A stretch of DNA of 64,000 nt from Limnomonas spitsbergensis (taxonomy: Eukaryota; Chlorophyta; Chlorophyceae; Chlamydomonadales): positions 3,694,001 through 3,758,000 of the forward strand of contig JAYJMM010000036.1 in assembly GCA_037349105.1 (NCBI GenBank). Reading direction: 5' to 3'. Positions 1-64,000 of this stretch are shown piece by piece. Every line of letters starts with the position of its first letter. Positions within the stretch are counted from its first letter, which is position 1. Under the pieces are notes generated by a model that ran no database searches, was not told the DNA's origin, and saw only the letters and a program-made list of their open reading frames with translations. The position numbers and the translations under genes were made by a program.

Positions 1-64
1 TGCGCAGCCGCGCCCTCACCCCCCCCCCCTACACACACACACACACACATTCACACACACACGC
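1..64. repeat. CA microsatellite and poly-C run at the window edge
   Basis: A run of C is followed by about twenty CA dinucleotides with a few interruptions. It lies beyond the 3' end of the minus-strand gene that stops at 501. No function is inferred. Confidence 0.9.
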
Positions 65-500
65 ACTTGGAGATTGAGATGAAGGCTTAGAAACGAGAGA
101 TCTAGGCTGTACCATGCTCCAGATTCTTTGGGAGCTGCCTCATCAGCCGGGTGGTTTAGAGCCATGCCAGGAACGACAACACCGTGTTCCTCAGTCAAAC
201 CTTGACCCTCGGGCCTAATATGCGTCAAGAATGGTACAAATGCAACCTCAATTAGCCCTTCGCCAGTAAGCCCTCATTTCCACTTGTGAGCCCCGCAAAT
301 GACCAAAGTATCGTTTTTGAAATGCAGATACCAGATCTGACGTTTACCCTCGGACATGACTCATGTTAAGCCCTATCTCAACCCTGCAACACAAGACCCC
401 TGCGGCCTCTTTACACCAGCCTCCATTTCCAGTTCCCAAGCTGCCAACTTGCGGGCAGCCCTTTGTAGCCACGCCCTCAACAACAGTCTGGCAGTCAGCC

Positions 501-3500
501 TCATCCACATGCTCTGCTGCAGTGCAAAAACTTTGAAAACAAAAAACACCCCCTGAAACTCATCCGCGACCACTGGCTCACTATTGCGCGGACGTCGGGC
601 ATGGGAGCCGAGCGGGGAGAGGCGTCGACATCACGTGCCGATGGCAAAGTCGGCTGCGGCGCCGAGGTGAAGGATGGAACGGCTGTCGCGGCCGAGCCAG
701 AGCCGCTGTGACTCCTAGCTCGAAATCCGTACGTGGGCCTCATCTGGACATGGGCTGCGGCGCTGTCGGTCTCCTCAGAAGACGCGTTCGATCCGGGGAA
801 CTGCACCAAGAGGGAGAAGGGGGGACAGGAGGAGAGGTCAGCCTGAGGGAGCGGCAGGTCGGGTGACGCTTCAACGGCTTGAGCCATTTACGTTGAATGG
901 GAGGGGTAGGGCCAGGGTGCTGAGCTGGCAGAGAGGCGGCGGCAGCAGCGGCACAGTGCATAGTTTCAGTTCAGCCCCTACAACTGCCTACTACTTGCAT
1001 ACCGTGATGGCGTGATGCCATCACGTCGTACGGTGGAATCGTGTTTGCAACTACATGCCAATGTGCGTGTGACCCCTGACAGAAGTGCAGGTGTCAATGT
1101 AACTGTAGCTGTATAAGTAGAACTGTAACCCCAGCAAACTGTATCGCAGTAACGGCGCAGCTCCAGCCTGCGCATCCCCTACCTGTGCCAGGGCTGCATG
1201 GCGCCCGAACAGCATCTCCATGATGCTCTGCTGGACTTCCACGTCGCCCTCGGGTACGCCTTGGATAACCAAGTCCAGAGCTTGGCTGGTGACGCTGCTG
1301 AAGGCCACTGCCAGGTGGCTGGCGTCCCTCGAGTTGCAGCTGGATGTCCAGCTGATCTGCGAGGACTGGGCCCGCCTGAGGCCCGCCACGCCCGGGGCAC
1401 TGCCCAGCGGGAGGCTCGATCGGGTGAGCTCCTGCGGCACCAAGCTCCGAGACAACGGGATCGACCGGACGCTAAACTTTGCTGCGTCCACCCAGGAATT
1501 CGAACCGCGCGGGGACGCGGCTCGGAGCCCTGGCGCGCTTCCTGCCAAGGTCACCTCCTCACAGGCAGGCCCGACAGGCCCCCACTGAGCCTGTATCCAG
1601 GATGCCCGCTCTCTGTCCGAAGGGCTATCGGGAGTGGACTGTCCTGGGCTTCCGGTGCCCGCAAGCTCCTCCGGTTCTTCCTCCAAGGCTGCCCCCCTCA
1701 GGCCGCGGCTGTTCCATGGCCGGTAGTGGCAGCTCGTCCCCGCCTGGCCTTCCCGGGCATCTTCGCCTCCCTCCTCGTCCGATGTGGGTGATGACATTAA
1801 GCGGCTTCGCTTGCAGTAGGGGGCGCGTTTTGCTGAGGAGCAGCAGGGGGGTGGGGGAGAATGAGAAAAGGTGAGGAGGAAGGGGAGAGAGGAGGGGTTA
1901 AGAGGGGGGATGGGGGGAGCCAGGCAGAAAAACAGACAAATGGAGGGGAGGGGTGGACGAGAGAAGAAGCTGAACAGGCATTTGGGGACTGCCCTTAATT
2001 ATAATTTGGTTACCATACACCGTATCTGACTTGCCTTCCCGCGGGGCATCAACAAATGATTTTTTTGATGCTGTCTTCAGGGCGAATTGTCGACAAAAAC
2101 TCTTAATTTCCAACTGAAAACTGACGTCGGCAATCGATAACTAGGAAGTTCATGGATCCCTCGAACCCCAAACAACGTTAATTATGAGGGAAGGCAAAGC
2201 AAATCTACGGTAGCTTAAATAATATTAGGGAAGGGTGGCCTGATTCCTCGCAAGCAAATGATTTGGTCAGCATGAAGCCATGAATGGGATTTCGGAGGGA
2301 GGGGGCCTGGTTTCAAGCCAAAAGCTCCGCCCTCCACAAAAAACGGTCCCCTCCGGAACCAGCCAAGCTCCCTACCTGGCAGAAGTTCGATCGCCGCAGT
2401 CGGACCAGCCCGCCCTTCATCCACAGGCTGCTGGCTTTTGAGGACCCGCAACTGTTCCTTCAGCATCGCTACTTCCCCCACAAGGATAGAAGTGTCTACC
2501 TGGCAGCAGGTTTAAGCGTGGGGGTGGGGGTGGGGGTGGGGGCAGAGGAGTCAGGAGCAGTGGACAAACAGCCAGGATTCATGAGCCTGGCCTGTGTTGC
2601 AGACAAAGGTTTAGGATTTAAAGTTTAGGGAATGTTGGGCAGAGGGGTCAGGAGCAGGTGGACAAACAGCCAGGATTCACAAGCAAGGTCTCTGCTGCAC
2701 ATAAAATGTTCGGCAGCCGGGTGAGCAGCAGTGGGCCAGCAGCGAGGGTTTACAACTTCAGCCTTTCCTGCCAATAAACAATTCTCTCGTAAAAGATTCT
2801 CTCGTAAACTATCTCATAAAACATTTAGATCTCACCTGGTACTGTAAGCTCAGCAAGCGGTACGCCTGATCAACCGCCGCCACTAGAGGTTTCTGCGTCG
2901 CCACCTCGGGCAGCAGCTCGACCACCACCACACAAGCCCTCAAGGACAGCTCCTCCGCCGCCCGCAATGCCGTGCAGCGAACCAACTGCTCTCCGGTTCT
3001 GAGCTGCGACCTAGCGGGCGGTTGTGGTTGCGGTTGAGGCCCAGCCCACCGTTCCTCACCGTTGTCGGGATCAAGATCCAACGCATTGACAGCTGCAGCC
3101 CACGCAGCGGCATTGGAGGAGGCAGCCAAGGCTGCTTGCTGTTCATCCGTCCATCGCTGTCCCCCAGGAGCAACACTTGCTGCAACGACTGCCAGGTTGT
3201 CACTAGGCTCGCCGGGAGATCCAACTGACGCTCCCAGCACGCACTCAACAGAAATCCCCTTGACGTGCAAGAAACCGGCATCAGCAAAGCCCTGCATTAA
3301 AGGCAAGAGTTTCGTTTGACTCCTCGAGGAGCAAGCCTGGCCGGACTAAGCAAATGACTCAACTCGCAAACCACAAATTAATCGCTGCCAGCCCAGAGCA
3401 TATGCACTTAGACAAGTCGTTCACATATCTGGGGCCCTTAAACCCACCATCGCTGCTGCCTCCATATTTTTCAGTTTACAGTGCATTAGGCCCCCTAAAG

Positions 3501-5204
3501 GCCACCCGTACCCTGTGGTACTCGCAACCACCAACCCCTCTCCACAAGCATTTTAGTTGTGGCCATAGGCCACCTTTGCTCTGTAGTCCCAGTCATGGAC
3601 CAGTGCTACCAAAGTCTCGATGATTGAACACGCACGAAAACGACAGACCCATACAGAGCATCAGATAATCCATGTTGAACGACGACAACCGCCTGATCCC
3701 AGACATTTGTCTTGACAGAGCATTGATCTCATCCTATCTCCCACACCCCATCCCCTGCCCCCCCGGAACACACCCTTCCAGCAACCCACAGCCCCCCAGC
3801 ACTCCACCTGCATTGCCCCGAGCACAAAACTGCGGCCGAGGCCTCCCAAGCCGCCGCCCTCACGGCCACAACCTTCATCGCCTCGGCCGCACATGCACCC
3901 GTCTTCCGAAGCGAGGACAACGGGGGCGTGCTCCGTGTGCCCGGGACCAGCGACAACACTGGGGGACGCAGCTGCCTGGACCGCGGCCATGCGTGTGTAC
4001 CGGCTTGTGAGCGTGACATGAAGCCTGCCATGTCCCGCCTGCAAACAATGCGGGAGGTAGGAGATACGTGAGGGCATGCTGGGAGGGGCCCTGAGGGCCA
4101 GGGAGCATCTGGAGCTAAGGGCTTACACCCCAGATCCTGTGCTGTATAAGCTAGATCCCTTGATGTATGAACCTAGATCCCTTGTTGTTTAGACCCCAGA
4201 TCCCTTGCTGTATGAACCTAGATCCCTTCTTGTATAAACCCTACACCCCTTGCTGTGTAAACCCTAGATCCCTCGCCATCTTAACCCTACACCAATCGTC
4301 ATCTCAACCCTAGATATCTTGCTGTCAAACAAGTTAGACAGTATGATCGCCGTCTTACATCATCTGAGGCATGAGGCCGGTTGAGGGCCTGAGGAGTTGG
4401 ACAAGGGCCATGGGCAATCTCTGTTCCTCATCCATTGGTCGTCACACCCTACTTCAAGACCCAGCGAATGCAGGCCCTTTAGACCCTAAATTCCCTTTTG
4501 GACTGAATAGACTAGAAATCTGCGAGGCAGCAGTGCCCAGTCCAGCCTGCAGTGACAAGAGAGTACCGCTCCACTCTTGCCGCCTTCTCTTCTGCCACCC
4601 ACCCCACCTACCTACCCACCCACCCACATTTCCTCCCCTCACTCAGAAGCCCAGAGTAAATTAACGTGTCCTCCCCTCCCCCCCCTCCCCTAGCTAGGTC
4701 GATTTGAGCCTGACGACGAGCCCCAGGTTAAGGTTGCAGAAAAAAGAGGTGACAGCTCAACGCACAGCATGGACCTTTTTTGAATGAGGGTGACCTGATC
4801 CAAGCGGCACTGCCCCAACAGTGAGATACCCAACTCATCCATGCAGCCCGGGAATCCACATCATCAATGCATAAATAAAGAGCACGCCCAGAGACGGCAT
4901 ATTTTGTTTAAGGAAGCCACCCGTTCAGCCGCAGCAATGGGTAGGCTACCAATCCAATCGACATTCACTTGAACGTAGACTTGCTTACCTGCTCCCATCT
5001 GCAATGGACTTCGGGGTCTGGCAGCGCCCCTCTGTCCCCAAGGCTTCCAAAGGCAACAGGGGCTCCTCGTAATCCGCAGCCACTACCCTGCGATGCTTTC
5101 CAGTCTTCTCCATTTGGCCCAGAGGCGTCCGTGAGTCTCCCTGGCTGTTCCGACTGGCCGGGGAAGAGCTCCAGAAACGAAGTGAGATCGCAGGGACCCA
5201 GCAC
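501..5204 (-). CDS. Multi-exon gene of unknown function (minus strand, 5' end not found)
   Basis: Not recognised. Exons read on the minus strand: 4989-5204, possibly one near 3860-4050, 2836-3291, 2376-2499, 1183-1832 and a last exon 501-842 ending in a stop codon. The final four join without a frame break: 2836-3291 ends in phase 0 at CAG/GTGAGA, 2376-2499 ends with one base left over, the acceptor at 1833-1834 supplies the other two, and 1183-1832 ends in phase 0 at CAG/GTAGGG. The product has an Ala-rich helical stretch (2836-3291), a short coiled-coil-like stretch (LKEQLRVLKSQQP), and a Ser/Pro-rich segment followed by a helical one with the motif EVQQSIMEML. The exon at 4989-5204 is in a compatible phase, but exons between 3292 and 4988 are uncertain and further 5' exons above 5204 are likely. 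No catalytic motif was seen. The phase agreement makes the gene itself fairly secure; its function is open. Confidence 0.62.
2518..2542 (+). repeat. G-rich repeat able to form a G-quadruplex
   Basis: Four or more runs of five G separated by single T lie in the intron just 5' (on the minus strand) of the exon at 2376-2499. This matches the usual G-quadruplex consensus. The neighbouring 2539-2592 and 2637-2690 are an imperfect direct repeat of about 50 bp containing GACAAACAGCCAGGATTCA. Confidence 0.7.
4125..4330. repeat. Tandem repeat of about 27 bp with a CCTAGATCCCTTG core
   Basis: Eight or nine degenerate copies of a unit containing ACCCTAGATCCCTTGCTGTA run head to tail. Some copies contain AACCCTA, so the array may derive from a telomere-like motif. 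It lies in a probable intron of the minus-strand gene. Confidence 0.7.
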
Positions 5205-5599
5205 CTTCAGCAGCAGGCAGGGGGGCAGGCAGGTCGGTCGCAGGCGTGTGCCGGGCTGTGCATGGGATTTGGGGATCACCAGCCGTTGATAGTGCTGCCA
5301 CGGCCGCGGAAAGCGCGGGCCAACGATTTATTTTCAAAATGAGGTGAGGTGCCCTGACACGGCCATGCACCACATGCAGAAAAACAGACAGTGAGCCCCC
5401 GGGATCAGAAACGCACACCTGTTGGTAGCGGTCTCTTGCCAAGAAGGCCGCAAAGCGGAGGCCTCCTTGAAATTCTGCCACTGTCCCAGTCCCTTCTCTC
5501 TCTCTCAACCTGCATTCGGGGACAAGTAGGTGCAAGTTTCAGAAAATTTGCGCTTTTGGATGAGCGTGTTTCCAGGCTACATGACAGAGACACCTCGCT

Positions 5600-6170
5600 C
5601 GATCTATGCCTCCCCCATTCCCTAGCTCCTTACCTACCCGTTCCCCATTCCCTCATTCCTGACTTTTCCCTTCCTATATCCCTCCCCCAATCCTCTAATC
5701 CCAGACCTCCTTTCCCTCATGCCCAACCTTCCCTTAACCCATTTCTACAGCCCATTGCCTCACCGCATCCTTTCCGTCCCCCATTTACCCCTTCTTACCC
5801 CTTCATTTCCCTCGCCCAGTTCCCTGGTCCCTAACTTCGCTTCCTACCCCCCCACCCTCCCCCCCATTTCATCGCCCACTTCCCTAACCCCTGACCTTTC
5901 CCTCTTAATTCCCTGCACCTGATATCGTCCTTCACCCAAGCCTCCTCTCCCCATTCCGCCCACATGATTCCCTTGCTCTTGAACTTCCCCTCCCCCGTTT
6001 CACCCGTTCATGTTGCTCACTCCAGACCTTCCCCACCCCATTTCTCGCCCCCATAGACCTTGTACTCCCCCATTTCCCTCATCAATTCCCCGTGCTTCCG
6101 ACCTTCCCCTCCAATGCCTCCCTCGCCCCTGACCTTTCCAGCCTCCACCAAAGTATCAACGCCCTTCCCA
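5600..6170. repeat. Long pyrimidine-rich tract
   Basis: About 570 bases are almost wholly C and T on the plus strand, built from degenerate CCCATTTCC/CCTCATT-like units. Open frames here code only for Pro/Ser/Leu-rich strings and are not credible genes. No gene was found between 5540 and 11480; apart from this tract, the repeats listed separately and short random frames, I see nothing there. Confidence 0.75.
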
Positions 6171-6812
6171 GCACTCCAGAGGCTGATGATGAGAATCTAG
6201 CTCCTTGCTCTTCGGAGCCATCAGCACATTGGCCTGCATGCCCCATTTGAACAGGTCGGCCTGATGGCCTTAATGATCACTTGTGACGCTTAAAGCCCTC
6301 CTGGAAGAAGCAGGGTGGGAAGGCACTGATGTTAACCCACCCAGAGGTGGAGGAAACACTGAGGGCAACCCAAAAATTATTGAAAGGAATACAACTAGCT
6401 GCCCCCACATAGACAAAGTACTTAATCCCATGTTACTTAGGCAGGTAACAGCTGTGTTATTTCATGGTAACGATTACGTGCTGTGTCCTACGTGGCACCA
6501 TGGTGGCCCTACGCCAAGCCGATGCGATATCCCGATGGGTTCTACGTGCGCGCAACAGTGCTTCACGCCGAAATGCAACATGATAAACGCTTGATGAGGC
6601 CGGGCAGGCTGTGCACATGAGCCGGGTTGCAGGCAATGACTCAGCAACAAAGCAATCACTCGGCTGCCCGGATTTGCATTGTATTTGAAGTTGGATGATA
6701 CATAGGCCAGGCAGGTGTAGAGTAGATACATGTGATGGGGGGTATGGGACATGTCCGCACGTTCGAACTGCAGGTGTGCAGAAAATGTGCGTGAGCAAGT
6801 GGAGGTCCTGGT

Positions 6813-6990
6813 AGCATGCTTTGGTAGACATGTTTGCTCATGTAAGCTGATAGCATGCTGCAGTAGACATATCTGCTCATGCAAGCTGAAAGTATGCTGA
6901 AGCATACATACCTACTCATGTATGCTGATAGCATGCTTGCAGCTGATATAACTGCTCATGCGGGATGTTTGCATGCTGCCGGCAGCAAAC
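6813..6990. repeat. 39-40 bp tandem repeat, four to five copies
   Basis: Units begin with GCATGCT and contain CATATCTGCTCATG-like sequence followed by AAGCTGATA. Starts fall near 6814, 6852, 6891, 6931 and 6971, a period of about 39 bp. The copies differ at several positions, so the array is not recent. Confidence 0.75.
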
Positions 6991-7989
6991 AAGGTTGCTC
7001 ATGCACGTTGGCACTTGGCAGGGCAGTTGAGCAGATCCACGTCACCTCTAGTCTGCTACATTTGTTGTCATAGGCATATCCCTCACATTCGTTCGTACAC
7101 TGTACATGGAGTAAGGAAGGGCGCTGTAGATAGAGCAAGCCAGCGATGTGTCATGGGGCAAGTACTGACGGGAAACGTGGAGTGCCAGGAGAGCACGAAT
7201 GCGGCCTGCTTTGGAGCCACGTTTTGCAGCAATATGACCAGACATTACGTATGATTATATATGAGCGCGGTTCGTCACGTCACCCAGCAGTCACAATTCC
7301 TCCAGATCCCGAACTCGGGTCGGAACCGGTGGTCGGAACGCCGTTGGCCGAGGCTACAAGCGTGCACCCAGAGCGCGCACCTGAACTTGGATCGTTATTC
7401 AATCCGTGGCCCATGCACTCGGACCTGAACAGTCCATTTGCTTATGATTAATCACTGGGAATTAGCCGCCCCATTCTTCATCGGTACCGGTAGGGGCAAT
7501 GTCGAAGGATACGCTCAGATAGCTTCCAATTCCACTGCTGCAGCGCCCTGCCTGTGCCCTGTTTTACGCAACGCAGGAAGCAGCCTCGATTTTCTCCTGG
7601 TCTATTCGTGCCGTCCAGGCTTCGTTGGCGCAGAGGACTCAGGTCGCCGACCAGCGTTGGATTTGCTTGCGTTGGACTTGCTTGCGTTGCATGAAGTTGC
7701 TGTTCATATGTGCGGTGCAAATTGCGAGCTATGTTTATGTCTAGTCACCAGGTCATGCACCAAGTGTAATTACTATGCTGTCATTACTATGCTGTAATTG
7801 CTGTAATTACTATGGTAGTTCAATAAAAAAGGCAAGGAAGGAACTCCGTTTTAAGGCGTGGATTTGAGGATGGCAAAGTGTGCTCACAGACTTGCCGCAC
7901 TTAAGCGATCGCCTCTCGAAAGAGGGCCTGTGCACCCGCAACCTATGGTTTTTGGGGTCCCTTTTATTCACCAACCGATTCGCACACCA

Positions 7990-8739
7990 GGGGCCCAATT
8001 CCACTTGTCACCGGAACGCGGAAATGGCATGCCAGCTCACCCTCCCCAATTCCACTTGGCACCGGAATGGCACCGGAACGCCAGCGTGGCGCCAGCGTGG
8101 CGCTGCCGTACCCGTTAAATGCCATATTTTGCATCGCTCCTATTTTGAGCGATGCAAAAATACTTCGCATCAACGCTCCGACAGCGTGGACAACTTCGTC
8201 CTCATCTTCAAATTTCCATCGCCGTCATCTTTCGTTCGTTCTGAATACTCCTTTTCGCCCGTTCCTACTGCCATGGATGGCCGACGCTTATCCTTAACAT
8301 GAGCCTCATTTGAATCTTTCCCGCGTAGAAGTTGGCACCGATCTGGCCAACCCAATTGTGAATGTCGACGTGTGCCCCTTAGCAGTCCCTTCGATCGCCT
8401 GGGCTATCGTTTAGCAGCGGCCTGCATTTGTTACACCCAACTTCGACAGTGCCGGGGCATCCCTGGCTGCACTACCTTGCAACTCGACATTTTGCCAAGC
8501 AGGACTATCATGGCAAGCGAGACAAGTAGACAGAACACTCTAGATACACGAAGCGATAAGGCAAATGCCTGACAGGCTGTTCACTAGAAAGATACAATCT
8601 CTGCCGTACCCGAACACATTCCGGATACAAGTGGAATTGCATTTCAAGTTTTTTCAGCCAGCGTGGCTGAAGCCTCGCCCAACCAGATAAACCGCCACCG
8701 GAACGTGTTCCGTCGAGCGCCCTAGTGGAATTGGGCCCC
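7990..8739. mobile_element. MITE-like unit with 16-bp terminal inverted repeats
   Basis: The ends are exact inverted copies of GGGGCCCAATTCCACT (7990-8005 and 8724-8739). A related subterminal motif, CAATTCCACTTG, recurs in both orientations near 8045 and 8625. There is no credible open frame inside, as expected of a non-autonomous DNA transposon. The interior holds a perfect 13-bp hairpin at 8127-8159 (TTTTGCATCGCTC and its complement, 7-base loop). I could not identify a convincing target-site duplication, so the exact termini are not certain. Confidence 0.55.
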
Positions 8740-9085
8740 AGATGGTGCACTCGGGACCATGTCGCTCTTAGTCACACTCTCCTTGCTAAGCACGATGAGG
8801 GTCTTTCAAGTCCCTCCGGAGAGTGAGGGTCGACTGGCGTTGCCGAACGGCATATTCGAACCCTCGACCATGTGCTGTGGGTGCCACCAATGTTGTACCT
8901 CTGAACCACTTGTCTCCAATATTCCAATCCATCCATGTCACGCGAATTTCCCTGCAACGTTATGTTTCCAATCATCAATAACGGTGTCGCACAAGTGTGG
9001 CTGGGTGCGTGAGTCACAGGACTCACATCCTGTTTCTGACGAGATGCTCTGGAAGCAGGGTCTGGAAAATACCACTGCGAAGATC

Positions 9086-9168
9086 AAAAGAAAGGAAAAG
9101 AGAACGCCGATGCGGCGTGGATTCTGGGAAGTACAACTGACGCGACGCCCAAGCCCCGGTCTGTATAC
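9086..9168 (-). mobile_element. 5'-truncated LINE-A-type 3' tail
   Basis: Read on the minus strand, this matches about 85 bp at the 3' end of the LINE at 20034-28562 with a handful of differences. It includes the terminal hairpin (ACGCCG-CAT-CGGCGT) and the T/C-rich end. Severe 5' truncation is typical of target-primed reverse transcription. Confidence 0.7.
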
Positions 9169-11481
9169 GGTACCACCCCACGCTCGAAAGTTCCCGCTGG
9201 CCACATAGCTGTCTGACACCCTTCGTCACCTTCATCTTCCTGTTAAATCCCTCAACGCTACCAGGCTGAGCTCCCGTCAGGTTCTAGTAGTGCAAACATA
9301 CCGACAATCGATAACTACAGGAGTTATTATAGTGCGTATTCTTAGCTCAACGAATATTCCCGTCCACCTTAATAGTACACCCTTACTTTCATATACGCCC
9401 TACACAGCATTGCACTGCACACATTCTTGAATTTGGGTTTACGTCACATAAGAGTCTTATCTTCAATTTTGACTTCCCCACATGCAAAGTCAACAAAGCA
9501 TGCTGAACTGATTTGAATTTTACGCTGTTCTGCTGCATGAGTGGACCCTCACCACACCTACTACAACGCAGTATTGATTTTTACACGAGATCATGTACCG
9601 GGAAATAAACTGGAAGGTCCTTAAATGGTTTACAAACCTGTTAACTTTGCCTACTTCGCATTGCTTTAGTAAATTCAAGTACACCTCATAAAGTTTTTGA
9701 GATGGATGGGAGCATTTTTCTCCTATGGACAAACTCAGCAAAGAAGCTACGCTACGTTTGAAAGAAGGAATCCACCAATGCCCGAAACGAGAAAATCAAC
9801 ACACTCGACCAGCCCTGGAAAACCTAGCACAGCTGATCTCGAACCCTGGGGAAAAGCGACACAAAATCACCGGTATCAAAATCACTTTATAAAGAAAGCC
9901 ATGCGAGTTTAAATTGCTGATCGTGATATAATGAAGAAGATCGCACGTTCTAATCACCTAATGTCAGATATAACAGCAACATACAATGCATGTTGCTGTA
10001 ATGCCAGGTTACCTTCGACTTAAAAAGACTAAATGCAAAGAATTATATTTGCTTGAGACAGAAACAAGTAAAACAAGCAAACATCATCCTTTTGTGCAGA
10101 GCAAGGTGACGCAATGCTCTGTTAAATCAGAAATGCCATGGCATTTACAGGAACAGAATACGCATCCAATTAAACGGTATTGCGCTTCTGCTAATCTTCC
10201 CCCTCAAGCGAAATCAACACATTCATCCATGAGACACAGATCAAGCGACCCAGTCATAGCAGTGGCAGCGGGTGTAGGTGGTCCTTGATACGCGACAAAT
10301 AAGAGCAAGGGGATTTATTATCACAAAGTTGGATGGAAACATCCTTGACCTTCAATCTAAGTGAAGAAAGTAGCCCATATCTTGGGACAGAGTGTGGCTT
10401 GGACAGGCACAACAATTTCTTTCACACACAAATCCATGATGCCCACCCCAGTCAACCAAACCCCCTCCACAAACTATTGACGACACCACTCTTCGCGACT
10501 GCACTTCCATAGCTGCGTATTGGCACCAACTCAATGCTACATTAAATGAAGGCACTGGAAGAGAGAAATTGCAAAACCATTATCTACCCATCAGGATCAA
10601 TCATCACTTAGGTGTCATTAATTGGCCGTCAAGCAAGCTCCTCCCTGAAGGCATCATTTCCTGCCCATCGATGGAGATATGACATCCTCCTTATTTTATC
10701 GGCAGAACCTCACAGCTTTGGGCGAGAATATGGACAGGATGCTCGCCTGTGCTGCATCGCGAGTGTTCTGAGCACAGCAGGGCTCATGCTGAGGGATGCA
10801 CGCGCCGTCCCTCCATCGATTGACGCCGGCACTGTTTCATTGCTCACAGCTTCCGAATCCAACTACAGCAGCAGGAAAGTGATGCACACAGCAATGATGC
10901 AGAGCAGCGCCAGCTGTAGTTGCCGAGGCAACTGCCATGATGGCCTGATGCATAAACTAAAAACCAGTCTGGCCTGTATGCCTGAGGCCTGAGCGAAGCA
11001 CTTACACATCATACTGTCTTTTCAAGACTGAGTGGCCAAGGCAGCATTATGTTCTGGATAGAACAACGCGAGATCCTATCATAATTCATTAGCATACCTG
11101 TATCTGGTTGATGCTTCCTTCCCTGCCGGTTGGACTATGAGCACGACTGCTCCACCCTGCACATGTGTAGGCAAGGAGCAAGGAGTTGAGGACACTCAGG
11201 GCAAAAGTGTGCAGACTATGCAGACATACCTAAGCCAGCTCTACTGAACAAGGAGGGAATCGTCCAGAAGGGAGCGGGCGGGAGAGAATCGTCCATTCTG
11301 GCGTAAGAGATAATGGAAGTATGGAACAGTGCAGATTGTTTTCCAGGCCACTTCTGCGGCGTTACTATTAAGCAGGAGCAGTGGCTAGTTTGGCTACCAA
11401 GTTTCATAGCAGTGCAGTTAAGAAGAGAAGGAGAAAGGCCTTTGACGACCTCAGAGAGCAGCTGGGGCCGCAAGCTAGGTC

Positions 11482-12884
11482 CTACTGGTGGTCATCAGCA
11501 GTACCGCGATGCTTCACAGGGTTCATACGACACATACCGCACCTAGTGTGAGATTCGTGTTGTTCCCCAATCCGGATCAGGTATGGTGCATCCTCTCCTA
11601 CTGCGGCCATGTCTTTGGGAGCTGCGAGCTTTGTGATCTGCCCCGAGATCTGTGAGAGCCTGCCACAGTGCACAGCAGGCACAGGGTTGATGGGCTCGGC
11701 TGAAAAGGCCTCTGGCGGCACCCAGATGAAGGTCTCCATGCAGCCCTTGCCCTTCATTTGGACACCGCCTGTGGGTTTCCAATGCTCCTCCCTGGACAGC
11801 AGCTTCCAGGTCGTGGACGACACTTGGATGTGATCTTCACAGTGGAAACAGGCAGGTATGGGTCAGACAAATGAGGACATGGGTCACAATTTGCGATCCT
11901 CAGCCTTGGAACAAAATGGCGTCGGAGGCTAAAACCAGTATACACCATCACATGGCATGGGGGAGCAGAGCAGCTCGCACCGGGCTCGCACGTGCTCTGC
12001 AAGCGCGAGGCTGTGTTCATCGTGTCGCCGAAGATGCTGAACTTGGGCAGCTTGTGGCCGACCAGGCCCGAGACGCAGGCGCCTGTGTGCAGGCCGATGC
12101 GGATGCACACTGACTCTCCATTGTGCGGCATGCGAACCTGGTTCACAATCGTTGGGAGGGCAGACCAAGATGAAAACAGTTTTTTTTTTCCGGCTATGAG
12201 GCCACCTTGAGCAGTCCGCCCAGCGGCTGCCAAAGGCTGCCCGATTGGGACCAAATCTAGTCCGGCCTACGACTGGTGGCCAAAGCAGCATGGCTGGCCA
12301 CAAGCGGGGCCTCCGGCCAGAGGCCGGCAGGTAGCTGACATGTAGCTGAGTCACGCAATAAGAAACTCTAGATCAAGAGCAGTAGAATGGGCAGACCAAT
12401 CCACCTCAAATAAAATTCCTCTCAATAAGCTTTAAGATTCTGATGCCTTACACACAATCTCAATAAACATGTGCCCATATCTGTCCAAACTTTTGTTTTT
12501 GCACCTGCTTGGTATCTACCGTATTACCACTGATCCCATCCCTGCGCACAAACTGACCTCCTTACTGCATCGAAGGACATCCTTGGAGAAGGCCATCACC
12601 CTTTGGGCATCACCCAGTGCGTTGGGATCGCTCTGGCGGGACGCAAGGGAGGCACATTCAGAAGTAAGAAAATGCAGGCGAAGGCCATCAACCTTTCATC
12701 TGCTTCATTTCACATGATGCCGTGAAGCGTCTGCCTCTACAGTCCATTTATTGCCAGATAATCTGACAACGCGCCGCCATGAAACAGAGCCCACCTGAAG
12801 GTCGAAGAAGCCAGCTTCGTCCGGCTGCAGAATGCCGCCAGCCACGATGTAGCAGTCCCCAGCCGTCTCCACCTTCGGGATGTT
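11482..12884 (-). pseudogene. Class III nucleotidyl (guanylate-type) cyclase, C-terminal exons; 5' part cut off by LINE-B
   Basis: Four exons on the minus strand join in frame: 12795 to about 12884 (KVETAGDCYIVAGG), 12558-12632, 11981-12137 (IRIGLHTG, then FGDTMNTASR) and 11482-11834 (WKPTGGVQMKGKG, with a TAG stop at 11482-11484). These are hallmark segments of the class III cyclase catalytic domain, which makes cGMP or cAMP from the nucleoside triphosphate. Seen: the NTASR motif carries the transition-state Asn and Arg, and the Glu of VETAGD is the residue normally found in guanylate cyclases, so GTP is the likelier substrate. The metal-binding Asp residues lie in exons further 5', which are absent: at about 12882 the sequence changes abruptly into a LINE, and no upstream cyclase exon appears on its far side. 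Either the gene is broken, or the missing exons lie outside the window beyond the transposons. Confidence 0.8.
12181..12342 (-). mobile_element. SINE-like dispersed repeat, copy 1
   Basis: About 160 bp on the minus strand, starting TGTCAGCTAC and ending in an A-rich run (poly-T on the plus strand), aligns by eye over its length with 56002-56165, with perhaps three quarters of positions shared. It sits in a cyclase intron between the exons 12558-12632 and 11981-12137. No ORF and no clear tRNA-like A and B boxes were seen, so SINE is the best guess and a MITE is the alternative. Confidence 0.55.
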
Positions 12885-14843
12885 ATGATGACATCATCAC
12901 ATGCGACGTATGCTACAAGTACTACCATGTCCAATGCCTAGGCCAACCAGTGGACTGGAGACCCAGCCAAGACAAATGGACATGCCCGGCGAGAACACAT
13001 GCAACTAGCACCACACAAGTGAAGGGGCTGGTTAGAGTCACATGGAAGCCTAGCTGGGAACCTGAAGAGATGCTCCTTACCGAAGAAAACACGGCCGCCC
13101 TCCTACGACAATGGATCTCTGAAAACCACGACCAGCCACCAGCGAGGACCTCCGAAGGCACCATGCTAGATAGGCACCTGTCTAACATGGCCCGACTAGG
13201 GTTTCACCAAAATCACAGCAATTGGATACCACCCTGGGAGACAATATCCGAGAAATGATAACCTTTGATATGGAGCCAATTTACCCGCAACTGGACATCC
13301 ATGCTCTGACGGGAGAGTGTAAAATCAAAGTGAGAGAGTTTGAGACATGGAACCCTAAGAGTACCACCCAAATCACGACTACGGAGATGGCATGCGTGTA
13401 CAAGGGGAACGGCCGGTGCGTCGGGACAATCGCCAAAAACAGACTCGTCACCCTCAGAAGGTTGTATGAACAGGCTGCAGATGAAGGCATCCATGCTAAA
13501 ATGATGCCTCCCCCATCCTCCTTTGAAGAGGAAGTGGTTGACCTCATCATCAGACACAAGGAGGGGACAAAGAAACAGACCAAACAAAAACATGACAATT
13601 TCAGCATCCCACCACAGTTCATAGCGTTGATAGACACGCACTTTGGCGTCTCCAAGGAACGGTTCTCTAGCCCCCTCCAAGTTAGAGATCACGCCACGAC
13701 ATATTGCACTTTACACCCGAGGGACCAGGCCTTCCAAGCACAAACAGATGCCTTCCAAGACAGGTGGACAGGGTACTCACATGCCTTCCCAAACCGGGAC
13801 GAACCATCCCTCGAGAAAGCAGTCCGATGGGCAGTATGGTCTGCAGATATGACCAGGGAACCGACAGCTACTGTCTTGTACCTGCCCAGGGGAGTTTGTC
13901 GTCAGGCAAACCCTCATACCAAAAGTGGTTGGACAAATATCCGAAATATTGTACAAGAATAGCCAGCACCAAGAGCTCCCCTATCCCCTGTGGAAAGAGG
14001 AGAGTTGGACGCAAGGAGCAACCCCGCAATCCATACACAAATGCCACATGGACATAATCGTTGTGTGGAACAAAGAAGCCCAGTCCGAGCAAATCGGGTG
14101 GAAACAGGATCTTCTCATCAGACTGCTCCGCACAACCCTCGCACATGTAGAAAAACACCCGCAAGCCAGGGCCAACTCCCTGCTAACCGCAACATGGATC
14201 CAGCCTCCTCCCCCATGTGGGGATAGGGTGCAAGAAGGTCAAGGAGAGCAGAGCCAGGCCCAGTCCATGATAGGATCAAGCTCCTTCCAACAATCTCCAA
14301 GGGACACTGACATCCCTAAAGCAACGGAGGTAGACCAAGTGGACGCATGCAATTGCCTCGAGTGGTTCCAAGAAAACAGCGCGTTAAAGCACAATTGGAG
14401 GGAGATAGCCTACACTGATGGCAGCTGCATTGAAACCAGCCTTAAAGAAGGCAGGAAAGTTCAGCTAACTGGCGCTGGCCTTCACATCCCGAACGCCACT
14501 GCCGATCAACAAGACATCACCATAAACCCGGCTGGAGAAGGTCCCACAAACACCATAAACAGAGCCGAACTGGCAGGAATCTATGGAGCACTAGTGAAAG
14601 AACAGACCAAAATAGCTGTTGACAGAGCCACATCCTTGTACCAAATCCGAAAAGCTATCTGATCCCCCATGTCTCTCACCTACCACAAGCACAGAGACCT
14701 CCTCCAGCATATTGTGGGCCAACTCCAGGTCATGGCGTCCCAAGGAAAATAGACGAATTCCAGAAGGTGAAGGCCCACAACGGAAATATCGGAAACGAGA
14801 AAGCCGACGGGGTCGCTAAACGGGCAGCCCCTTAAAAGGGAGA
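12882..14843 (+). mobile_element. LINE-B, left fragment (degenerate, 5'-truncated)
   Basis: Three overlapping frames together encode the region downstream of the reverse transcriptase of a LINE. In order: a half PHD-like zinc finger (CDVCYKYYHVQC, about 12896-12931); a module also found in LINE-A (the LEKAVRWAVWSADMT segment near 13815-13860 against ITKAIRWAVSSASMT in LINE-A); and an RNase H domain with YTDGSC near 14410, NRAELAGIYG near 14560 and the final VKAHNGNIGNEKAD near 14770. Frameshifts and stop codons at about 13258, 13930-13962 and 14662-14750 show it is dead. It stops at 14843, directly after RNase H, where another insertion begins; the remainder is at 28574-29665. Its insertion at about 12882 truncates the cyclase gene. 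Confidence 0.75.
14837..14843 (+). repeat. Target-site duplication AGGGAGA, left copy
   Basis: AGGGAGA here and at 28574-28580 flanks the 13.7-kb insertion in LINE-B. Closing the two LINE-B parts over one copy keeps a single reading frame across the joint (RNase H end to linker), which supports this as the insertion site. Confidence 0.65.
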
Positions 14844-14848
14844 ATGCG

Positions 14849-15648
14849 TCGATCTCCCTTAAACGTACATTTACTCTCCAACGTTTCAGTCAAATGACAT
14901 GGCATTATTTGCCAACGTTGGCAAGTGAGTGACGTCATTTTTTCCTAAGTCCGTCATCTTTGAAGAGGAGCACACGCCATTAAATACTTGCATTACTTGT
15001 TATTTATCGACCTCGATTCCGATCGTACCAAGTGCCCAGAGGGCCTCCATGGAAGCGGGGGTGTTGCAGGCGAGGGTGGACTATTCGCTGCTGCAGCCCA
15101 TCCTGATGAGGAGCGATTATCTAAAGCTGCAGGTTCTACTTTTACTGGTATGAAGCGTGCCTGAACCTTTCGCCTACTACAAGAGCATTCACTGCATTTT
15201 GGTGAGCAGTTTCAGCCCACATGCACAGCATTGAGCCAGCGAACACAGCATCCCACCTTTTTTGGGCAACATCTTACATGCATGCGCAGCTTCCACCAGC
15301 ACTGGCAGCCCCCGAATGCATGCCCAGCCCCCCGCATGCATGCACGTTACCCCGCCCGCTTGCATGCACTACCGGACTACCCCCCGGCCGCATGCGCATC
15401 GCTTGCATGCACAGCTCCCACCCACATGCACACTGCCTACATGCACACACCCCTGCCCACATGCAAACACCCCGCCCGACACAGCATCCCGCCTGCTTGC
15501 AGAGCGCCCCACACGCATGCGCATTCCTTGCATGCACAGGTCCTCGCTTGCATTCACATCACGTAGCTGCGCTCGCGACCCTCCACCTGCATTCTTAGCT
15601 CCTTCCCACATGCAAACACCCCGCCCGCATACGCACTACCCCCCGCCT
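14849..15648 (+). repeat. Long inverted repeat, left arm
   Basis: About 800 bp is the reverse complement of 19233-19936, with indels. The outer end starts TCGATCTCCCTTAAA. The inner half is a degenerate minisatellite rich in CATGCA with interspersed C runs (15260-15640). The match includes unique sequence such as CGACCTCGATTCCGATCGTA at about 15010, so this is a real inverted duplication and not just shared low complexity. Open frames in it (Cys/His/Pro-rich) are by-products of the repeat. Confidence 0.8.
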
Positions 15649-16347
15649 GCGAATATTGCAGCATCTCTCGTGACTGTATGCTAGAGAACCCAGCCAAGGA
15701 TCCACGACTCATGAACATTCTCACTGGCTGCAGTTCACGGGGGGATCTGGTCCGCATCTGCGAGAATACCGGCGATGATTTCACTGCGTGATCCATGACA
15801 GAGGAGGGGCTAACGACTCACAGCTGCTCTGCAAAGAGGTGTGGCCAGACATGTGGCCATATCTCGTGGGGGGACCAGAAGCTGCCTGACATGACATGTG
15901 GCGTCTTCAGGTTGGGTGGACTGCTGTAGGTCAAGTTGCATACCCGTATGCACCGTGCTTTAATCCCGCCTGGGCGTTTCGAGGCAGATGGATCAGAGTT
16001 CGCCTTGCTGAGGTAAATTTGCCCTGGGCTAGACTGTAAATTCGCTAACCCCAAGCTTTTCTATGAACAGGGGCAAATGTACATCACGAGTGGATTTAAA
16101 CAGAGCATGCCATGGATCAAGCCTTTGTAATGTATCAATTTCTCTTTCCCTTACCCCGCTTAGGTACAGCCCCATGGGCTTCTTCTCGTATGAGGTCATG
16201 TGCGACTGGTCAGCGCAATGTATCGGCTGATGGAACTTATACCGCAACTTGCTGCTCAGGTCAGTCAGATATCCTGAACTGCCACTTGCAAACAAAAAGG
16301 TGCAACCCAGGGTATGCTACACGTGTTTATTTTAAGGAGCCTCTACT

Positions 16348-17004
16348 GTGATTCAGCTAAGGCCCGGGGATCCACGTGCATCAAGCCCTGTTTTGCCCGG
16401 GCCACTGGCCGTAGGATGGTCAAGGTTTGGCACATTGCACCTGCTCCATTTGCTCAGTTCTACCATTCATGCCCTTCAAAGGTATCACATAGTGCCTATG
16501 ACAGGCTCCATAGAGGTCACTGCGGCCGTTGTTGCAACAGCAAAGCAGCGCTTGCTCAGCAACGAGTCGCCGCTCTTTCGGCGTGCCACGCTTGACGTCA
16601 TCATGCAGCAGTATGATGGTATCACAATTGGCTTTCACCATGACCGGTGTTGCATCGCGGCCCCTTGTTTGGCAGATCTTGAGGCGCCGCTTGTTTTGGG
16701 GTCAAGCTTCAAGGACAGATGCTTTGTCCAGGACCATAGCCACCGTATATCACGGCTAGCCCTCGTGCAAGACAACAGCTACTCTGCTGGTATCTCTGAG
16801 GAGAAGCTTGATGACTTGAGGGCTGCTTGCGCTAGGATGCGCAGCGACCGCTCCGGGCATTCACCAAAACTAATCAGGAGTTTGGAGAGTAGCTGCGGAT
16901 ACATGTCTCATATTGTTTTCCTTCTGTGCGTGCGGTACTGTGTGCACCACATGAACACAGTTCAGAGGGAGAGGGAGTCAGGGGGGCGCTTCTTTGCGAA
17001 GTGA
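16348..17004 (+). CDS. Hypothetical ORF inside the inverted-repeat unit (218 aa)
   Basis: Not recognised. It begins ATGATTCAGCTAAGG and ends TGA at 17002-17004. The protein has a central stretch with several His and Cys residues (about 100-125) and a charged helical C-terminal half. It is the only sizeable frame between the two arms, so a transposition protein fragment is possible, but no catalytic motif was found and an unspliced or random frame cannot be excluded. Confidence 0.2.
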   Translation: MIQLRPGDPRASSPVLPGPLAVGWSRFGTLHLLHLLSSTIHALQRYHIVPMTGSIEVTAAVVATAKQRLLSNESPLFRRATLDVIMQQYDGITIGFHHDRCCIAAPCLADLEAPLVLGSSFKDRCFVQDHSHRISRLALVQDNSYSAGISEEKLDDLRAACARMRSDRSGHSPKLIRSLESSCGYMSHIVFLLCVRYCVHHMNTVQRERESGGRFFAK

Positions 17005-17189
17005 CACAAAACTTCAGCCTGTCTTCGATTGTCTATGCTTAACTCGTATTTCCGCCAATATTGAGGTTTCCGTCATGTAATATACAGTGGTTTTGAACTT
17101 GACTCAACAGCCTTACCCAGTGAAAGTGGATTAGGAACAGTATCCCTCAATGGCATAACAGTATCACAGGGATCCACACTCAAGATTTC

Positions 17190-18240
17190 AACCTTCAACC
17201 CAGCTTGGGTCTTCTAGAGTGGCATGTCTGGGGCGCATCAGCATGCTTAAGGTTCAGTATTGAGCCCTGCTTGGGTCTCCTAGAGTGGCATGTCTGGGGC
17301 GCATCCGCATAATTAAGGTTCAGTATTGAGCCTTGCTTGGGTCTCCTAGAGTGGCATGTCTAGGGCGCATCAGCATAATTAAGATTCCAGTCTAAGACCC
17401 TGCTTGGGTCTCCTAAAATGGCATTTCTAGAGCGCATCAGCATGCTTAAGGTTTAGTATTGAGCCCTGTTTGGGTCTTCTAGAGTGGCATGTCTGGGGCG
17501 CATTAGCATGCTTAAGGTTCAGTATTGAGCCCTGCTTGGGTCTCCTAGAGTGGCATGTCTAGAGCGCATCCGCATAATTAAGGTTCAGTATTAAGCCATG
17601 CTTGGGTCTCCTAGAGTGGCATGTCTAGGGCGCATCAGCATAATTAAGATTCCAGTCTAAGACCCTGCTTGGGTCTCCTAAAATGGCATTTCTAGAGCGC
17701 ATCAGCATGCTTAAGGTTTAGTATTGAGCCCTGTTTGGGTCTCATAGAGTGGCATGTCTAGAGCGCATTAGCATGCTTAAGGTTCAGTATTGAGCCCTGC
17801 TTGGGTCTCCTAGAGTGGCATGTCTAGAGCGCATCCGCATAATTAAGGTTCAGTATTAAGCCATGCTTGGGTCTCCTAGAGTGGCATGTCTAGAGCGCAT
17901 TAGCATGCTTAAGGTTCAGTATTGAGCCCTGCTTGGGTCTCCTAGAGTGGTATGCCTGGGGCGCATCAGCATAATTAAGGTTCAGTATTGAGCCATGCTT
18001 GGGTCTCATAGAGTGGCATGCCTGGGGCGCATCAGCATAATTAAGATTTCAGTCTAAAGCCTTGCTCACGTCTCCTATGGTGCATACCTGCGCGCATCAG
18101 CATAATTAAGATTTCAGTCTAGAGACCTCCTCGGGTCTCCTAGAGTGGCATGTCTAGGGTGCATCAGCATAATTAAAATTTTAGTATTCAGCCTTGCTTG
18201 GATATCTTAGAGTGGCATGCCTGGGGCAAATCAGCGTAAT
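17190..18240. repeat. 66-bp satellite, about 16 copies, with a higher-order repeat of about 267 bp
   Basis: The unit contains CTTGGGTCTCCTAGAGTGGC, then ATGTCTGGGGCGCATCAGCAT and TTAAGGTTCAGTATTGAGCC. Its core recurs at about 17205, 17264, 17338, 17402, 17469, 17535 and so on to 18200. Two variant units (AAAATGGCATTTCTAGAGC near 17415 and near 17683) are 268 bp apart with matching neighbours, so a block of four units was duplicated. The last three copies are the most diverged. A related but decayed copy seems to continue near 18340-18380. Confidence 0.85.
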
Positions 18241-18859
18241 TGTGATGAAATAAAAATAAATCTGAAGCCGTAATACCGTCACATGAATCCTGAACTATAC
18301 AATTTCGAGGGGAAAACAGGAAACCAATATTTCAGTCAGAAGCCCTGCTCAAAGCTACTTAAGAGGCATGTCTCGTGCGTATCAAGCAAAATGAAGGTGC
18401 CTCAAACATCATGAAACAAAGGGCATGGCTAGGCAATATAGTCTGCATAGTGAATCCGCTTAAAAATACAAAATAAAAGGTGGGAATGAGACTCGACTGA
18501 GCAGGTTGGTTGCGCATCATGACGCGCGCAATGACACCCACTGCGAACTTGGTCGACTCCACTCCTAGGGGGTAGTCTGGTAGATGGCCCATGCCAAATT
18601 CCTTCCATCTAGGCCCAAGGGCTGCAGAAAAGCTATCAAGATTTCTGGGCTAGTGCCAATGTAAAGAGCTGCCTCCTGGACTGATGCGGACATGCTCTCT
18701 TCAGATGAGCCTGGGGGAGGAAGGCTGCTGGGGTTGCAGGTGCATCATGGGCTGTAGGGGCAACAGGGGTGGCCATGATAGCAGCTGGTTCTCTGAATGG
18801 CACACCCACATACCGCAAGAACTCCGCTAGCCGCTCGCATATCCGTACAGATACAGATA

Positions 18860-19125
18860 AGGGCCTGTGCATACGGGCAGTGCCTATGGGTGGATAACAG
18901 TGTATGCAGATGGGGGATGGGGGACCGTGCGGGCGGATTGGGGTAACGTTGCATACAGGTGGGGGTCTGCAGAATGCGGAATGTGAATGGGGATGGGGGG
19001 CAGTAACAGCGGATGGGAGTAACAGTACATACAAGTGGGGGCCTGTGCATACGGGCTGTGTCTATGGGTGGGTAACAGTGAAAGCCGATGGGGGACTGGG
19101 GGGCCGTGCGGGCGTGCGGGAAATG
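18860..19125. repeat. G-rich direct repeat about 180 bp apart
   Basis: Segments near 18866-18945 and 19046-19120 share GCCTGTGCATACGGG, CTATGGGTGG and GATGGGGGA in the same order. The stretch between 18240 and 18860 holds no gene that I can support. Confidence 0.6.
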
Positions 19126-19232
19126 TGCATGGGGGCGTGGACTGTGTACACGGTTAGGGGATGGCTCATGTGGTTGAAAGACCGTTTATGAGGGCGAGGT
19201 GCAGAGCATATTGGCAGGCGCCAGGCGGCTGT

Positions 19233-19936
19233 GCGTGCAAGCGGGGGTAGTGTGCATGCGGGCGGGGTGTTTGCATGTGGGAAGGAGCTGAGAATGCAGG
19301 TGGAGGGTCGCGAGCGCGGCTACGTGCTGTGAATGCAGGCATGGACATGTGCATGCAAGGAATGCGTAGGCGTGTGGGGCGCTCCGCAAGCAGGCGGGAT
19401 GCTGTGCATGTGGGCATGGGTGTGTGCATGTAGGCAGAGTGTATGTGGGTGGGAGCTGTGCATGCAAGCGGTGAAGTTTTGTGAAGTTTTTACAGTCCAT
19501 CAGAGCAAGCGGGCGGGGTACCGTGCATGCATGCGGGGGGCTGGGCATGCATTCGGGGGCTGCCAGTGCTGGTGGAAGCTGCGCATGCATGTAAGATGTT
19601 GCCCAAAAGGGTGGGATGCTGTGTTCGCTGGCTCAATGCTGTGCATGTGGGCCGAAACTGCACACCAAAATGCAGTCAATGCTCTTGTAGCAGGCAGAGG
19701 TTCAGGCACGCTTCATACCAGTAAAAGTAGGACCTGCAGCTTTAGATAATCGCGCCTCAGGATGGGCTGCAGCAGCGATTAGTCCACCCTCGCCTGCAAC
19801 ACTCTCGCTTCCATGGAGGCCCTCTGGGCACTTGGTACGATCGGAATCGAGGTCGATAAATAACAAGTATGGCAAATAATGCCATGTCATTTGACTGAAA
19901 CGTTGGAGAGTAAAAGTACGTTTTAAGGGAGATCGA
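19233..19936 (-). repeat. Long inverted repeat, right arm
   Basis: Reverse complement of 14849-15648; outer end AAGGGAGATCGA at 19925-19936. It is about 100 bp shorter than the left arm, mainly through loss of minisatellite copies. The two arms enclose 3.6 kb that includes the 66-bp satellite. Confidence 0.8.
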
Positions 19937-20033
19937 TATCTGAAAACCTGACGAAGAGGACCCGGTGTACGGCATTTAAAATCCCGTATTTCTCAAGCCA
20001 CGCTCAGGCGTTTTCTTTCTTTCTTTCTAACCA
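19937..20033 (+). mobile_element. LINE-C 3' tail
   Basis: A tail-like stretch ends in a small stem (ACGC-TCAG-GCGT, 20000-20011) followed by (TTTC)n. This is the same architecture as the 3' ends of LINE-A and LINE-B but with otherwise different sequence. It is followed at once by LINE-A, whose left duplication (CTTTCTAACCA, 20023-20033) lies in it. I infer that it is the 3' end of the unit that first inserted into LINE-B. Confidence 0.5.
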
Positions 20034-20250
20034 ACTTCATGCATACAACAACCTTGTACAATACGCCTCCACTACATGCACTCAAATCTCTGCGTGGTGC
20101 ACTCAACAAAGCCGCCTACCTAAATATCCACACCACAAGCGCCTCTGGCTCCATCCTGAAAACTACTACGACCCGTCCCGAGGAAATTTTTCTGACGCAC
20201 TCTTCTCCTTCTGGCTACATGAAACCCAACATCTCAATAAGACGCGCATC

Positions 20251-23200
20251 ATGGACAGATCTACTCCCATAGTAACCCCCACTAACCTTGCCCACCTCTC
20301 CCAGCTCACCATACATGATCTAGACATGGCTCTCATTTCCATGCAACAGTCCCACGGATTGGCCTACCCTGGCTTTGTTGTTCACACCACAGAGCTGGCT
20401 GGATATGGGCACGCATCTACCCTCCTCAAGTACAACGGAGCCTGGATTTGGCTTGACCCTGATGACCCCACACGCTCAACCATTGTCGGGCCTGACGGTC
20501 ACTATAACCTTACCCTCCTTCGCACTCTAGCATGCAGTGTCTTTGCCCTGGTCCCAAGTACCACGTTAGAAGCCTGCCTTGAGGCCTCGCACTTTCGTCC
20601 CTCGCACGCCACTCCTACCCCACCCGATTATGCCACCATCATTGACATTGACGTGGAGGGTGCACCACCCATGCACCTCCCAGCAGTGACACCAGTCCCC
20701 CAAGCTCCAATCCCCCACCCATCACCAAAATCACCTTGTACTGCTCCTTCTCCGCTCCGCACCATCGCCGCTCCAAACAGCACAGCGCTTCGCATTGCTC
20801 CTCCGACATCGCAATCATGTACATCGCACTCCTTTTCCTCGGCCAAGACCCCCCCGCTTCAATCAGGCTCCACATTCCAAGATTGCAAATCCATTTCTTT
20901 CACTAATTTTAATCACCAAGGACTACGTTCTAACTTACGAGACCTGTCCGACCTCGTCAATTCCGAATGCCCACACTTTCTCTTTGGACAGGAAACACAC
21001 ATCTTTTCATCCCAGCATACTCAGCTTCGTAAAACTTGCTCGATTTTCGCGTCCTACGCTCTTTTTTTCAGCAGCTTACCCAACTCCACGGACCTCTCTC
21101 GATGCCGGCCAGGAGCTTCTGCACCAGGTGGAGTTCTCCTAGCAATACAAAAAAAATACACCCAGCACCCTCTATTCAAACGCCAAACGATCCCTACCAG
21201 CCTCACAGGCTACTGCATACATGTTTCCCTGCCCATGGCCAATAATATGGTCCTCCATGTTCTAAGTGTCTACATGCCCCCCGGCCATGCCATCCTCAAA
21301 GCTGCATGCATGGACTACATTGCATCCCAAATCGCTACCCATGACCCAGTCTCACACTTCTTTATCATTGGCGGAGACTTTAATCATCATCTAGGCCCTG
21401 TCATGCACCCTGGCTTCAGCTCTTTCCTCCATGCCAGCAACCTCACCCCCATCAATGCTTCCTCTACTCAGCACACTACCCATTACCCCCACAACTCACA
21501 GTGCAGGCCATCTATGATCGATGATATCCTCCTCTCTACCAACCTCCCCCGCTCTACTTACACAAGTATGGCAGACGTGACATGCCATGTCCCTACCTTT
21601 TGCCAATATTTCTCGGATCACCTGCCACTCAGTATTACCTGCCCCAAGGCTATGCTTCCGATCCTCAGGTCTCCAGTCCCATCTTCCCCGTCCCAACCTC
21701 TTCTTCATCAGACCACTACACCCAACCCCTGTCCACCTGCCCCCATTACTCGTCCCACTGAAATTAAACAGCCCATACCCAAACCCAACCTACATATTAC
21801 ACGCCAAAAACTGAACACCAATCTATCCACAACGTGTGACTCCCTATTGGCACACAGCACCCACCTCTTAGACCGCATATACCAAGATGTACCTCGGACC
21901 TCTTGTGGCACCCGCCCCTCCATCCCTTGGACAGCATGTAAACAGATAATCAAAGACCTTCAGCTTGACATCCCATCGCTCGCCTCCTCCCACACAGATC
22001 TCCTCGATGCGGCCTTGTTGATCATGAAACAGTGTTGCCCAACCAGAACTGTTGCCCCTCCAAACCCTTGTGGCCAAGCCCGCCCCCGACAATGCTACCT
22101 CCCACGAACTGTCCAGAAGAAAATATCCGCCCGTTTGCATACCATCACTGTCCTCTTCTTTGCACGACGTTTCCTCATGCGCCTGCTAAATTCTCCAGAG
22201 TTCCCCACCTCCGTCCATCCTAATACCGACCCCCACTTTGCCACACGTGCCCGGCTCCTCCTTGCACTAGAGTCTGAAACTTGCCTTGGTCAAATAAATG
22301 CCCGTCATCCACATTGCCACAACACCCCTCACCGTGGTAACTTGGTCGACCTGCTCCCTTCTCTCCCTGCTTCCGATGGCCCTGACCCCCATGCTACCTG
22401 GTCCAACTGGATCCACACATGCGACATGCACATACGCTCCACCCGGAGGCGCATCCGAAACACCACTAAGCCACATAGTGAACGCAATACCCACCGACGA
22501 CGTCTGACACGCCTTCTCTTCACTTCCCCCCGTAAGGCCCACAACATCATCTTCCAGGATTCCACAGACACCGTATCTTCCGAAATCACCTCAGTCCGTA
22601 ATACAACCACCCAACATCTTCTTACTGACCCAACGGACATGGTTCAATACACTGAATCCCACTTCGGCAGAGAATGGGCGCATGACCCCTCCCTCCCTAC
22701 CCATGATCCCTTTCTTTGGGCGGCCACAGGCGCAATTGATGCATTCACTCTTGACACTCCTGCCAAATCCCACTCCACACCAACTTCTACCCTGCTTCCA
22801 TATGTCACCCGAACACACCTCTTTCATCGTGTCCTCCACAAATTATCCAACAATAAAAAGCCAGGCCCAGACGGTGTCCCCAATGAACTCCTTCGCATCA
22901 TGCCATCTTCATTCAAGTCCTCCATACGTAACCTCCTTATCCTCATGTGGGTCACTGGCTCTACCCCAGACACATGGAAAGTCTCACATACCACTCTTCT
23001 CCATAAAAAGGACGACCCCTCTATCCTGACAAATAAACGACCCATTGGCATGCACAACACTATCTACAAACTTTGGACTCGTTTTGTCAGTACTGTCATA
23101 TCTGAATTTTCTGAGGACCACTGCATACTCAGTCCTTCCCAAGAAGGGTTCCGAACTCAACATAACACCTCTCGCCATCTGCAACGTCTTGTACATCTTC

Positions 23201-26200
23201 TAGAGGATGCCCAAGCATCCAACCGCAATATCTACATTGCCTATGTGGACCTCACTAACGCATTCAACACCATAAACCATGACAAGCTCTACAATATTAT
23301 GGATACCCTAGGATACCCTGAAGATTCTGTCGATGTCATCAAAGGCATCTACACTAATGCCTCTACCCGTATCATTCTCCAGCGGTCTTCAGGTCTTGCT
23401 ACTCATCCTATCCCTGTGGGTCGAGGCACCATTCAGGGGGACACTCTGTCTCCCCTGGTTTTCAATATCTACATGGAACCTTGTCTCAGATGGTGCAACA
23501 CTGGTGGCCATGGCTTCACCCCCTCATGTGCTATCCCCCTAGGCATGAAACACCCATGTGCCCTCACTCTCTCCACCCTCGCCTTTGCTGATGATATGGC
23601 CCTTCTCTCGCATTCTCATGTTCGCCTCCTTCATCAACTTCACAAACTCACTGCTTATTGCACATGGGCAGGTCTGTCGCTCAACGCTTCCAAATGTGCA
23701 CTTACTGGGGCGGCTCACCATGCAGCTCTTACAGGATTGGCCCACACTATTGCCGAGCAAACCGCCCTCCTTCATGCCCAACTACACAATAATTTGTTTG
23801 TGAACGGCATCCCCTTTCCATTCTTCCCTCCCTCAAAATCTTACAAATACCTTGGTGTTTACATCAACACCCTTCTCAGCTTAAAAGATCATCTCGATGC
23901 CATCACTGCCACTATCCAAGCGAAATCACGCAGCCTCATCATGGCCGATGTCGCCCCCCAGCACATTCTCATGATCATCAACAGGGTCCTTCGCCCTAAA
24001 ATTACGCATTCCCTATCCATTGCACCTTTCTCAGAAGTGGATATACGGATACTCGATACCCTCCTTGCCAGAGTCCTCCGCATTTGCATGAATCTTGGCC
24101 ACTCCTACCCCACCGCCCTTATACTCACACCCACAGATCGGGGGGGTGTTGGCCTCACCTCCCTCCTGACAGATTACACCCAGATTTCCGCCCTTACCCT
24201 CACCCGAGCCCTGAACGATGAAGGTTCCCTCGGAACCCTCACTTCTGGCGTTTTGAACCAACAACTGGACACTCATGGACAACTCCCCCTCACGTCGCTT
24301 GTGCGACCCACTAGAACTTTTCACTCGTTACCGCTCCCCATGCGTCAACTTTCCCTCATGCACCATGCTCAACTTGCTCTCCATCGTTGCTCATCAGGCC
24401 CTTCCCCTATTACCTCTGGAGTTCAAGAACTCCTCGGCAATGCCATGTGGCGACAACTGACCCACATCCTCTCACCCACACCTCCTCCACCTGACACTAC
24501 CCTGCCATTTATGCCTATTCCTCCCTACACTCCAACACCACAGAGTTCCTCCCTCCTCATCACTCCAGAACTACTCCATCCTCTTTGTCGTCTGGGCATC
24601 ACGTCCTTGGAACCACTTACCGTCATGACTGGACCTCACATTTCTACCTTCCAGCCATCCACGTACCTGTCTGCAACATTCAAAGGTAAAGCGCGCCGTC
24701 GTTGGATACAACAGGCCCAAGTCTCGCTCAACCGTATCACCCTGCTCCATAATGGGCATCCCTCTGACCAAGCCCTCAGCTACACGCGCTTTTCTGCACT
24801 CCCCCTACATCAGCGCCACATCACGATCGCCCATGACTTCTCCCAACTCCCTCAGGTTGTCTCGACCACCCTCCCCCACATCGCCTCTGCTCCCAGTGCC
24901 GACCAGGCCCTTGGTCTCCTCCCCCAATGCTTCTCCCCACGCCCTCAAGCAACTTCAAAGCGCGCCCGTCCCACTATCCCCCGTAGTACTCATACCCGCG
25001 CTCCAGAGCTCTTTCCCAACCCAGGCCTTCCCTCTAGCCCACCCCTTCCTCATGCTCCCTTTGTCCTACACTTGGGCACAACACCATGCCCCCTACTCCC
25101 CCACCATCCCAACTACATTCTCGACCTTTCATGCCCCCCTCCCTCTCCTCCCCCTGTCCCTTCCACCTTGCCCCACATCCCTCCTCCCACATTGTTTGTC
25201 CTGGACCTGGCTGCACCCCCAGGTCCCCCACTCCCTCATCATCATGACTACATTCTAGACCTCTCATGCCCCCCTCCCCCGCCCCCCCCCGTCTATGCCC
25301 CCCCACGACTCGCTCAGGATTGTTGGATCAACCGTTCGTCTCGTCCACCCTATCGTTCCTCTACCCCACACCACCCTCCCTTAGACCGTACATCACTCTC
25401 ACGTAAGCGGACATTACCAGACCAAGCACACCCACATACGGACCCCGCCTGTCCCTTGCTTCCTCCTTCCCCTACCCGTCCCCTTGACCTCGGCCTCACA
25501 AACCTCCAACGTCAAGGGCTCTGGCGTTTACGCTCCACAAATCCCCATCCCCGCACCCAATGGGTCCCATCCTCTGCGAACCAGGATCACTCATGCATCG
25601 ACCAACACGTCTCCTTTAACATAAATCCTGTCCATCCCGACTTCGACATCATACCACCACATTCCTTCACTATCCAGATTGGACTCCACTCACCCTCTTC
25701 CGGCCCGTTACACCCTCCCCCCTTACCTTCCGCCCCTGCCTCTGATCCGCAACCCCTTCCATGGCAATGTCAATATGCCTTCTTATACCGCCCAAATGGC
25801 ACTCTTGTTGGTTGCATCCCTGCCCGCCGCCTGCACTGGCTTCGTGCATGCTATGATCATACGAAACTTACCCTTCCTGCCCTACACCTCGCCCACTCTG
25901 AGGGTTCCTTCGAGCAAGATCTTGCTTCCCTTCTTGCCCGATACCCCGTTCATACCAAGCACAAAACAGGAACCGCGCCTAACACGACTTGGTGTCTCCC
26001 GGAACCCATGATGCAAGTGCTCTCAGATAACATGTCCACCCATCTCCACCGTTTTGCTTCTCCTCTCGACGTCTCCTACCATGCACGCACATACTATACC
26101 ACCCACCATCACGATTGTCTTTTTGGGGCTCTCCATAATGCGTACTCCACACCTTGGACCGGCAGCTCGTTCGTTCATCCAGACTTCAAGATAAAAACAA

Positions 26201-26652
26201 TCACAAAAGCAATCCGTTGGGCCGTCTCATCCGCCAGCATGACTACGGTACCCACATGCACTGTTATCCTTACCCCAGTTTGGAAGAACTCATCTTTCAT
26301 GAATTGGACCTCCCATGCCAATATGGTTCATGTTCTGACTCTTCATACCGACCCCAACTTTCGCTTTTCAGCCCCGGACCACTTGGCACACATCTACACA
26401 GCCACCCAACCAACATACGGCACTCCCAAATGGCCACTACAACTTCTTGTCATTGGTAACACAGAGGGCCTCGCTCGCTTCTACCCTGACCCACCTCCCA
26501 CTGCTCCAGTCGATTCCAATGTGCACACGCTATCTGGACATGGACACCCACCTGGCACCACACCTGCCCACCGTCCACACCCACCCACCCGGCGCCAATC
26601 CCAACTTCCGGTTCGCATGCGAAATGGCAACACCCCGCTGGGTTCTCTGTAG
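20251..26652 (+). CDS. LINE-A ORF: AP endonuclease and reverse transcriptase polyprotein
   Basis: 2,133 codons from the first ATG; the open frame extends upstream to 20034. Residues 50-90 hold GYGHASTLLKYNGAWIWLDP, a His...Trp-x-x-Asp pattern like the second half of papain-fold cysteine proteases (inference). Residues 214-460 are an AP-type endonuclease: GQETH, GGDFN, an Asp pair (SMIDDILLS) and SDHLPLS supply the expected Glu, Asp-Asn, Asp and Asp-His. Residues 850-1140 are a reverse transcriptase with KKPGPDG, RPIGMHN, AYVDLTNAFN and the catalytic AFADDMAL (Asp codons 23590-23595). Residues 1560-1720 are Pro-rich with a duplicated YILDLSCPPP unit. Residues 1840-2030 form a module shared with LINE-B. 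The TAG stop at 26650-26652 is followed by RNase H in another frame. The product nicks target DNA and reverse-transcribes the element RNA. Confidence 0.88.
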   Translation: MDRSTPIVTPTNLAHLSQLTIHDLDMALISMQQSHGLAYPGFVVHTTELAGYGHASTLLKYNGAWIWLDPDDPTRSTIVGPDGHYNLTLLRTLACSVFALVPSTTLEACLEASHFRPSHATPTPPDYATIIDIDVEGAPPMHLPAVTPVPQAPIPHPSPKSPCTAPSPLRTIAAPNSTALRIAPPTSQSCTSHSFSSAKTPPLQSGSTFQDCKSISFTNFNHQGLRSNLRDLSDLVNSECPHFLFGQETHIFSSQHTQLRKTCSIFASYALFFSSLPNSTDLSRCRPGASAPGGVLLAIQKKYTQHPLFKRQTIPTSLTGYCIHVSLPMANNMVLHVLSVYMPPGHAILKAACMDYIASQIATHDPVSHFFIIGGDFNHHLGPVMHPGFSSFLHASNLTPINASSTQHTTHYPHNSQCRPSMIDDILLSTNLPRSTYTSMADVTCHVPTFCQYFSDHLPLSITCPKAMLPILRSPVPSSPSQPLLHQTTTPNPCPPAPITRPTEIKQPIPKPNLHITRQKLNTNLSTTCDSLLAHSTHLLDRIYQDVPRTSCGTRPSIPWTACKQIIKDLQLDIPSLASSHTDLLDAALLIMKQCCPTRTVAPPNPCGQARPRQCYLPRTVQKKISARLHTITVLFFARRFLMRLLNSPEFPTSVHPNTDPHFATRARLLLALESETCLGQINARHPHCHNTPHRGNLVDLLPSLPASDGPDPHATWSNWIHTCDMHIRSTRRRIRNTTKPHSERNTHRRRLTRLLFTSPRKAHNIIFQDSTDTVSSEITSVRNTTTQHLLTDPTDMVQYTESHFGREWAHDPSLPTHDPFLWAATGAIDAFTLDTPAKSHSTPTSTLLPYVTRTHLFHRVLHKLSNNKKPGPDGVPNELLRIMPSSFKSSIRNLLILMWVTGSTPDTWKVSHTTLLHKKDDPSILTNKRPIGMHNTIYKLWTRFVSTVISEFSEDHCILSPSQEGFRTQHNTSRHLQRLVHLLEDAQASNRNIYIAYVDLTNAFNTINHDKLYNIMDTLGYPEDSVDVIKGIYTNASTRIILQRSSGLATHPIPVGRGTIQGDTLSPLVFNIYMEPCLRWCNTGGHGFTPSCAIPLGMKHPCALTLSTLAFADDMALLSHSHVRLLHQLHKLTAYCTWAGLSLNASKCALTGAAHHAALTGLAHTIAEQTALLHAQLHNNLFVNGIPFPFFPPSKSYKYLGVYINTLLSLKDHLDAITATIQAKSRSLIMADVAPQHILMIINRVLRPKITHSLSIAPFSEVDIRILDTLLARVLRICMNLGHSYPTALILTPTDRGGVGLTSLLTDYTQISALTLTRALNDEGSLGTLTSGVLNQQLDTHGQLPLTSLVRPTRTFHSLPLPMRQLSLMHHAQLALHRCSSGPSPITSGVQELLGNAMWRQLTHILSPTPPPPDTTLPFMPIPPYTPTPQSSSLLITPELLHPLCRLGITSLEPLTVMTGPHISTFQPSTYLSATFKGKARRRWIQQAQVSLNRITLLHNGHPSDQALSYTRFSALPLHQRHITIAHDFSQLPQVVSTTLPHIASAPSADQALGLLPQCFSPRPQATSKRARPTIPRSTHTRAPELFPNPGLPSSPPLPHAPFVLHLGTTPCPLLPHHPNYILDLSCPPPSPPPVPSTLPHIPPPTLFVLDLAAPPGPPLPHHHDYILDLSCPPPPPPPVYAPPRLAQDCWINRSSRPPYRSSTPHHPPLDRTSLSRKRTLPDQAHPHTDPACPLLPPSPTRPLDLGLTNLQRQGLWRLRSTNPHPRTQWVPSSANQDHSCIDQHVSFNINPVHPDFDIIPPHSFTIQIGLHSPSSGPLHPPPLPSAPASDPQPLPWQCQYAFLYRPNGTLVGCIPARRLHWLRACYDHTKLTLPALHLAHSEGSFEQDLASLLARYPVHTKHKTGTAPNTTWCLPEPMMQVLSDNMSTHLHRFASPLDVSYHARTYYTTHHHDCLFGALHNAYSTPWTGSSFVHPDFKIKTITKAIRWAVSSASMTTVPTCTVILTPVWKNSSFMNWTSHANMVHVLTLHTDPNFRFSAPDHLAHIYTATQPTYGTPKWPLQLLVIGNTEGLARFYPDPPPTAPVDSNVHTLSGHGHPPGTTPAHRPHPPTRRQSQLPVRMRNGNTPLGSL

Positions 26653-26777
26653 CCTCCCACCTACACACGCACACTACCCCGCCTACCCCTCTCCCACTTG
26701 CCCCACTCACTTCCCCCCTTATCCTTTTCGATGAACTCCGATCTCTCTACCCCCCTACCTATCCACTTGCTTGGCCG

Positions 26778-28463
26778 TTGCTTCCGGCATACTACACAGA
26801 CGGAGCTTGTATACAGGATGACGCCGACAATAACTTGATAGGGGCTGCCTTTTACTTCACTGTCGATGGCTCCACCCATACAGTCAACCCTACTGGAAAT
26901 TGTGAAACGAACACTATCACCAGGGCTGAACTTGGAGGCATTCATGCAGCCCTCGATCATGCCCATACACCTTCTGGCCCCGCCTTGACCATTGCCCCTT
27001 CCCTTACTATCTTCACTGACAGTCTTTGCAGCATGTACCTCATACAGAAAGCTGTCTTTTACCCACATGATCTCCTTGAGGACAAGCATGCACCGCTTCT
27101 CCTGGCCATCCGCCGCCTACTCCTTTCACGGGCCAACATAGGCCTACCAACGCTCATCCAGAAGGTGAAATCACATATTGGTATTATCGGCAATGAACTT
27201 GCTGACATTGGGGCCACACGAGCCTTGGACTCACCCAGTACATGTACATTTAACCTTTCCCATATCAACAACCAGTACATGGCTTCCCTCCCAGCTTGGC
27301 CTTGCCTACCCCAAGACGATACTCAAACGGATACAAACGACACCCCTTGGTTCACTTCTGACCTCACCTCCTCTATCAAGGCACACCTTCACTCTTCTTG
27401 CCCTCACGTTACGGACGGTGACACCACCATATCTTGTGCTACTTATACCCGCATAATCGAAGAAAATGCCCACTCTTTACCCTTGTATAACAATCACATG
27501 TGGCAGTCTTCTGCTTGCCACTTTTCTCTGAAGCGCTGCATCCTCCGTATGCGAGCCAACCTCTTATGGACAGCTAAACGGGCACTTCTCTTCCGTATTC
27601 CCTACAAAACAACAGTGCGCTCGTTTACCGATGGCCTTTGCCCCATATGTACACCACCTCCTACTGGCCCACCTGACGCTACTTCTGACACACAGGGACA
27701 CATGTTTGGAAGATGCAGGCATCCCCGTATGCAGGCCTCTTATATCTCCCGACACAACAAGGCCCTCTGCCTCATCCAACGTTCCCTCCACAGAGGCACA
27801 AAGAGTGGAATGTTCACAATTATGGATGCCACACCCGCTACATCCCTCCCACCAGGAGTCTATGACACCTGTATCCCGCAATGGATGCTTCCCGCTGTCC
27901 CCCCTGCCACACTCTGCCGCCTTCGTCCTGATCTCCTCTTAATTGAAGGCCTTACCATTGCCGATCTCCACAGTTATCCTCCCGCCCGGCTTGCCGACCC
28001 TGCCTTCCTTCTTGTCCTCCAACACCGTTGTACCATCCATGTTATTGAGCTCGGGTTTACCTCCAATCTACAATTCTGCCTGTCCCACAAATCCACACAA
28101 CATGCACAGTTGGTACAATTGCTTCGCTCCGCAGGATGGAACCTCACTACACCTGTTATAGACCCTCTCCACATTCCTGCCCCCCACCCTCTTACATATC
28201 TGATACCCCCCCCTGCTAAAGACATCCTCTACCCCTATGTTCACCTCGTCATCATTGGTTGCTCTGGCATTTTCTATAAAGATATCATTCACCTCTTTCC
28301 AGTCCTTGGTATCACACCCTTCAACGTCCCCCCACTGCTCAAACAACTAGCAGTTCACACTGTCCAATCTGCCTATTCCATTCATCGACTTCGCCGTTAC
28401 CTTGAAAACAGTCCACCCGACTGCCGTCCAGCATCTCCCCCTGTTCTCACTGACCCGCCATAG
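26778..28463 (+). CDS. LINE-A second ORF: RNase H, zinc finger and restriction-like endonuclease-like domain
   Basis: 561 codons from the first ATG, though the frame is open upstream into the end of the preceding ORF (about 26643), one base out of phase with it. RNase H (about residues 3-160) has YYTDGAC, TRAELGGI, FTDSLCSMYLI and VKSHIGIIGNELAD, giving the D-E-D-D set. A Cys/His cluster follows (CPIC ... GHMFGRC, about residues 290-320). The C-terminal part has RPDLLL (near 27925), IHVIELGF (near 28042) and a Lys downstream, the order expected of the PD-(D/E)xK endonuclease of R2-type LINEs; this assignment is inference. Either a frameshift split one polyprotein in two, or ORF2 is made by recoding or reinitiation. 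Confidence 0.8.
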   Translation: MLPAYYTDGACIQDDADNNLIGAAFYFTVDGSTHTVNPTGNCETNTITRAELGGIHAALDHAHTPSGPALTIAPSLTIFTDSLCSMYLIQKAVFYPHDLLEDKHAPLLLAIRRLLLSRANIGLPTLIQKVKSHIGIIGNELADIGATRALDSPSTCTFNLSHINNQYMASLPAWPCLPQDDTQTDTNDTPWFTSDLTSSIKAHLHSSCPHVTDGDTTISCATYTRIIEENAHSLPLYNNHMWQSSACHFSLKRCILRMRANLLWTAKRALLFRIPYKTTVRSFTDGLCPICTPPPTGPPDATSDTQGHMFGRCRHPRMQASYISRHNKALCLIQRSLHRGTKSGMFTIMDATPATSLPPGVYDTCIPQWMLPAVPPATLCRLRPDLLLIEGLTIADLHSYPPARLADPAFLLVLQHRCTIHVIELGFTSNLQFCLSHKSTQHAQLVQLLRSAGWNLTTPVIDPLHIPAPHPLTYLIPPPAKDILYPYVHLVIIGCSGIFYKDIIHLFPVLGITPFNVPPLLKQLAVHTVQSAYSIHRLRRYLENSPPDCRPASPPVLTDPP

Positions 28464-28573
28464 CCCCTTTCTCCCTTTAAGGGTATACAGACCGGGGCTT
28501 GGGCGTCTCGTCAACCTGTACTTCCCAAAATCCACGCCGCATCGGCGTTCTCTTTTCTTTTTCTTTCTTAACC

Positions 28574-29665
28574 AGGGAGAGCCGCAAGGATTAGAAGATC
28601 TGAAGGGTGCCCTGAAGACACACATTCACGAGCGCCAAAAGCTGGGCCGATCCAACATCGATAGCGTATACTTTCAAGGGTGGCAACGGTTGCACTCGAT
28701 TGCTGATGGGGCCCTCAGCAACAGTTTCTTTAACCACCCAGGAGTCACTCTGGCGGAGAAGAAAACAGCCCTTCGATGGCGACATGGATGCCTTTGGAAT
28801 AACAAGGTGGCTTTCTGGTGGGGCTAAAGTACCACGCACGGACAAATGCCCCTTGTGTGGAGAGCACGACAGTGCAGGCCATATCACAGGCGCATGCATG
28901 CACCCCGAAATGCAAAAGATGTACATAGAGCGCCACCATGGCACAGGAAGGATTTTGCTGAGGGCTTTATCGAAAGGCAGCATGGCAGGGCACATCGTCA
29001 TGGCAGACCTGGGGACGGCCGAGAAGTGTGAGAGAGCAGGAGCACCAGCCATGCTGATGAATTAAGTCCCCTTGTACTTAATCCCCCACGCTGCGGCACT
29101 AGCACTTGGAGCCGTCCAAATGAAAACGAAAATGCAGCCTAACATGTTGTTGATGCAAACGACAGGACAAAAGAAGGACTTTGTAGTGCACATTGGGGAA
29201 TTTAAGTATTGCAGAGACACTAAGCATGGGGACCAGTGAAAAGCTTGCTTAAACCAGCACACTGACATCGTTGAGCTACTGATCTTGAACGGGCACCAAC
29301 GAAACAATATAAATGTTATTCCAATCTTGATCGGCACATCGGGCACTATTTATAATAAGCACACAATTGAAGCCATGATGTCTCTAGGGATCACCGCGTT
29401 CCATGCCAAGAAATGCGCCCAGAAAATGTATGTCCATTCGATAAATAAAACTCTTGCACAGCATAGTACAAACCAGACGCAGACTCGAATATATTTCCGC
29501 CAAAAAGCCTGTCACTGGACCAATAAAGCACACCCATGAGAGAAAACCACCGTGAGGAAGTTGCTTTCTTTTGCCTCATGGTAACGGCGCGGATGTGGCT
29601 ACGGCCCCAAACTGCGTTGTTTCCTAACCTCCACGCCCTTATAGGGCGTAGCTTTTTTTCTTTCT
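28574..29665 (+). mobile_element. LINE-B, right fragment with 3' tail
   Basis: Starts at AGGGAGA (28574-28580, the second duplication copy) and continues LINE-B after RNase H. Frames at 28585-28827 and 28700-29065 encode CPLCGEHDSAGHITGACMHP, matching the zinc-finger region of LINE-A (GHMFGRCRHP...). A frame at 29285-29539 encodes ILIGTSGTIYN, matching VIIGCSGIFYK near the LINE-A C terminus. It ends with a hairpin (ACGCCCT-TAT-AGGGCGT, 29633-29649) and the T-rich end 29650-29665. Several stops and frameshifts show that it is inactive. Confidence 0.75.
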
Positions 29666-30732
29666 ACATGGCAACCACAAACTTGGGTTGATAGTTGTTA
29701 TTGTTTAGACATATCCGGAGTTGGGGACTACATCAATCATTGGCTGTTTTGCCACAACATTTTGCATGGTCGGTCCGAGTCCTAACTAATATGCATGCAT
29801 GCATGCATGCTGCATGGTTATTTTGGGGCTAGTAGGGGGGGCATCTGGACATGCATAGGGGCTGCCTGCAGGCCTGCAACCATCTATCTTCATGTCTTTG
29901 TATGCTAGTATGTAAGCCAGAATGTGCCTAAAACAAGTTTTTGACTGCAATGTACTAATACTCCGAGCCCGCCCTATCGAAGCGGAGCGGACCGGAGCAG
30001 AAGCGTATCCGGATTGCGCTACCTTGGGTGTCCTGTCACGAAAGGACACCAAAATCGGTTGCCCGCCAGGCTGGCACGCTGCTCAGCAGCTACGACCATA
30101 CTACACGCGAGGCGTGCCACATACCCGGAAATCGACCCAATCAACTGAATGCACTGGATCGCAAAAATTCCATGTAAAAACGAAGAACGATGCACCCAAT
30201 TTCACGCACACACCCACTGTGTCCACCCTCCAGCTACGTCAGTACGTCACAACGCGATGTCGCGATTCATCAAATGTGGTGCAATTGCAGCAATTGTTAA
30301 CAGCACGTTTCTGATTGACTACGGAACTCCTCCGTAGGTCCTGTCGTACAGGAACGGGGTCTGCGGAACTGCTCCATCCGCAGGCCTTTTGAAGACCCAC
30401 GCATGTGCGGCCATTGATTTCTCCGTGACCCCCCAATTGCCCCCCCCTCATCATCGGAACTTCCACAGCCTGCGGAAAGTCTTTGGAGTTAACCGTATAG
30501 CCGCATCGGGCGGTGGTCGTGCGAGCGACCCTGGGCATTGATGGCTGGGCCGCGTCAGGCCGCACCTTTCATGAAGCACAGCGAGCAAATCAGCAGATGC
30601 AACAGAGCATTTAAAATTGTGGCATGGTGTCGAGCAGGACTTAGCTGACCCGAAATAATAGAAGATCGACACCAAAGAGATTCAAAAGCGACAGCTCTAT
30701 TTGTGTACAGCATATCCCATGGACCACCATGC
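29666..30732. other. Spacer with no supported gene
   Basis: Contains a short (GCAT)n microsatellite at about 29790-29812 and a cluster of perfect small palindromes at 30317-30394 (CTACGGA...TCCGTAG, TCCTGT-CGT-ACAGGA, CTGCGGA...TCCGCAG). Frames here are short and unrecognised. I looked for the missing 5' exons of the cyclase on the minus strand and did not find them. Confidence 0.5.
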
Positions 30733-31552
<820 letters not shown>

Positions 31553-32184
31553 TGTCACAGTATATTACAGTATACGTGACAGAACCGTTCAGACCGCAGT
31601 TAGCGGCCTCGGGGCCTCCGCAGCTTCTCTGCGGAGTCCTCGGATTTGAAGCTGAGACCTAGAAACCCGCTTACGCAGGTTGATTTGACAGATTGTACCG
31701 TACTCTGTATTGGGCCTGCCGGGTCCCTGTATCCCGGCAATTGCCTTGGCTAGTTACTTCGTCCCTTTCTAAAGGACAGACCTCTATTTGTAACAAGCAC
31801 CGGACGTCTTCGAGACCTACAGCTTACACATAAGTCAGTACCTTAATTCGAGTCAAGCCTAGCTCAGCCTCCGCTGAACTAGCTGGAGACAAGTACCCCA
31901 GTAAGAGAAACGAGTCCCTGCAGAAGAAGAAGTACGCAGCCTACGTCCCGTCCATCTCTCCGCGTGATACGCGGTAAGTGCCCTTAACATAGCCCGGCTG
32001 GTTCGCGACCAGACGGCCAGAAGGCCTATGCCCCTAAGTCAATTGCTATATACACAAATAACCAGCCCGCTGCTTAACTCGAAGAGCACTCGCAGCCAGT
32101 GAATAGTCACTGAGCCTGCCCGTAGGCGTCCATCACTGCCGTGAGGAAAGAAGTCCGCCACGGACCTGAAGCGCACATCGCGTG
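31553..32184 (+). repeat. Terminal repeat segment A1
   Basis: 632 bp, repeated at 49594-50223. It starts TGTCACAG and ends CATCGCGTG, so alone it lacks the usual CA end. It holds many perfect small hairpins: 31616-31636 (CTCCGCAG stem), 31717-31739, 31761-31777, 31960-31974, 31998-32012, 32097-32112 and 32153-32165. By analogy it should carry the transcription start. If priming is from the RNA 5' end, that start would be near 31755. Confidence 0.9.
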
Positions 32185-32206
32185 TCCTTTAGAAAGGGAC
32201 GAAGTA
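32183..32206 (+). promoter_or_regulatory. Candidate self-priming primer-binding site
   Basis: Begins at the A1/internal boundary, where a primer-binding site belongs. These 24 bases are the exact reverse complement of 31755-31778 inside A1. They do not begin TGG, as a site pairing with a tRNA 3' CCA would. Known: Tf1 of fission yeast primes from the folded-back 5' end of its own RNA. Inference: this element does the same, with the RNA 5' end at or near 31755 and the primer 3' end near 31776-31778. Confidence 0.6.
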
Positions 32207-32899
32207 GATTTAGCCTGATCAGCTCAATTTGCCAATTCCTGCTAAAGGTGCTTGTGCAGCGAATTGGAAATTTGTTTGCATACAAACGACCTTGGACAGC
32301 ATTTGAACTGCACTTTGCTGTGGTAATCTCCAGAGAGAGATTGCCAAGTTAAACTCTGAGAATCACTGAGCGTGGCAGCTTAGTGTTGAGTCCAGAAGAG
32401 GCTTGAAGATCTGGCTGTGGATTTATACACCCAGCAGATACTTTCCTGTGTGACTGCGGATTGAGATCAGGTGGATCCAATTTGTCATCATTGACAGAAG
32501 TGAACTTGTGAATAGAACATCCAAGGTTGAAATCTTGTGGGTGTGCCAAAGGATCCCCGCAGGAACGCGGAGCTGAGCGGACACTGTGCAAAAGGCAACA
32601 CCCACGCAGGGCGTGTGACATCCACGCGGGACGTGAGACATCTAGAAGCAGCCCGGCCAGCAAGGTGGGAAGAATTGAGAAGGCGAAGGAGGATTCCGCC
32701 AGATTAAAACTAGTGAGCAGAAAAGCAAGAAGGCGAGGCCTCCCCTGCATAGTGCCGTACCTGCCATCCGTTCTTGACTTGCAAAGTCCTCACCAGATTG
32801 CAGTAGGAACAAGGGGGCAGAAGCCTAGTGTTAGCAGATCTTGTAGGGGGTGTCGCCAGCACGCTTGCAGGACCGTGTGGTTCGCTAATTGCCTGTAGA
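32207..32899 (+). other. Leader between primer-binding region and polyprotein start
   Basis: About 690 bases without a long frame. The polyprotein frame is open from 32828, but its first ATG is at 32900. Near 32596-32635 there is a short direct repeat (CACGCAGGGCGTG, CACGCGGGACGTG). No splice sites are claimed. Confidence 0.5.
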
Positions 32900-35800
32900 A
32901 TGACAGACGTAGATCTAAATCCCGATAGGCACCAGCACCCTGATGCCCAACGGAGAAGTGGGCGTCTGAGGGGGCTGGAGCCGGGTGTAAACCTGATGGA
33001 GGCTAGTGATGAGCTAGCTGCAGAAGCACTGTTGGTGGCGGCAAAGCTGGCAGGGCCAGTGGAACCGCCCGCAGGAAGCTGCAAGGTGCCAGAGCCGGGT
33101 CGCGTACCGCCCAGAGAGGCAGGGGCGCAGGCAGACGGCTCAGCGCTGGTGACGCGCAAAGGCATCGGCCGAGGGGGTCCAGTGCCCGCCGATTTCAGGG
33201 GCAGCCTGGAATTCGAGCAGTGGCAGACTCAGGCTGGAACACCAGAGCTGATTTTGGATCAAGCAACAGAGGTGTCACAGAGCTGTGACACGCGGCAGAG
33301 CTGCGAGCCCAAGGCCACGCCCCAGCAGAATCCGCCCAGGGTGGCCAGGGTTGCGCAACGGGTCAACGAACCCAGTCAGCCGGATCAAAGGGCCGAGGAA
33401 GCCGCAGCACCAAGAGAGGTTGCAGGCTGTGATAAAGCCTGCCCAGACAAACAGCGAATGAAAGCAGAGGAAATGGAGGCCAGGAGTATGCCTGCAGGGG
33501 TCAAACACGAGGAAGCTGAGCCCCAGCCAGCAGCGGGCAGGCAGAGCTCGCAGGTCGGCAAGGAAAGGGAAAAGTCAGCTGTGCCGGTAGGAAATCCCTG
33601 GGCTGACCAAATATCCGAGGAAGAACTGTCAGACCCAGTTCAAGAAGAGAAGGGGCAGCAGTCTAAGACAGGACTGCGCCCAAGGCAGCAGCTGCGACCG
33701 CGCAGGGTGCTGGTCAGAAGAGGAGCTGGATCCACAGTCTACGGGACGCCGCTGTCCAGGTTTCCGCCCAGTGTGGGCAGACCTGTGCAGAAATCCAAGG
33801 AGGGATCTAGCAGCCTGACGCAGAGAGACGACAGCCACAAGGAAATCCTGCGAGGATTTTTTCACGATCCATCAGGAGCGCAGGATACCAGCCCGAGTGA
33901 GCCAGAGCGCCCCAGGGCTGGGGGAGCAGTGTGCGGCGAAAAGGAGTCAGAAGTACATATGCAGCCGATCGGTTGGACAGGAATTTTGCAGTGGGCAACG
34001 GATCTGTGGAAGCAAGTTTGCTCCAGGACGTTCCTGCATTTCCAGGACCAGGTCACAGCTATTGAGGAGTTCAAGGCCCATCATCTGCGGGGATGGGCAA
34101 CAAAGGCCATGCTGGGTATCCCCCACACAGGGCAGGACAGGGCAACGCTGTTAGCCGCTCTTGGACAGGTGTCCAAGGGAAGGGCGGGACGCGAAGCAGC
34201 ACTGGCTGTTAAGGCCTTCGCAGACGAGTGGTGCAACGAGGTAACAGGAAATCAAGTGGAACCTGGATCCGAGCCGGAAGAGGAGGAGGACCAGGCATGG
34301 GAAGGATTTGAAACAGCAGTGCAGCGACCGGAGGAGCTCAGGGAGGTGCAAAGGTGGCAGCAGCAGGCAAGAGCCGCGCCAACCCCGGCACTCAGATCAG
34401 AGGCCTTCGAGGTCAGCAGCGAGCCAAGCCTCAGGGGGCGACCAAGGGGCAGGGAAGCGCCCAGAGCCAGCAGTCCAGCCGCCAGCGAAAGGGCGGAGTT
34501 GACTAGCCGATCACTCGCCAGGATGGCAGAGCAAGGCACAGCAACACGCAGAGCAAGCAGGCAAGAGTCTTATGCGTTGCTACGCATAGTCGAGGACAAA
34601 GAGAACACATGCCAGGAAACCCAGGTGGATTACATCAAGGAATTCCTGAGGAACAGGCAGGCGGGCACAGCAAGTGGAGCCAGGAGGAATGAGCCTGCAG
34701 GCAGCGCACGGAGCAGTGGTCCAAGAATGCAGGAAGCCAGAGAGGAAACGCAGTCTGATTCCTATGCCAGGAATTACACAGGCGGGACGCAGCCAGGTTG
34801 GCATAGCCAGGAGCAGCCCAGAGGGCAGGCAGACGGCAGGGAACATCCAAGCCAGCATAGCCAGGAGCCGCCCAGAGAGCAGGCAGATGGCAGGGAACAG
34901 CCAAGCCAGCAAAGCCAGGAGCAACCCAGGGGACCAGCGGAACACAGCAGAGGGGTGAGGCATGAGCAAGACCAGGAGCTGCCCAGGGGACAGGCAGAGC
35001 CGGGCAGAGCGCAGTCTTGGAGGCCTGGCTCTGACAGCAGACCAGGCAGAGGCGAATCAGAACGGCTGCCACCCGAGGGAAGTAGAAGCTCTGCAGGAAG
35101 GGCAGGCAGGCAGCCATCACGAGAAGATCATGATCAGGAGGAGGATTATTACAGACACAACAGATACCATTCAGGTCGCAGCCCATCGAGGGGCGGTGGT
35201 GGAGGATCTAGGTCGCGGTCAGAATCAGTTGATTCGGGACCAGGAGGAGTGGACAGACGCAGGCCAGGAGCCAGGCAGGAGTCCAGCGACCAGGAAATGA
35301 AGAGGCTCGAGAGGGAGCAGGCAAGGGTGAACCTGCAGCTGCAGCAGCAAATGGTCCTGCAGCTGGCAGGGGTAGCCAAATTCACCAAAATTCCAGCCAT
35401 CCAAGGCAACGTGCCAGTGTTGGATATGTCGCACCCAGGCGCGGTTGCAGCCAGGAAATATTGCCAGGCATGTGGATATTGGGGATCGCACAACAGGCTG
35501 GCACTGTCAGATGACCCGCCAGCGCTGGCTGTGGTGGCCGGAGAAATAGCTGGGTCGTGCCAGTCGCCATCAGCCATGACGATGTTGGTGAAATCACTGG
35601 TCAAGCTATGGGACAGCAAGCCGGCTAGCGTGGGGCCACTGATGGTAGCCATCAGGGCGGCGCCCCATGCAGGAGACAGGGCTGCCAGAGAAGCAGAAAG
35701 GATAAGGGGGATGTGGGTTGCCCCAGCAGAGGAGCAGTGTTGTGAAGCCTCGCTGCTAACCTTGTGGATCAAAGTGGTTCAAGCAGAGGTGGGAAAGCCA

Positions 35801-38800
35801 ACCTCGGATGAGAGGACAGCCATTTCCAACCTCAGGCTAGGGGTGAAGACCACTCTTGACCCTGACGTCAAGCCAGAGGAGACGGTGGAAGCATTTGCTC
35901 ACAGAGTGCTGTCGACAGCAGAGTTGCTGCAGATCTCAAGGGATGCAGTGGACCACTTTGGCAGGAGGCACTCGGTCTCGCATCTGTTCCATGATGGACT
36001 TCCAGCGCTCGCTAAGGCCAAACTGAGCAAGTTTGTTATGACCGTCCCAGGGTACCTCAGCATGACAGACGAAGATCAGATTGCAGTACTCACACAGCAG
36101 GTGGTGCTGTGGGAAAAGTTTGCCCTGGAAATGGGGGATCTAGGAGGCGCAAGCCTCAAACAGATGGCCAGTGGGCCTGGCCAGGGGGAGGCGCAGTCCA
36201 ACAGAACAAGGAAGGAGAGAACAGGACAATGGGAGATGCGGACACGCCTTGAAGGGGCAGGGAACCCCGCAGGAGCAGCAGCTGCCCAGCAACAGCGGAG
36301 TGACAAACCCAGAGGAGTTACCTGGGCAGATCAATCAGGAGCACCAAATTACAGCGCAGAAGGCGCTGCATGGGCAGTCAAGGCATGCTACCAGTGTGGT
36401 AGCACGGCGCACCTGGCCAGGGATTGCAGGGCGCCCAGACCCAGGGATGAGCGCAGGCCGACGCCACTTGTTGCTGACATTACAGCTGGGCAGTCCAGGC
36501 CGCAGCAGCAGCAGTACCCGCTCCCACCAAGGCCGCAGCAGATTCAGCCTGCAGGCAGACCGTACGAGCGGAATCAAAACAACAGGCAGTACCAACGGCC
36601 AGGGCCTGGCCAGGGGGGTCAGGCTCAGCAAGCAGCACACGTGTCTCACCTAAGCAGCCCAACGGGGCAAGCCGAGCCAGAGGGCTGGCAACAGACTATG
36701 GCAGAGATGCTCAGCGAGTCTGTAGCACTCATGACGCAGGTTGGGCTAGTGCCCAAATCCGCAGGATTCAAGCAGGCGGCTCACAACGCTCGTCCTAGGT
36801 CATTCTTGCCAGAACCCTGTCCGGAGGAGGAACCTGAGCAAAGGCTCGTGGAACCTGCCTCCAGGAAGGGAGCAAAGAGACTGGTTTTGAGCAAATTAGC
36901 TGACGATATGTCTGACATCCGACTGCAGGTGTTCAAGTTGAACGAGAGGCTGACGGCGCTGTCATTCACCACTATGCCCATGGGTTCAGAAGACCACAGG
37001 GGTAAGGCCAGTAAGGGCAGGCAGGAAAGCAAGGTGGTCACAGCTGCACCAAGGCTGCAGTATTTTAAGAACGACAGAAGCAACCTGGAGCAATGTGTGG
37101 GCCTAATGGTCAAAGGAAAGGTCCTGGTGGCACAGAAGGCCCTCATGGACTCAGCGTGCTCCTGTCATGTGATCACAGTCAACATCGCAGAACAGTTAGT
37201 CGCCATGGGGGCAGAGCTGATCAGGACGGATGAGAAGATCCGCACGACAGACAATGCAGGGGCAGATCTGTATGGGGTGCTGTTCATTTATGTGGTGTAC
37301 GGATATGGAGGGCCCAATGCTATTATGGAACCCACGGTGGTCAGGGTCGTAAAAACACCGCCCGATGCATACGAACACTTGGTGGGGAACCCAGAGTTTC
37401 TCAAGTACAATGGGGTTTTAGAGGCAGCAGGAAGGCTGACATTACGCCCCAGAGATGGCCCCCAGACAGTACGAAGGGTCAGGGACCTGACGCTGCCGTT
37501 GGTCCTAGCATCCCCAGCAGGGGGGTACCAGGCAGCAGCAGTAGCATGGGCAGGAATCCGGTGTGGATTTGCAGAACGTGAAAGGTGGCCCGCGGCCAGG
37601 GTAGAGGAAGAACACGAGCCGCTCTTACAGCACGCCATGGCCACACACGCAGGTGCCGCCATGAGGACTGACCAGAAGGTGGGACAGAGTCGCGGAACAG
37701 CCGCAGGTGCAGGCAGAAGCACCGCAGATGCGGGCAGGAGCAGCCGTAAGGACCCGCAGGAGACTGTGCCCAGGCCGCGCCAGTGCGGGCAAACGCAGGC
37801 TGCAGTGCCCAGGGAGGGCAAGGTGGGCGCCAAGGCCGCTGCGTCACTATCGGGCCAGGCAGCAGCACAGGCAGTGGCCACTGCTGAGTTAGCAATGGCA
37901 CTCAAGGCAGAGTCAAGGCCGGAATACGAAAAGGAGGTCATTAGGAGATGTATGGAGACAAGCCCGCGCTACCCATGTGTCTTGTGCGGAGAACCTGGCC
38001 AGCACTCAACAGAGGAGTGTGAACAGAGGATCCGGGAGATACTGCAGAAGCCTGCGGCAGGCCCCGCAGCCCAGGGGACATCACCAGGGGCCAAAGGGCG
38101 GGTAGGCTTTGGAGGAGCCGCAGCAGCAAGAGCTGCGTCAGTAGGACCCAGCAGGCACTCGGAGGCGCAGGTGCCTGGCAAAGGCGAGAGGGCCAGTGCG
38201 GCTGACGGGGGCGGTAGGGAAGACGCCCCGGCAGCAGCAGAAGGAACGCAAGGGATCCCAGCAAACCGCGGACAGGAGGAGCCTGTCGGCAGGGAGGAGA
38301 GGGAAGTATCAGAGGAATCAGAGGAGGAAGAGGTCCATGATCGAAGGACCCCGAAGTACATACGGGTGCTGAGGCTGCAGCAACAAGTAGAGTTACTGCA
38401 GCACGACGTCAAGGCAAGGGAAGAGCTGCTGTACCGCCAGGCGGCTGCAACAATTGAATACCTGAGGTTGCAGCAGGTCAGGTGGACAGGCCTCCAGGAC
38501 GCCAATATACGGCTCACGGAGGTACAACGGCAATACATCTTGCGTGCAGACCAGCTGCGAGCGCTGTACGTCAACCTGGGGAGCCAGCAGACAGGAGAGC
38601 AGCTGCAGTCCGCAATCCCAGGTGACCCGGCGCTGGCAGAGCATATGGCAGCCATGTTTCAAACTGCGAAGGAGTTCGCGGAGGAGGACGAGAGCCTGAG
38701 CCAGGAGAAGCTGCAGGACCAGGAGCAGCAAGCCACCGGTCAGCAAGAACCAGGGGGCAGTGGTGGGGCCAGGCAGGCCAGCGGGGAAACGCGAGTGCGG

Positions 38801-41800
38801 CACAGGGGGGCAACCCCAGATGACGCCGTGCATACAGTAGCCAGGGAGCGCAGCAGGAGCGCGCAGAGGGCTCGCAGTGCAGAACGCCGCGGGGCGGTGC
38901 CTACACCAGAGGCGCGAACCCAGCGGCCAGACCGCGATGATAGCTTCGACAGGCCTAGCGGCAGGAGGCAGCAGTCACCCAGCGGGAATCGTGGGAGCCA
39001 GCCCAGGGGCAGGTCGCAAGAGCGAGGCACAGGTAGCCACGCCAGGCCATACCAGCTAGAACAGAGAATGCAGGATAGAGGGGGAACCTCCAACCAGAGT
39101 CCGCCGGGCAGGGCCCAGGCAGGGCGCAGCGTGATGGGGGGACAAAGGATTGTCCTCGGACCCCGCGATGGGGGGGTGTGCTTCAACTGTCAAAAGCCAG
39201 GGCACTTCGCTAGCGCGTGCCCAGAGCAGGGAGAGGCCTCGCAGCCTGGCGACAGCAGCCGGTTTGACCGATCACGGGCAGCAGGAGGCCCGGAAAGGAG
39301 CTGGGGAGTCAGAGGACCAGGCAGGAGCCAGGAGGCGTCAGAAGACAGCATGAGGCGAGCTTACGAGGCCGCCAAGGAGGTCTCCTTTGAAGAGTGGAAA
39401 AGGCAGCAGGAGACAGCTGGACCGAGTGAGCTGCCAGGCCCGCCAGGACGGCCGGGACCAGCGGGGCAGTCTTACAACTCCAGGTGGGTCAGCCAGGAGA
39501 GGCACACGTGCATGATGTCGGTCCATGAAGGGTTTGGGCAGAACGCAGCAGCTCGGGGTGTGAGCTACCAGGCCGCAGCAATGCCGGTAACATTCCAGGT
39601 GGTGCCAGAGGGGCAGGTGGCCCAGCAAAGGCACCACTGGCAGATGGTGGTAGAGGCCCTAGCCATGAATCACTATGGTACACGACCCGCAGGGTCAGCC
39701 AGGTCTATGGCACATGCCGTGGAGTTTCTCAGGAACCTCCAGCAAAGAGGATGCCCGGCCCCATGTGAGGGGTGGCCTGGCATTCTCCAGCAGTTTCTCG
39801 ACAAAGAATGGGACATCTACAATGACCAGATGGATGAGTTTGAGAGGATAGAGCAAGAGGCAGGACTCCAGCACAGGGTAGACGGGTGGGAAACCAGTTC
39901 CAGTGAGGACGGCACCAACGACTCAGAGGAAGGCCATGAGCCTCAAGCTCCTGTGGCAGCGCGTGAGGAAGAAGCTGCCATGCCCTGCCCAGGTACCCCG
40001 GAGGGCAACGCGGACACAGGCGTCGGGGTAGCGGTAGCAGCCGCCGGGACCCGGAATGGGCTCAGCAGGCAGGATCACCACCCAGGGGCCAAGGGGGCGG
40101 CAGCTATGAGTCCAGAGGACACTACGGCGGGGGCCGTTAGGACCCATCACAGTACCACCTCTCGGTCCAGCGCGGCCAGATGGGAGGAAGAGGACAGAGG
40201 GCTGCAGAGCAGCCGCAGCAGGGGCGAGAGGCCCGCTGCAGGGAATGAGGATTCCCAGTTCATCCAGGCCGGTACAGGGCGCCGGGGCCGGTCGGGCAGC
40301 AGAGGGCGGGCTCGCCCTGAGCCAGACCTGCCGAGATTGCCAGAAAGCAGGTGCTTCGTACAATGGTACCGCCTGGGGGAAGAAATGCCAGAGGCATCGT
40401 CTTCAGAAGCTATGATCACTCTGCCAGCGCAGTCCAAGGATGGGCTTTGTAGGTTGCAGAACCACAGGCTCCTGGAGGACAGGTCGCACACGTGCGTCAA
40501 CATAGCGGCAGCCATGCAGGCAGTGGCCAGACTGATCTTTCCATGGGACGCGGTGACAGCAGTCCTGCTGGGTGCAGCACTCAAGGGGTTCATCCAGCCC
40601 AGCACAAGGATGGAGGTTTATATGCAGAGGGGATGGTCACGGCACCCCATCTACGCATCCTGCGTCAGCGAGATGGTGGAGCTAGCCGTCAAAGAAGGCA
40701 TCACAGCAGTAGCCGCAGCCGACAGGGCGCACCCAGACGTGCCGGATAGCGCGCGCACCGAGGGGGCGTGGCAGGGTGCACAGCCCGGGTTCATGCGCAC
40801 GCCATGGGCAGAAGACTGCGCCCACCAGTTGATGGAGCATTCCGCCCTCAGAGACCGCGCCTTCTATGTGCCAGTGCAGGCCTTCAGAGAGCACGGACGG
40901 GGTGACAGGCCCGAGGATGGAGCCCACAGCGGGGCAGGGCTGTGCCATGCCGATAGGCCACGGCGGTGTGAGGCCACAGTTGAGGCATCGGTCACCATCC
41001 CCAGGATGGTCGCAGGGCAAGCTGTACCATGGGGAATGGACCCGGGGGAGGCCAGGGCAGCCATCCCAGTTCAGCAGCTGGTAACTTACTACTACGAGGA
41101 GCTGGAAGAGGGAGAGATGCCGGTGTCAGCAGCATGGATCCACATGCATGCGTCGCGGGATGATATGCCAGTCTTCCTGTTCGCCAGGTGCGAAGGGAAC
41201 GTGGCGATCACCAGGTATGCATCAGTCGACGAGGCAGCATTCCACGCGCACACGCACGCCAGGGGAGCAGACCCAGCAACATGGGCAGTCATGCTCATGG
41301 CGTTGCAACGGGTTCTGCTCCCGGGACAGCTGTCAGCAGCCATGCGGCACGTCTGGGGCGTGGATGATCAGTGGGCGCCGCTGGAAATGACAGACTGCCC
41401 CACATGGCCATATGGGGCCCAGAGGTCGCCAGCGGATGGACCCATGTGGGAAGACGAAGAGGAGTTCGCGCGCTCGCCGTTCGCAGTGGAACGGTTAGAA
41501 GCGTGCGTGCACCAGTGGGTGCGCTGGGAGAGAAGAGCGTGGCGCGACAACAGGGCCAGCAGCGCGGTCCCGTATTGGCAGGCAAACGGCATGACAGTAC
41601 AGCTGTGGAGGCAGGCGCACCCGGCAGGAGTGCGCACTCTGCACCCCCTGTTCAGAGGAGCAAGGGCGGATACCTACATGCAGGAGCTGGAGGAGCTGAG
41701 GACTCAGCCTGTGCCGGGGCGCTGGATGGTGGGCAGATGGGGTTCCCACCATTGGGACCCCGCTTCCATCACTGACGGGCCAATCCAGGACACATACCAG

Positions 41801-44800
41801 GAGCCAACAGAGCAGGGCCATGTCGCCTTTGTCACCACTCTCGGGGCAACAGCATCCTCTTGGGAGTGGCTGGAGCCCATGGAGGACATGGAGGTGTCAG
41901 CCCTGGAGGCTGAGACCGGGGATTGGGCGGAGCCCCAGACAGTCCCGGACAGTGCCAGCCATGAGGACAGGGGGCTGCTGGAAGAGGAGAATGAAGACCC
42001 TTCGGAAGGGCCACCATCACTGGTGCAGGATTCAGAATCGGAGGATGAGTGGGGCGCTGACAGAAGCCCGTGCCCAGCAAGGATCAGCCTCACAAGAGCT
42101 GATACCGGGGATGCAAATGGGATGGAAGAGCCGGCCAGCGCAGGCCCTGGACCAGGGAGTCCAGTGTGGGGCCGCGAGGAGGACTTGGTACAACTACGGC
42201 AGGAATGGATGCGCGAGGTTGCTCAGGAGCAAGCAGCCATGGAAGAGCGCAGAACCAGGAGAGCCGAGATAGAACGCAGCAGCAAGGCCGCGCTAGAGGA
42301 GACGGCACACAAGGTCACAGTAGGGGTGAACCCGCAGCAGGCAGCAGACCAGTGCGCTGGCGAGCCCAAGGGGGCAGCAGCAGGCAAGGCGAACGGCAGG
42401 AGCCCAGGGGACGCACAGATCAGCCCGCCAGCACAGGCAGCAGCAAGGGAGCCTTGGGGCGATCCAGCAGCATACAGCACGGAACGCTGGGTGGCAGTGC
42501 TCAGACACTTCGGGGATGAGCTAGACGTGCTAAGAAGGCAGGAAATGGGGCAGCAAGAGGCAAGCCAGGAGGCTAGCCTAGTTTTCAGGCTCAGAATGCT
42601 GCCACAGCCCGATCCGAACCCCAGGATGGGAGGTTACAGCAGGGCGGTCAGGGAGCTACAGGAGGAACTGACGGAGAGAATATCAGCCCTCAACAGGATG
42701 GGGGCAAAGGGAGTGGACACCCAACAGCCGTCGGACAGCCGGAGCAGCCAGGCGTACACCAGCAGGGGGGAGGCCCTTGCAAGGAGGGCTGCCAGCGCTA
42801 GGGCAACCTTGCGACAGGGCTGTGGGCCTGAGGAGCCCGCGGGTGCCGGCAGCAGCACGACTGTGCAGCGCGCCATTCACAGGCAGGAGCGGCTGGCACA
42901 GGGCAGCACAGGTCAGATACCAAGAGCAGGGCCAGAAAGGGCTGGTGCGGCTTGGACTGACGCTGCCGAGTTGCGGGGGAAAAAGTCCAAAAAGGCTAGG
43001 CGGCGCGCGGGAAAGGCGCAGAGGGCAGCCGAGGACAGGAACCGTGGCAGCAGACCAGGAATGGACTGCCCAGTCCTGCCACTCAGGATCAGCCAGGTGG
43101 ATCTGGAGATCACATGGGCCAGTGGGCAGCAGAGGCCGGCGCAGAGCGCAGAGCCAGGCGCACAGCCCGCAGAACACCTACCGCAGAAACCCACGAGGCA
43201 GATACCAGCTTGCAGAGGACTTCTCACCTGTACAGCATTTAAGGGGATCCTTACGGGGGCGCTCCAGCTGATACTGGTGTGGCTCCTGCTGTCAGTATGT
43301 GTGCCAGGGGCGCGAGCCACCGGGCAGGGCGTGCGAGGAGGAGGATTTACAGCAGGCCAAGGGGCTTTTGTGTCTGGACAAGAGGCAGCAGCAAAGCTGT
43401 CGTCTGGATGGTTGCGCCCGCCAGCAGTCATTCCCATGGGGGGTGCCAGCAGGAGGGGTGCCTGCAGCCAGCAGGAGAGCTGGCAAAGGGGCAACGACAC
43501 TGGCAGGGAAGAGCCGCCCGCGGAGGACGACCCGCAGGCGGCTGAGATGATCGACATGTTCCAGCCGGGGGGAGTCGTGGAGCCGCCCGCGGCGTACGTC
43601 AAAACCAAGGAGGGGTGGCTGCTGGGCCAGCACCCCGACTTCACTGCGGCACAACAGGAGAGCCTGGAGCAAAGCCTCAGGGATCGCCAAGGAGCGTTCG
43701 CTTACTCCATGGAGGATCTGCCTGGCTACTGCGGCACGCAGGGTGAGTTTACACTGGCTTTAGAAGACGAGGTCAGTTCGTGCTTTCAGAAGTCCAGGGA
43801 TATGCCGCCGCCCAAAGCAGCCATTTTTAAAGAAAAGTGCCAGCCAATGATACAGGCAGGTATTATCGTCAAAGTACCCCAGGGGGGGCCTATCAAGTTT
43901 GCGGCCAACTCAGTAGTAGCAGCCAAGAAGAGTGCTGAGACTGGGGAGTGGACTGACCACCGGATAGCGCACGATATGCGCAGGTTAAACCTGCGTACGG
44001 CTAAGCAGGAGTTTGCAATCCCCAGGATGGAGACCATTTTTCAGAACCTGGGAACTGCCAAGATATTCAGCAAGGTTGATCTCCGGTCGGGGTTCATGCA
44101 GATCCCTATAAAGGTCGAGGACCAGCCTAAGACAGCTTTCTGGATGGGCCCTGAGCTTTGGATGTACACAAAGCTCAACTTCGGTCTGCGCAATGGACCT
44201 CCCTTCTTTCAGCGTATGATGGAAGAGGAGATTGCCAGGGCAGGCCTGAGTGCGTTCTGCGTGGCATTCATTGATGATCTGCTAGTGTACAGTGACACAC
44301 CGGCAGAACACATCAGGCATGTGGAGCTGATGTTAGACATGCTCCACAGTGTAGGATTAAGGGCGCACCCCGACAAGTCCCTGTTTGGGTGTGCAACGGT
44401 AGAGTACCTGGGTCACAATGTGTCGGCCCAGGGGCTCACGCCACACGCAGCCAAGATAGCAGCGGTTATGGCGCTGCCAGAGCCCACATCGGTGAAAAAC
44501 ATTCAGGAGGTCATGGGATTCTTGAATTTCTACCGGTGCTACATCCCGGATTTCTCGAAAAAGGCGGCATGCATCAACGCATTGCTGGTCAAGGGGGTCC
44601 CGTTTGTGTGGGGGCCAGAGCAGTCGCAGGCGTTCCAGTTGATCAAAACAGAGATGTGCGAGGGAGGAAGAGTTCTGCGCAGGCCAGATTACAGTGGGAC
44701 AGGGCCAGACGGCAAGGGGCCGCCGAGACCATTCTTGCTGTACACAGATTTCTCTAAGCAGGGCATAGGTGCCGTGCTAGGACAGTGTGACGACAGCGGG

Positions 44801-47800
44801 CGGGAGTATATGGTGGCGTGCACGTCCAGATCCCTGAACAAGAGCGAGAGGAACTATTCCTCGTTCCAGGGGGAGATGCTGGCCGCAGTGTATGCAGCAC
44901 GCACATACCGTCACATGCTGTTCGGGTGCAAGGTGCATCTCATCACCGACCATGAGCCGCTCACTTACCTCATGGACAATCAGACGTTGGTAGGCCAGCA
45001 TGCTAGGTGGGCCCTCATGCTTCAAGAGCTGGACATTACCATTGTCCACCGCTCAGGGGCATGCCATCAGAATGCGGACATCCCGTCCAGATCACCACTC
45101 CCATCCTCAGCTGATCGCACGGGGGCCAGGCTTGATACAGCAGCTCCCGAGCCGGCAGCCCAGGAGGGGGCAGGGGGGAAGCAGGTAGCTTTGCTCACGG
45201 GGTTGGGCAGAGTGAACCAGTGGCATGCAGACCAGATGGTGCGCATGGCACAAGAAGGCAGAAGAAGAGTACAGATACTGCGAGCTGCAGAGGCAGCTTA
45301 CGTGACAGCGCCGGTAGGGCAGGAGATATCCTCAGCCGCCACTGACGATGATGAGCAGGCGCAGCCGGTCAGTACAGCAGAACAGGCATTCAGCAACAGG
45401 GAGCGGGCCAGGACAATGATCAGTGATGTTCTAGCTGACCTGCCCCGGGTGATGCCTCCTCATTCACATGCAGGCCTGGACACAGCTTGTCTGTCGGGTG
45501 GGGCAGTGCGGGCCATGGAGACCGAGGGAGTCGTCCTTTTCGAGCCCTTTGGGGGTATGTGTTCAGGGTTGGAGATGGTGCTCAGAGCGGGTATCCCAGT
45601 GGTGCAGTACCTGTACGCTGATATCAGTGAGGAAGTCAGAGAGATCGCAGGGGGGCGCCTGGTGCAGTTGCACAGGAGATACCCTCAGTTGTTTCCGGTC
45701 AAAGCATTTGATAAGGCGTTCAGAGCGTTGCCCCAGGATGTGTATGCCATTACGGCAAAGCACCTCCAGGAGGCGGGCGCCCAGGAGGGGCGCCAGTGGT
45801 TCATGGTAGCAGGCTGGGAATGCCAGGACCTTTCGTCAGCAGGCAAGGGGCGTGGGCTCGAGGGAGAGAGAAGCAAGTCGTTCTTCCCGTTAGTCAAGCT
45901 GTTGGGTACACTACAGTTCATGCAGGGGCCTAGGCCGCCAGCGTACCTGATTGAGAACGTGGCAATGCAGTTGAATCAGAAGAGTGTGAAGGCCAGTGTT
46001 GAGGCTTTTCAGGAGGTGTGCCGGATTCTGGGAACACCGGCGCTGTTTGACGCAGCGCAGGTGGGGTCTTACGCCCACCGCACCCGCAACTATTGGGGGA
46101 ATATTGCCCCGGCAGCAGATATTGAATTTGTGATTCGTGCGTCGACCAGACCCCACGAGGGGATTGCAGACGACATTCTGGACAAGGGCAGCAAGGCCCA
46201 AGTAGTATCATGTCCGGACAATGGGGGGTACCGCATCAATGTAACAGGGCAGCCCAGGAAAGTGCTGCCGTGTTTGATGGCCACGCCCTCATCATATGCT
46301 TTCCGGAACGGGCAAAATGGGATGGTGTACAGGCCCATGGGGGACTTGCAGGAGCCCAATGCAAACGAGCGTGAGCGCGCCATGGGGTACGCTGTGGGGT
46401 CCACATTGCCGCGCCCAGACTTCCCAGAGGCAGCCAGACGGGCAGCCTTGGGCAGGAGCATGGATTCATGGGCACTCAGTGCATGGCTCAGTGTGGCACT
46501 CGAGTGTGCTAAGATCATGCCAGCAGAATTGACACGCAGGGCAAAGCTGCCAGGCCAGGACAGGGACCCAGCTCTGGGGGCGACTTTAATGTCCAGCCAC
46601 TATGCCCTTGCTACTGCAGGAAACGCATGCTCCGGCAGCGGAGAAGCGGCCGCATCATACAGACAGTGCCTGGGAGAATCAGCCGCGGCAGACTGGGCCG
46701 ACGCGGCACAGGAGCCAGGTGGGAACGCGTCTGCAGAACAAGTTGATGTTGGAATCAAAGTACCCAGGGAAACAGAGAGTGAGAAGGACCAGCCAGGTTG
46801 TCCTGCAGGACCGTCGGCTAGGGTCGATGTGTGGGCGGATGAGCCCGTCTTGAGGTTTCTCCGTGAAAAGACTTATGTCCAGGGAACAGAGCTAGGAGAA
46901 CAGACTAGAATACAGCGCAGAGCAGCGCCATTCCAGTGGGAATCAGAGAGGGGAGGAGTCCTGATGAGACTCATGCCTGATGGTAGACGTTGTGTGGTGC
47001 CCAGGCCAGAAGACAGGCTAGCAGTGATCCAGACAGTGCATGCAGGTACGGGCCATTTTGGCAGCCACCGCACGGCTTTCATGGTCATGCAGCAGCATTG
47101 GTGGCGGGGGCTTCGAGCAGCAGTCAAGAAGGCGGTGCAGGAATGCGGTGTGTGTGACAGAGCCAGGGCGTCCACGTTTAATCACATACAGCCCAACCTA
47201 CACCCGCTACCCATTGAGGGGTTGTTTTTCCGGTGGGGAGTGGACCTGTGTGGTCCATTCACGACCACGTCCAGGGGAAATCGGTTCGTGATGGTGTGTG
47301 TGGAGCATTACTCCAAATGGGTGGAGTTAATCCCCATTCCAAGCAAGGCGTCTGATGTGACGGCCTTGGCATTCTTTCAAAATGTTGTTGCACGATTCGG
47401 GGGATGCGCAGAGGTGGTGACAGACCAGGGAACAGAGTTCCAGGGTGAATTTCAGGACATGTTGTTGGACTGCTTCATTGACCATCGCACCACTTCTGCC
47501 AACCACCCCCAGGCAGATGGGCTTTCAGAGAGGGCTGTCCAGACCCTCAAGGCAGGCCTACGCAAGTGCTGCGAGGAGGGCAGCAGCGACGAGTCCTGGG
47601 ACAAGATGGTGCCCTGGGTAGCCCTAGGCTTCCGATGCTCGCCGCAGCAGGCCACGCGCATGGCGCCGTACGAGGTGCTGTTCGGACAGAGACCCACCTT
47701 CCCCTCCAGAGTGGGAGCGGACCTCTGGAGCACAGCCAAGGTGGCAACGGCAGAGGAGGCAGCAGACCTGCTCTTGGCCAGAGTGGCCAGGATCAAAGAA

Positions 47801-48631
47801 GCACTGCCAGTCGCGGGTGAGCATCTAAAAATTGCGCAGCACCGCGACAAGCTGCGATATGCACGCATCCGTGGGGGAGGGTATGTCCCCCAGGTCAGGC
47901 GTTTTGCAGAGGGAGATTACGTGTATGTGAAGTATTCATCAGAGCGACGCAGCCTCGATCCCAAGGCCAGGCCTGAGATCCTCAGGGTCAAAACACTGGG
48001 GGCGACGGGAACTTTGGTGTTGGAAGGGGCAGATGGCCTCACAGTTACAGAGAATGCAGTCAATTGTTCTCCATGCCACTTGCCCAACCTCAGGGGAGTG
48101 GTTGATTTCAGTGGAACCAGACCCAATAACAGCCTGTCATGCGAGGTGTGCCAGCTGCCCGATCGCGGAGAGGTGATGCTTTTGTGTGATGCCTGCAATA
48201 CAGGTTGGCACATGGACTGCTTGGTACCAGTACTCGAGGAGGTGCCTGAGGGCGAGTGGTTGTGCCCACACTGCAAGCCGGAAGACAAGGGAGCTGGGCC
48301 CGCTGCTGTAGCAGGGCCCACCACAGAAGAGCGCAGTTTACAGGTCCAGGGGCGACCAAGCCCAGCAGCCAGAGCGGCTGCCAGGACAGCCCAGGAGGCC
48401 GATGTCTTGGACAGGCCTGAGGTGGAAGTCATGGCCACCAACCCAGCAACAAGGCAAATGGAGCGGGGCATCGCAAGACCAATGGCGAACGGGTTGTATG
48501 ACATCTCGTACACCACTGGCCGGGGAGAGGCCAATGTCACCCCGAGAGCAGTTACAAGAAGGGCCAAGGTGGCCAAAGAAGCAGCAAGGGAGGAAGAAGA
48601 GTCAGCCTTTGAGGATCTTACCGGGACCTGA
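32900..48631 (+). CDS. Gag-Pol polyprotein with C5-cytosine methyltransferase and PHD finger (5,243 aa)
   Basis: First ATG at 32900 (AGAATGACAGAC). Domains by position: acidic, Gln/Arg-rich Gag region; CCHC knuckle CYQCGSTAHLARDC (36386); protease-like LMDSACSCHVIT (37142), with DSA where DSG/DTG is usual; Cys/His knuckle CVLCGEPGQHSTEEC (37976); coiled coil (38350-38620); CCHC knuckle CFNCQKPGHFASAC (39179); about 1,400 residues of unknown type; a hydrophobic span LQLILVWLLLSVCV (43265); Ty3/Gypsy reverse transcriptase with FIDDLLVYS (44267); RNase H with YTDFSKQG (44741) and ITDHEPL; C5 methyltransferase (about 45520-46530); integrase HHCC finger (47038-47155) and catalytic Asp 47243, Asp 47423, Glu 47528 (34 residues between the last two); PHD finger (48140-48282). 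The protein copies the element RNA, inserts the DNA and may methylate cytosine. One unbroken frame implies processing by the protease or unequal translation. Confidence 0.92.
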   Translation: MTDVDLNPDRHQHPDAQRRSGRLRGLEPGVNLMEASDELAAEALLVAAKLAGPVEPPAGSCKVPEPGRVPPREAGAQADGSALVTRKGIGRGGPVPADFRGSLEFEQWQTQAGTPELILDQATEVSQSCDTRQSCEPKATPQQNPPRVARVAQRVNEPSQPDQRAEEAAAPREVAGCDKACPDKQRMKAEEMEARSMPAGVKHEEAEPQPAAGRQSSQVGKEREKSAVPVGNPWADQISEEELSDPVQEEKGQQSKTGLRPRQQLRPRRVLVRRGAGSTVYGTPLSRFPPSVGRPVQKSKEGSSSLTQRDDSHKEILRGFFHDPSGAQDTSPSEPERPRAGGAVCGEKESEVHMQPIGWTGILQWATDLWKQVCSRTFLHFQDQVTAIEEFKAHHLRGWATKAMLGIPHTGQDRATLLAALGQVSKGRAGREAALAVKAFADEWCNEVTGNQVEPGSEPEEEEDQAWEGFETAVQRPEELREVQRWQQQARAAPTPALRSEAFEVSSEPSLRGRPRGREAPRASSPAASERAELTSRSLARMAEQGTATRRASRQESYALLRIVEDKENTCQETQVDYIKEFLRNRQAGTASGARRNEPAGSARSSGPRMQEAREETQSDSYARNYTGGTQPGWHSQEQPRGQADGREHPSQHSQEPPREQADGREQPSQQSQEQPRGPAEHSRGVRHEQDQELPRGQAEPGRAQSWRPGSDSRPGRGESERLPPEGSRSSAGRAGRQPSREDHDQEEDYYRHNRYHSGRSPSRGGGGGSRSRSESVDSGPGGVDRRRPGARQESSDQEMKRLEREQARVNLQLQQQMVLQLAGVAKFTKIPAIQGNVPVLDMSHPGAVAARKYCQACGYWGSHNRLALSDDPPALAVVAGEIAGSCQSPSAMTMLVKSLVKLWDSKPASVGPLMVAIRAAPHAGDRAAREAERIRGMWVAPAEEQCCEASLLTLWIKVVQAEVGKPTSDERTAISNLRLGVKTTLDPDVKPEETVEAFAHRVLSTAELLQISRDAVDHFGRRHSVSHLFHDGLPALAKAKLSKFVMTVPGYLSMTDEDQIAVLTQQVVLWEKFALEMGDLGGASLKQMASGPGQGEAQSNRTRKERTGQWEMRTRLEGAGNPAGAAAAQQQRSDKPRGVTWADQSGAPNYSAEGAAWAVKACYQCGSTAHLARDCRAPRPRDERRPTPLVADITAGQSRPQQQQYPLPPRPQQIQPAGRPYERNQNNRQYQRPGPGQGGQAQQAAHVSHLSSPTGQAEPEGWQQTMAEMLSESVALMTQVGLVPKSAGFKQAAHNARPRSFLPEPCPEEEPEQRLVEPASRKGAKRLVLSKLADDMSDIRLQVFKLNERLTALSFTTMPMGSEDHRGKASKGRQESKVVTAAPRLQYFKNDRSNLEQCVGLMVKGKVLVAQKALMDSACSCHVITVNIAEQLVAMGAELIRTDEKIRTTDNAGADLYGVLFIYVVYGYGGPNAIMEPTVVRVVKTPPDAYEHLVGNPEFLKYNGVLEAAGRLTLRPRDGPQTVRRVRDLTLPLVLASPAGGYQAAAVAWAGIRCGFAERERWPAARVEEEHEPLLQHAMATHAGAAMRTDQKVGQSRGTAAGAGRSTADAGRSSRKDPQETVPRPRQCGQTQAAVPREGKVGAKAAASLSGQAAAQAVATAELAMALKAESRPEYEKEVIRRCMETSPRYPCVLCGEPGQHSTEECEQRIREILQKPAAGPAAQGTSPGAKGRVGFGGAAAARAASVGPSRHSEAQVPGKGERASAADGGGREDAPAAAEGTQGIPANRGQEEPVGREEREVSEESEEEEVHDRRTPKYIRVLRLQQQVELLQHDVKAREELLYRQAAATIEYLRLQQVRWTGLQDANIRLTEVQRQYILRADQLRALYVNLGSQQTGEQLQSAIPGDPALAEHMAAMFQTAKEFAEEDESLSQEKLQDQEQQATGQQEPGGSGGARQASGETRVRHRGATPDDAVHTVARERSRSAQRARSAERRGAVPTPEARTQRPDRDDSFDRPSGRRQQSPSGNRGSQPRGRSQERGTGSHARPYQLEQRMQDRGGTSNQSPPGRAQAGRSVMGGQRIVLGPRDGGVCFNCQKPGHFASACPEQGEASQPGDSSRFDRSRAAGGPERSWGVRGPGRSQEASEDSMRRAYEAAKEVSFEEWKRQQETAGPSELPGPPGRPGPAGQSYNSRWVSQERHTCMMSVHEGFGQNAAARGVSYQAAAMPVTFQVVPEGQVAQQRHHWQMVVEALAMNHYGTRPAGSARSMAHAVEFLRNLQQRGCPAPCEGWPGILQQFLDKEWDIYNDQMDEFERIEQEAGLQHRVDGWETSSSEDGTNDSEEGHEPQAPVAAREEEAAMPCPGTPEGNADTGVGVAVAAAGTRNGLSRQDHHPGAKGAAAMSPEDTTAGAVRTHHSTTSRSSAARWEEEDRGLQSSRSRGERPAAGNEDSQFIQAGTGRRGRSGSRGRARPEPDLPRLPESRCFVQWYRLGEEMPEASSSEAMITLPAQSKDGLCRLQNHRLLEDRSHTCVNIAAAMQAVARLIFPWDAVTAVLLGAALKGFIQPSTRMEVYMQRGWSRHPIYASCVSEMVELAVKEGITAVAAADRAHPDVPDSARTEGAWQGAQPGFMRTPWAEDCAHQLMEHSALRDRAFYVPVQAFREHGRGDRPEDGAHSGAGLCHADRPRRCEATVEASVTIPRMVAGQAVPWGMDPGEARAAIPVQQLVTYYYEELEEGEMPVSAAWIHMHASRDDMPVFLFARCEGNVAITRYASVDEAAFHAHTHARGADPATWAVMLMALQRVLLPGQLSAAMRHVWGVDDQWAPLEMTDCPTWPYGAQRSPADGPMWEDEEEFARSPFAVERLEACVHQWVRWERRAWRDNRASSAVPYWQANGMTVQLWRQAHPAGVRTLHPLFRGARADTYMQELEELRTQPVPGRWMVGRWGSHHWDPASITDGPIQDTYQEPTEQGHVAFVTTLGATASSWEWLEPMEDMEVSALEAETGDWAEPQTVPDSASHEDRGLLEEENEDPSEGPPSLVQDSESEDEWGADRSPCPARISLTRADTGDANGMEEPASAGPGPGSPVWGREEDLVQLRQEWMREVAQEQAAMEERRTRRAEIERSSKAALEETAHKVTVGVNPQQAADQCAGEPKGAAAGKANGRSPGDAQISPPAQAAAREPWGDPAAYSTERWVAVLRHFGDELDVLRRQEMGQQEASQEASLVFRLRMLPQPDPNPRMGGYSRAVRELQEELTERISALNRMGAKGVDTQQPSDSRSSQAYTSRGEALARRAASARATLRQGCGPEEPAGAGSSTTVQRAIHRQERLAQGSTGQIPRAGPERAGAAWTDAAELRGKKSKKARRRAGKAQRAAEDRNRGSRPGMDCPVLPLRISQVDLEITWASGQQRPAQSAEPGAQPAEHLPQKPTRQIPACRGLLTCTAFKGILTGALQLILVWLLLSVCVPGARATGQGVRGGGFTAGQGAFVSGQEAAAKLSSGWLRPPAVIPMGGASRRGACSQQESWQRGNDTGREEPPAEDDPQAAEMIDMFQPGGVVEPPAAYVKTKEGWLLGQHPDFTAAQQESLEQSLRDRQGAFAYSMEDLPGYCGTQGEFTLALEDEVSSCFQKSRDMPPPKAAIFKEKCQPMIQAGIIVKVPQGGPIKFAANSVVAAKKSAETGEWTDHRIAHDMRRLNLRTAKQEFAIPRMETIFQNLGTAKIFSKVDLRSGFMQIPIKVEDQPKTAFWMGPELWMYTKLNFGLRNGPPFFQRMMEEEIARAGLSAFCVAFIDDLLVYSDTPAEHIRHVELMLDMLHSVGLRAHPDKSLFGCATVEYLGHNVSAQGLTPHAAKIAAVMALPEPTSVKNIQEVMGFLNFYRCYIPDFSKKAACINALLVKGVPFVWGPEQSQAFQLIKTEMCEGGRVLRRPDYSGTGPDGKGPPRPFLLYTDFSKQGIGAVLGQCDDSGREYMVACTSRSLNKSERNYSSFQGEMLAAVYAARTYRHMLFGCKVHLITDHEPLTYLMDNQTLVGQHARWALMLQELDITIVHRSGACHQNADIPSRSPLPSSADRTGARLDTAAPEPAAQEGAGGKQVALLTGLGRVNQWHADQMVRMAQEGRRRVQILRAAEAAYVTAPVGQEISSAATDDDEQAQPVSTAEQAFSNRERARTMISDVLADLPRVMPPHSHAGLDTACLSGGAVRAMETEGVVLFEPFGGMCSGLEMVLRAGIPVVQYLYADISEEVREIAGGRLVQLHRRYPQLFPVKAFDKAFRALPQDVYAITAKHLQEAGAQEGRQWFMVAGWECQDLSSAGKGRGLEGERSKSFFPLVKLLGTLQFMQGPRPPAYLIENVAMQLNQKSVKASVEAFQEVCRILGTPALFDAAQVGSYAHRTRNYWGNIAPAADIEFVIRASTRPHEGIADDILDKGSKAQVVSCPDNGGYRINVTGQPRKVLPCLMATPSSYAFRNGQNGMVYRPMGDLQEPNANERERAMGYAVGSTLPRPDFPEAARRAALGRSMDSWALSAWLSVALECAKIMPAELTRRAKLPGQDRDPALGATLMSSHYALATAGNACSGSGEAAASYRQCLGESAAADWADAAQEPGGNASAEQVDVGIKVPRETESEKDQPGCPAGPSARVDVWADEPVLRFLREKTYVQGTELGEQTRIQRRAAPFQWESERGGVLMRLMPDGRRCVVPRPEDRLAVIQTVHAGTGHFGSHRTAFMVMQQHWWRGLRAAVKKAVQECGVCDRARASTFNHIQPNLHPLPIEGLFFRWGVDLCGPFTTTSRGNRFVMVCVEHYSKWVELIPIPSKASDVTALAFFQNVVARFGGCAEVVTDQGTEFQGEFQDMLLDCFIDHRTTSANHPQADGLSERAVQTLKAGLRKCCEEGSSDESWDKMVPWVALGFRCSPQQATRMAPYEVLFGQRPTFPSRVGADLWSTAKVATAEEAADLLLARVARIKEALPVAGEHLKIAQHRDKLRYARIRGGGYVPQVRRFAEGDYVYVKYSSERRSLDPKARPEILRVKTLGATGTLVLEGADGLTVTENAVNCSPCHLPNLRGVVDFSGTRPNNSLSCEVCQLPDRGEVMLLCDACNTGWHMDCLVPVLEEVPEGEWLCPHCKPEDKGAGPAAVAGPTTEERSLQVQGRPSPAARAAARTAQEADVLDRPEVEVMATNPATRQMERGIARPMANGLYDISYTTGRGEANVTPRAVTRRAKVAKEAAREEEESAFEDLTGT
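45520..46530 (+). other. C5-cytosine DNA methyltransferase domain inside the polyprotein
   Basis: Ordered motifs of the family: I, VLFEPFGGMCSGLEMVL (45533; S-adenosylmethionine site); IV, GWECQDLSSAGKGRG (45812), with the catalytic Cys at 45821-45823 but Glu where Pro of PCQ is usual; VI, YLIENV (45944), with the catalytic Glu codon at 45953-45955; VIII, AHRTRNYWGN (46072); IX, KVLPCLMA (46259); X, ERAMGYAV and ALGRSMDSWALSAWL (46375-46485). The motif VIII form and the GRS of motif X are closest in style to DNMT3-type enzymes. All the catalytic residues I know are present, so activity is plausible. It lies between RNase H and integrase in the same frame, so it is part of the element and not a host gene interrupted by it. 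Confidence 0.88.
48140..48285 (+). other. PHD finger at the integrase C terminus
   Basis: The spacing C-x2-C ... CDAC-x4-H-x2-C ... C-x2-C is complete (CEVC, LLCDACNTGWHMDC, WLCPHC). Known: PHD fingers read the histone H3 tail, modified or unmodified at Lys4. Chromodomains occupy this place in many Ty3/Gypsy integrases and steer insertion, so I infer a targeting role. About 110 residues follow, ending at the stop at 48629-48631. Confidence 0.88.
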
Positions 48632-49147
48632 AGCCCGGAGCGGCAAGGCCGCTGAGCACGTGACGTCACCCACGCCGTAACTGGCAAGGAGCGGGCAGGC
48701 GCCTACAGAGCAGAAGTGCAGATGCAGCGCGGCTTGTCCTAGTACCCGGTAGGCAGTGGGCCAGCAGCCAGAGGACCGAAGACGGAAGACGCAGGAGTAG
48801 AGTTACGGCAGCTTAATGAAAATTTGTTTCTCAAACACCATAGCAGCAGGGCTACGGTAGTACATATGTTATAAGGATGATGAGCGAGGAGAATTAGTCA
48901 ACTCGGGCAGTGATAGCACGGTAGGAGGCGGATCACGCTGCTACGGCGCACAAACCCTGTGGCCATTAAAGACCAGGCGGCTATGGCGCAGTGGGGCGAG
49001 AGCAGCGGTTGTTCTTAGCTTGACTTGATAACTTTGAAATTTCTCTGTTTGCTAGCCAGTAGTGGGCTGAACAGCTTGAGTTTGTAGGGTTCTGCGCATT
49101 GCGCTTCAGCTGCAACTCGGTTAATTGTTATTTCCAGATTTGCAGAA

Positions 49148-49250
49148 GGCCTGAACCAGGCAGATTTGTCGACGGCCTGCACCAGGCAAGATTTTAAAAG
49201 GCCTGAGCCAGGCAAATTTGTAGAAGGAAGGACCCAGGCATATTTGCAGA
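49148..49250 (+). repeat. Four 26-bp palindromic repeats in the 3' untranslated region
   Basis: Units starting near 49148, 49174, 49200 and 49228 each contain GCCTGnnnCAGGC (the last copy decayed) followed by AATTTG-like sequence. Each can fold into a 5-bp stem with a 3-base loop. They lie between the stop codon (48631) and the G-rich tract. Confidence 0.7.
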
Positions 49251-49344
49251 TGATGATTTGAGCTTCTACGTACATATTTTTCCAGAAGTTTATTTCAGTA
49301 CCACCCCTTTTCCGGCTCCCCGCGCACGCCTGGAGGGCTTAACG

Positions 49345-49360
49345 CTGGGGAGCGGGGGGC
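49345..49360 (+). promoter_or_regulatory. Candidate polypurine (G-rich) tract for plus-strand priming
   Basis: TGGGGAGCGGGGGGC ends exactly where B1 begins (49361). It is purine-rich with two C interruptions. Its position directly before B1 says that, for reverse transcription, the repeat runs B then A. Confidence 0.5.
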
Positions 49361-49591
49361 GAGTAAAGTAGTAGGGGCGGTACCCACGAGACGGAGACTT
49401 CTAGGCAGAGACATCCAGTTAGGGACTTCCAGTTACAGGAATCTTGTTAACAAGCTCTTGTCTGAAGTACAAGGAGCATGAGTGTACGGTGATGTACCGT
49501 ATTTGTGAGTAGAGGACACCTCTCTAAGGTGTCCTGACCGGAGTTTACGGTGTTTACCATAGTATTGCAGTTACTGCTTTATGGTGCGACA
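49361..49591 (+). repeat. Terminal repeat segment B1
   Basis: 231 bp, repeated at 50223-50453 with one substitution (near 49439). It holds the 12-bp palindrome CTTGTTAACAAG (49443-49454), a TACGGT stem (49485-49501) and an AGGACACC stem (49513-49535). It ends GCGACA. B1 is missing after A1 at the left end of the element. Confidence 0.9.
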
Positions 49592-49597
49592 GCTGTC
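49588..49597. promoter_or_regulatory. Palindromic junction between B1 and A2
   Basis: GACAGCTGTC is a perfect 10-bp palindrome made of the right end of B (GACA), two bases GC, and the left end of A (TGTC). These are the same sequences that form the outer termini of the inserted element, so the junction looks like joined integration ends. Confidence 0.75.
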
Positions 49598-50223
49598 ACA
49601 GTATATTACAGTATACGTGACAGAACCGTTCAGACCGCAGTTAGCGGCCTCGGGGCCTCCGCAGCTTCTCTGCGGAGTCCTCGGATTTGAAGCTGAGACC
49701 TAGAAACCCGCTTACGCAGGTTGATTTGACAGATTGTACCGTACTCTGTATTGGGCCTGCCGGGTCCCTGTATCCCGGCAATTGCCTTGGCTAGTTACTT
49801 CGTCCCTTTCTAAAGGACAGACCTCTATTTGTAACAAGCACCGGACGTCTTCGAGACCTACAGCTTACACATAAGTCAGTACCTTAATTCGAGTCAAGCC
49901 TAGCTCAGCCTCCGCTGAACTAGCTGGAGACAAGTACCCCAGTAAGAGAAACGAGTCCCTGCAGAAGAAGAAGTACGCAGCCTACGTCCCGTCCATCTCT
50001 CCGCGTGATACGCGGTAAGTGCCCTTAACATAGCCCGGCTGGTTCGCGACCAGACGGCCAGAAGGCCTATGCCCCTAAGTCAATTGCTATATACACATAA
50101 CCAGCCCGCTGCTTAACTCGAAGAGCACTCGCAGCCAGTGAATAGTCACTGAGCCTGCCCGTAGGCGTCCATCACTGCCGTGAGGAAAGAAGTCCGCCAC
50201 GGACCTGAAGCGCACATCGCGTG
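49594..50223 (+). repeat. Terminal repeat segment A2
   Basis: 630 bp, a copy of A1 lacking two bases near 50097 (CACATAACC against CACAAATAACC). No other difference was found by eye. It passes directly into B2, the joint being CGCGTGAGTAAAG, with one shared G. Confidence 0.9.
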
Positions 50224-50453
50224 AGTAAAGTAGTAGGGGCGGTACCCACGAGACGGAGACTTCTAGGCAGAGACATCCAGTTAGGGACTTCCAGTTACAG
50301 TAATCTTGTTAACAAGCTCTTGTCTGAAGTACAAGGAGCATGAGTGTACGGTGATGTACCGTATTTGTGAGTAGAGGACACCTCTCTAAGGTGTCCTGAC
50401 CGGAGTTTACGGTGTTTACCATAGTATTGCAGTTACTGCTTTATGGTGCGACA
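50223..50453 (+). repeat. Terminal repeat segment B2
   Basis: Copy of B1 ending GCGACA, after which TATA (50454-50457) repeats the four bases before A1. A2 plus B2 together form an 860-bp TG...CA unit, the size and ends of an ordinary LTR. Confidence 0.9.
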
Positions 50454-50457
50454 TATA

Positions 50458-51245
50458 TGCTATTTTTTCTTAATTCGCCTTTCACAGGGGCCATCAGAAA
50501 CGACCTCTGCGGAACACTTCCGCAAGCCATATGCCCATCGTACATTTTATCTCCGCAGTCAATAACAAACGGGCTGTAACTCACCAAGAGTTTGGAAACA
50601 ACAAGCCTTGCTTTGTGTACTTCATGAATCGAAATGTTGAGAACATGGCGCCAGTAATCCGGTATGACGGTCATATGCCGCGTTAGCCTACTATGATAGC
50701 AGTATTACACTTTATACCGCCAAATCTAATATCAGATGCAGTGTTGGGAACTTACACCGTAAGTTCAAGTCGGATGTAACTTATTACAGTCACTTACACC
50801 GTAACAGTAAGAACGGTGTAAGAAACACACAAATCATCAACATCTACCAATCCATACCGATTCATGGGTGTGAACAAGGATGAACCTGGTGTGAACCCGG
50901 TATGGACCCACGTAAAAGTCACTTCACGAGCACAAAATGTGTATTTAGCAGTTTCCACGAGGCCTGATAGCTTGTATGATGGTTTTATTACATTGTAAGT
51001 AGTTCATGACCATTATGTGAGGCATATATGGCCTTCTACCACTGAATTTGATAAAAGCGTGGGTGTAAAATTACGGTGTGAGAGGCTTTTCTTACAGTGA
51101 GGGAGTAAGCCGAATGTAAGAGTAAGTGCAAGTTTTTTGCCCAAATTACATTGCGATATTTGTCTTGTTGTTAGTTGCACCGTAACTACGTGGAACAGTA
51201 ATTACAGTACTTCCAGTGTAAGAGTATGTAAGCAGTCACAACACA
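50458..51245. other. Spacer with scattered CTTACACCGTAA motifs
   Basis: No gene supported. A perfect hairpin GCGGAA-CAC-TTCCGC occurs at about 50508-50522. Between 50755 and 51210 the motifs TTACACCGTAA, ACGGTGTAAG and related forms recur in both orientations, so decayed repeats are likely. Confidence 0.4.
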
Positions 51246-51249
51246 TCAG

Positions 51250-51535
51250 ATGCCGATATACCGTCGATAAAGGGCGGTATGACCGTATGACGGCATGACG
51301 GTGTGCCGGTATAAATACTCTATTTTACCGCCGTATGTACCGCCATGCCGAATTGCCGCCATACCGCCGTACCGTCATACCATCCCCATTTGCGGTCCGT
51401 GACTACGGGTCAGATGTTTAAGTTCGGGGTTAGGGGTGCGGTATGGCGGTATAATAAGGGATCCATGAAGGGCGTGGAGGGGGGGGCTGGCGGTACAATG
51501 GTTTGGCGGTGTTGCGGTATAAGGGAATCACGGAG
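51250..51535. repeat. Foldback repeat built from CGGTAT/ACCGCC units
   Basis: GGTATGACCGTATGACGGC-type units on the left of an AT-rich centre (about 51312-51326) face TACCGCCGTATGTACCGCC-type units on the right, so the stretch can fold on itself. More GCGGTAT copies follow to 51522. The sequence TTTGCGGTCCGT near 51388 recurs at about 52413. Confidence 0.6.
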
Positions 51536-53094
51536 AGTATAGAGGAGCGAAAGTGACCAATGTGACCAATCTGACCCGGTGTGAATCCCTCCATGTTCCA
51601 TACCACATGTTGCTTCTTGGAAACTCCTTGATGATGCAAGTCAATGACGTCACACCTCTAGGCCTTTCTCAAAAGGCTCGGCCGCGTGGGCGCCTAACTA
51701 AAGGGTTGGGAGGACAGATAAGAACGAAACAAACACCAAGGGGCAGGGGGGAAATTAGGAAAAGCGGGATATAAAGTGATGGGACAGACAAAAGGCTGAA
51801 AAACGACAAGGGAAATTCCAGCCTCTGAAAAATGTCTGCGCCTCAACGATATCTACCACGTCTTCCACAAAAACCAAGGCATGCCCCGGTACAACTGGAA
51901 GAAATCTCTAGCACAGTTCGGAGGAAGGACCTGCCCATCCCCGCTCCATAAGTTGATCCAGCACGCTGGGGCATTGAAAGCATGCATGCAGCACATCTTC
52001 CATATGCTCGCCATCTCCCCTAGCCGAAGATCGCTGGTGATGCACAAGGTTGCCGTTTTTAAAGTTACTCGCAAGTTATGCACAACTGCTGGTGCAACGC
52101 ACAATATACACATACAATGCCACATTGGTGCGTGAATTCTAAAAAGTATACTGAAACAAGCTGGAATTACTTACTTGAATTGATCTCGCTGGCACGCCGG
52201 GCAAAAGGCTGTTGCAACCAGGGACAACCCCGCTTGCGACGGTTGCAGACTCGGATTTTATTTAGTCATAACGACAAACTAAAAGCGGAAGGGTCTGTGG
52301 TCAAGCGAGAGATTTGTGCCATGAAAAGATATAGTGACGATCATTGCAATGTTAATGTTCAAATATTATGAACTCACGTCATTTGGCGAGTAGATTCCGA
52401 GCCGAAATCTCCATTTGCGGTCCGTCACTAGCCCTATGGCGGTCCGTCACTAGCCCTATAGGGTTTGGACCGTAATTTCATCTTCAGCAACTTGTCGTAA
52501 TTCGTAAATTGCGGTGCTTTGAGGCGGTCTCACGTACCGTAACTTGGAAGCACAGCACTCGCTCGCCACGAACCACGAGGTCACGGATTCATGGCCCCCC
52601 TTTGTGTTATTCGTGTTCTTCTAGATGGCACCCAGGCCGACATACATGCCGACATCCATGCGGGGGGTGATTCTTCCCTAATAACAGACGACAGCGTGAC
52701 ACGTCAGGACAGGTCAACTGCTGACTGGAAGCCCGTATTTCTGTGCATGTGTGATGTCGTCCTTATCTATAATGTAGCGCGACCTGATGGGGCTGAGGTC
52801 CATTTAGTCCATTCCCAAGGCTGAGGCGTGCCCCATGCTGATTTCCTCACGTCCCTTCCTTGTCGAGGCTTGATACTGCAGGCTTTGCAGATCATTGCAT
52901 ATTACAGCTTACTTTTCTGAAATTCCTACTTCCTCTCATCGCAGGTATCATCTGACCAGAAGTTCAAAATAACGGTATTTAATATTTGCATGCCATGGTT
53001 TCGGAAGCACTGGAAACGCGGACGCAGTAGCCGTATGAACCGAAGTACTGTTCGGCAAACCGACAGGAACAGGCCTGGCAGTCCAATGGAGACA
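51536..53094. other. Spacer with no supported gene
   Basis: Short frames of both strands were examined and none has a recognisable motif. A tandem duplication GCGGTCCGTCACTAGCCCTAT occurs at about 52416-52461. Confidence 0.4.
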
Positions 53095-53155
53095 CGTCTC
53101 GTCAACCTGTACTTCCCAAAATCCACTCCGCATCGGCGTTCTCTTTTCTTTCTTT
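53095..53155 (+). mobile_element. LINE-A-type 3' tail, short copy
   Basis: About 60 bp matches the LINE-A 3' end (CGTCTCGTCAACCTGTACTT through CATCGGCGTTCTCTTTTC) with one change in the hairpin. It lies about 190 bp upstream of the start codon of the cNBD gene, in the same orientation. Confidence 0.7.
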
Positions 53156-53343
53156 ACACCTTTTAGTCAGAAGACTCAGCAAGCGAGGCCGAGGCGATAA
53201 GACAAGATAGCAAATTCACAATACATTCGCCATTGTCTGCCATCGAAATTTCGAAGGCCTTTCCTATAGGCCCGTGGCCGTCCGTACAGACTTATATTTC
53301 ATAATGGCAATTTGATCGCTCCCACGGCACCATCATTACGGGG

Positions 53344-56300
53344 ATGTCAAACAAAAATGAAGCATTGCAGCGTTCGGTGACCAAGGAGACTCCCAGTGGT
53401 GCGGACGCGCTGAGTCGCTCAGGCACCGGGAAGGGCAGCCTCAGCAAGATGAAGTCGTCTAAGAAGGCCAGGGCCTCCATGATGCACCGCTCTCCATTGC
53501 CCGAAGCCGCTTTGCTCCCCAAGGCCCACCAGTTTAAAAACTTCGAGCCATCGCACCGCTTCGAGAACCTGAAAGAAAGGCTGCACTTAGTCAGGTACGC
53601 TCGCCTCGCATACAGGTCAATACTCTCGCACCCCGGTCAGCCTCAAGGATTGAGCACCCGCACACTGTTCGTGACTTGTCTTCACAATGCATCCTGCGTG
53701 GCCTCCCTCCCCTGCATAGCCTCTCAACCTGCATGGCCTTTCAGCTTTGCATGGTGCAAACCCCGTGCATGGTGATTGATAAGATCACATCGTATGTTGG
53801 GGGGCTGAATGCTGCGCATGGCCATCATTCCCAGGGAGAAACTTTCAAGGCTTGGGCTACATGGCTGGATTTGTTTTTACATGGATACCACGCCAGTGCA
53901 TCAAAGCGTTCCTACGCATTCACCAACAACCTCATGAACTAGGCAACTAGTATTCCAGAATTAGAGACTTACCACTCATGTGCGCATGGCACCTCTGTTG
54001 ATGTAACGACGCTAAGCTACTGAGGCATCTGGCGCCAGATGTCTCAGTAGCTGAGCGTCGTTACATCAACAACCTCGAGTGGCCGCATTGCACTTGTATA
54101 CCGGGTAGGCTTGAGGCTGAGGGGGCATGAATTCCTCAGCATTGAAAACGACATCTCATGGTGTAGTGGTGCATAAGGCTGTACACATCATAAAACCGAA
54201 TCTCTGTTCCATGTCGTCCTCCTGCAGGAATCGAGCTAATGGTGGGGTGATGAACCTCAATGCTATTACGGAGCTGGTGGAAGAGTGAGTCCCACGTCTA
54301 TCCTTGCGTCTGCGAACTTAGCAGTGCTGAGACAAGAGGGACTATTGACAAGGGTATCCAATGCCAAACAGGAGGGGGGGGGGGGGTCGAGAGGGGGCGC
54401 ACAAAGTCAGGGTCACAGGATAGGATTGAAGACAGTGAATGGGGGAATGCAGACATACTCCGCGGGCACCGAGTTCTGTATTGAAAGGATGTCGAGGCCA
54501 GGTTGCTACGCATGGATGTGAACACGCTGGCTGGAAACCCTTCTGCAAACGGGGCTCGCCTGCTCACAGGGCGCTCTTCATAGCTCACACCACAGGCCGA
54601 ATCAAAATGGCTGCCTCGATTAGGATGCTGCTCCCGCCCCCATGCTTAAAATAACATAATGCAAGCTGTGTGGGAGCCATGGTCATTGACCTGGCTGATT
54701 CCCTCGGATGTTTCCCCCAGGATAGCTGGAGCTTGATACTGTTTAATCGGGAAAGGCGAATAATTAGCAGTTCGGGGTCTATAACAGACGCCACTGATTT
54801 TCAAAACTTTCAGTCGGTTAGATGCTTGTGATGCTTAATTGATCCGTAGGCTTCTGTCTAGCTGACCAGAGACCACAGCTGTTGCGGCCCTCGTCCCTGC
54901 TGACCTGACACTGTGCGAGCCCTGCTATCCCGGCATGGCTGATCCTGACCGTATGTGTGTGTCTGTGTTTGCCCCTAGGGCCCGAATCAACAAAGCCGCA
55001 GTAGTCGAAGACCCAGCAGCTGCAGGGAAGGAGATGAAGCACCTGATGGGGCTGCCTCACGGCATGTGGCGCGGCCTCACGGTTAGAGGTGAGCTGCACC
55101 ATTGGTGTGTTGAAGGGGGCGGGCCGTCCCCGGATGAGGGCAAATGGCACCCGGGTCTTTGGCCTGGATGCTGTTTTGGTGCCTACACATCCACCCAAGG
55201 GTCATGGTCCTACAAGGCCAAGCAGTGCGAGGAGGCCGGATTTTAAAAGCAAAGAAAATGAGGCCGGCCATGCTGGCTGAGGAGCTTTAATTAGGGTCAT
55301 GCATGCCCCGGTGCAGGGTTTAGGGTAAAGGTTTAGGGTTCTCAAGAACCCTAAATTCCAAAGCCGTAACACCGAACCCTTAACCCCAAACCCTGTATAT
55401 GTCTGAATCATGGCTGAAACAAGCATTAGGGGGAGCCAGTTGTTGTTACAAAGTTGACGCAACCACCCACAGCCTTTTGCGAAAGGGCCTGGCAGAGCGA
55501 ACCGGGGGGAAACAAGTCACAAGAACCATAACCTAAAACACGCAATCAAGCCAGTCAGGCTCCCGCAGGGGGCTGCCGATACTTCCGCACGTCGTACTGA
55601 CCGTCGTAGGCGTGCGTGGCCCTGGCTTCATTTTAGCATGAGGGCGCGCCATTCACCACTGTTGATGGCACCAGTTCACCTGGCCAGAAAGTCCTTGCTG
55701 AGAACATCAGTCAGAAAGTGGTGTATATTGATGGGGCGATGGGCACCTGCTCCATTGCCATGTCGAGGATATATTTGGGGGCCGAAATCCCTCTCTTTAT
55801 TACATTCTCCAGAACCCTCGACTTGGACCCACACCTTGCATTCCCTCTCCACCTGTTCAGAGATCCACGAGTATGCGCGACGACTCATGTGCCCCTTCCC
55901 TGGTGCAATGCTGGAGAGGGAGAGATTGTCCGCGTGGTGAGTCCGGATTAAGGATATGCTTCTCATATGCCTTGTTTCAGTGTTCCTTTTTTTGTGACTT
56001 GTGTCAGCTACGTTCCAGCCTTTGGACGGAGGTCTCATTTGTGGCCAACCATGCCGCCTTGGCCACAAGCTTAAAGGCCGGTCCAGGATTGGTCCCAATC
56101 AGGCCTTCGGCGGCCCCGTGGCGGCCTGCCGAAGGTGGACTCGTAGCCGAGAAAAAGAAGCACTGCCTTCTTGGCACCCGTGTGATTCCCGTGTGACACA
56201 TCTGAAGTGTAAATGGGTTTCCAATATTGAACTGACCTACAGGGACAGACTGGTACCAGACTCCCAACACCAGTACGCAGGCTGGAGGCACCGTGCCTGG

Positions 56301-59300
56301 GAAATGATGTTGAAGCCCCGACACTGTTGTCCGTGCTTCCCCGTCCCGTCCTCCCCTCCCCGTCCCGACAAGCACTACTGAAGCAGGTTGCACTCCCTGC
56401 CCCAACCCAACCCACCACGCCCTGCCTCGACTAGTACCAATGAAGCAGGCCGCAATCGCCGCTCCACCTGGCCCCGCCTCTTACCGCCCACCTCACCCCG
56501 GCTCGACTAATACCAAACAGCAATCCGTAATCGCCGCTCCACCCTGCCCCGCCCCATACCGCCCACCCCGACCGGACAGGCACTACTGTGTCGGGCACTT
56601 GAAGTTGGTCGAGTTCTCCGACGGCCAGGACATTGTGACTGAAGGCGAGACGGGCCCCAGCTGCTACTGGCTGCTCCAGGGGGACGCACACTGCACCCTG
56701 CCACCCGATGAGGAGGAGGAGCAAGCTGTTTCCAACAGCCCGACTCATAAGGGCCAGATGAAATCCCCCAGCAAGCACCAGGCAGGCCCCGTGGACCCTA
56801 TGGGCCTGATCGGCGGAGAGGCGCTCTTTACGAACCCCTACACTGGCACCACCAAGGCAGTCGGGACGGTGAGAGGCACGGGATGGCGGAGTGGGTGCGA
56901 GGTTTGAATACCTCAAATAATAGTGCATTCCAGCATCTCCACCAAGGATCTTGACATCCACCAAATGATTTTGTCGAAAGTAAAGGAGTGGTTGCGCCCA
57001 GCTGGGTTTGGTTCACTTTCTGTTGGAGGGCACTGGATCTAGGTTTGCTGGGTACCTTCGTGCCAGATTCCGTGCTGATCAGGGTTTATGTCAAGTTTGA
57101 AGTCAGGGTTTGGTTACGACAGGGTTGTCTTATGCCCTGTTCCACTTCTGTAATTGCTTCGAGGTTCAGTTGTGTCGGCTTGTTGTTCAGTGCACACCGG
57201 ACCACATTTGGCAGGCCACCATTAGGCTGATAGGGACAAAATCTGGGTAGCCACCCTTCGACTGATAGGGACACAATCTTGACTGGACAAATCAGGTGGA
57301 AGGACTTGCTGCACCAGGCCCCTATGGCCATAGGCCATGATGAAGCTAAATTGTAGCGACAGGGCCTTAAATCTGACTGATTTTAATGCTGGTTAGCTCT
57401 ATGAGCCATACAGGACCACGATACAGGACCCAAGAGTTTACCCTCCCTCCTTCCTCTGTTATATTGAATTCAATTTCGTGTTATTCTTCTCAAAAGAAGG
57501 CACTCGACCCCATCAGCTCGTCCCCCTACAACCTATGTTATTTTAAATTTGAATCCAAACTGTTATGCACCTCGCACAACCTCGACCCCTCCCTCTGTCC
57601 TCCCTCCTTCAGGTATTCTGCGCCAGCCTGTCAGCTAAGGATTATCAATCAGCCTTGCAGGCCGAGACTGAGGGAGTGAAGGGAGGTGTGAAGCAGCTGA
57701 AGCAGCTCCTGCTGGTGGCCAGGAATGACCGCACGCACATCCATGTCAAGGATATCTCAGGTGTGCAGATAAAAGAGGCTGTGGCAGGGGTTCAGCATAT
57801 TGTTTGCTCAAGGCAGGGGCAGGGTAAGGCAGGGGCAGGGCAAGGCAGGGCAGGGCTTCCAAACTAAATACCAAGGGGCTTTCGAACATCTGGGCTGATG
57901 ACGCAAATAATGGAGTTGTGAAAACATGACTGGCGTGCAATTGGGAGTGGTATGGATTTTCAAGGTTGGCGCATGAACAAGCAGAGCACATAAGCACAGT
58001 CACGTGTAAATGCCCCGTGTTTCATCGAGACTCAAAGATGTACAACCCATCCAAGCTCGATCTAAGCTTGTTCGATTAAGCTAGGATGGGCTGTGCATCT
58101 TGGGGACCGGCAAGAGTGGGTAGGGGACTGGAGAGGGGCGTTGAGGGGCGACTGGGAGGGCAGGTACTGGGGAGCAGGAGGAGGGAGGTGTAGAGATTGG
58201 GCCACTAGACCAAAGGACCAGCTGATGATTGAGATTGATTGAGTAGCAAGGTGCAGTGTACCTCTGTCTTCCATGTGTACAGCACCCATGTTCAGGCTTC
58301 AGGCCCTTAAATATTCACTTCTGATCTTGCCTCTTACGTTTGCAGCTCATCTGTCGGTCTTTGACCTGTTCCAGAACATGGACTCTGAGTTCAGGGACCA
58401 GATCTGCAAGATCGTCGAATACATATCAGTTCCAGCAGGTATGCAGGCTCGGTGGAGGAGAACTGGGGAAGCCCTGCCTGGGTGGAATTTGGTGTTTAGG
58501 ATTTGATTTGTATGCCTGAAGTGTGAGGAAAGACAGAATCAAGTGTTGCGACATGTAGAAGGTTGAGGTGTCATTAAGGATAGTGGAGGCTTTATATACT
58601 AGTATAAGTCAGTGTCAGTTACTGTCTTCATCACGGTCTTTATTTTACAATATTGATATATTCCACAAATCTGGAGTGCTTAGACGGCTAGGTTGACACA
58701 GCTCCGGACATCTTTGCTGCATCCAGTGCGTCGATCCGCTTGAACTACGCACCGACCCGAAACAAATCTTGACCCCTACCCCCTGCAGGCGATATGGTGT
58801 TTGAAGAGGGCGAGAGGATCTGCTTCTGCTACGTGATCCTGCAGGGTGCGGTGTCCTTCACACAGATCAACCCGCAGACCAAGCGCAATGAGGAAATAGG
58901 CATCAAGGTCACAGGTGGGATCCATGGGAGGGGTGCATGGTCAAGGAGGGAACAGGCATGTAAATTACAGCTGGGATCGAGGAGAGGGGTGAATGATTGA
59001 CGAGGGTACAGGCATGGAAATTACACCTGGGATCGAGGAGAGGGGCGTATGGTTGAGGAGGGTACAGGCATGCAAATTACAGCTGGGATCAAGGAGAAGG
59101 GTGCATGGTCGAGGAGGGAACAGGCATGGAAATTACAGCTGGGATCGAGGAGAGGGGCGTATGGTCGAGGAGGGAACTGGCATGCAAATTACAGCTGTGA
59201 TCGAGGAGAAGGGTGCATGGTCGAGGAGGGAACAGGCATAGAAATTACAGCTGGGATCGAGGAGACGGGTGTATGGTTGAAGAGGGAACAGGCATGCAAA

Positions 59301-62300
59301 TTACAGCTGGGATCGAGGATAGGAGAGTATGGTTGAGGAGGGAACAGGCATGCTAATAACAGGTGAGATCTACCTGAACTAGGCCGACATTGAAGACTTG
59401 TATGCGCTCAGGACTACACTATCAAAACAATCCAAGGATCTGAAGCCCCAGCACAAGCCAAGGGCATGATTGATGAACTTCTGCGTTCCCCCGCACTAGA
59501 AGAATTTTATTATGCTGGTAGCACCTGAAGTGGTTTGAGGGAGCAAGTCGTTAACGCCCTGTTGACGCCCGGTAGACAGGAGATGGAATCCAAGTATTTA
59601 AGTATGGTATGATGATGCTGTGTTCCAACCTGTGCAGGCCAGCACTTCGGAACCCTGGCAACTCTTTCGGTGGGCGAGAAGAAGAGGCCCTTCACCGCTG
59701 TGGCCTCAGAGCACTGCGAGTTTGCGGTGATCAGTCGTATCGGCTACAACCGCATCATGAGGATGCAGCTCAAGGTGGGCTGCATCAGGGTTTGGTTCAT
59801 ATGAAGGCTCAGGAGACTTTTCACTGTTTCAGGGTACAGAAAGTGCTGAGATTTGAATTTCAGAGGGGCTTCATGTTTTTTTTATGGCATGCTTGTTCCT
59901 GTTGTCCCAAGTGCATGTTGTGACCATGTACGAGGGGCATGTCCTGAATAATCTTGTAAAATATATAACAGACTACTGATATATGAGTGTGTGTTTCAGG
60001 AGCATGGCATGGCCCTCGTTTTTTCTCCCTCTGTCATGGCTTTGCCAATGGCTAGTATGCTTGATCCATGCTTCCACAAGCCTGAGTGTGCGATATGGCC
60101 ATCAGGTCCGCAGCAGTCAGCAGATCCTTCCGGTGACTAAATTCAAATTCAAATTCAAATACGAACGACAGGGCATGATTGAAGCCCGTGCAAAGGTGGT
60201 GAAGTCGATGGCAGTCATGAGCGATGCCAATGATCTTATAGTGCAACGAGTGGCTTTCAACAGCCAGAGCGAAACGTTCCAACCCGGTGAGCACCTGTCA
60301 ATCCAAAATGAATGTATATTTAAAATCGGTGCGCATAGTGAGTGTGATTGAAATGAAATACGTGTATGAAATGGGCAGCGAGCAGCAGGGGGTGAGCAGC
60401 TACTGATACAAATTAAATTGTATGCTAGGGGAGATATGGAGTAAGGGAGCGCCCTGGTTGTAACAAAGCATGGGCTCTGTGTTTACACGTAGCTACCTTA
60501 AACTCGCTCATACCTGCGTTTACAATACTGCACTCTGTACCGCCTGCCGGAAGCTGCTCAGGTGCTGCTTGCATTGTGCTGTCATGGGGGTCTGGAATCT
60601 CTGGAGGCGAGCAAGGCATCATAAGCTCGACCCGCGTGATACCTAAAATAATCACTGTTCGCCCGGATCATCAAACAGTCTGACACCAGGCTATGTTCAA
60701 AACAGCCAGTCTGGTGTCAGACTGTTTTTCACCTTTCTTGATTTTGTCTGTCCACTGGGCGCCAAGGAGGTGTATGAAACTTGAACCCGCTTAGTGTTTC
60801 AGGTACCGACCAGGCATCAAACAAAAACAGCTAGGTCCTGGCATCCCCCTTGGGGTTTTCACCGAGCGTTGAGCTGTCAATGACGTAACAACCTCTGGGC
60901 CCTGCTCTAAAAGGTTTCACCGAGCGTTGAGCTGTGGATGAATTGCTGCTTTCCTTCCTTGCCTGTCCTCCAGGGCACCTGGTCGTCAACCCGGCGTGCT
61001 ATCCAGGAAGGATATTTGTAATCATGGAGGGGGAATGCAAGCTGGTGAGGGGAGGCCGTCGGGCAGGTTTCTAGGTGCTGTGCGAAGAGTGCTGTACAAA
61101 TCAAAAACAGGATGTCCATCCTTGTCAACTTGAAATTAGGACAGATTGTGGGCTGTTTGATTCAGTTGGCATTCCCCAATGACTTGGAAAGTCCCACTCA
61201 TGGTACAGGGAGGCCTGTTTCAGGTTATAGCTCACTGATTTTGCAACGTGCTGCAGCTCCAAGGCATTTGTCAAGAAATTATACAGGCCATTGGCTGACT
61301 GTCCACATTTAATAAGTCAATTGTTGCGGCGACATGCTCGGTGCACAAGGATGCCCATAGTCCCTTTGCCCCCTCTTCTGCCCTCCAACCCGGCGTCCTG
61401 CCCAGCCTCTGGTGGAACTGGTGAACGATCCTCATGCGATTCTCCGAGCCGCCTTCCTGAGCCTACCTCCTCCCTCTCATGCACATCCTGTTTCCTAGGT
61501 GTGGCTCACAGACGACACGAGCACTCCTCCTCCCATCATCGTGCCGCTGAGCCAGCACGCGACCACCTGCCACCACGGCCTCACGCAAGGCATGCAGCAT
61601 ACAGCCAACATGGCAGCCGCAATGGCGGCGGCCGCGGCGGCGGCGCTGGCAGGGGCAGAGGCGCCCACACCCTCCGCAGAGTACGTCTTTTGGAATGGGC
61701 TTTCGATTGCTCTTGTTTTGCCGCTTGAGCATGCATGAGCGCAGATATACAGTTGACTGGCCTTGAACCCTTAACACAAGACCCTGCACCCCCTAAGCGT
61801 TCAACTGGCACTGAAGCAGAGCGGTGTATGAGACCTCAGACCTGGGGCCGTAGATAGGAATTTAGAGGTTTTACAACTCCTTTTCTGCTTCCCCCCAAGT
61901 CCCAGCACTCCACCCAAGCTCTCCACAGACTGTGACCTTTCCTTCCGCCCCCCGTCTCAGCCCATGTAAGCCAATATGATAAACAATTCCTCAATACCTG
62001 TATCCGGTTGCTTCCCATGAACCTCATCCCATGCAAAATGGTGAAACAAACGTTTAATGCTGCCCTCTGTATCGATGGCTTCCCTGCTGCTGTCTTGCAC
62101 TGCCTGGCCCTGCCTGACGCAATTATCCTTGTCGTGCTTAACATTTCAATAAAGATACCTGGCCGGTTTATCATCAGCGGTATCAAACTCGTAATAATGA
62201 GCTCCGTCCACCCTGGACTGCCCCCCCTGTCCTTCCCCCGTGGCACTGCTCCCCCCCTTTCTGCTGACTGTGTAACAACCCAATAAAATGCCCTTGGGTC

Positions 62301-63906
62301 GAGTTGCTGATGTGTAACAACAACAAATGCTTCACAGGTATGGAGGTGGCAAGCGAGTCGCTACGGTCACTAAGGAGGACATTGCGCTGGCAAAAGAAGC
62401 CAAGGGGGCGCGGGACGCGGCTCAGAACCTGATGCAGCAGGTGCGTTCACAACATCGGTGTGTTAGCAATCATTTTAGGTGTGCCTGCAAACTTATAAGA
62501 CAAATGTTTCATGACCTATACACCTGTAGTTTGTGCTTTGTTTTTATGCCACTGAAGGTGATGATCGTTCTTTTGAGCCCTGCAGATGGGCAACACCAGC
62601 TCCCAGACGGTCTGTGGCTGCGGCGTGGTGGTGCCTCCCGGCCCGCTTGTCCGCAAGCGCCACGCGTTGGAGCTCGCGCTGCTAGGGTACGGTGACGTGC
62701 TCAACGGGTCCATCCTGGTCGGACTAGCACCCTCCCTGGCTGTCATTGCAAAGACAAAGGTCGGTGACCCAACAGTCCTCCCAGCCTGTTCTCTCCATCA
62801 TGATTTGATTTTGAATTTGAACGTTAGATCGGACATAAGATCTGGTACCGATGAGGCTTCATATTTTTTTGTCATAATTTGACCCTGTGCTGCTGACGTG
62901 TTGGTAGGTCGTCGCCTTTTCTATGGAGGTGGACTCTGTGGAGGACTTCTTTGGACCCTCAGCCTTCCGGGACCTGAAAGCCATGCTGCACCACCAGTGG
63001 GAGGTCAATCGGGTCCGGCTGGACCACATGCTGTCGGTGCGAAAGGTATGAACCGCTGAGCCCAATGTCGGAGTGGGCAATGCAACTGATGGCGTTTACT
63101 CCGTCTCAAACCGCTGGATTGGTGAAGAAGTCAGGAATGTTTTTGTAAGGGGCAGGGAATGGATGTGAGGTAGGCAGGGCGATCGCTTGGTGGGCTGTTT
63201 CTGAGGCCATGGCCAGACGTTTGCGGTGCACGATCTGTATGTGTCAGAGACAGAGTGGTGCGCATCCGCCCCCAAACATTTTTCACGGCAGATGATAATA
63301 TAAGTACATGACTGCTGACCAGGGATAGGCGGGCAGCACCAGGCCCATGGACACTGAATCTGAATCCTGTTTCTGTACTCCCTGAAACCTGCACCTCCCA
63401 GTGCTGCCTGAACCCTAAACCCTAAACCCTGTCCCTGCACTACCTGGACCCTGCACCTCCCAGTGCTGCCTGAACCCTGAGTAAACCCCCAACGCCTGGC
63501 TGCACCCTGCATGCAGGACATCAACACCAGCTTCATGTCAGCGTCTCAGCACCGTGTCATGAGCGAGGACCCCGCCAAGCAGTCGCAGTTCCTCGAGCAC
63601 TTTGTGCCGCCGGGCCCCAGTGACCTGGGCCTCAAGCCCGCAAACGTCTTTGGCGCCTGTGGCCTGGTGCCGGCCCAGGGCTGGAAACCGAAGGCGCCAC
63701 CGCCGTTGGTGGTCCTGCCAGAGCCCCTGGCTCGGCAGCGCGGCGCCATCGGCACGGCGGTGCTGCCGCCGCCCATGGCCTCGGGTGAGCGTCTGCCGGC
63801 GAGCTTTGAGGACCTGTGCAAGATCAAGGCGTCGATGGTGTTTGGGGAAGCGGACAGCGCGCAGCAGCAGCAGCAGATGGCAATCGAGGAGGGTTACTAC
63901 TATGAG
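53344..63906 (+). CDS. Protein with three cyclic-nucleotide-binding-like domains (incomplete at the window end)
   Basis: Exons found: 53344-53594 (start ATG), 54228-54284, 54979-55088, 56580-56868, 57613-57760, 58346-58438, 58789-58914, 59638-59774, 60172-60286, 60974-61044, 61499-61680, 62338-62440, 62586-62759, 62908-63045, 63517-63906 or beyond. All joints keep frame except 55088 to 56580, where at least one exon is missing. A basic Ser-rich N terminus precedes cNBD1 (56580-57760: LVEFSDGQDIVTEGE, LLQGD, GGEALF), cNBD2 (58346-59774: DMVFEEGE, CYVILQGAVSF, KRPFTAVAS) and cNBD3 (60172-63045: ETFQPG, RIFVIMEGECKL, interrupted by an Ala-rich loop). Such domains bind cAMP or cGMP, but the phosphate-binding cassettes are degenerate: cNBD1 lacks the Arg and cNBD2 the Glu, so binding may be lost. 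The last exon has a Gln run and a donor site at its end. No kinase or channel domain is visible. Ciliary cNBD proteins and cGMP-dependent kinases are possible relatives. Confidence 0.82.
53996..54071. repeat. 76-bp near-perfect palindrome in intron 1
   Basis: The arms TGTTGATGTAACGACGCT...CATCTGGC and their complement meet at GGCGCC, with about three mismatched pairs and no loop. A transcript would form a long hairpin. It could be a minimal foldback transposon or a small-RNA precursor; neither is shown. Confidence 0.85.
55315..55397. repeat. Interstitial telomere-like repeats in head-to-head order
   Basis: TTTAGGG units on the left meet CCCTAAA units on the right. The core is a perfect 11-bp inverted repeat (TTTAGGGTTCT, 2-base spacer, complement; 55332-55355). 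The motif is the plant and green-algal type. Confidence 0.7.
56002..56165 (+). mobile_element. SINE-like dispersed repeat, copy 2
   Basis: Plus-strand partner of 12181-12342, with the same start (TGTCAGCTAC), shared blocks (TTGTGGCCA, TTGGTCCCAATC, GAAGGTGG, TAGCCG) and an A-rich end. It lies in the intron before the cNBD1 exon. Confidence 0.55.
56335..56590. repeat. Imperfect tandem repeat of about 75 bp reaching into the cNBD1 exon start
   Basis: Three or four C-rich units contain GAAGCAGG or ACCAA, then CGCCGCTCCACC, CCGCCC and a Pro-coding run, ending CGACA(A/G)GCACTACTG. The last unit supplies the acceptor CAG and the first bases of the exon at 56580. Unit expansion could therefore create extra splice acceptors. 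Confidence 0.6.
58035..58101. repeat. Inverted repeat with 18-bp arms in an intron
   Basis: The arms 58035-58052 and 58084-58101 pair with two mismatches (AAGATGTACAACCCATCC against GGATGGGCTGTGCATCTT), enclosing 31 bases. It is a small hairpin of unknown role. Confidence 0.7.
58915..59365. repeat. 60-bp intronic minisatellite, about seven copies
   Basis: The unit contains GGTCGAGGAGGGAACAGGC, ATGCAAATTACAGCTGGGATC and GAGGAGAGGGG. It begins right at the donor of the exon ending at 58914 and fills the first half of that intron. The units are long frames of G/E/R-rich sequence but carry stops and do not join the exon frame. Confidence 0.85.
60673..60727. repeat. 55-base hairpin with perfect 17-bp arms
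   Basis: AAACAGTCTGACACCAG pairs exactly with its complement at 60711-60727, and the enclosed 21 bases can extend the stem (GGCT...AGCC). Nearby, TTCACCGAGCGTTGAGCTGT occurs twice in direct orientation (60858-60877, 60916-60935). Confidence 0.8.
63388..63480. repeat. Duplicated intron segment with telomere-like CCCTAAA units
   Basis: CCTGCACCTCCCAGTGCTGC followed by CTGAACCCTA/GA occurs twice, about 61 bp apart. Between them lie three AACCCTAA units (63410-63430). It sits just before the acceptor of the last exon seen. Confidence 0.7.
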
Positions 63907-64000
63907 GTGGGCAGGGGGGCAGAGGCAAACAGGCTTTGAGGGTGTAGGTTTATTCTGAAGGGTGGTTTTAAGGCCTAGGCAGGGCTTTTGGGAGGTATGG

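Follow-up and report, generated by a model that had tools for sequence, protein, structure and literature searches.

Layout of the element and its polyprotein

The window analysed, a 64,000-nucleotide stretch of the Limnomonas spitsbergensis genome, contains a retroelement ordered A1, primer-binding site (PBS), one polyprotein of 5267 amino acids, G-rich tract, B1, the dinucleotide GC, A2, a short insert (j) and B2 (Table 1). The left end of the integrated copy is A and the right end is B-A-B, so that a complete LTR is not present at both ends, and the TG and CA integrase ends meet in the middle of the LTR as GACA-GC-TGTC. Other 10-bp palindromes are also present elsewhere in B-A-B. The initial annotation had described split direct repeats in this order, with only A at the left, and the repeats were found where it had placed them. 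The A part that it had given as 632 bp is indeed present as A1, but ends at 32182 and not at 32184, because positions 32183-32184 belong to the PBS. The single TGTAA in A is a possible algal poly(A) signal.

Table 1. Features of the element, by position in the window
Feature	Position	Strand	Basis or remark
Target duplication, left (TATA)	31549..31552	.	4-bp duplication as in 21/22 paired copies
A1, 630 bp	31553..32182	+	TG start; read as 3' part of a B-A LTR
Self-primer stretch within A	31755..31778	+	24 nt exactly complementary to PBS
TGTAA	31789..31793	+	sole occurrence in A; zero in B2
PBS, candidate, self-primed type	32183..32206	+	starts at first base after A; putative function
Polyprotein, one open frame, 5267 aa	32828..48631	+	no internal stop
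Zinc knuckle 1 (Gag)	36386..36427	+	profile match below Pfam cut-off; residues
Zinc knuckle 2	39179..39220	+	profile match; residues
Reverse transcriptase	43958..44422	+	RVT_1 3.9e-22; top solved match Ty3 (7q5b, 1.4e-72)
RNase H	44723..45028	+	profile match
DNMT3-like cytosine methyltransferase core	45734..46108	+	in RNase H/integrase interval; profile and solved-structure matches
Integrase HHCC zinc domain	47009..47170	+	profile match; residues
Integrase core, D, D, (34) E	47234..47530	+	codons 47243, 47423, 47528; profile match; residues
PHD finger, C-terminus	48140..48274	+	profile match
G-rich tract, candidate plus-strand primer (PPT)	49342..49361	+	abuts B1; 13 G, 15/20 purines; position and composition only
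B1, 230 bp	49362..49591	+	direct repeat
Palindrome GACAGCTGTC	49588..49597	.	across the B/A join; CA-GC-TG: both integrase ends, two bases apart
A2	49594..50221	+	direct repeat; GC separates B1 from A2
j insert TG	50222..50223	+	between A2 and B2; first two PBS letters
B2	50224..50453	+	direct repeat; CA end
Target duplication, right (TATA)	50454..50457	.	

The Pol domains follow the Ty3/Gypsy order of reverse transcriptase, RNase H and integrase, with a methyltransferase, whose best solved matches are DNMT3A, lying between RNase H and integrase. Inspection of the polyprotein residues found the HHCC and DDE residues all intact, in keeping with the complete integrase that had been claimed, and foamy virus (PFV) integrase is among the top solved matches of the integrase part (4.9e-14). 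Aspartic protease has no Pfam match in the polyprotein, which carries a DSA-like motif at 37145. A profile search of the polyprotein, and of five antisense ORFs of more than 200 aa, returned zero matches to the tyrosine recombinase family; the initial annotation had likewise noticed none.

Other copies and their target duplications

The genome (260 Mb, 124 contigs) was searched for other copies. A B-A-B query gave at least 47 matches, 44 of them full length and 7 of these 44 in one tandem array, and a query of A1 plus internal DNA gave at least 40; both counts are lower bounds, as 40 of approximately 2000 candidates were scored per query. Left ends were selected regardless of upstream content, and 22 of the 30 were paired with a right end, pairs that do not measure the frequency of other right-end types since the right ends were found via the B-A-B query. 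An exact 4-bp target duplication lies outside the TG that starts A and the CA that ends B in 21 of the 22 copies with both ends, where the chance of such a duplication is approximately 1/256 per copy; one of the 21 sits within a six-C run, and the sole pair without a duplication is C111. The TG...CA outer ends and possible TATA duplication claimed for the copy in the window are thereby borne out, with TATA on both sides. Two of the eight unpaired left ends have a B-A-B or a joint 14-19 kb further on (the array on C40, and C26), and for the other six a partner is absent among the matches listed.

Recurrence of A...B-A-B had been proposed as a check on the layout and is what the pairs display, while ordinary LTRs, which had been named as the contrary outcome, were not seen at these left ends: no B lies within approximately 1500 bases upstream of A1 in 30/30 loci. 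Over the same approximately 1500 bases of upstream DNA, the order A-B-A-internal-B is absent from all 30 loci. B-GC-A stands directly 5' of the A/PBS boundary at 1/76 sites (C9:3187497), judged from coordinates only. Genome-wide there are 577 A/PBS sites and, with up to two mismatches allowed, 1056 B-NN-A joins, and 51 of the 98 listed B/A joins have an exact-flank A/B joint 500-720 bases further on.

Within a copy, A1 and A2 differ at 0-3 positions (zero in 10/20 copies) and B1 and B2 at 0-1 (zero in 16/20), against between-copy medians of 13-25 differences for A and 7-11 for B. Among the clearest cases, C117 has 0 A1-A2 differences versus 15 to the nearest copy, and C120 has 0 versus 9 for A and 0 versus 6 for B. 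The repeats are renewed, on a comparison that is decisive for approximately five copies only, because a repeat in a young copy is no closer to its sister than to the nearest other copy.

Candidate priming signals and the A2/B2 joint

In 30/30 copies the base that follows A is the first of a 23-24 nt self-complement, whereas 460 40-mers sampled from internal DNA gave a self-complement of 10 nt at most. The PBS adjoins the 5' repeat and is, by complementarity, of the self-primed type. Tf1-type LTR retrotransposons are self-primed by a PBS complementary to their own RNA, and the present element resembles them in this respect, with the complement sitting approximately 202 nt into A; Tf1 has ordinary LTRs. 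In the present element reverse transcription seems to see an ordinary LTR of order B-A, with the primer site directly after A and the G-rich tract directly before B1.

Exact-flank A-N(0-20)-B joints number 214 genome-wide; units of tandem arrays are counted among them, as are probable segmental duplicates, while eroded joints are left out. Of the first 100 listed, 77 have no extra base, 13 have one, eight have two, one has three and one has thirteen. Inserts beginning with T, the first PBS letter, occur at 32/214 joints and comprise 18 T, 10 two-base, 2 three-base, 1 ten-base and 1 thirteen-base inserts; all 8 of the 8 two-base inserts listed are TG, and TGT stands at the joint of copies L078-L080. 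One-base inserts genome-wide are 18 T, 13 A and, rarely, the G that the PPT side would give (3 cases), with 4 T and 9 A among the 13 listed. An origin of all extra letters from the PBS was rejected, as the one-base inserts include A and G. Joint type changes 8 times on a 40-copy tree, compared with 8.8 when the labels are shuffled (36/200 shuffles give a value as low), and so follows the copy tree little; the near-identical copies L001-L010 (n=10) bear three kinds of joint. Clustering of the TGT inserts and of the T inserts is seen in the only deep clade (4/5 rows; TGT as low in 25/500 shuffles), and therefore some inheritance of j is possible. Overall, the A2/B2 joint looks like two reverse-transcription DNA ends joined together, with variable inserts that in some cases consist of PBS letters.

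Proposed route of integration, alternatives and relatives

The reading favoured here, to which we give a probability of roughly two in three, is that of a Ty3/Gypsy-type retrotransposon whose LTR is B-GC-A to reverse transcription, whose integrase ends lie mid-LTR and which inserts from joined two-LTR DNA. The RNA would span from approximately 31755 in A1 to just beyond the same point in A2. Its own 5' end would pair with the PBS and prime minus-strand DNA, the plus strand would begin at the G-rich tract 5' of B1, both signals being visible in the element, and the product would be an ordinary linear BA-internal-BA. The A-end and B-start would be joined, sometimes keeping primer letters or an extra base as observed at the joint, to yield a circle with two LTRs or a joined molecule equivalent to it. 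Integrase would then cleave both strands of the GACA-GC-TGTC palindrome in the PBS-side LTR, a cut that, judging by the two-base spacer, would leave 5' overhangs of two bases and both CA ends ready, and concerted strand transfer would insert A-internal-B-A-B with a 4-bp duplication, the product and duplication seen in the genome.

A two-LTR circle cut at one B/A junction had already been proposed for this locus, and the recurring duplications and the character of the joint agree with it, while the circle itself is an inferred intermediate. A symmetric two-LTR circle should, however, yield A-B-A-internal-B as often as the observed order, and none of the 30 loci has it. That such a circle is opened at random is rejected on these grounds, and the model therefore lacks an ordered step. 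We lean slightly towards a stronger version, in which the two-LTR circle is the obligatory integration substrate of the whole family, the integrase site having moved into the LTR and the PBS-side LTR being the one opened.

A PAT/DIRS-type replication scheme has been proposed for split-repeat elements, and its combination with a DDE integrase is the alternative that survives best, although we consider it unlikely. The RNA would run from A1 to B2, the fused B1-A2 would repair the ends, and j and B2 would be template-copied in each cycle. Such replication would account for the absence of A-B-A-internal-B, the partial clustering of TGT and T joints in one clade is in its favour, and the order A1-internal-B1-A2-B2 is that described for PAT, Ngaro and VIPER elements (PMC6681497). 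However, a copied j should neither differ among near-identical copies nor take PBS letters, and the coincidence of A-end and B-start with the PBS and G-rich tract, together with the near identity of B1 and B2 within copies, also argues against it. Still less probable is that, instead of one cDNA closing on itself, two linear cDNAs are joined, or a concatemer forms, as BA-internal-BA-j-BA-internal-BA that is cut at two B/A sites one element apart. Product and j would be the same as in the favoured reading, and tandem B-A arrays are known in the genome (C40), but two distant cuts must be paired, the order bias is equally unexplained, and with mixed parents A1 and A2 should be unlike more often than the within-copy comparison shows.

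Insertion by a hidden or separately encoded tyrosine recombinase, for which the repeat order speaks, is very improbable in view of the 4-bp duplications, the TG/CA ends, the intact DDE integrase and the lack of recombinase matches in the polyprotein and the five antisense ORFs. DIRS, PAT and Ngaro elements are not known to leave a target duplication. Ordinary LTR copies altered by rearrangement after insertion or by assembly error can practically be dismissed, and an assembly artefact or one-off loss of a 5' B is rejected: tandem repeats may be misassembled and one locus (C9:3187497) has B-GC-A before the A/PBS boundary, but 21 of 22 paired loci carry 4-bp duplications exactly at the A and B ends.

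The layout had been said to belong to tyrosine-recombinase elements. The order is shared with them, and PAT, Ngaro and VIPER are described as carrying a tyrosine recombinase (PMC6681497), whereas the integrase of the present element is of the DDE type and its target duplication is 4 bp long. A Gypsy element has been drawn with this order once before. According to the legend of Fig. 4c, KnitGypsy-Dnmt3 of the charophyte Klebsormidium nitens (de Mendoza et al. 2018) has DIRS-type repeats and Gypsy domains (PMC5890265). Compared by description only, both elements have a Gypsy Pol with a Dnmt3-type methyltransferase and the DIRS repeat order; that description does not give a target duplication, PBS, junction or route (PMC5890265). 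In contrast to the charophyte element, the one reported here has chlorophyte named protein relatives and a C-terminal PHD finger. Named relatives come from Haematococcus, Pleodorina, Chlamydomonas, Tetrabaena and Cymbomonas, a single bacterial MAG record being the exception, and none of the matches was identified as KnitGypsy. No relatives were found in viral contigs. MAG records of bacteria or archaea contributed five short contigs, which are taken to be eukaryotic contaminants, and none of the five has B-A-B at ≥30 bp; in one of them, L084, the two ends are identical over 127 bp and are probably collapsed repeats, and a clear self-primer or palindrome was not found in it. Split repeats in a Gypsy element are thus prior knowledge (PMC5890265); what is new here is the anatomy, together with evidence that points to a route.

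The favoured reading of insertion from joined two-LTR DNA has parallels in retroviruses. Whether two-LTR circles are integration substrates has been argued in retrovirology for decades. The question was reopened by a report that foamy-virus integrase cleaves the palindrome of its two-LTR DNA, in which the CA ends are separated by two bases, and so produces ready ends (PMC1180852), and like cleavage by HIV-1 integrase is described in vitro (PMC1905944). In PFV and the present element alike, a palindrome holds the integrase ends at a distance of two bases, LTR ends are joined and the integrase is HHCC-DDE. The PFV palindrome, as described, is the LTR-LTR joint itself (PMC1180852), whereas that of the present element is internal to the LTR, and its joint enters the chromosome.

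In this one genome the joint of a two-LTR circle seems to be present in many chromosomal copies, so that an alga, or a single purified enzyme, could be used to test the question. Furthermore, A-internal-B-A-B is by rule of thumb the mark of a tyrosine recombinase, and this element breaks that rule. If the circle is indeed the obligatory substrate, every insertion would keep the LTR-LTR joint of its source circle, and the split repeats of Gypsy elements would have arisen independently of tyrosine recombinases, by a single shift of the cleavage site.

Anatomy and reverse-transcription signals of the element

The initial annotation had described split repeats with A alone at the left, and a complete HHCC-DDE integrase in place of a tyrosine recombinase. 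All of the parts were located, with A1 on the left and B1-GC-A2-TG-B2 on the right.

Parts of the Gypsy-type element, in window positions
Feature	Positions	Remarks
Whole element	31553-50453	TATA repeat on either side
A1	31553-32182	
Primer-binding site	32183-32206	
Open frame	32828-48631	5267 codons, stop-free
G-rich tract	49342-49361	
B1	49362-49591	then GC
A2	49594-50221	then two additional letters, TG
B2	50224-50453	

In the polyprotein, two zinc knuckles (the first scoring under the Pfam cut-off) precede reverse transcriptase and RNase H; a cytosine methyltransferase comes next, followed by an integrase carrying HHCC and D, D, (34) E and, last, by a PHD finger. Tyrosine recombinase gave no match in the polyprotein or in the five antisense frames of >200 aa. 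Ty3 is the best solved match to Pol (1.4e-72), and DNMT3A is the nearest solved chain to the methyltransferase (3e-8). Motif IV of this DNMT3-like domain (45734-46108) reads ECQ rather than the usual PCQ or PCN.

The 24 bases following A1 would pair perfectly with 31755-31778 within A. Such pairing covers 23-24 bases at 30/30 A1 loci, invariably from the first base past A, and reached at most 10 bases in 460 sampled internal-region 40-mers. A tRNA-primed site would begin TGG, which this one does not; together with the pairing, this points to the end of A as the most likely start of minus-strand DNA. The G-rich tract directly adjoins B1 (purines 15/20, no clean purine run) and, by position and composition only, would be a fitting plus-strand start. 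If these signals are taken as reverse-transcription starts, the LTR would read B-GC-A, 862 bp. TGTAA, a possible algal poly(A) signal, occurs once in A, 34 bases beyond the point where the self-primer stretch begins, and is absent from B2; if used, the RNA would end in A2, without the A2|B2 joint or B2.

Elsewhere in the window, 20251-28463 holds a LINE-like frame that encodes endonuclease and reverse transcriptase and matches PCIF1_WW in its C-terminal part, and after it an RNase H frame; weaker pieces of PCIF1_WW and RNase H lie at 13222-14662. Minisatellites occupy 17199-18241 (66-bp units, alternatively 265-bp) and 58911-59370 (56-bp units).

A family with target duplications

The layout A-internal-B-A-B is certainly common to a family. 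The genome (260 Mb, 124 contigs) holds at least 47 B-A-B matches, at least 44 of them full length and 7 of these 44 in one array on contig C40, and at least 40 matches to A1 plus the internal DNA next to it; each search scored 40 of ~2000 candidates, so the counts are lower bounds. Whole-genome pattern counts gave 1056 B-NN-A joins (<=2 mismatches; reversed control 6) and 577 A|PBS joins, between A and the primer-binding site (<=3 mismatches; control 0). B was absent from the ~1500 bases upstream of A1 at all 30 fetched loci.

Pairing 30 left with 23 right ends yielded 20 pairs, leaving 10 left and 3 right ends. The four bases before A1 recur after B2 in 19/20 pairs (exception C111) and in two further pairs (C99 TCCT, C19 TGGA), 21/22 in total. 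The TATA flanking the window copy, initially annotated as a possible duplication, is matched by recurrent duplications across the genome, and insertion by a DDE route that duplicates 4 bp is nearly certain. Since the C120 pair is a 4.1-kb copy without most of the internal region, an internally deleted copy also shows the layout. Two of the remaining eight left ends have B-A-B or a joint 14-19 kb downstream (C40 array, C26); the other six had no partner among the matches listed. Right ends were retrieved by a B-A-B query, which other forms of right end would escape.

Among the exact matches listed for C3-C34, an exact B|A join lies 10-20 kb downstream of 34/76 A|PBS sites, and B-GC-A lies directly upstream of 1/76. 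This single site (C9:3186863-3188354) has another B-GC-A 0.8 kb downstream, and may be a short element flanked by ordinary BA repeats or else the result of rearrangement. For 51 of 98 listed B|A joins, an A|B joint with exact flanks lies 500-720 bases further on; its absence in 47 may reflect decay, variant joints or other structure.

Relatives and precedent

DIRS, PAT, Ngaro and VIPER have the same repeat order with a tyrosine recombinase (PMC6681497), but the window family combines it with a DDE integrase and a 4-bp duplication. De Mendoza et al. (2018) had already drawn this order for KnitGypsy-Dnmt3, a Klebsormidium Gypsy element with a Dnmt3-type methyltransferase, so that the kind is not entirely new; the section on it covers the methyltransferase and methylation, the repeats appearing only in the figure legend (PMC5890265). 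Titles and abstract openings of papers listed from an open-access library yielded no further account of such elements, and neither they nor that section yielded one of how such an element works.

Reverse transcriptase, RNase H, integrase and PHD models match all of 17 hand-chosen Pol proteins (the window's and 16 matches), and the methylase model matches nine. Named protein relatives are from green algae, except one bacterial MAG record. Five relatives (L082-L086), probably eukaryotic contaminants, come from contigs deposited as bacterial or archaeal MAGs; the two ends of L084 are identical over 127 bp.

The A2|B2 joint and a candidate integration route

The usual joint, CGCG|AGTAAAG, fuses the A-end exactly to the B-start; in variants the junction also holds T, TG or TGT, the opening letters of the primer-binding site, and a few copies have other forms (L015, L020, L030, L075). 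Genome-wide, 214 A-N(0-20)-B joints with exact flanks were counted, array units and probable segmental duplicates included, so not all are separate events. Inserts in the first 100 measured 0 (77), 1 (13), 2 (8), 3 (1) and 13 (1) bases; across the genome 32 start with T, 13 are A alone and 3 G alone, and 8/8 listed two-base inserts are TG. A tree of 40 B-A units was drawn from 50 loci (L001-L030, L061-L080), after exclusion of nine array rows and of L075, which is partial; on it joint type required 8 changes vs 8.8 for shuffles, 36/200 of which were as low. Three joint types occur among ten near-identical copies (L001-L010), and the five members of one deep clade include three with TGT and one with T. 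The joint is therefore renewed at least frequently rather than just passed on. Such a pattern would be expected of two-LTR joints given imperfect primer removal.

Within 20 copies, 0-3 differences separate A1 from A2 and 0-1 separate B1 from B2, vs medians to other copies of 13-25 (A) and 7-11 (B). As young copies have equally close other copies, the A test is informative in five only (C99, C40, C63, C120, C117). The B test is informative in C40, C63, C120 and C111 (0 vs 3-6), where B2 tracks B1 and is no independent line.

One copy (C40:594785-609676; L076, L077) terminates in tandemly arrayed B-A units; the two stretches read contain nine of them, each of 862 bp and nearly identical, and another insertion probably breaks the array. 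A comparable spacing of 851 bp, with five joints, occurs at C116:3534730-3538155, and joint pairs lie 864-883 bp apart on C22, C28, C32 and C93.

Chromosomal ends are TGTCAC at the A-start and GACA at the B-end, and the same ends are opposed within the LTR as GACA-GC-TGTC. The two bases between the CA ends equal the spacing in foamy virus, whose integrase cuts the two-LTR palindrome on both strands, yielding ends that resemble those from normal processing (PMC1180852); HIV-1 integrase cuts its own two-LTR palindrome in vitro (PMC1905944). If a two-LTR form were opened at B|A in the primer-side LTR, A-internal-B-A-joint-B would result, and opening of the other LTR would give A-B-A-internal-B. 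The two-LTR circle cut at one B/A junction, as initially proposed, is supported in that an end-joined two-LTR intermediate is likely. The alternative order was not seen in the ~1500 bases upstream of 30 A1 loci. One thought is that the primer-side LTR would be cut before the other is fully double-stranded. Opening of the inner B|A palindrome by integrase is the best reading.
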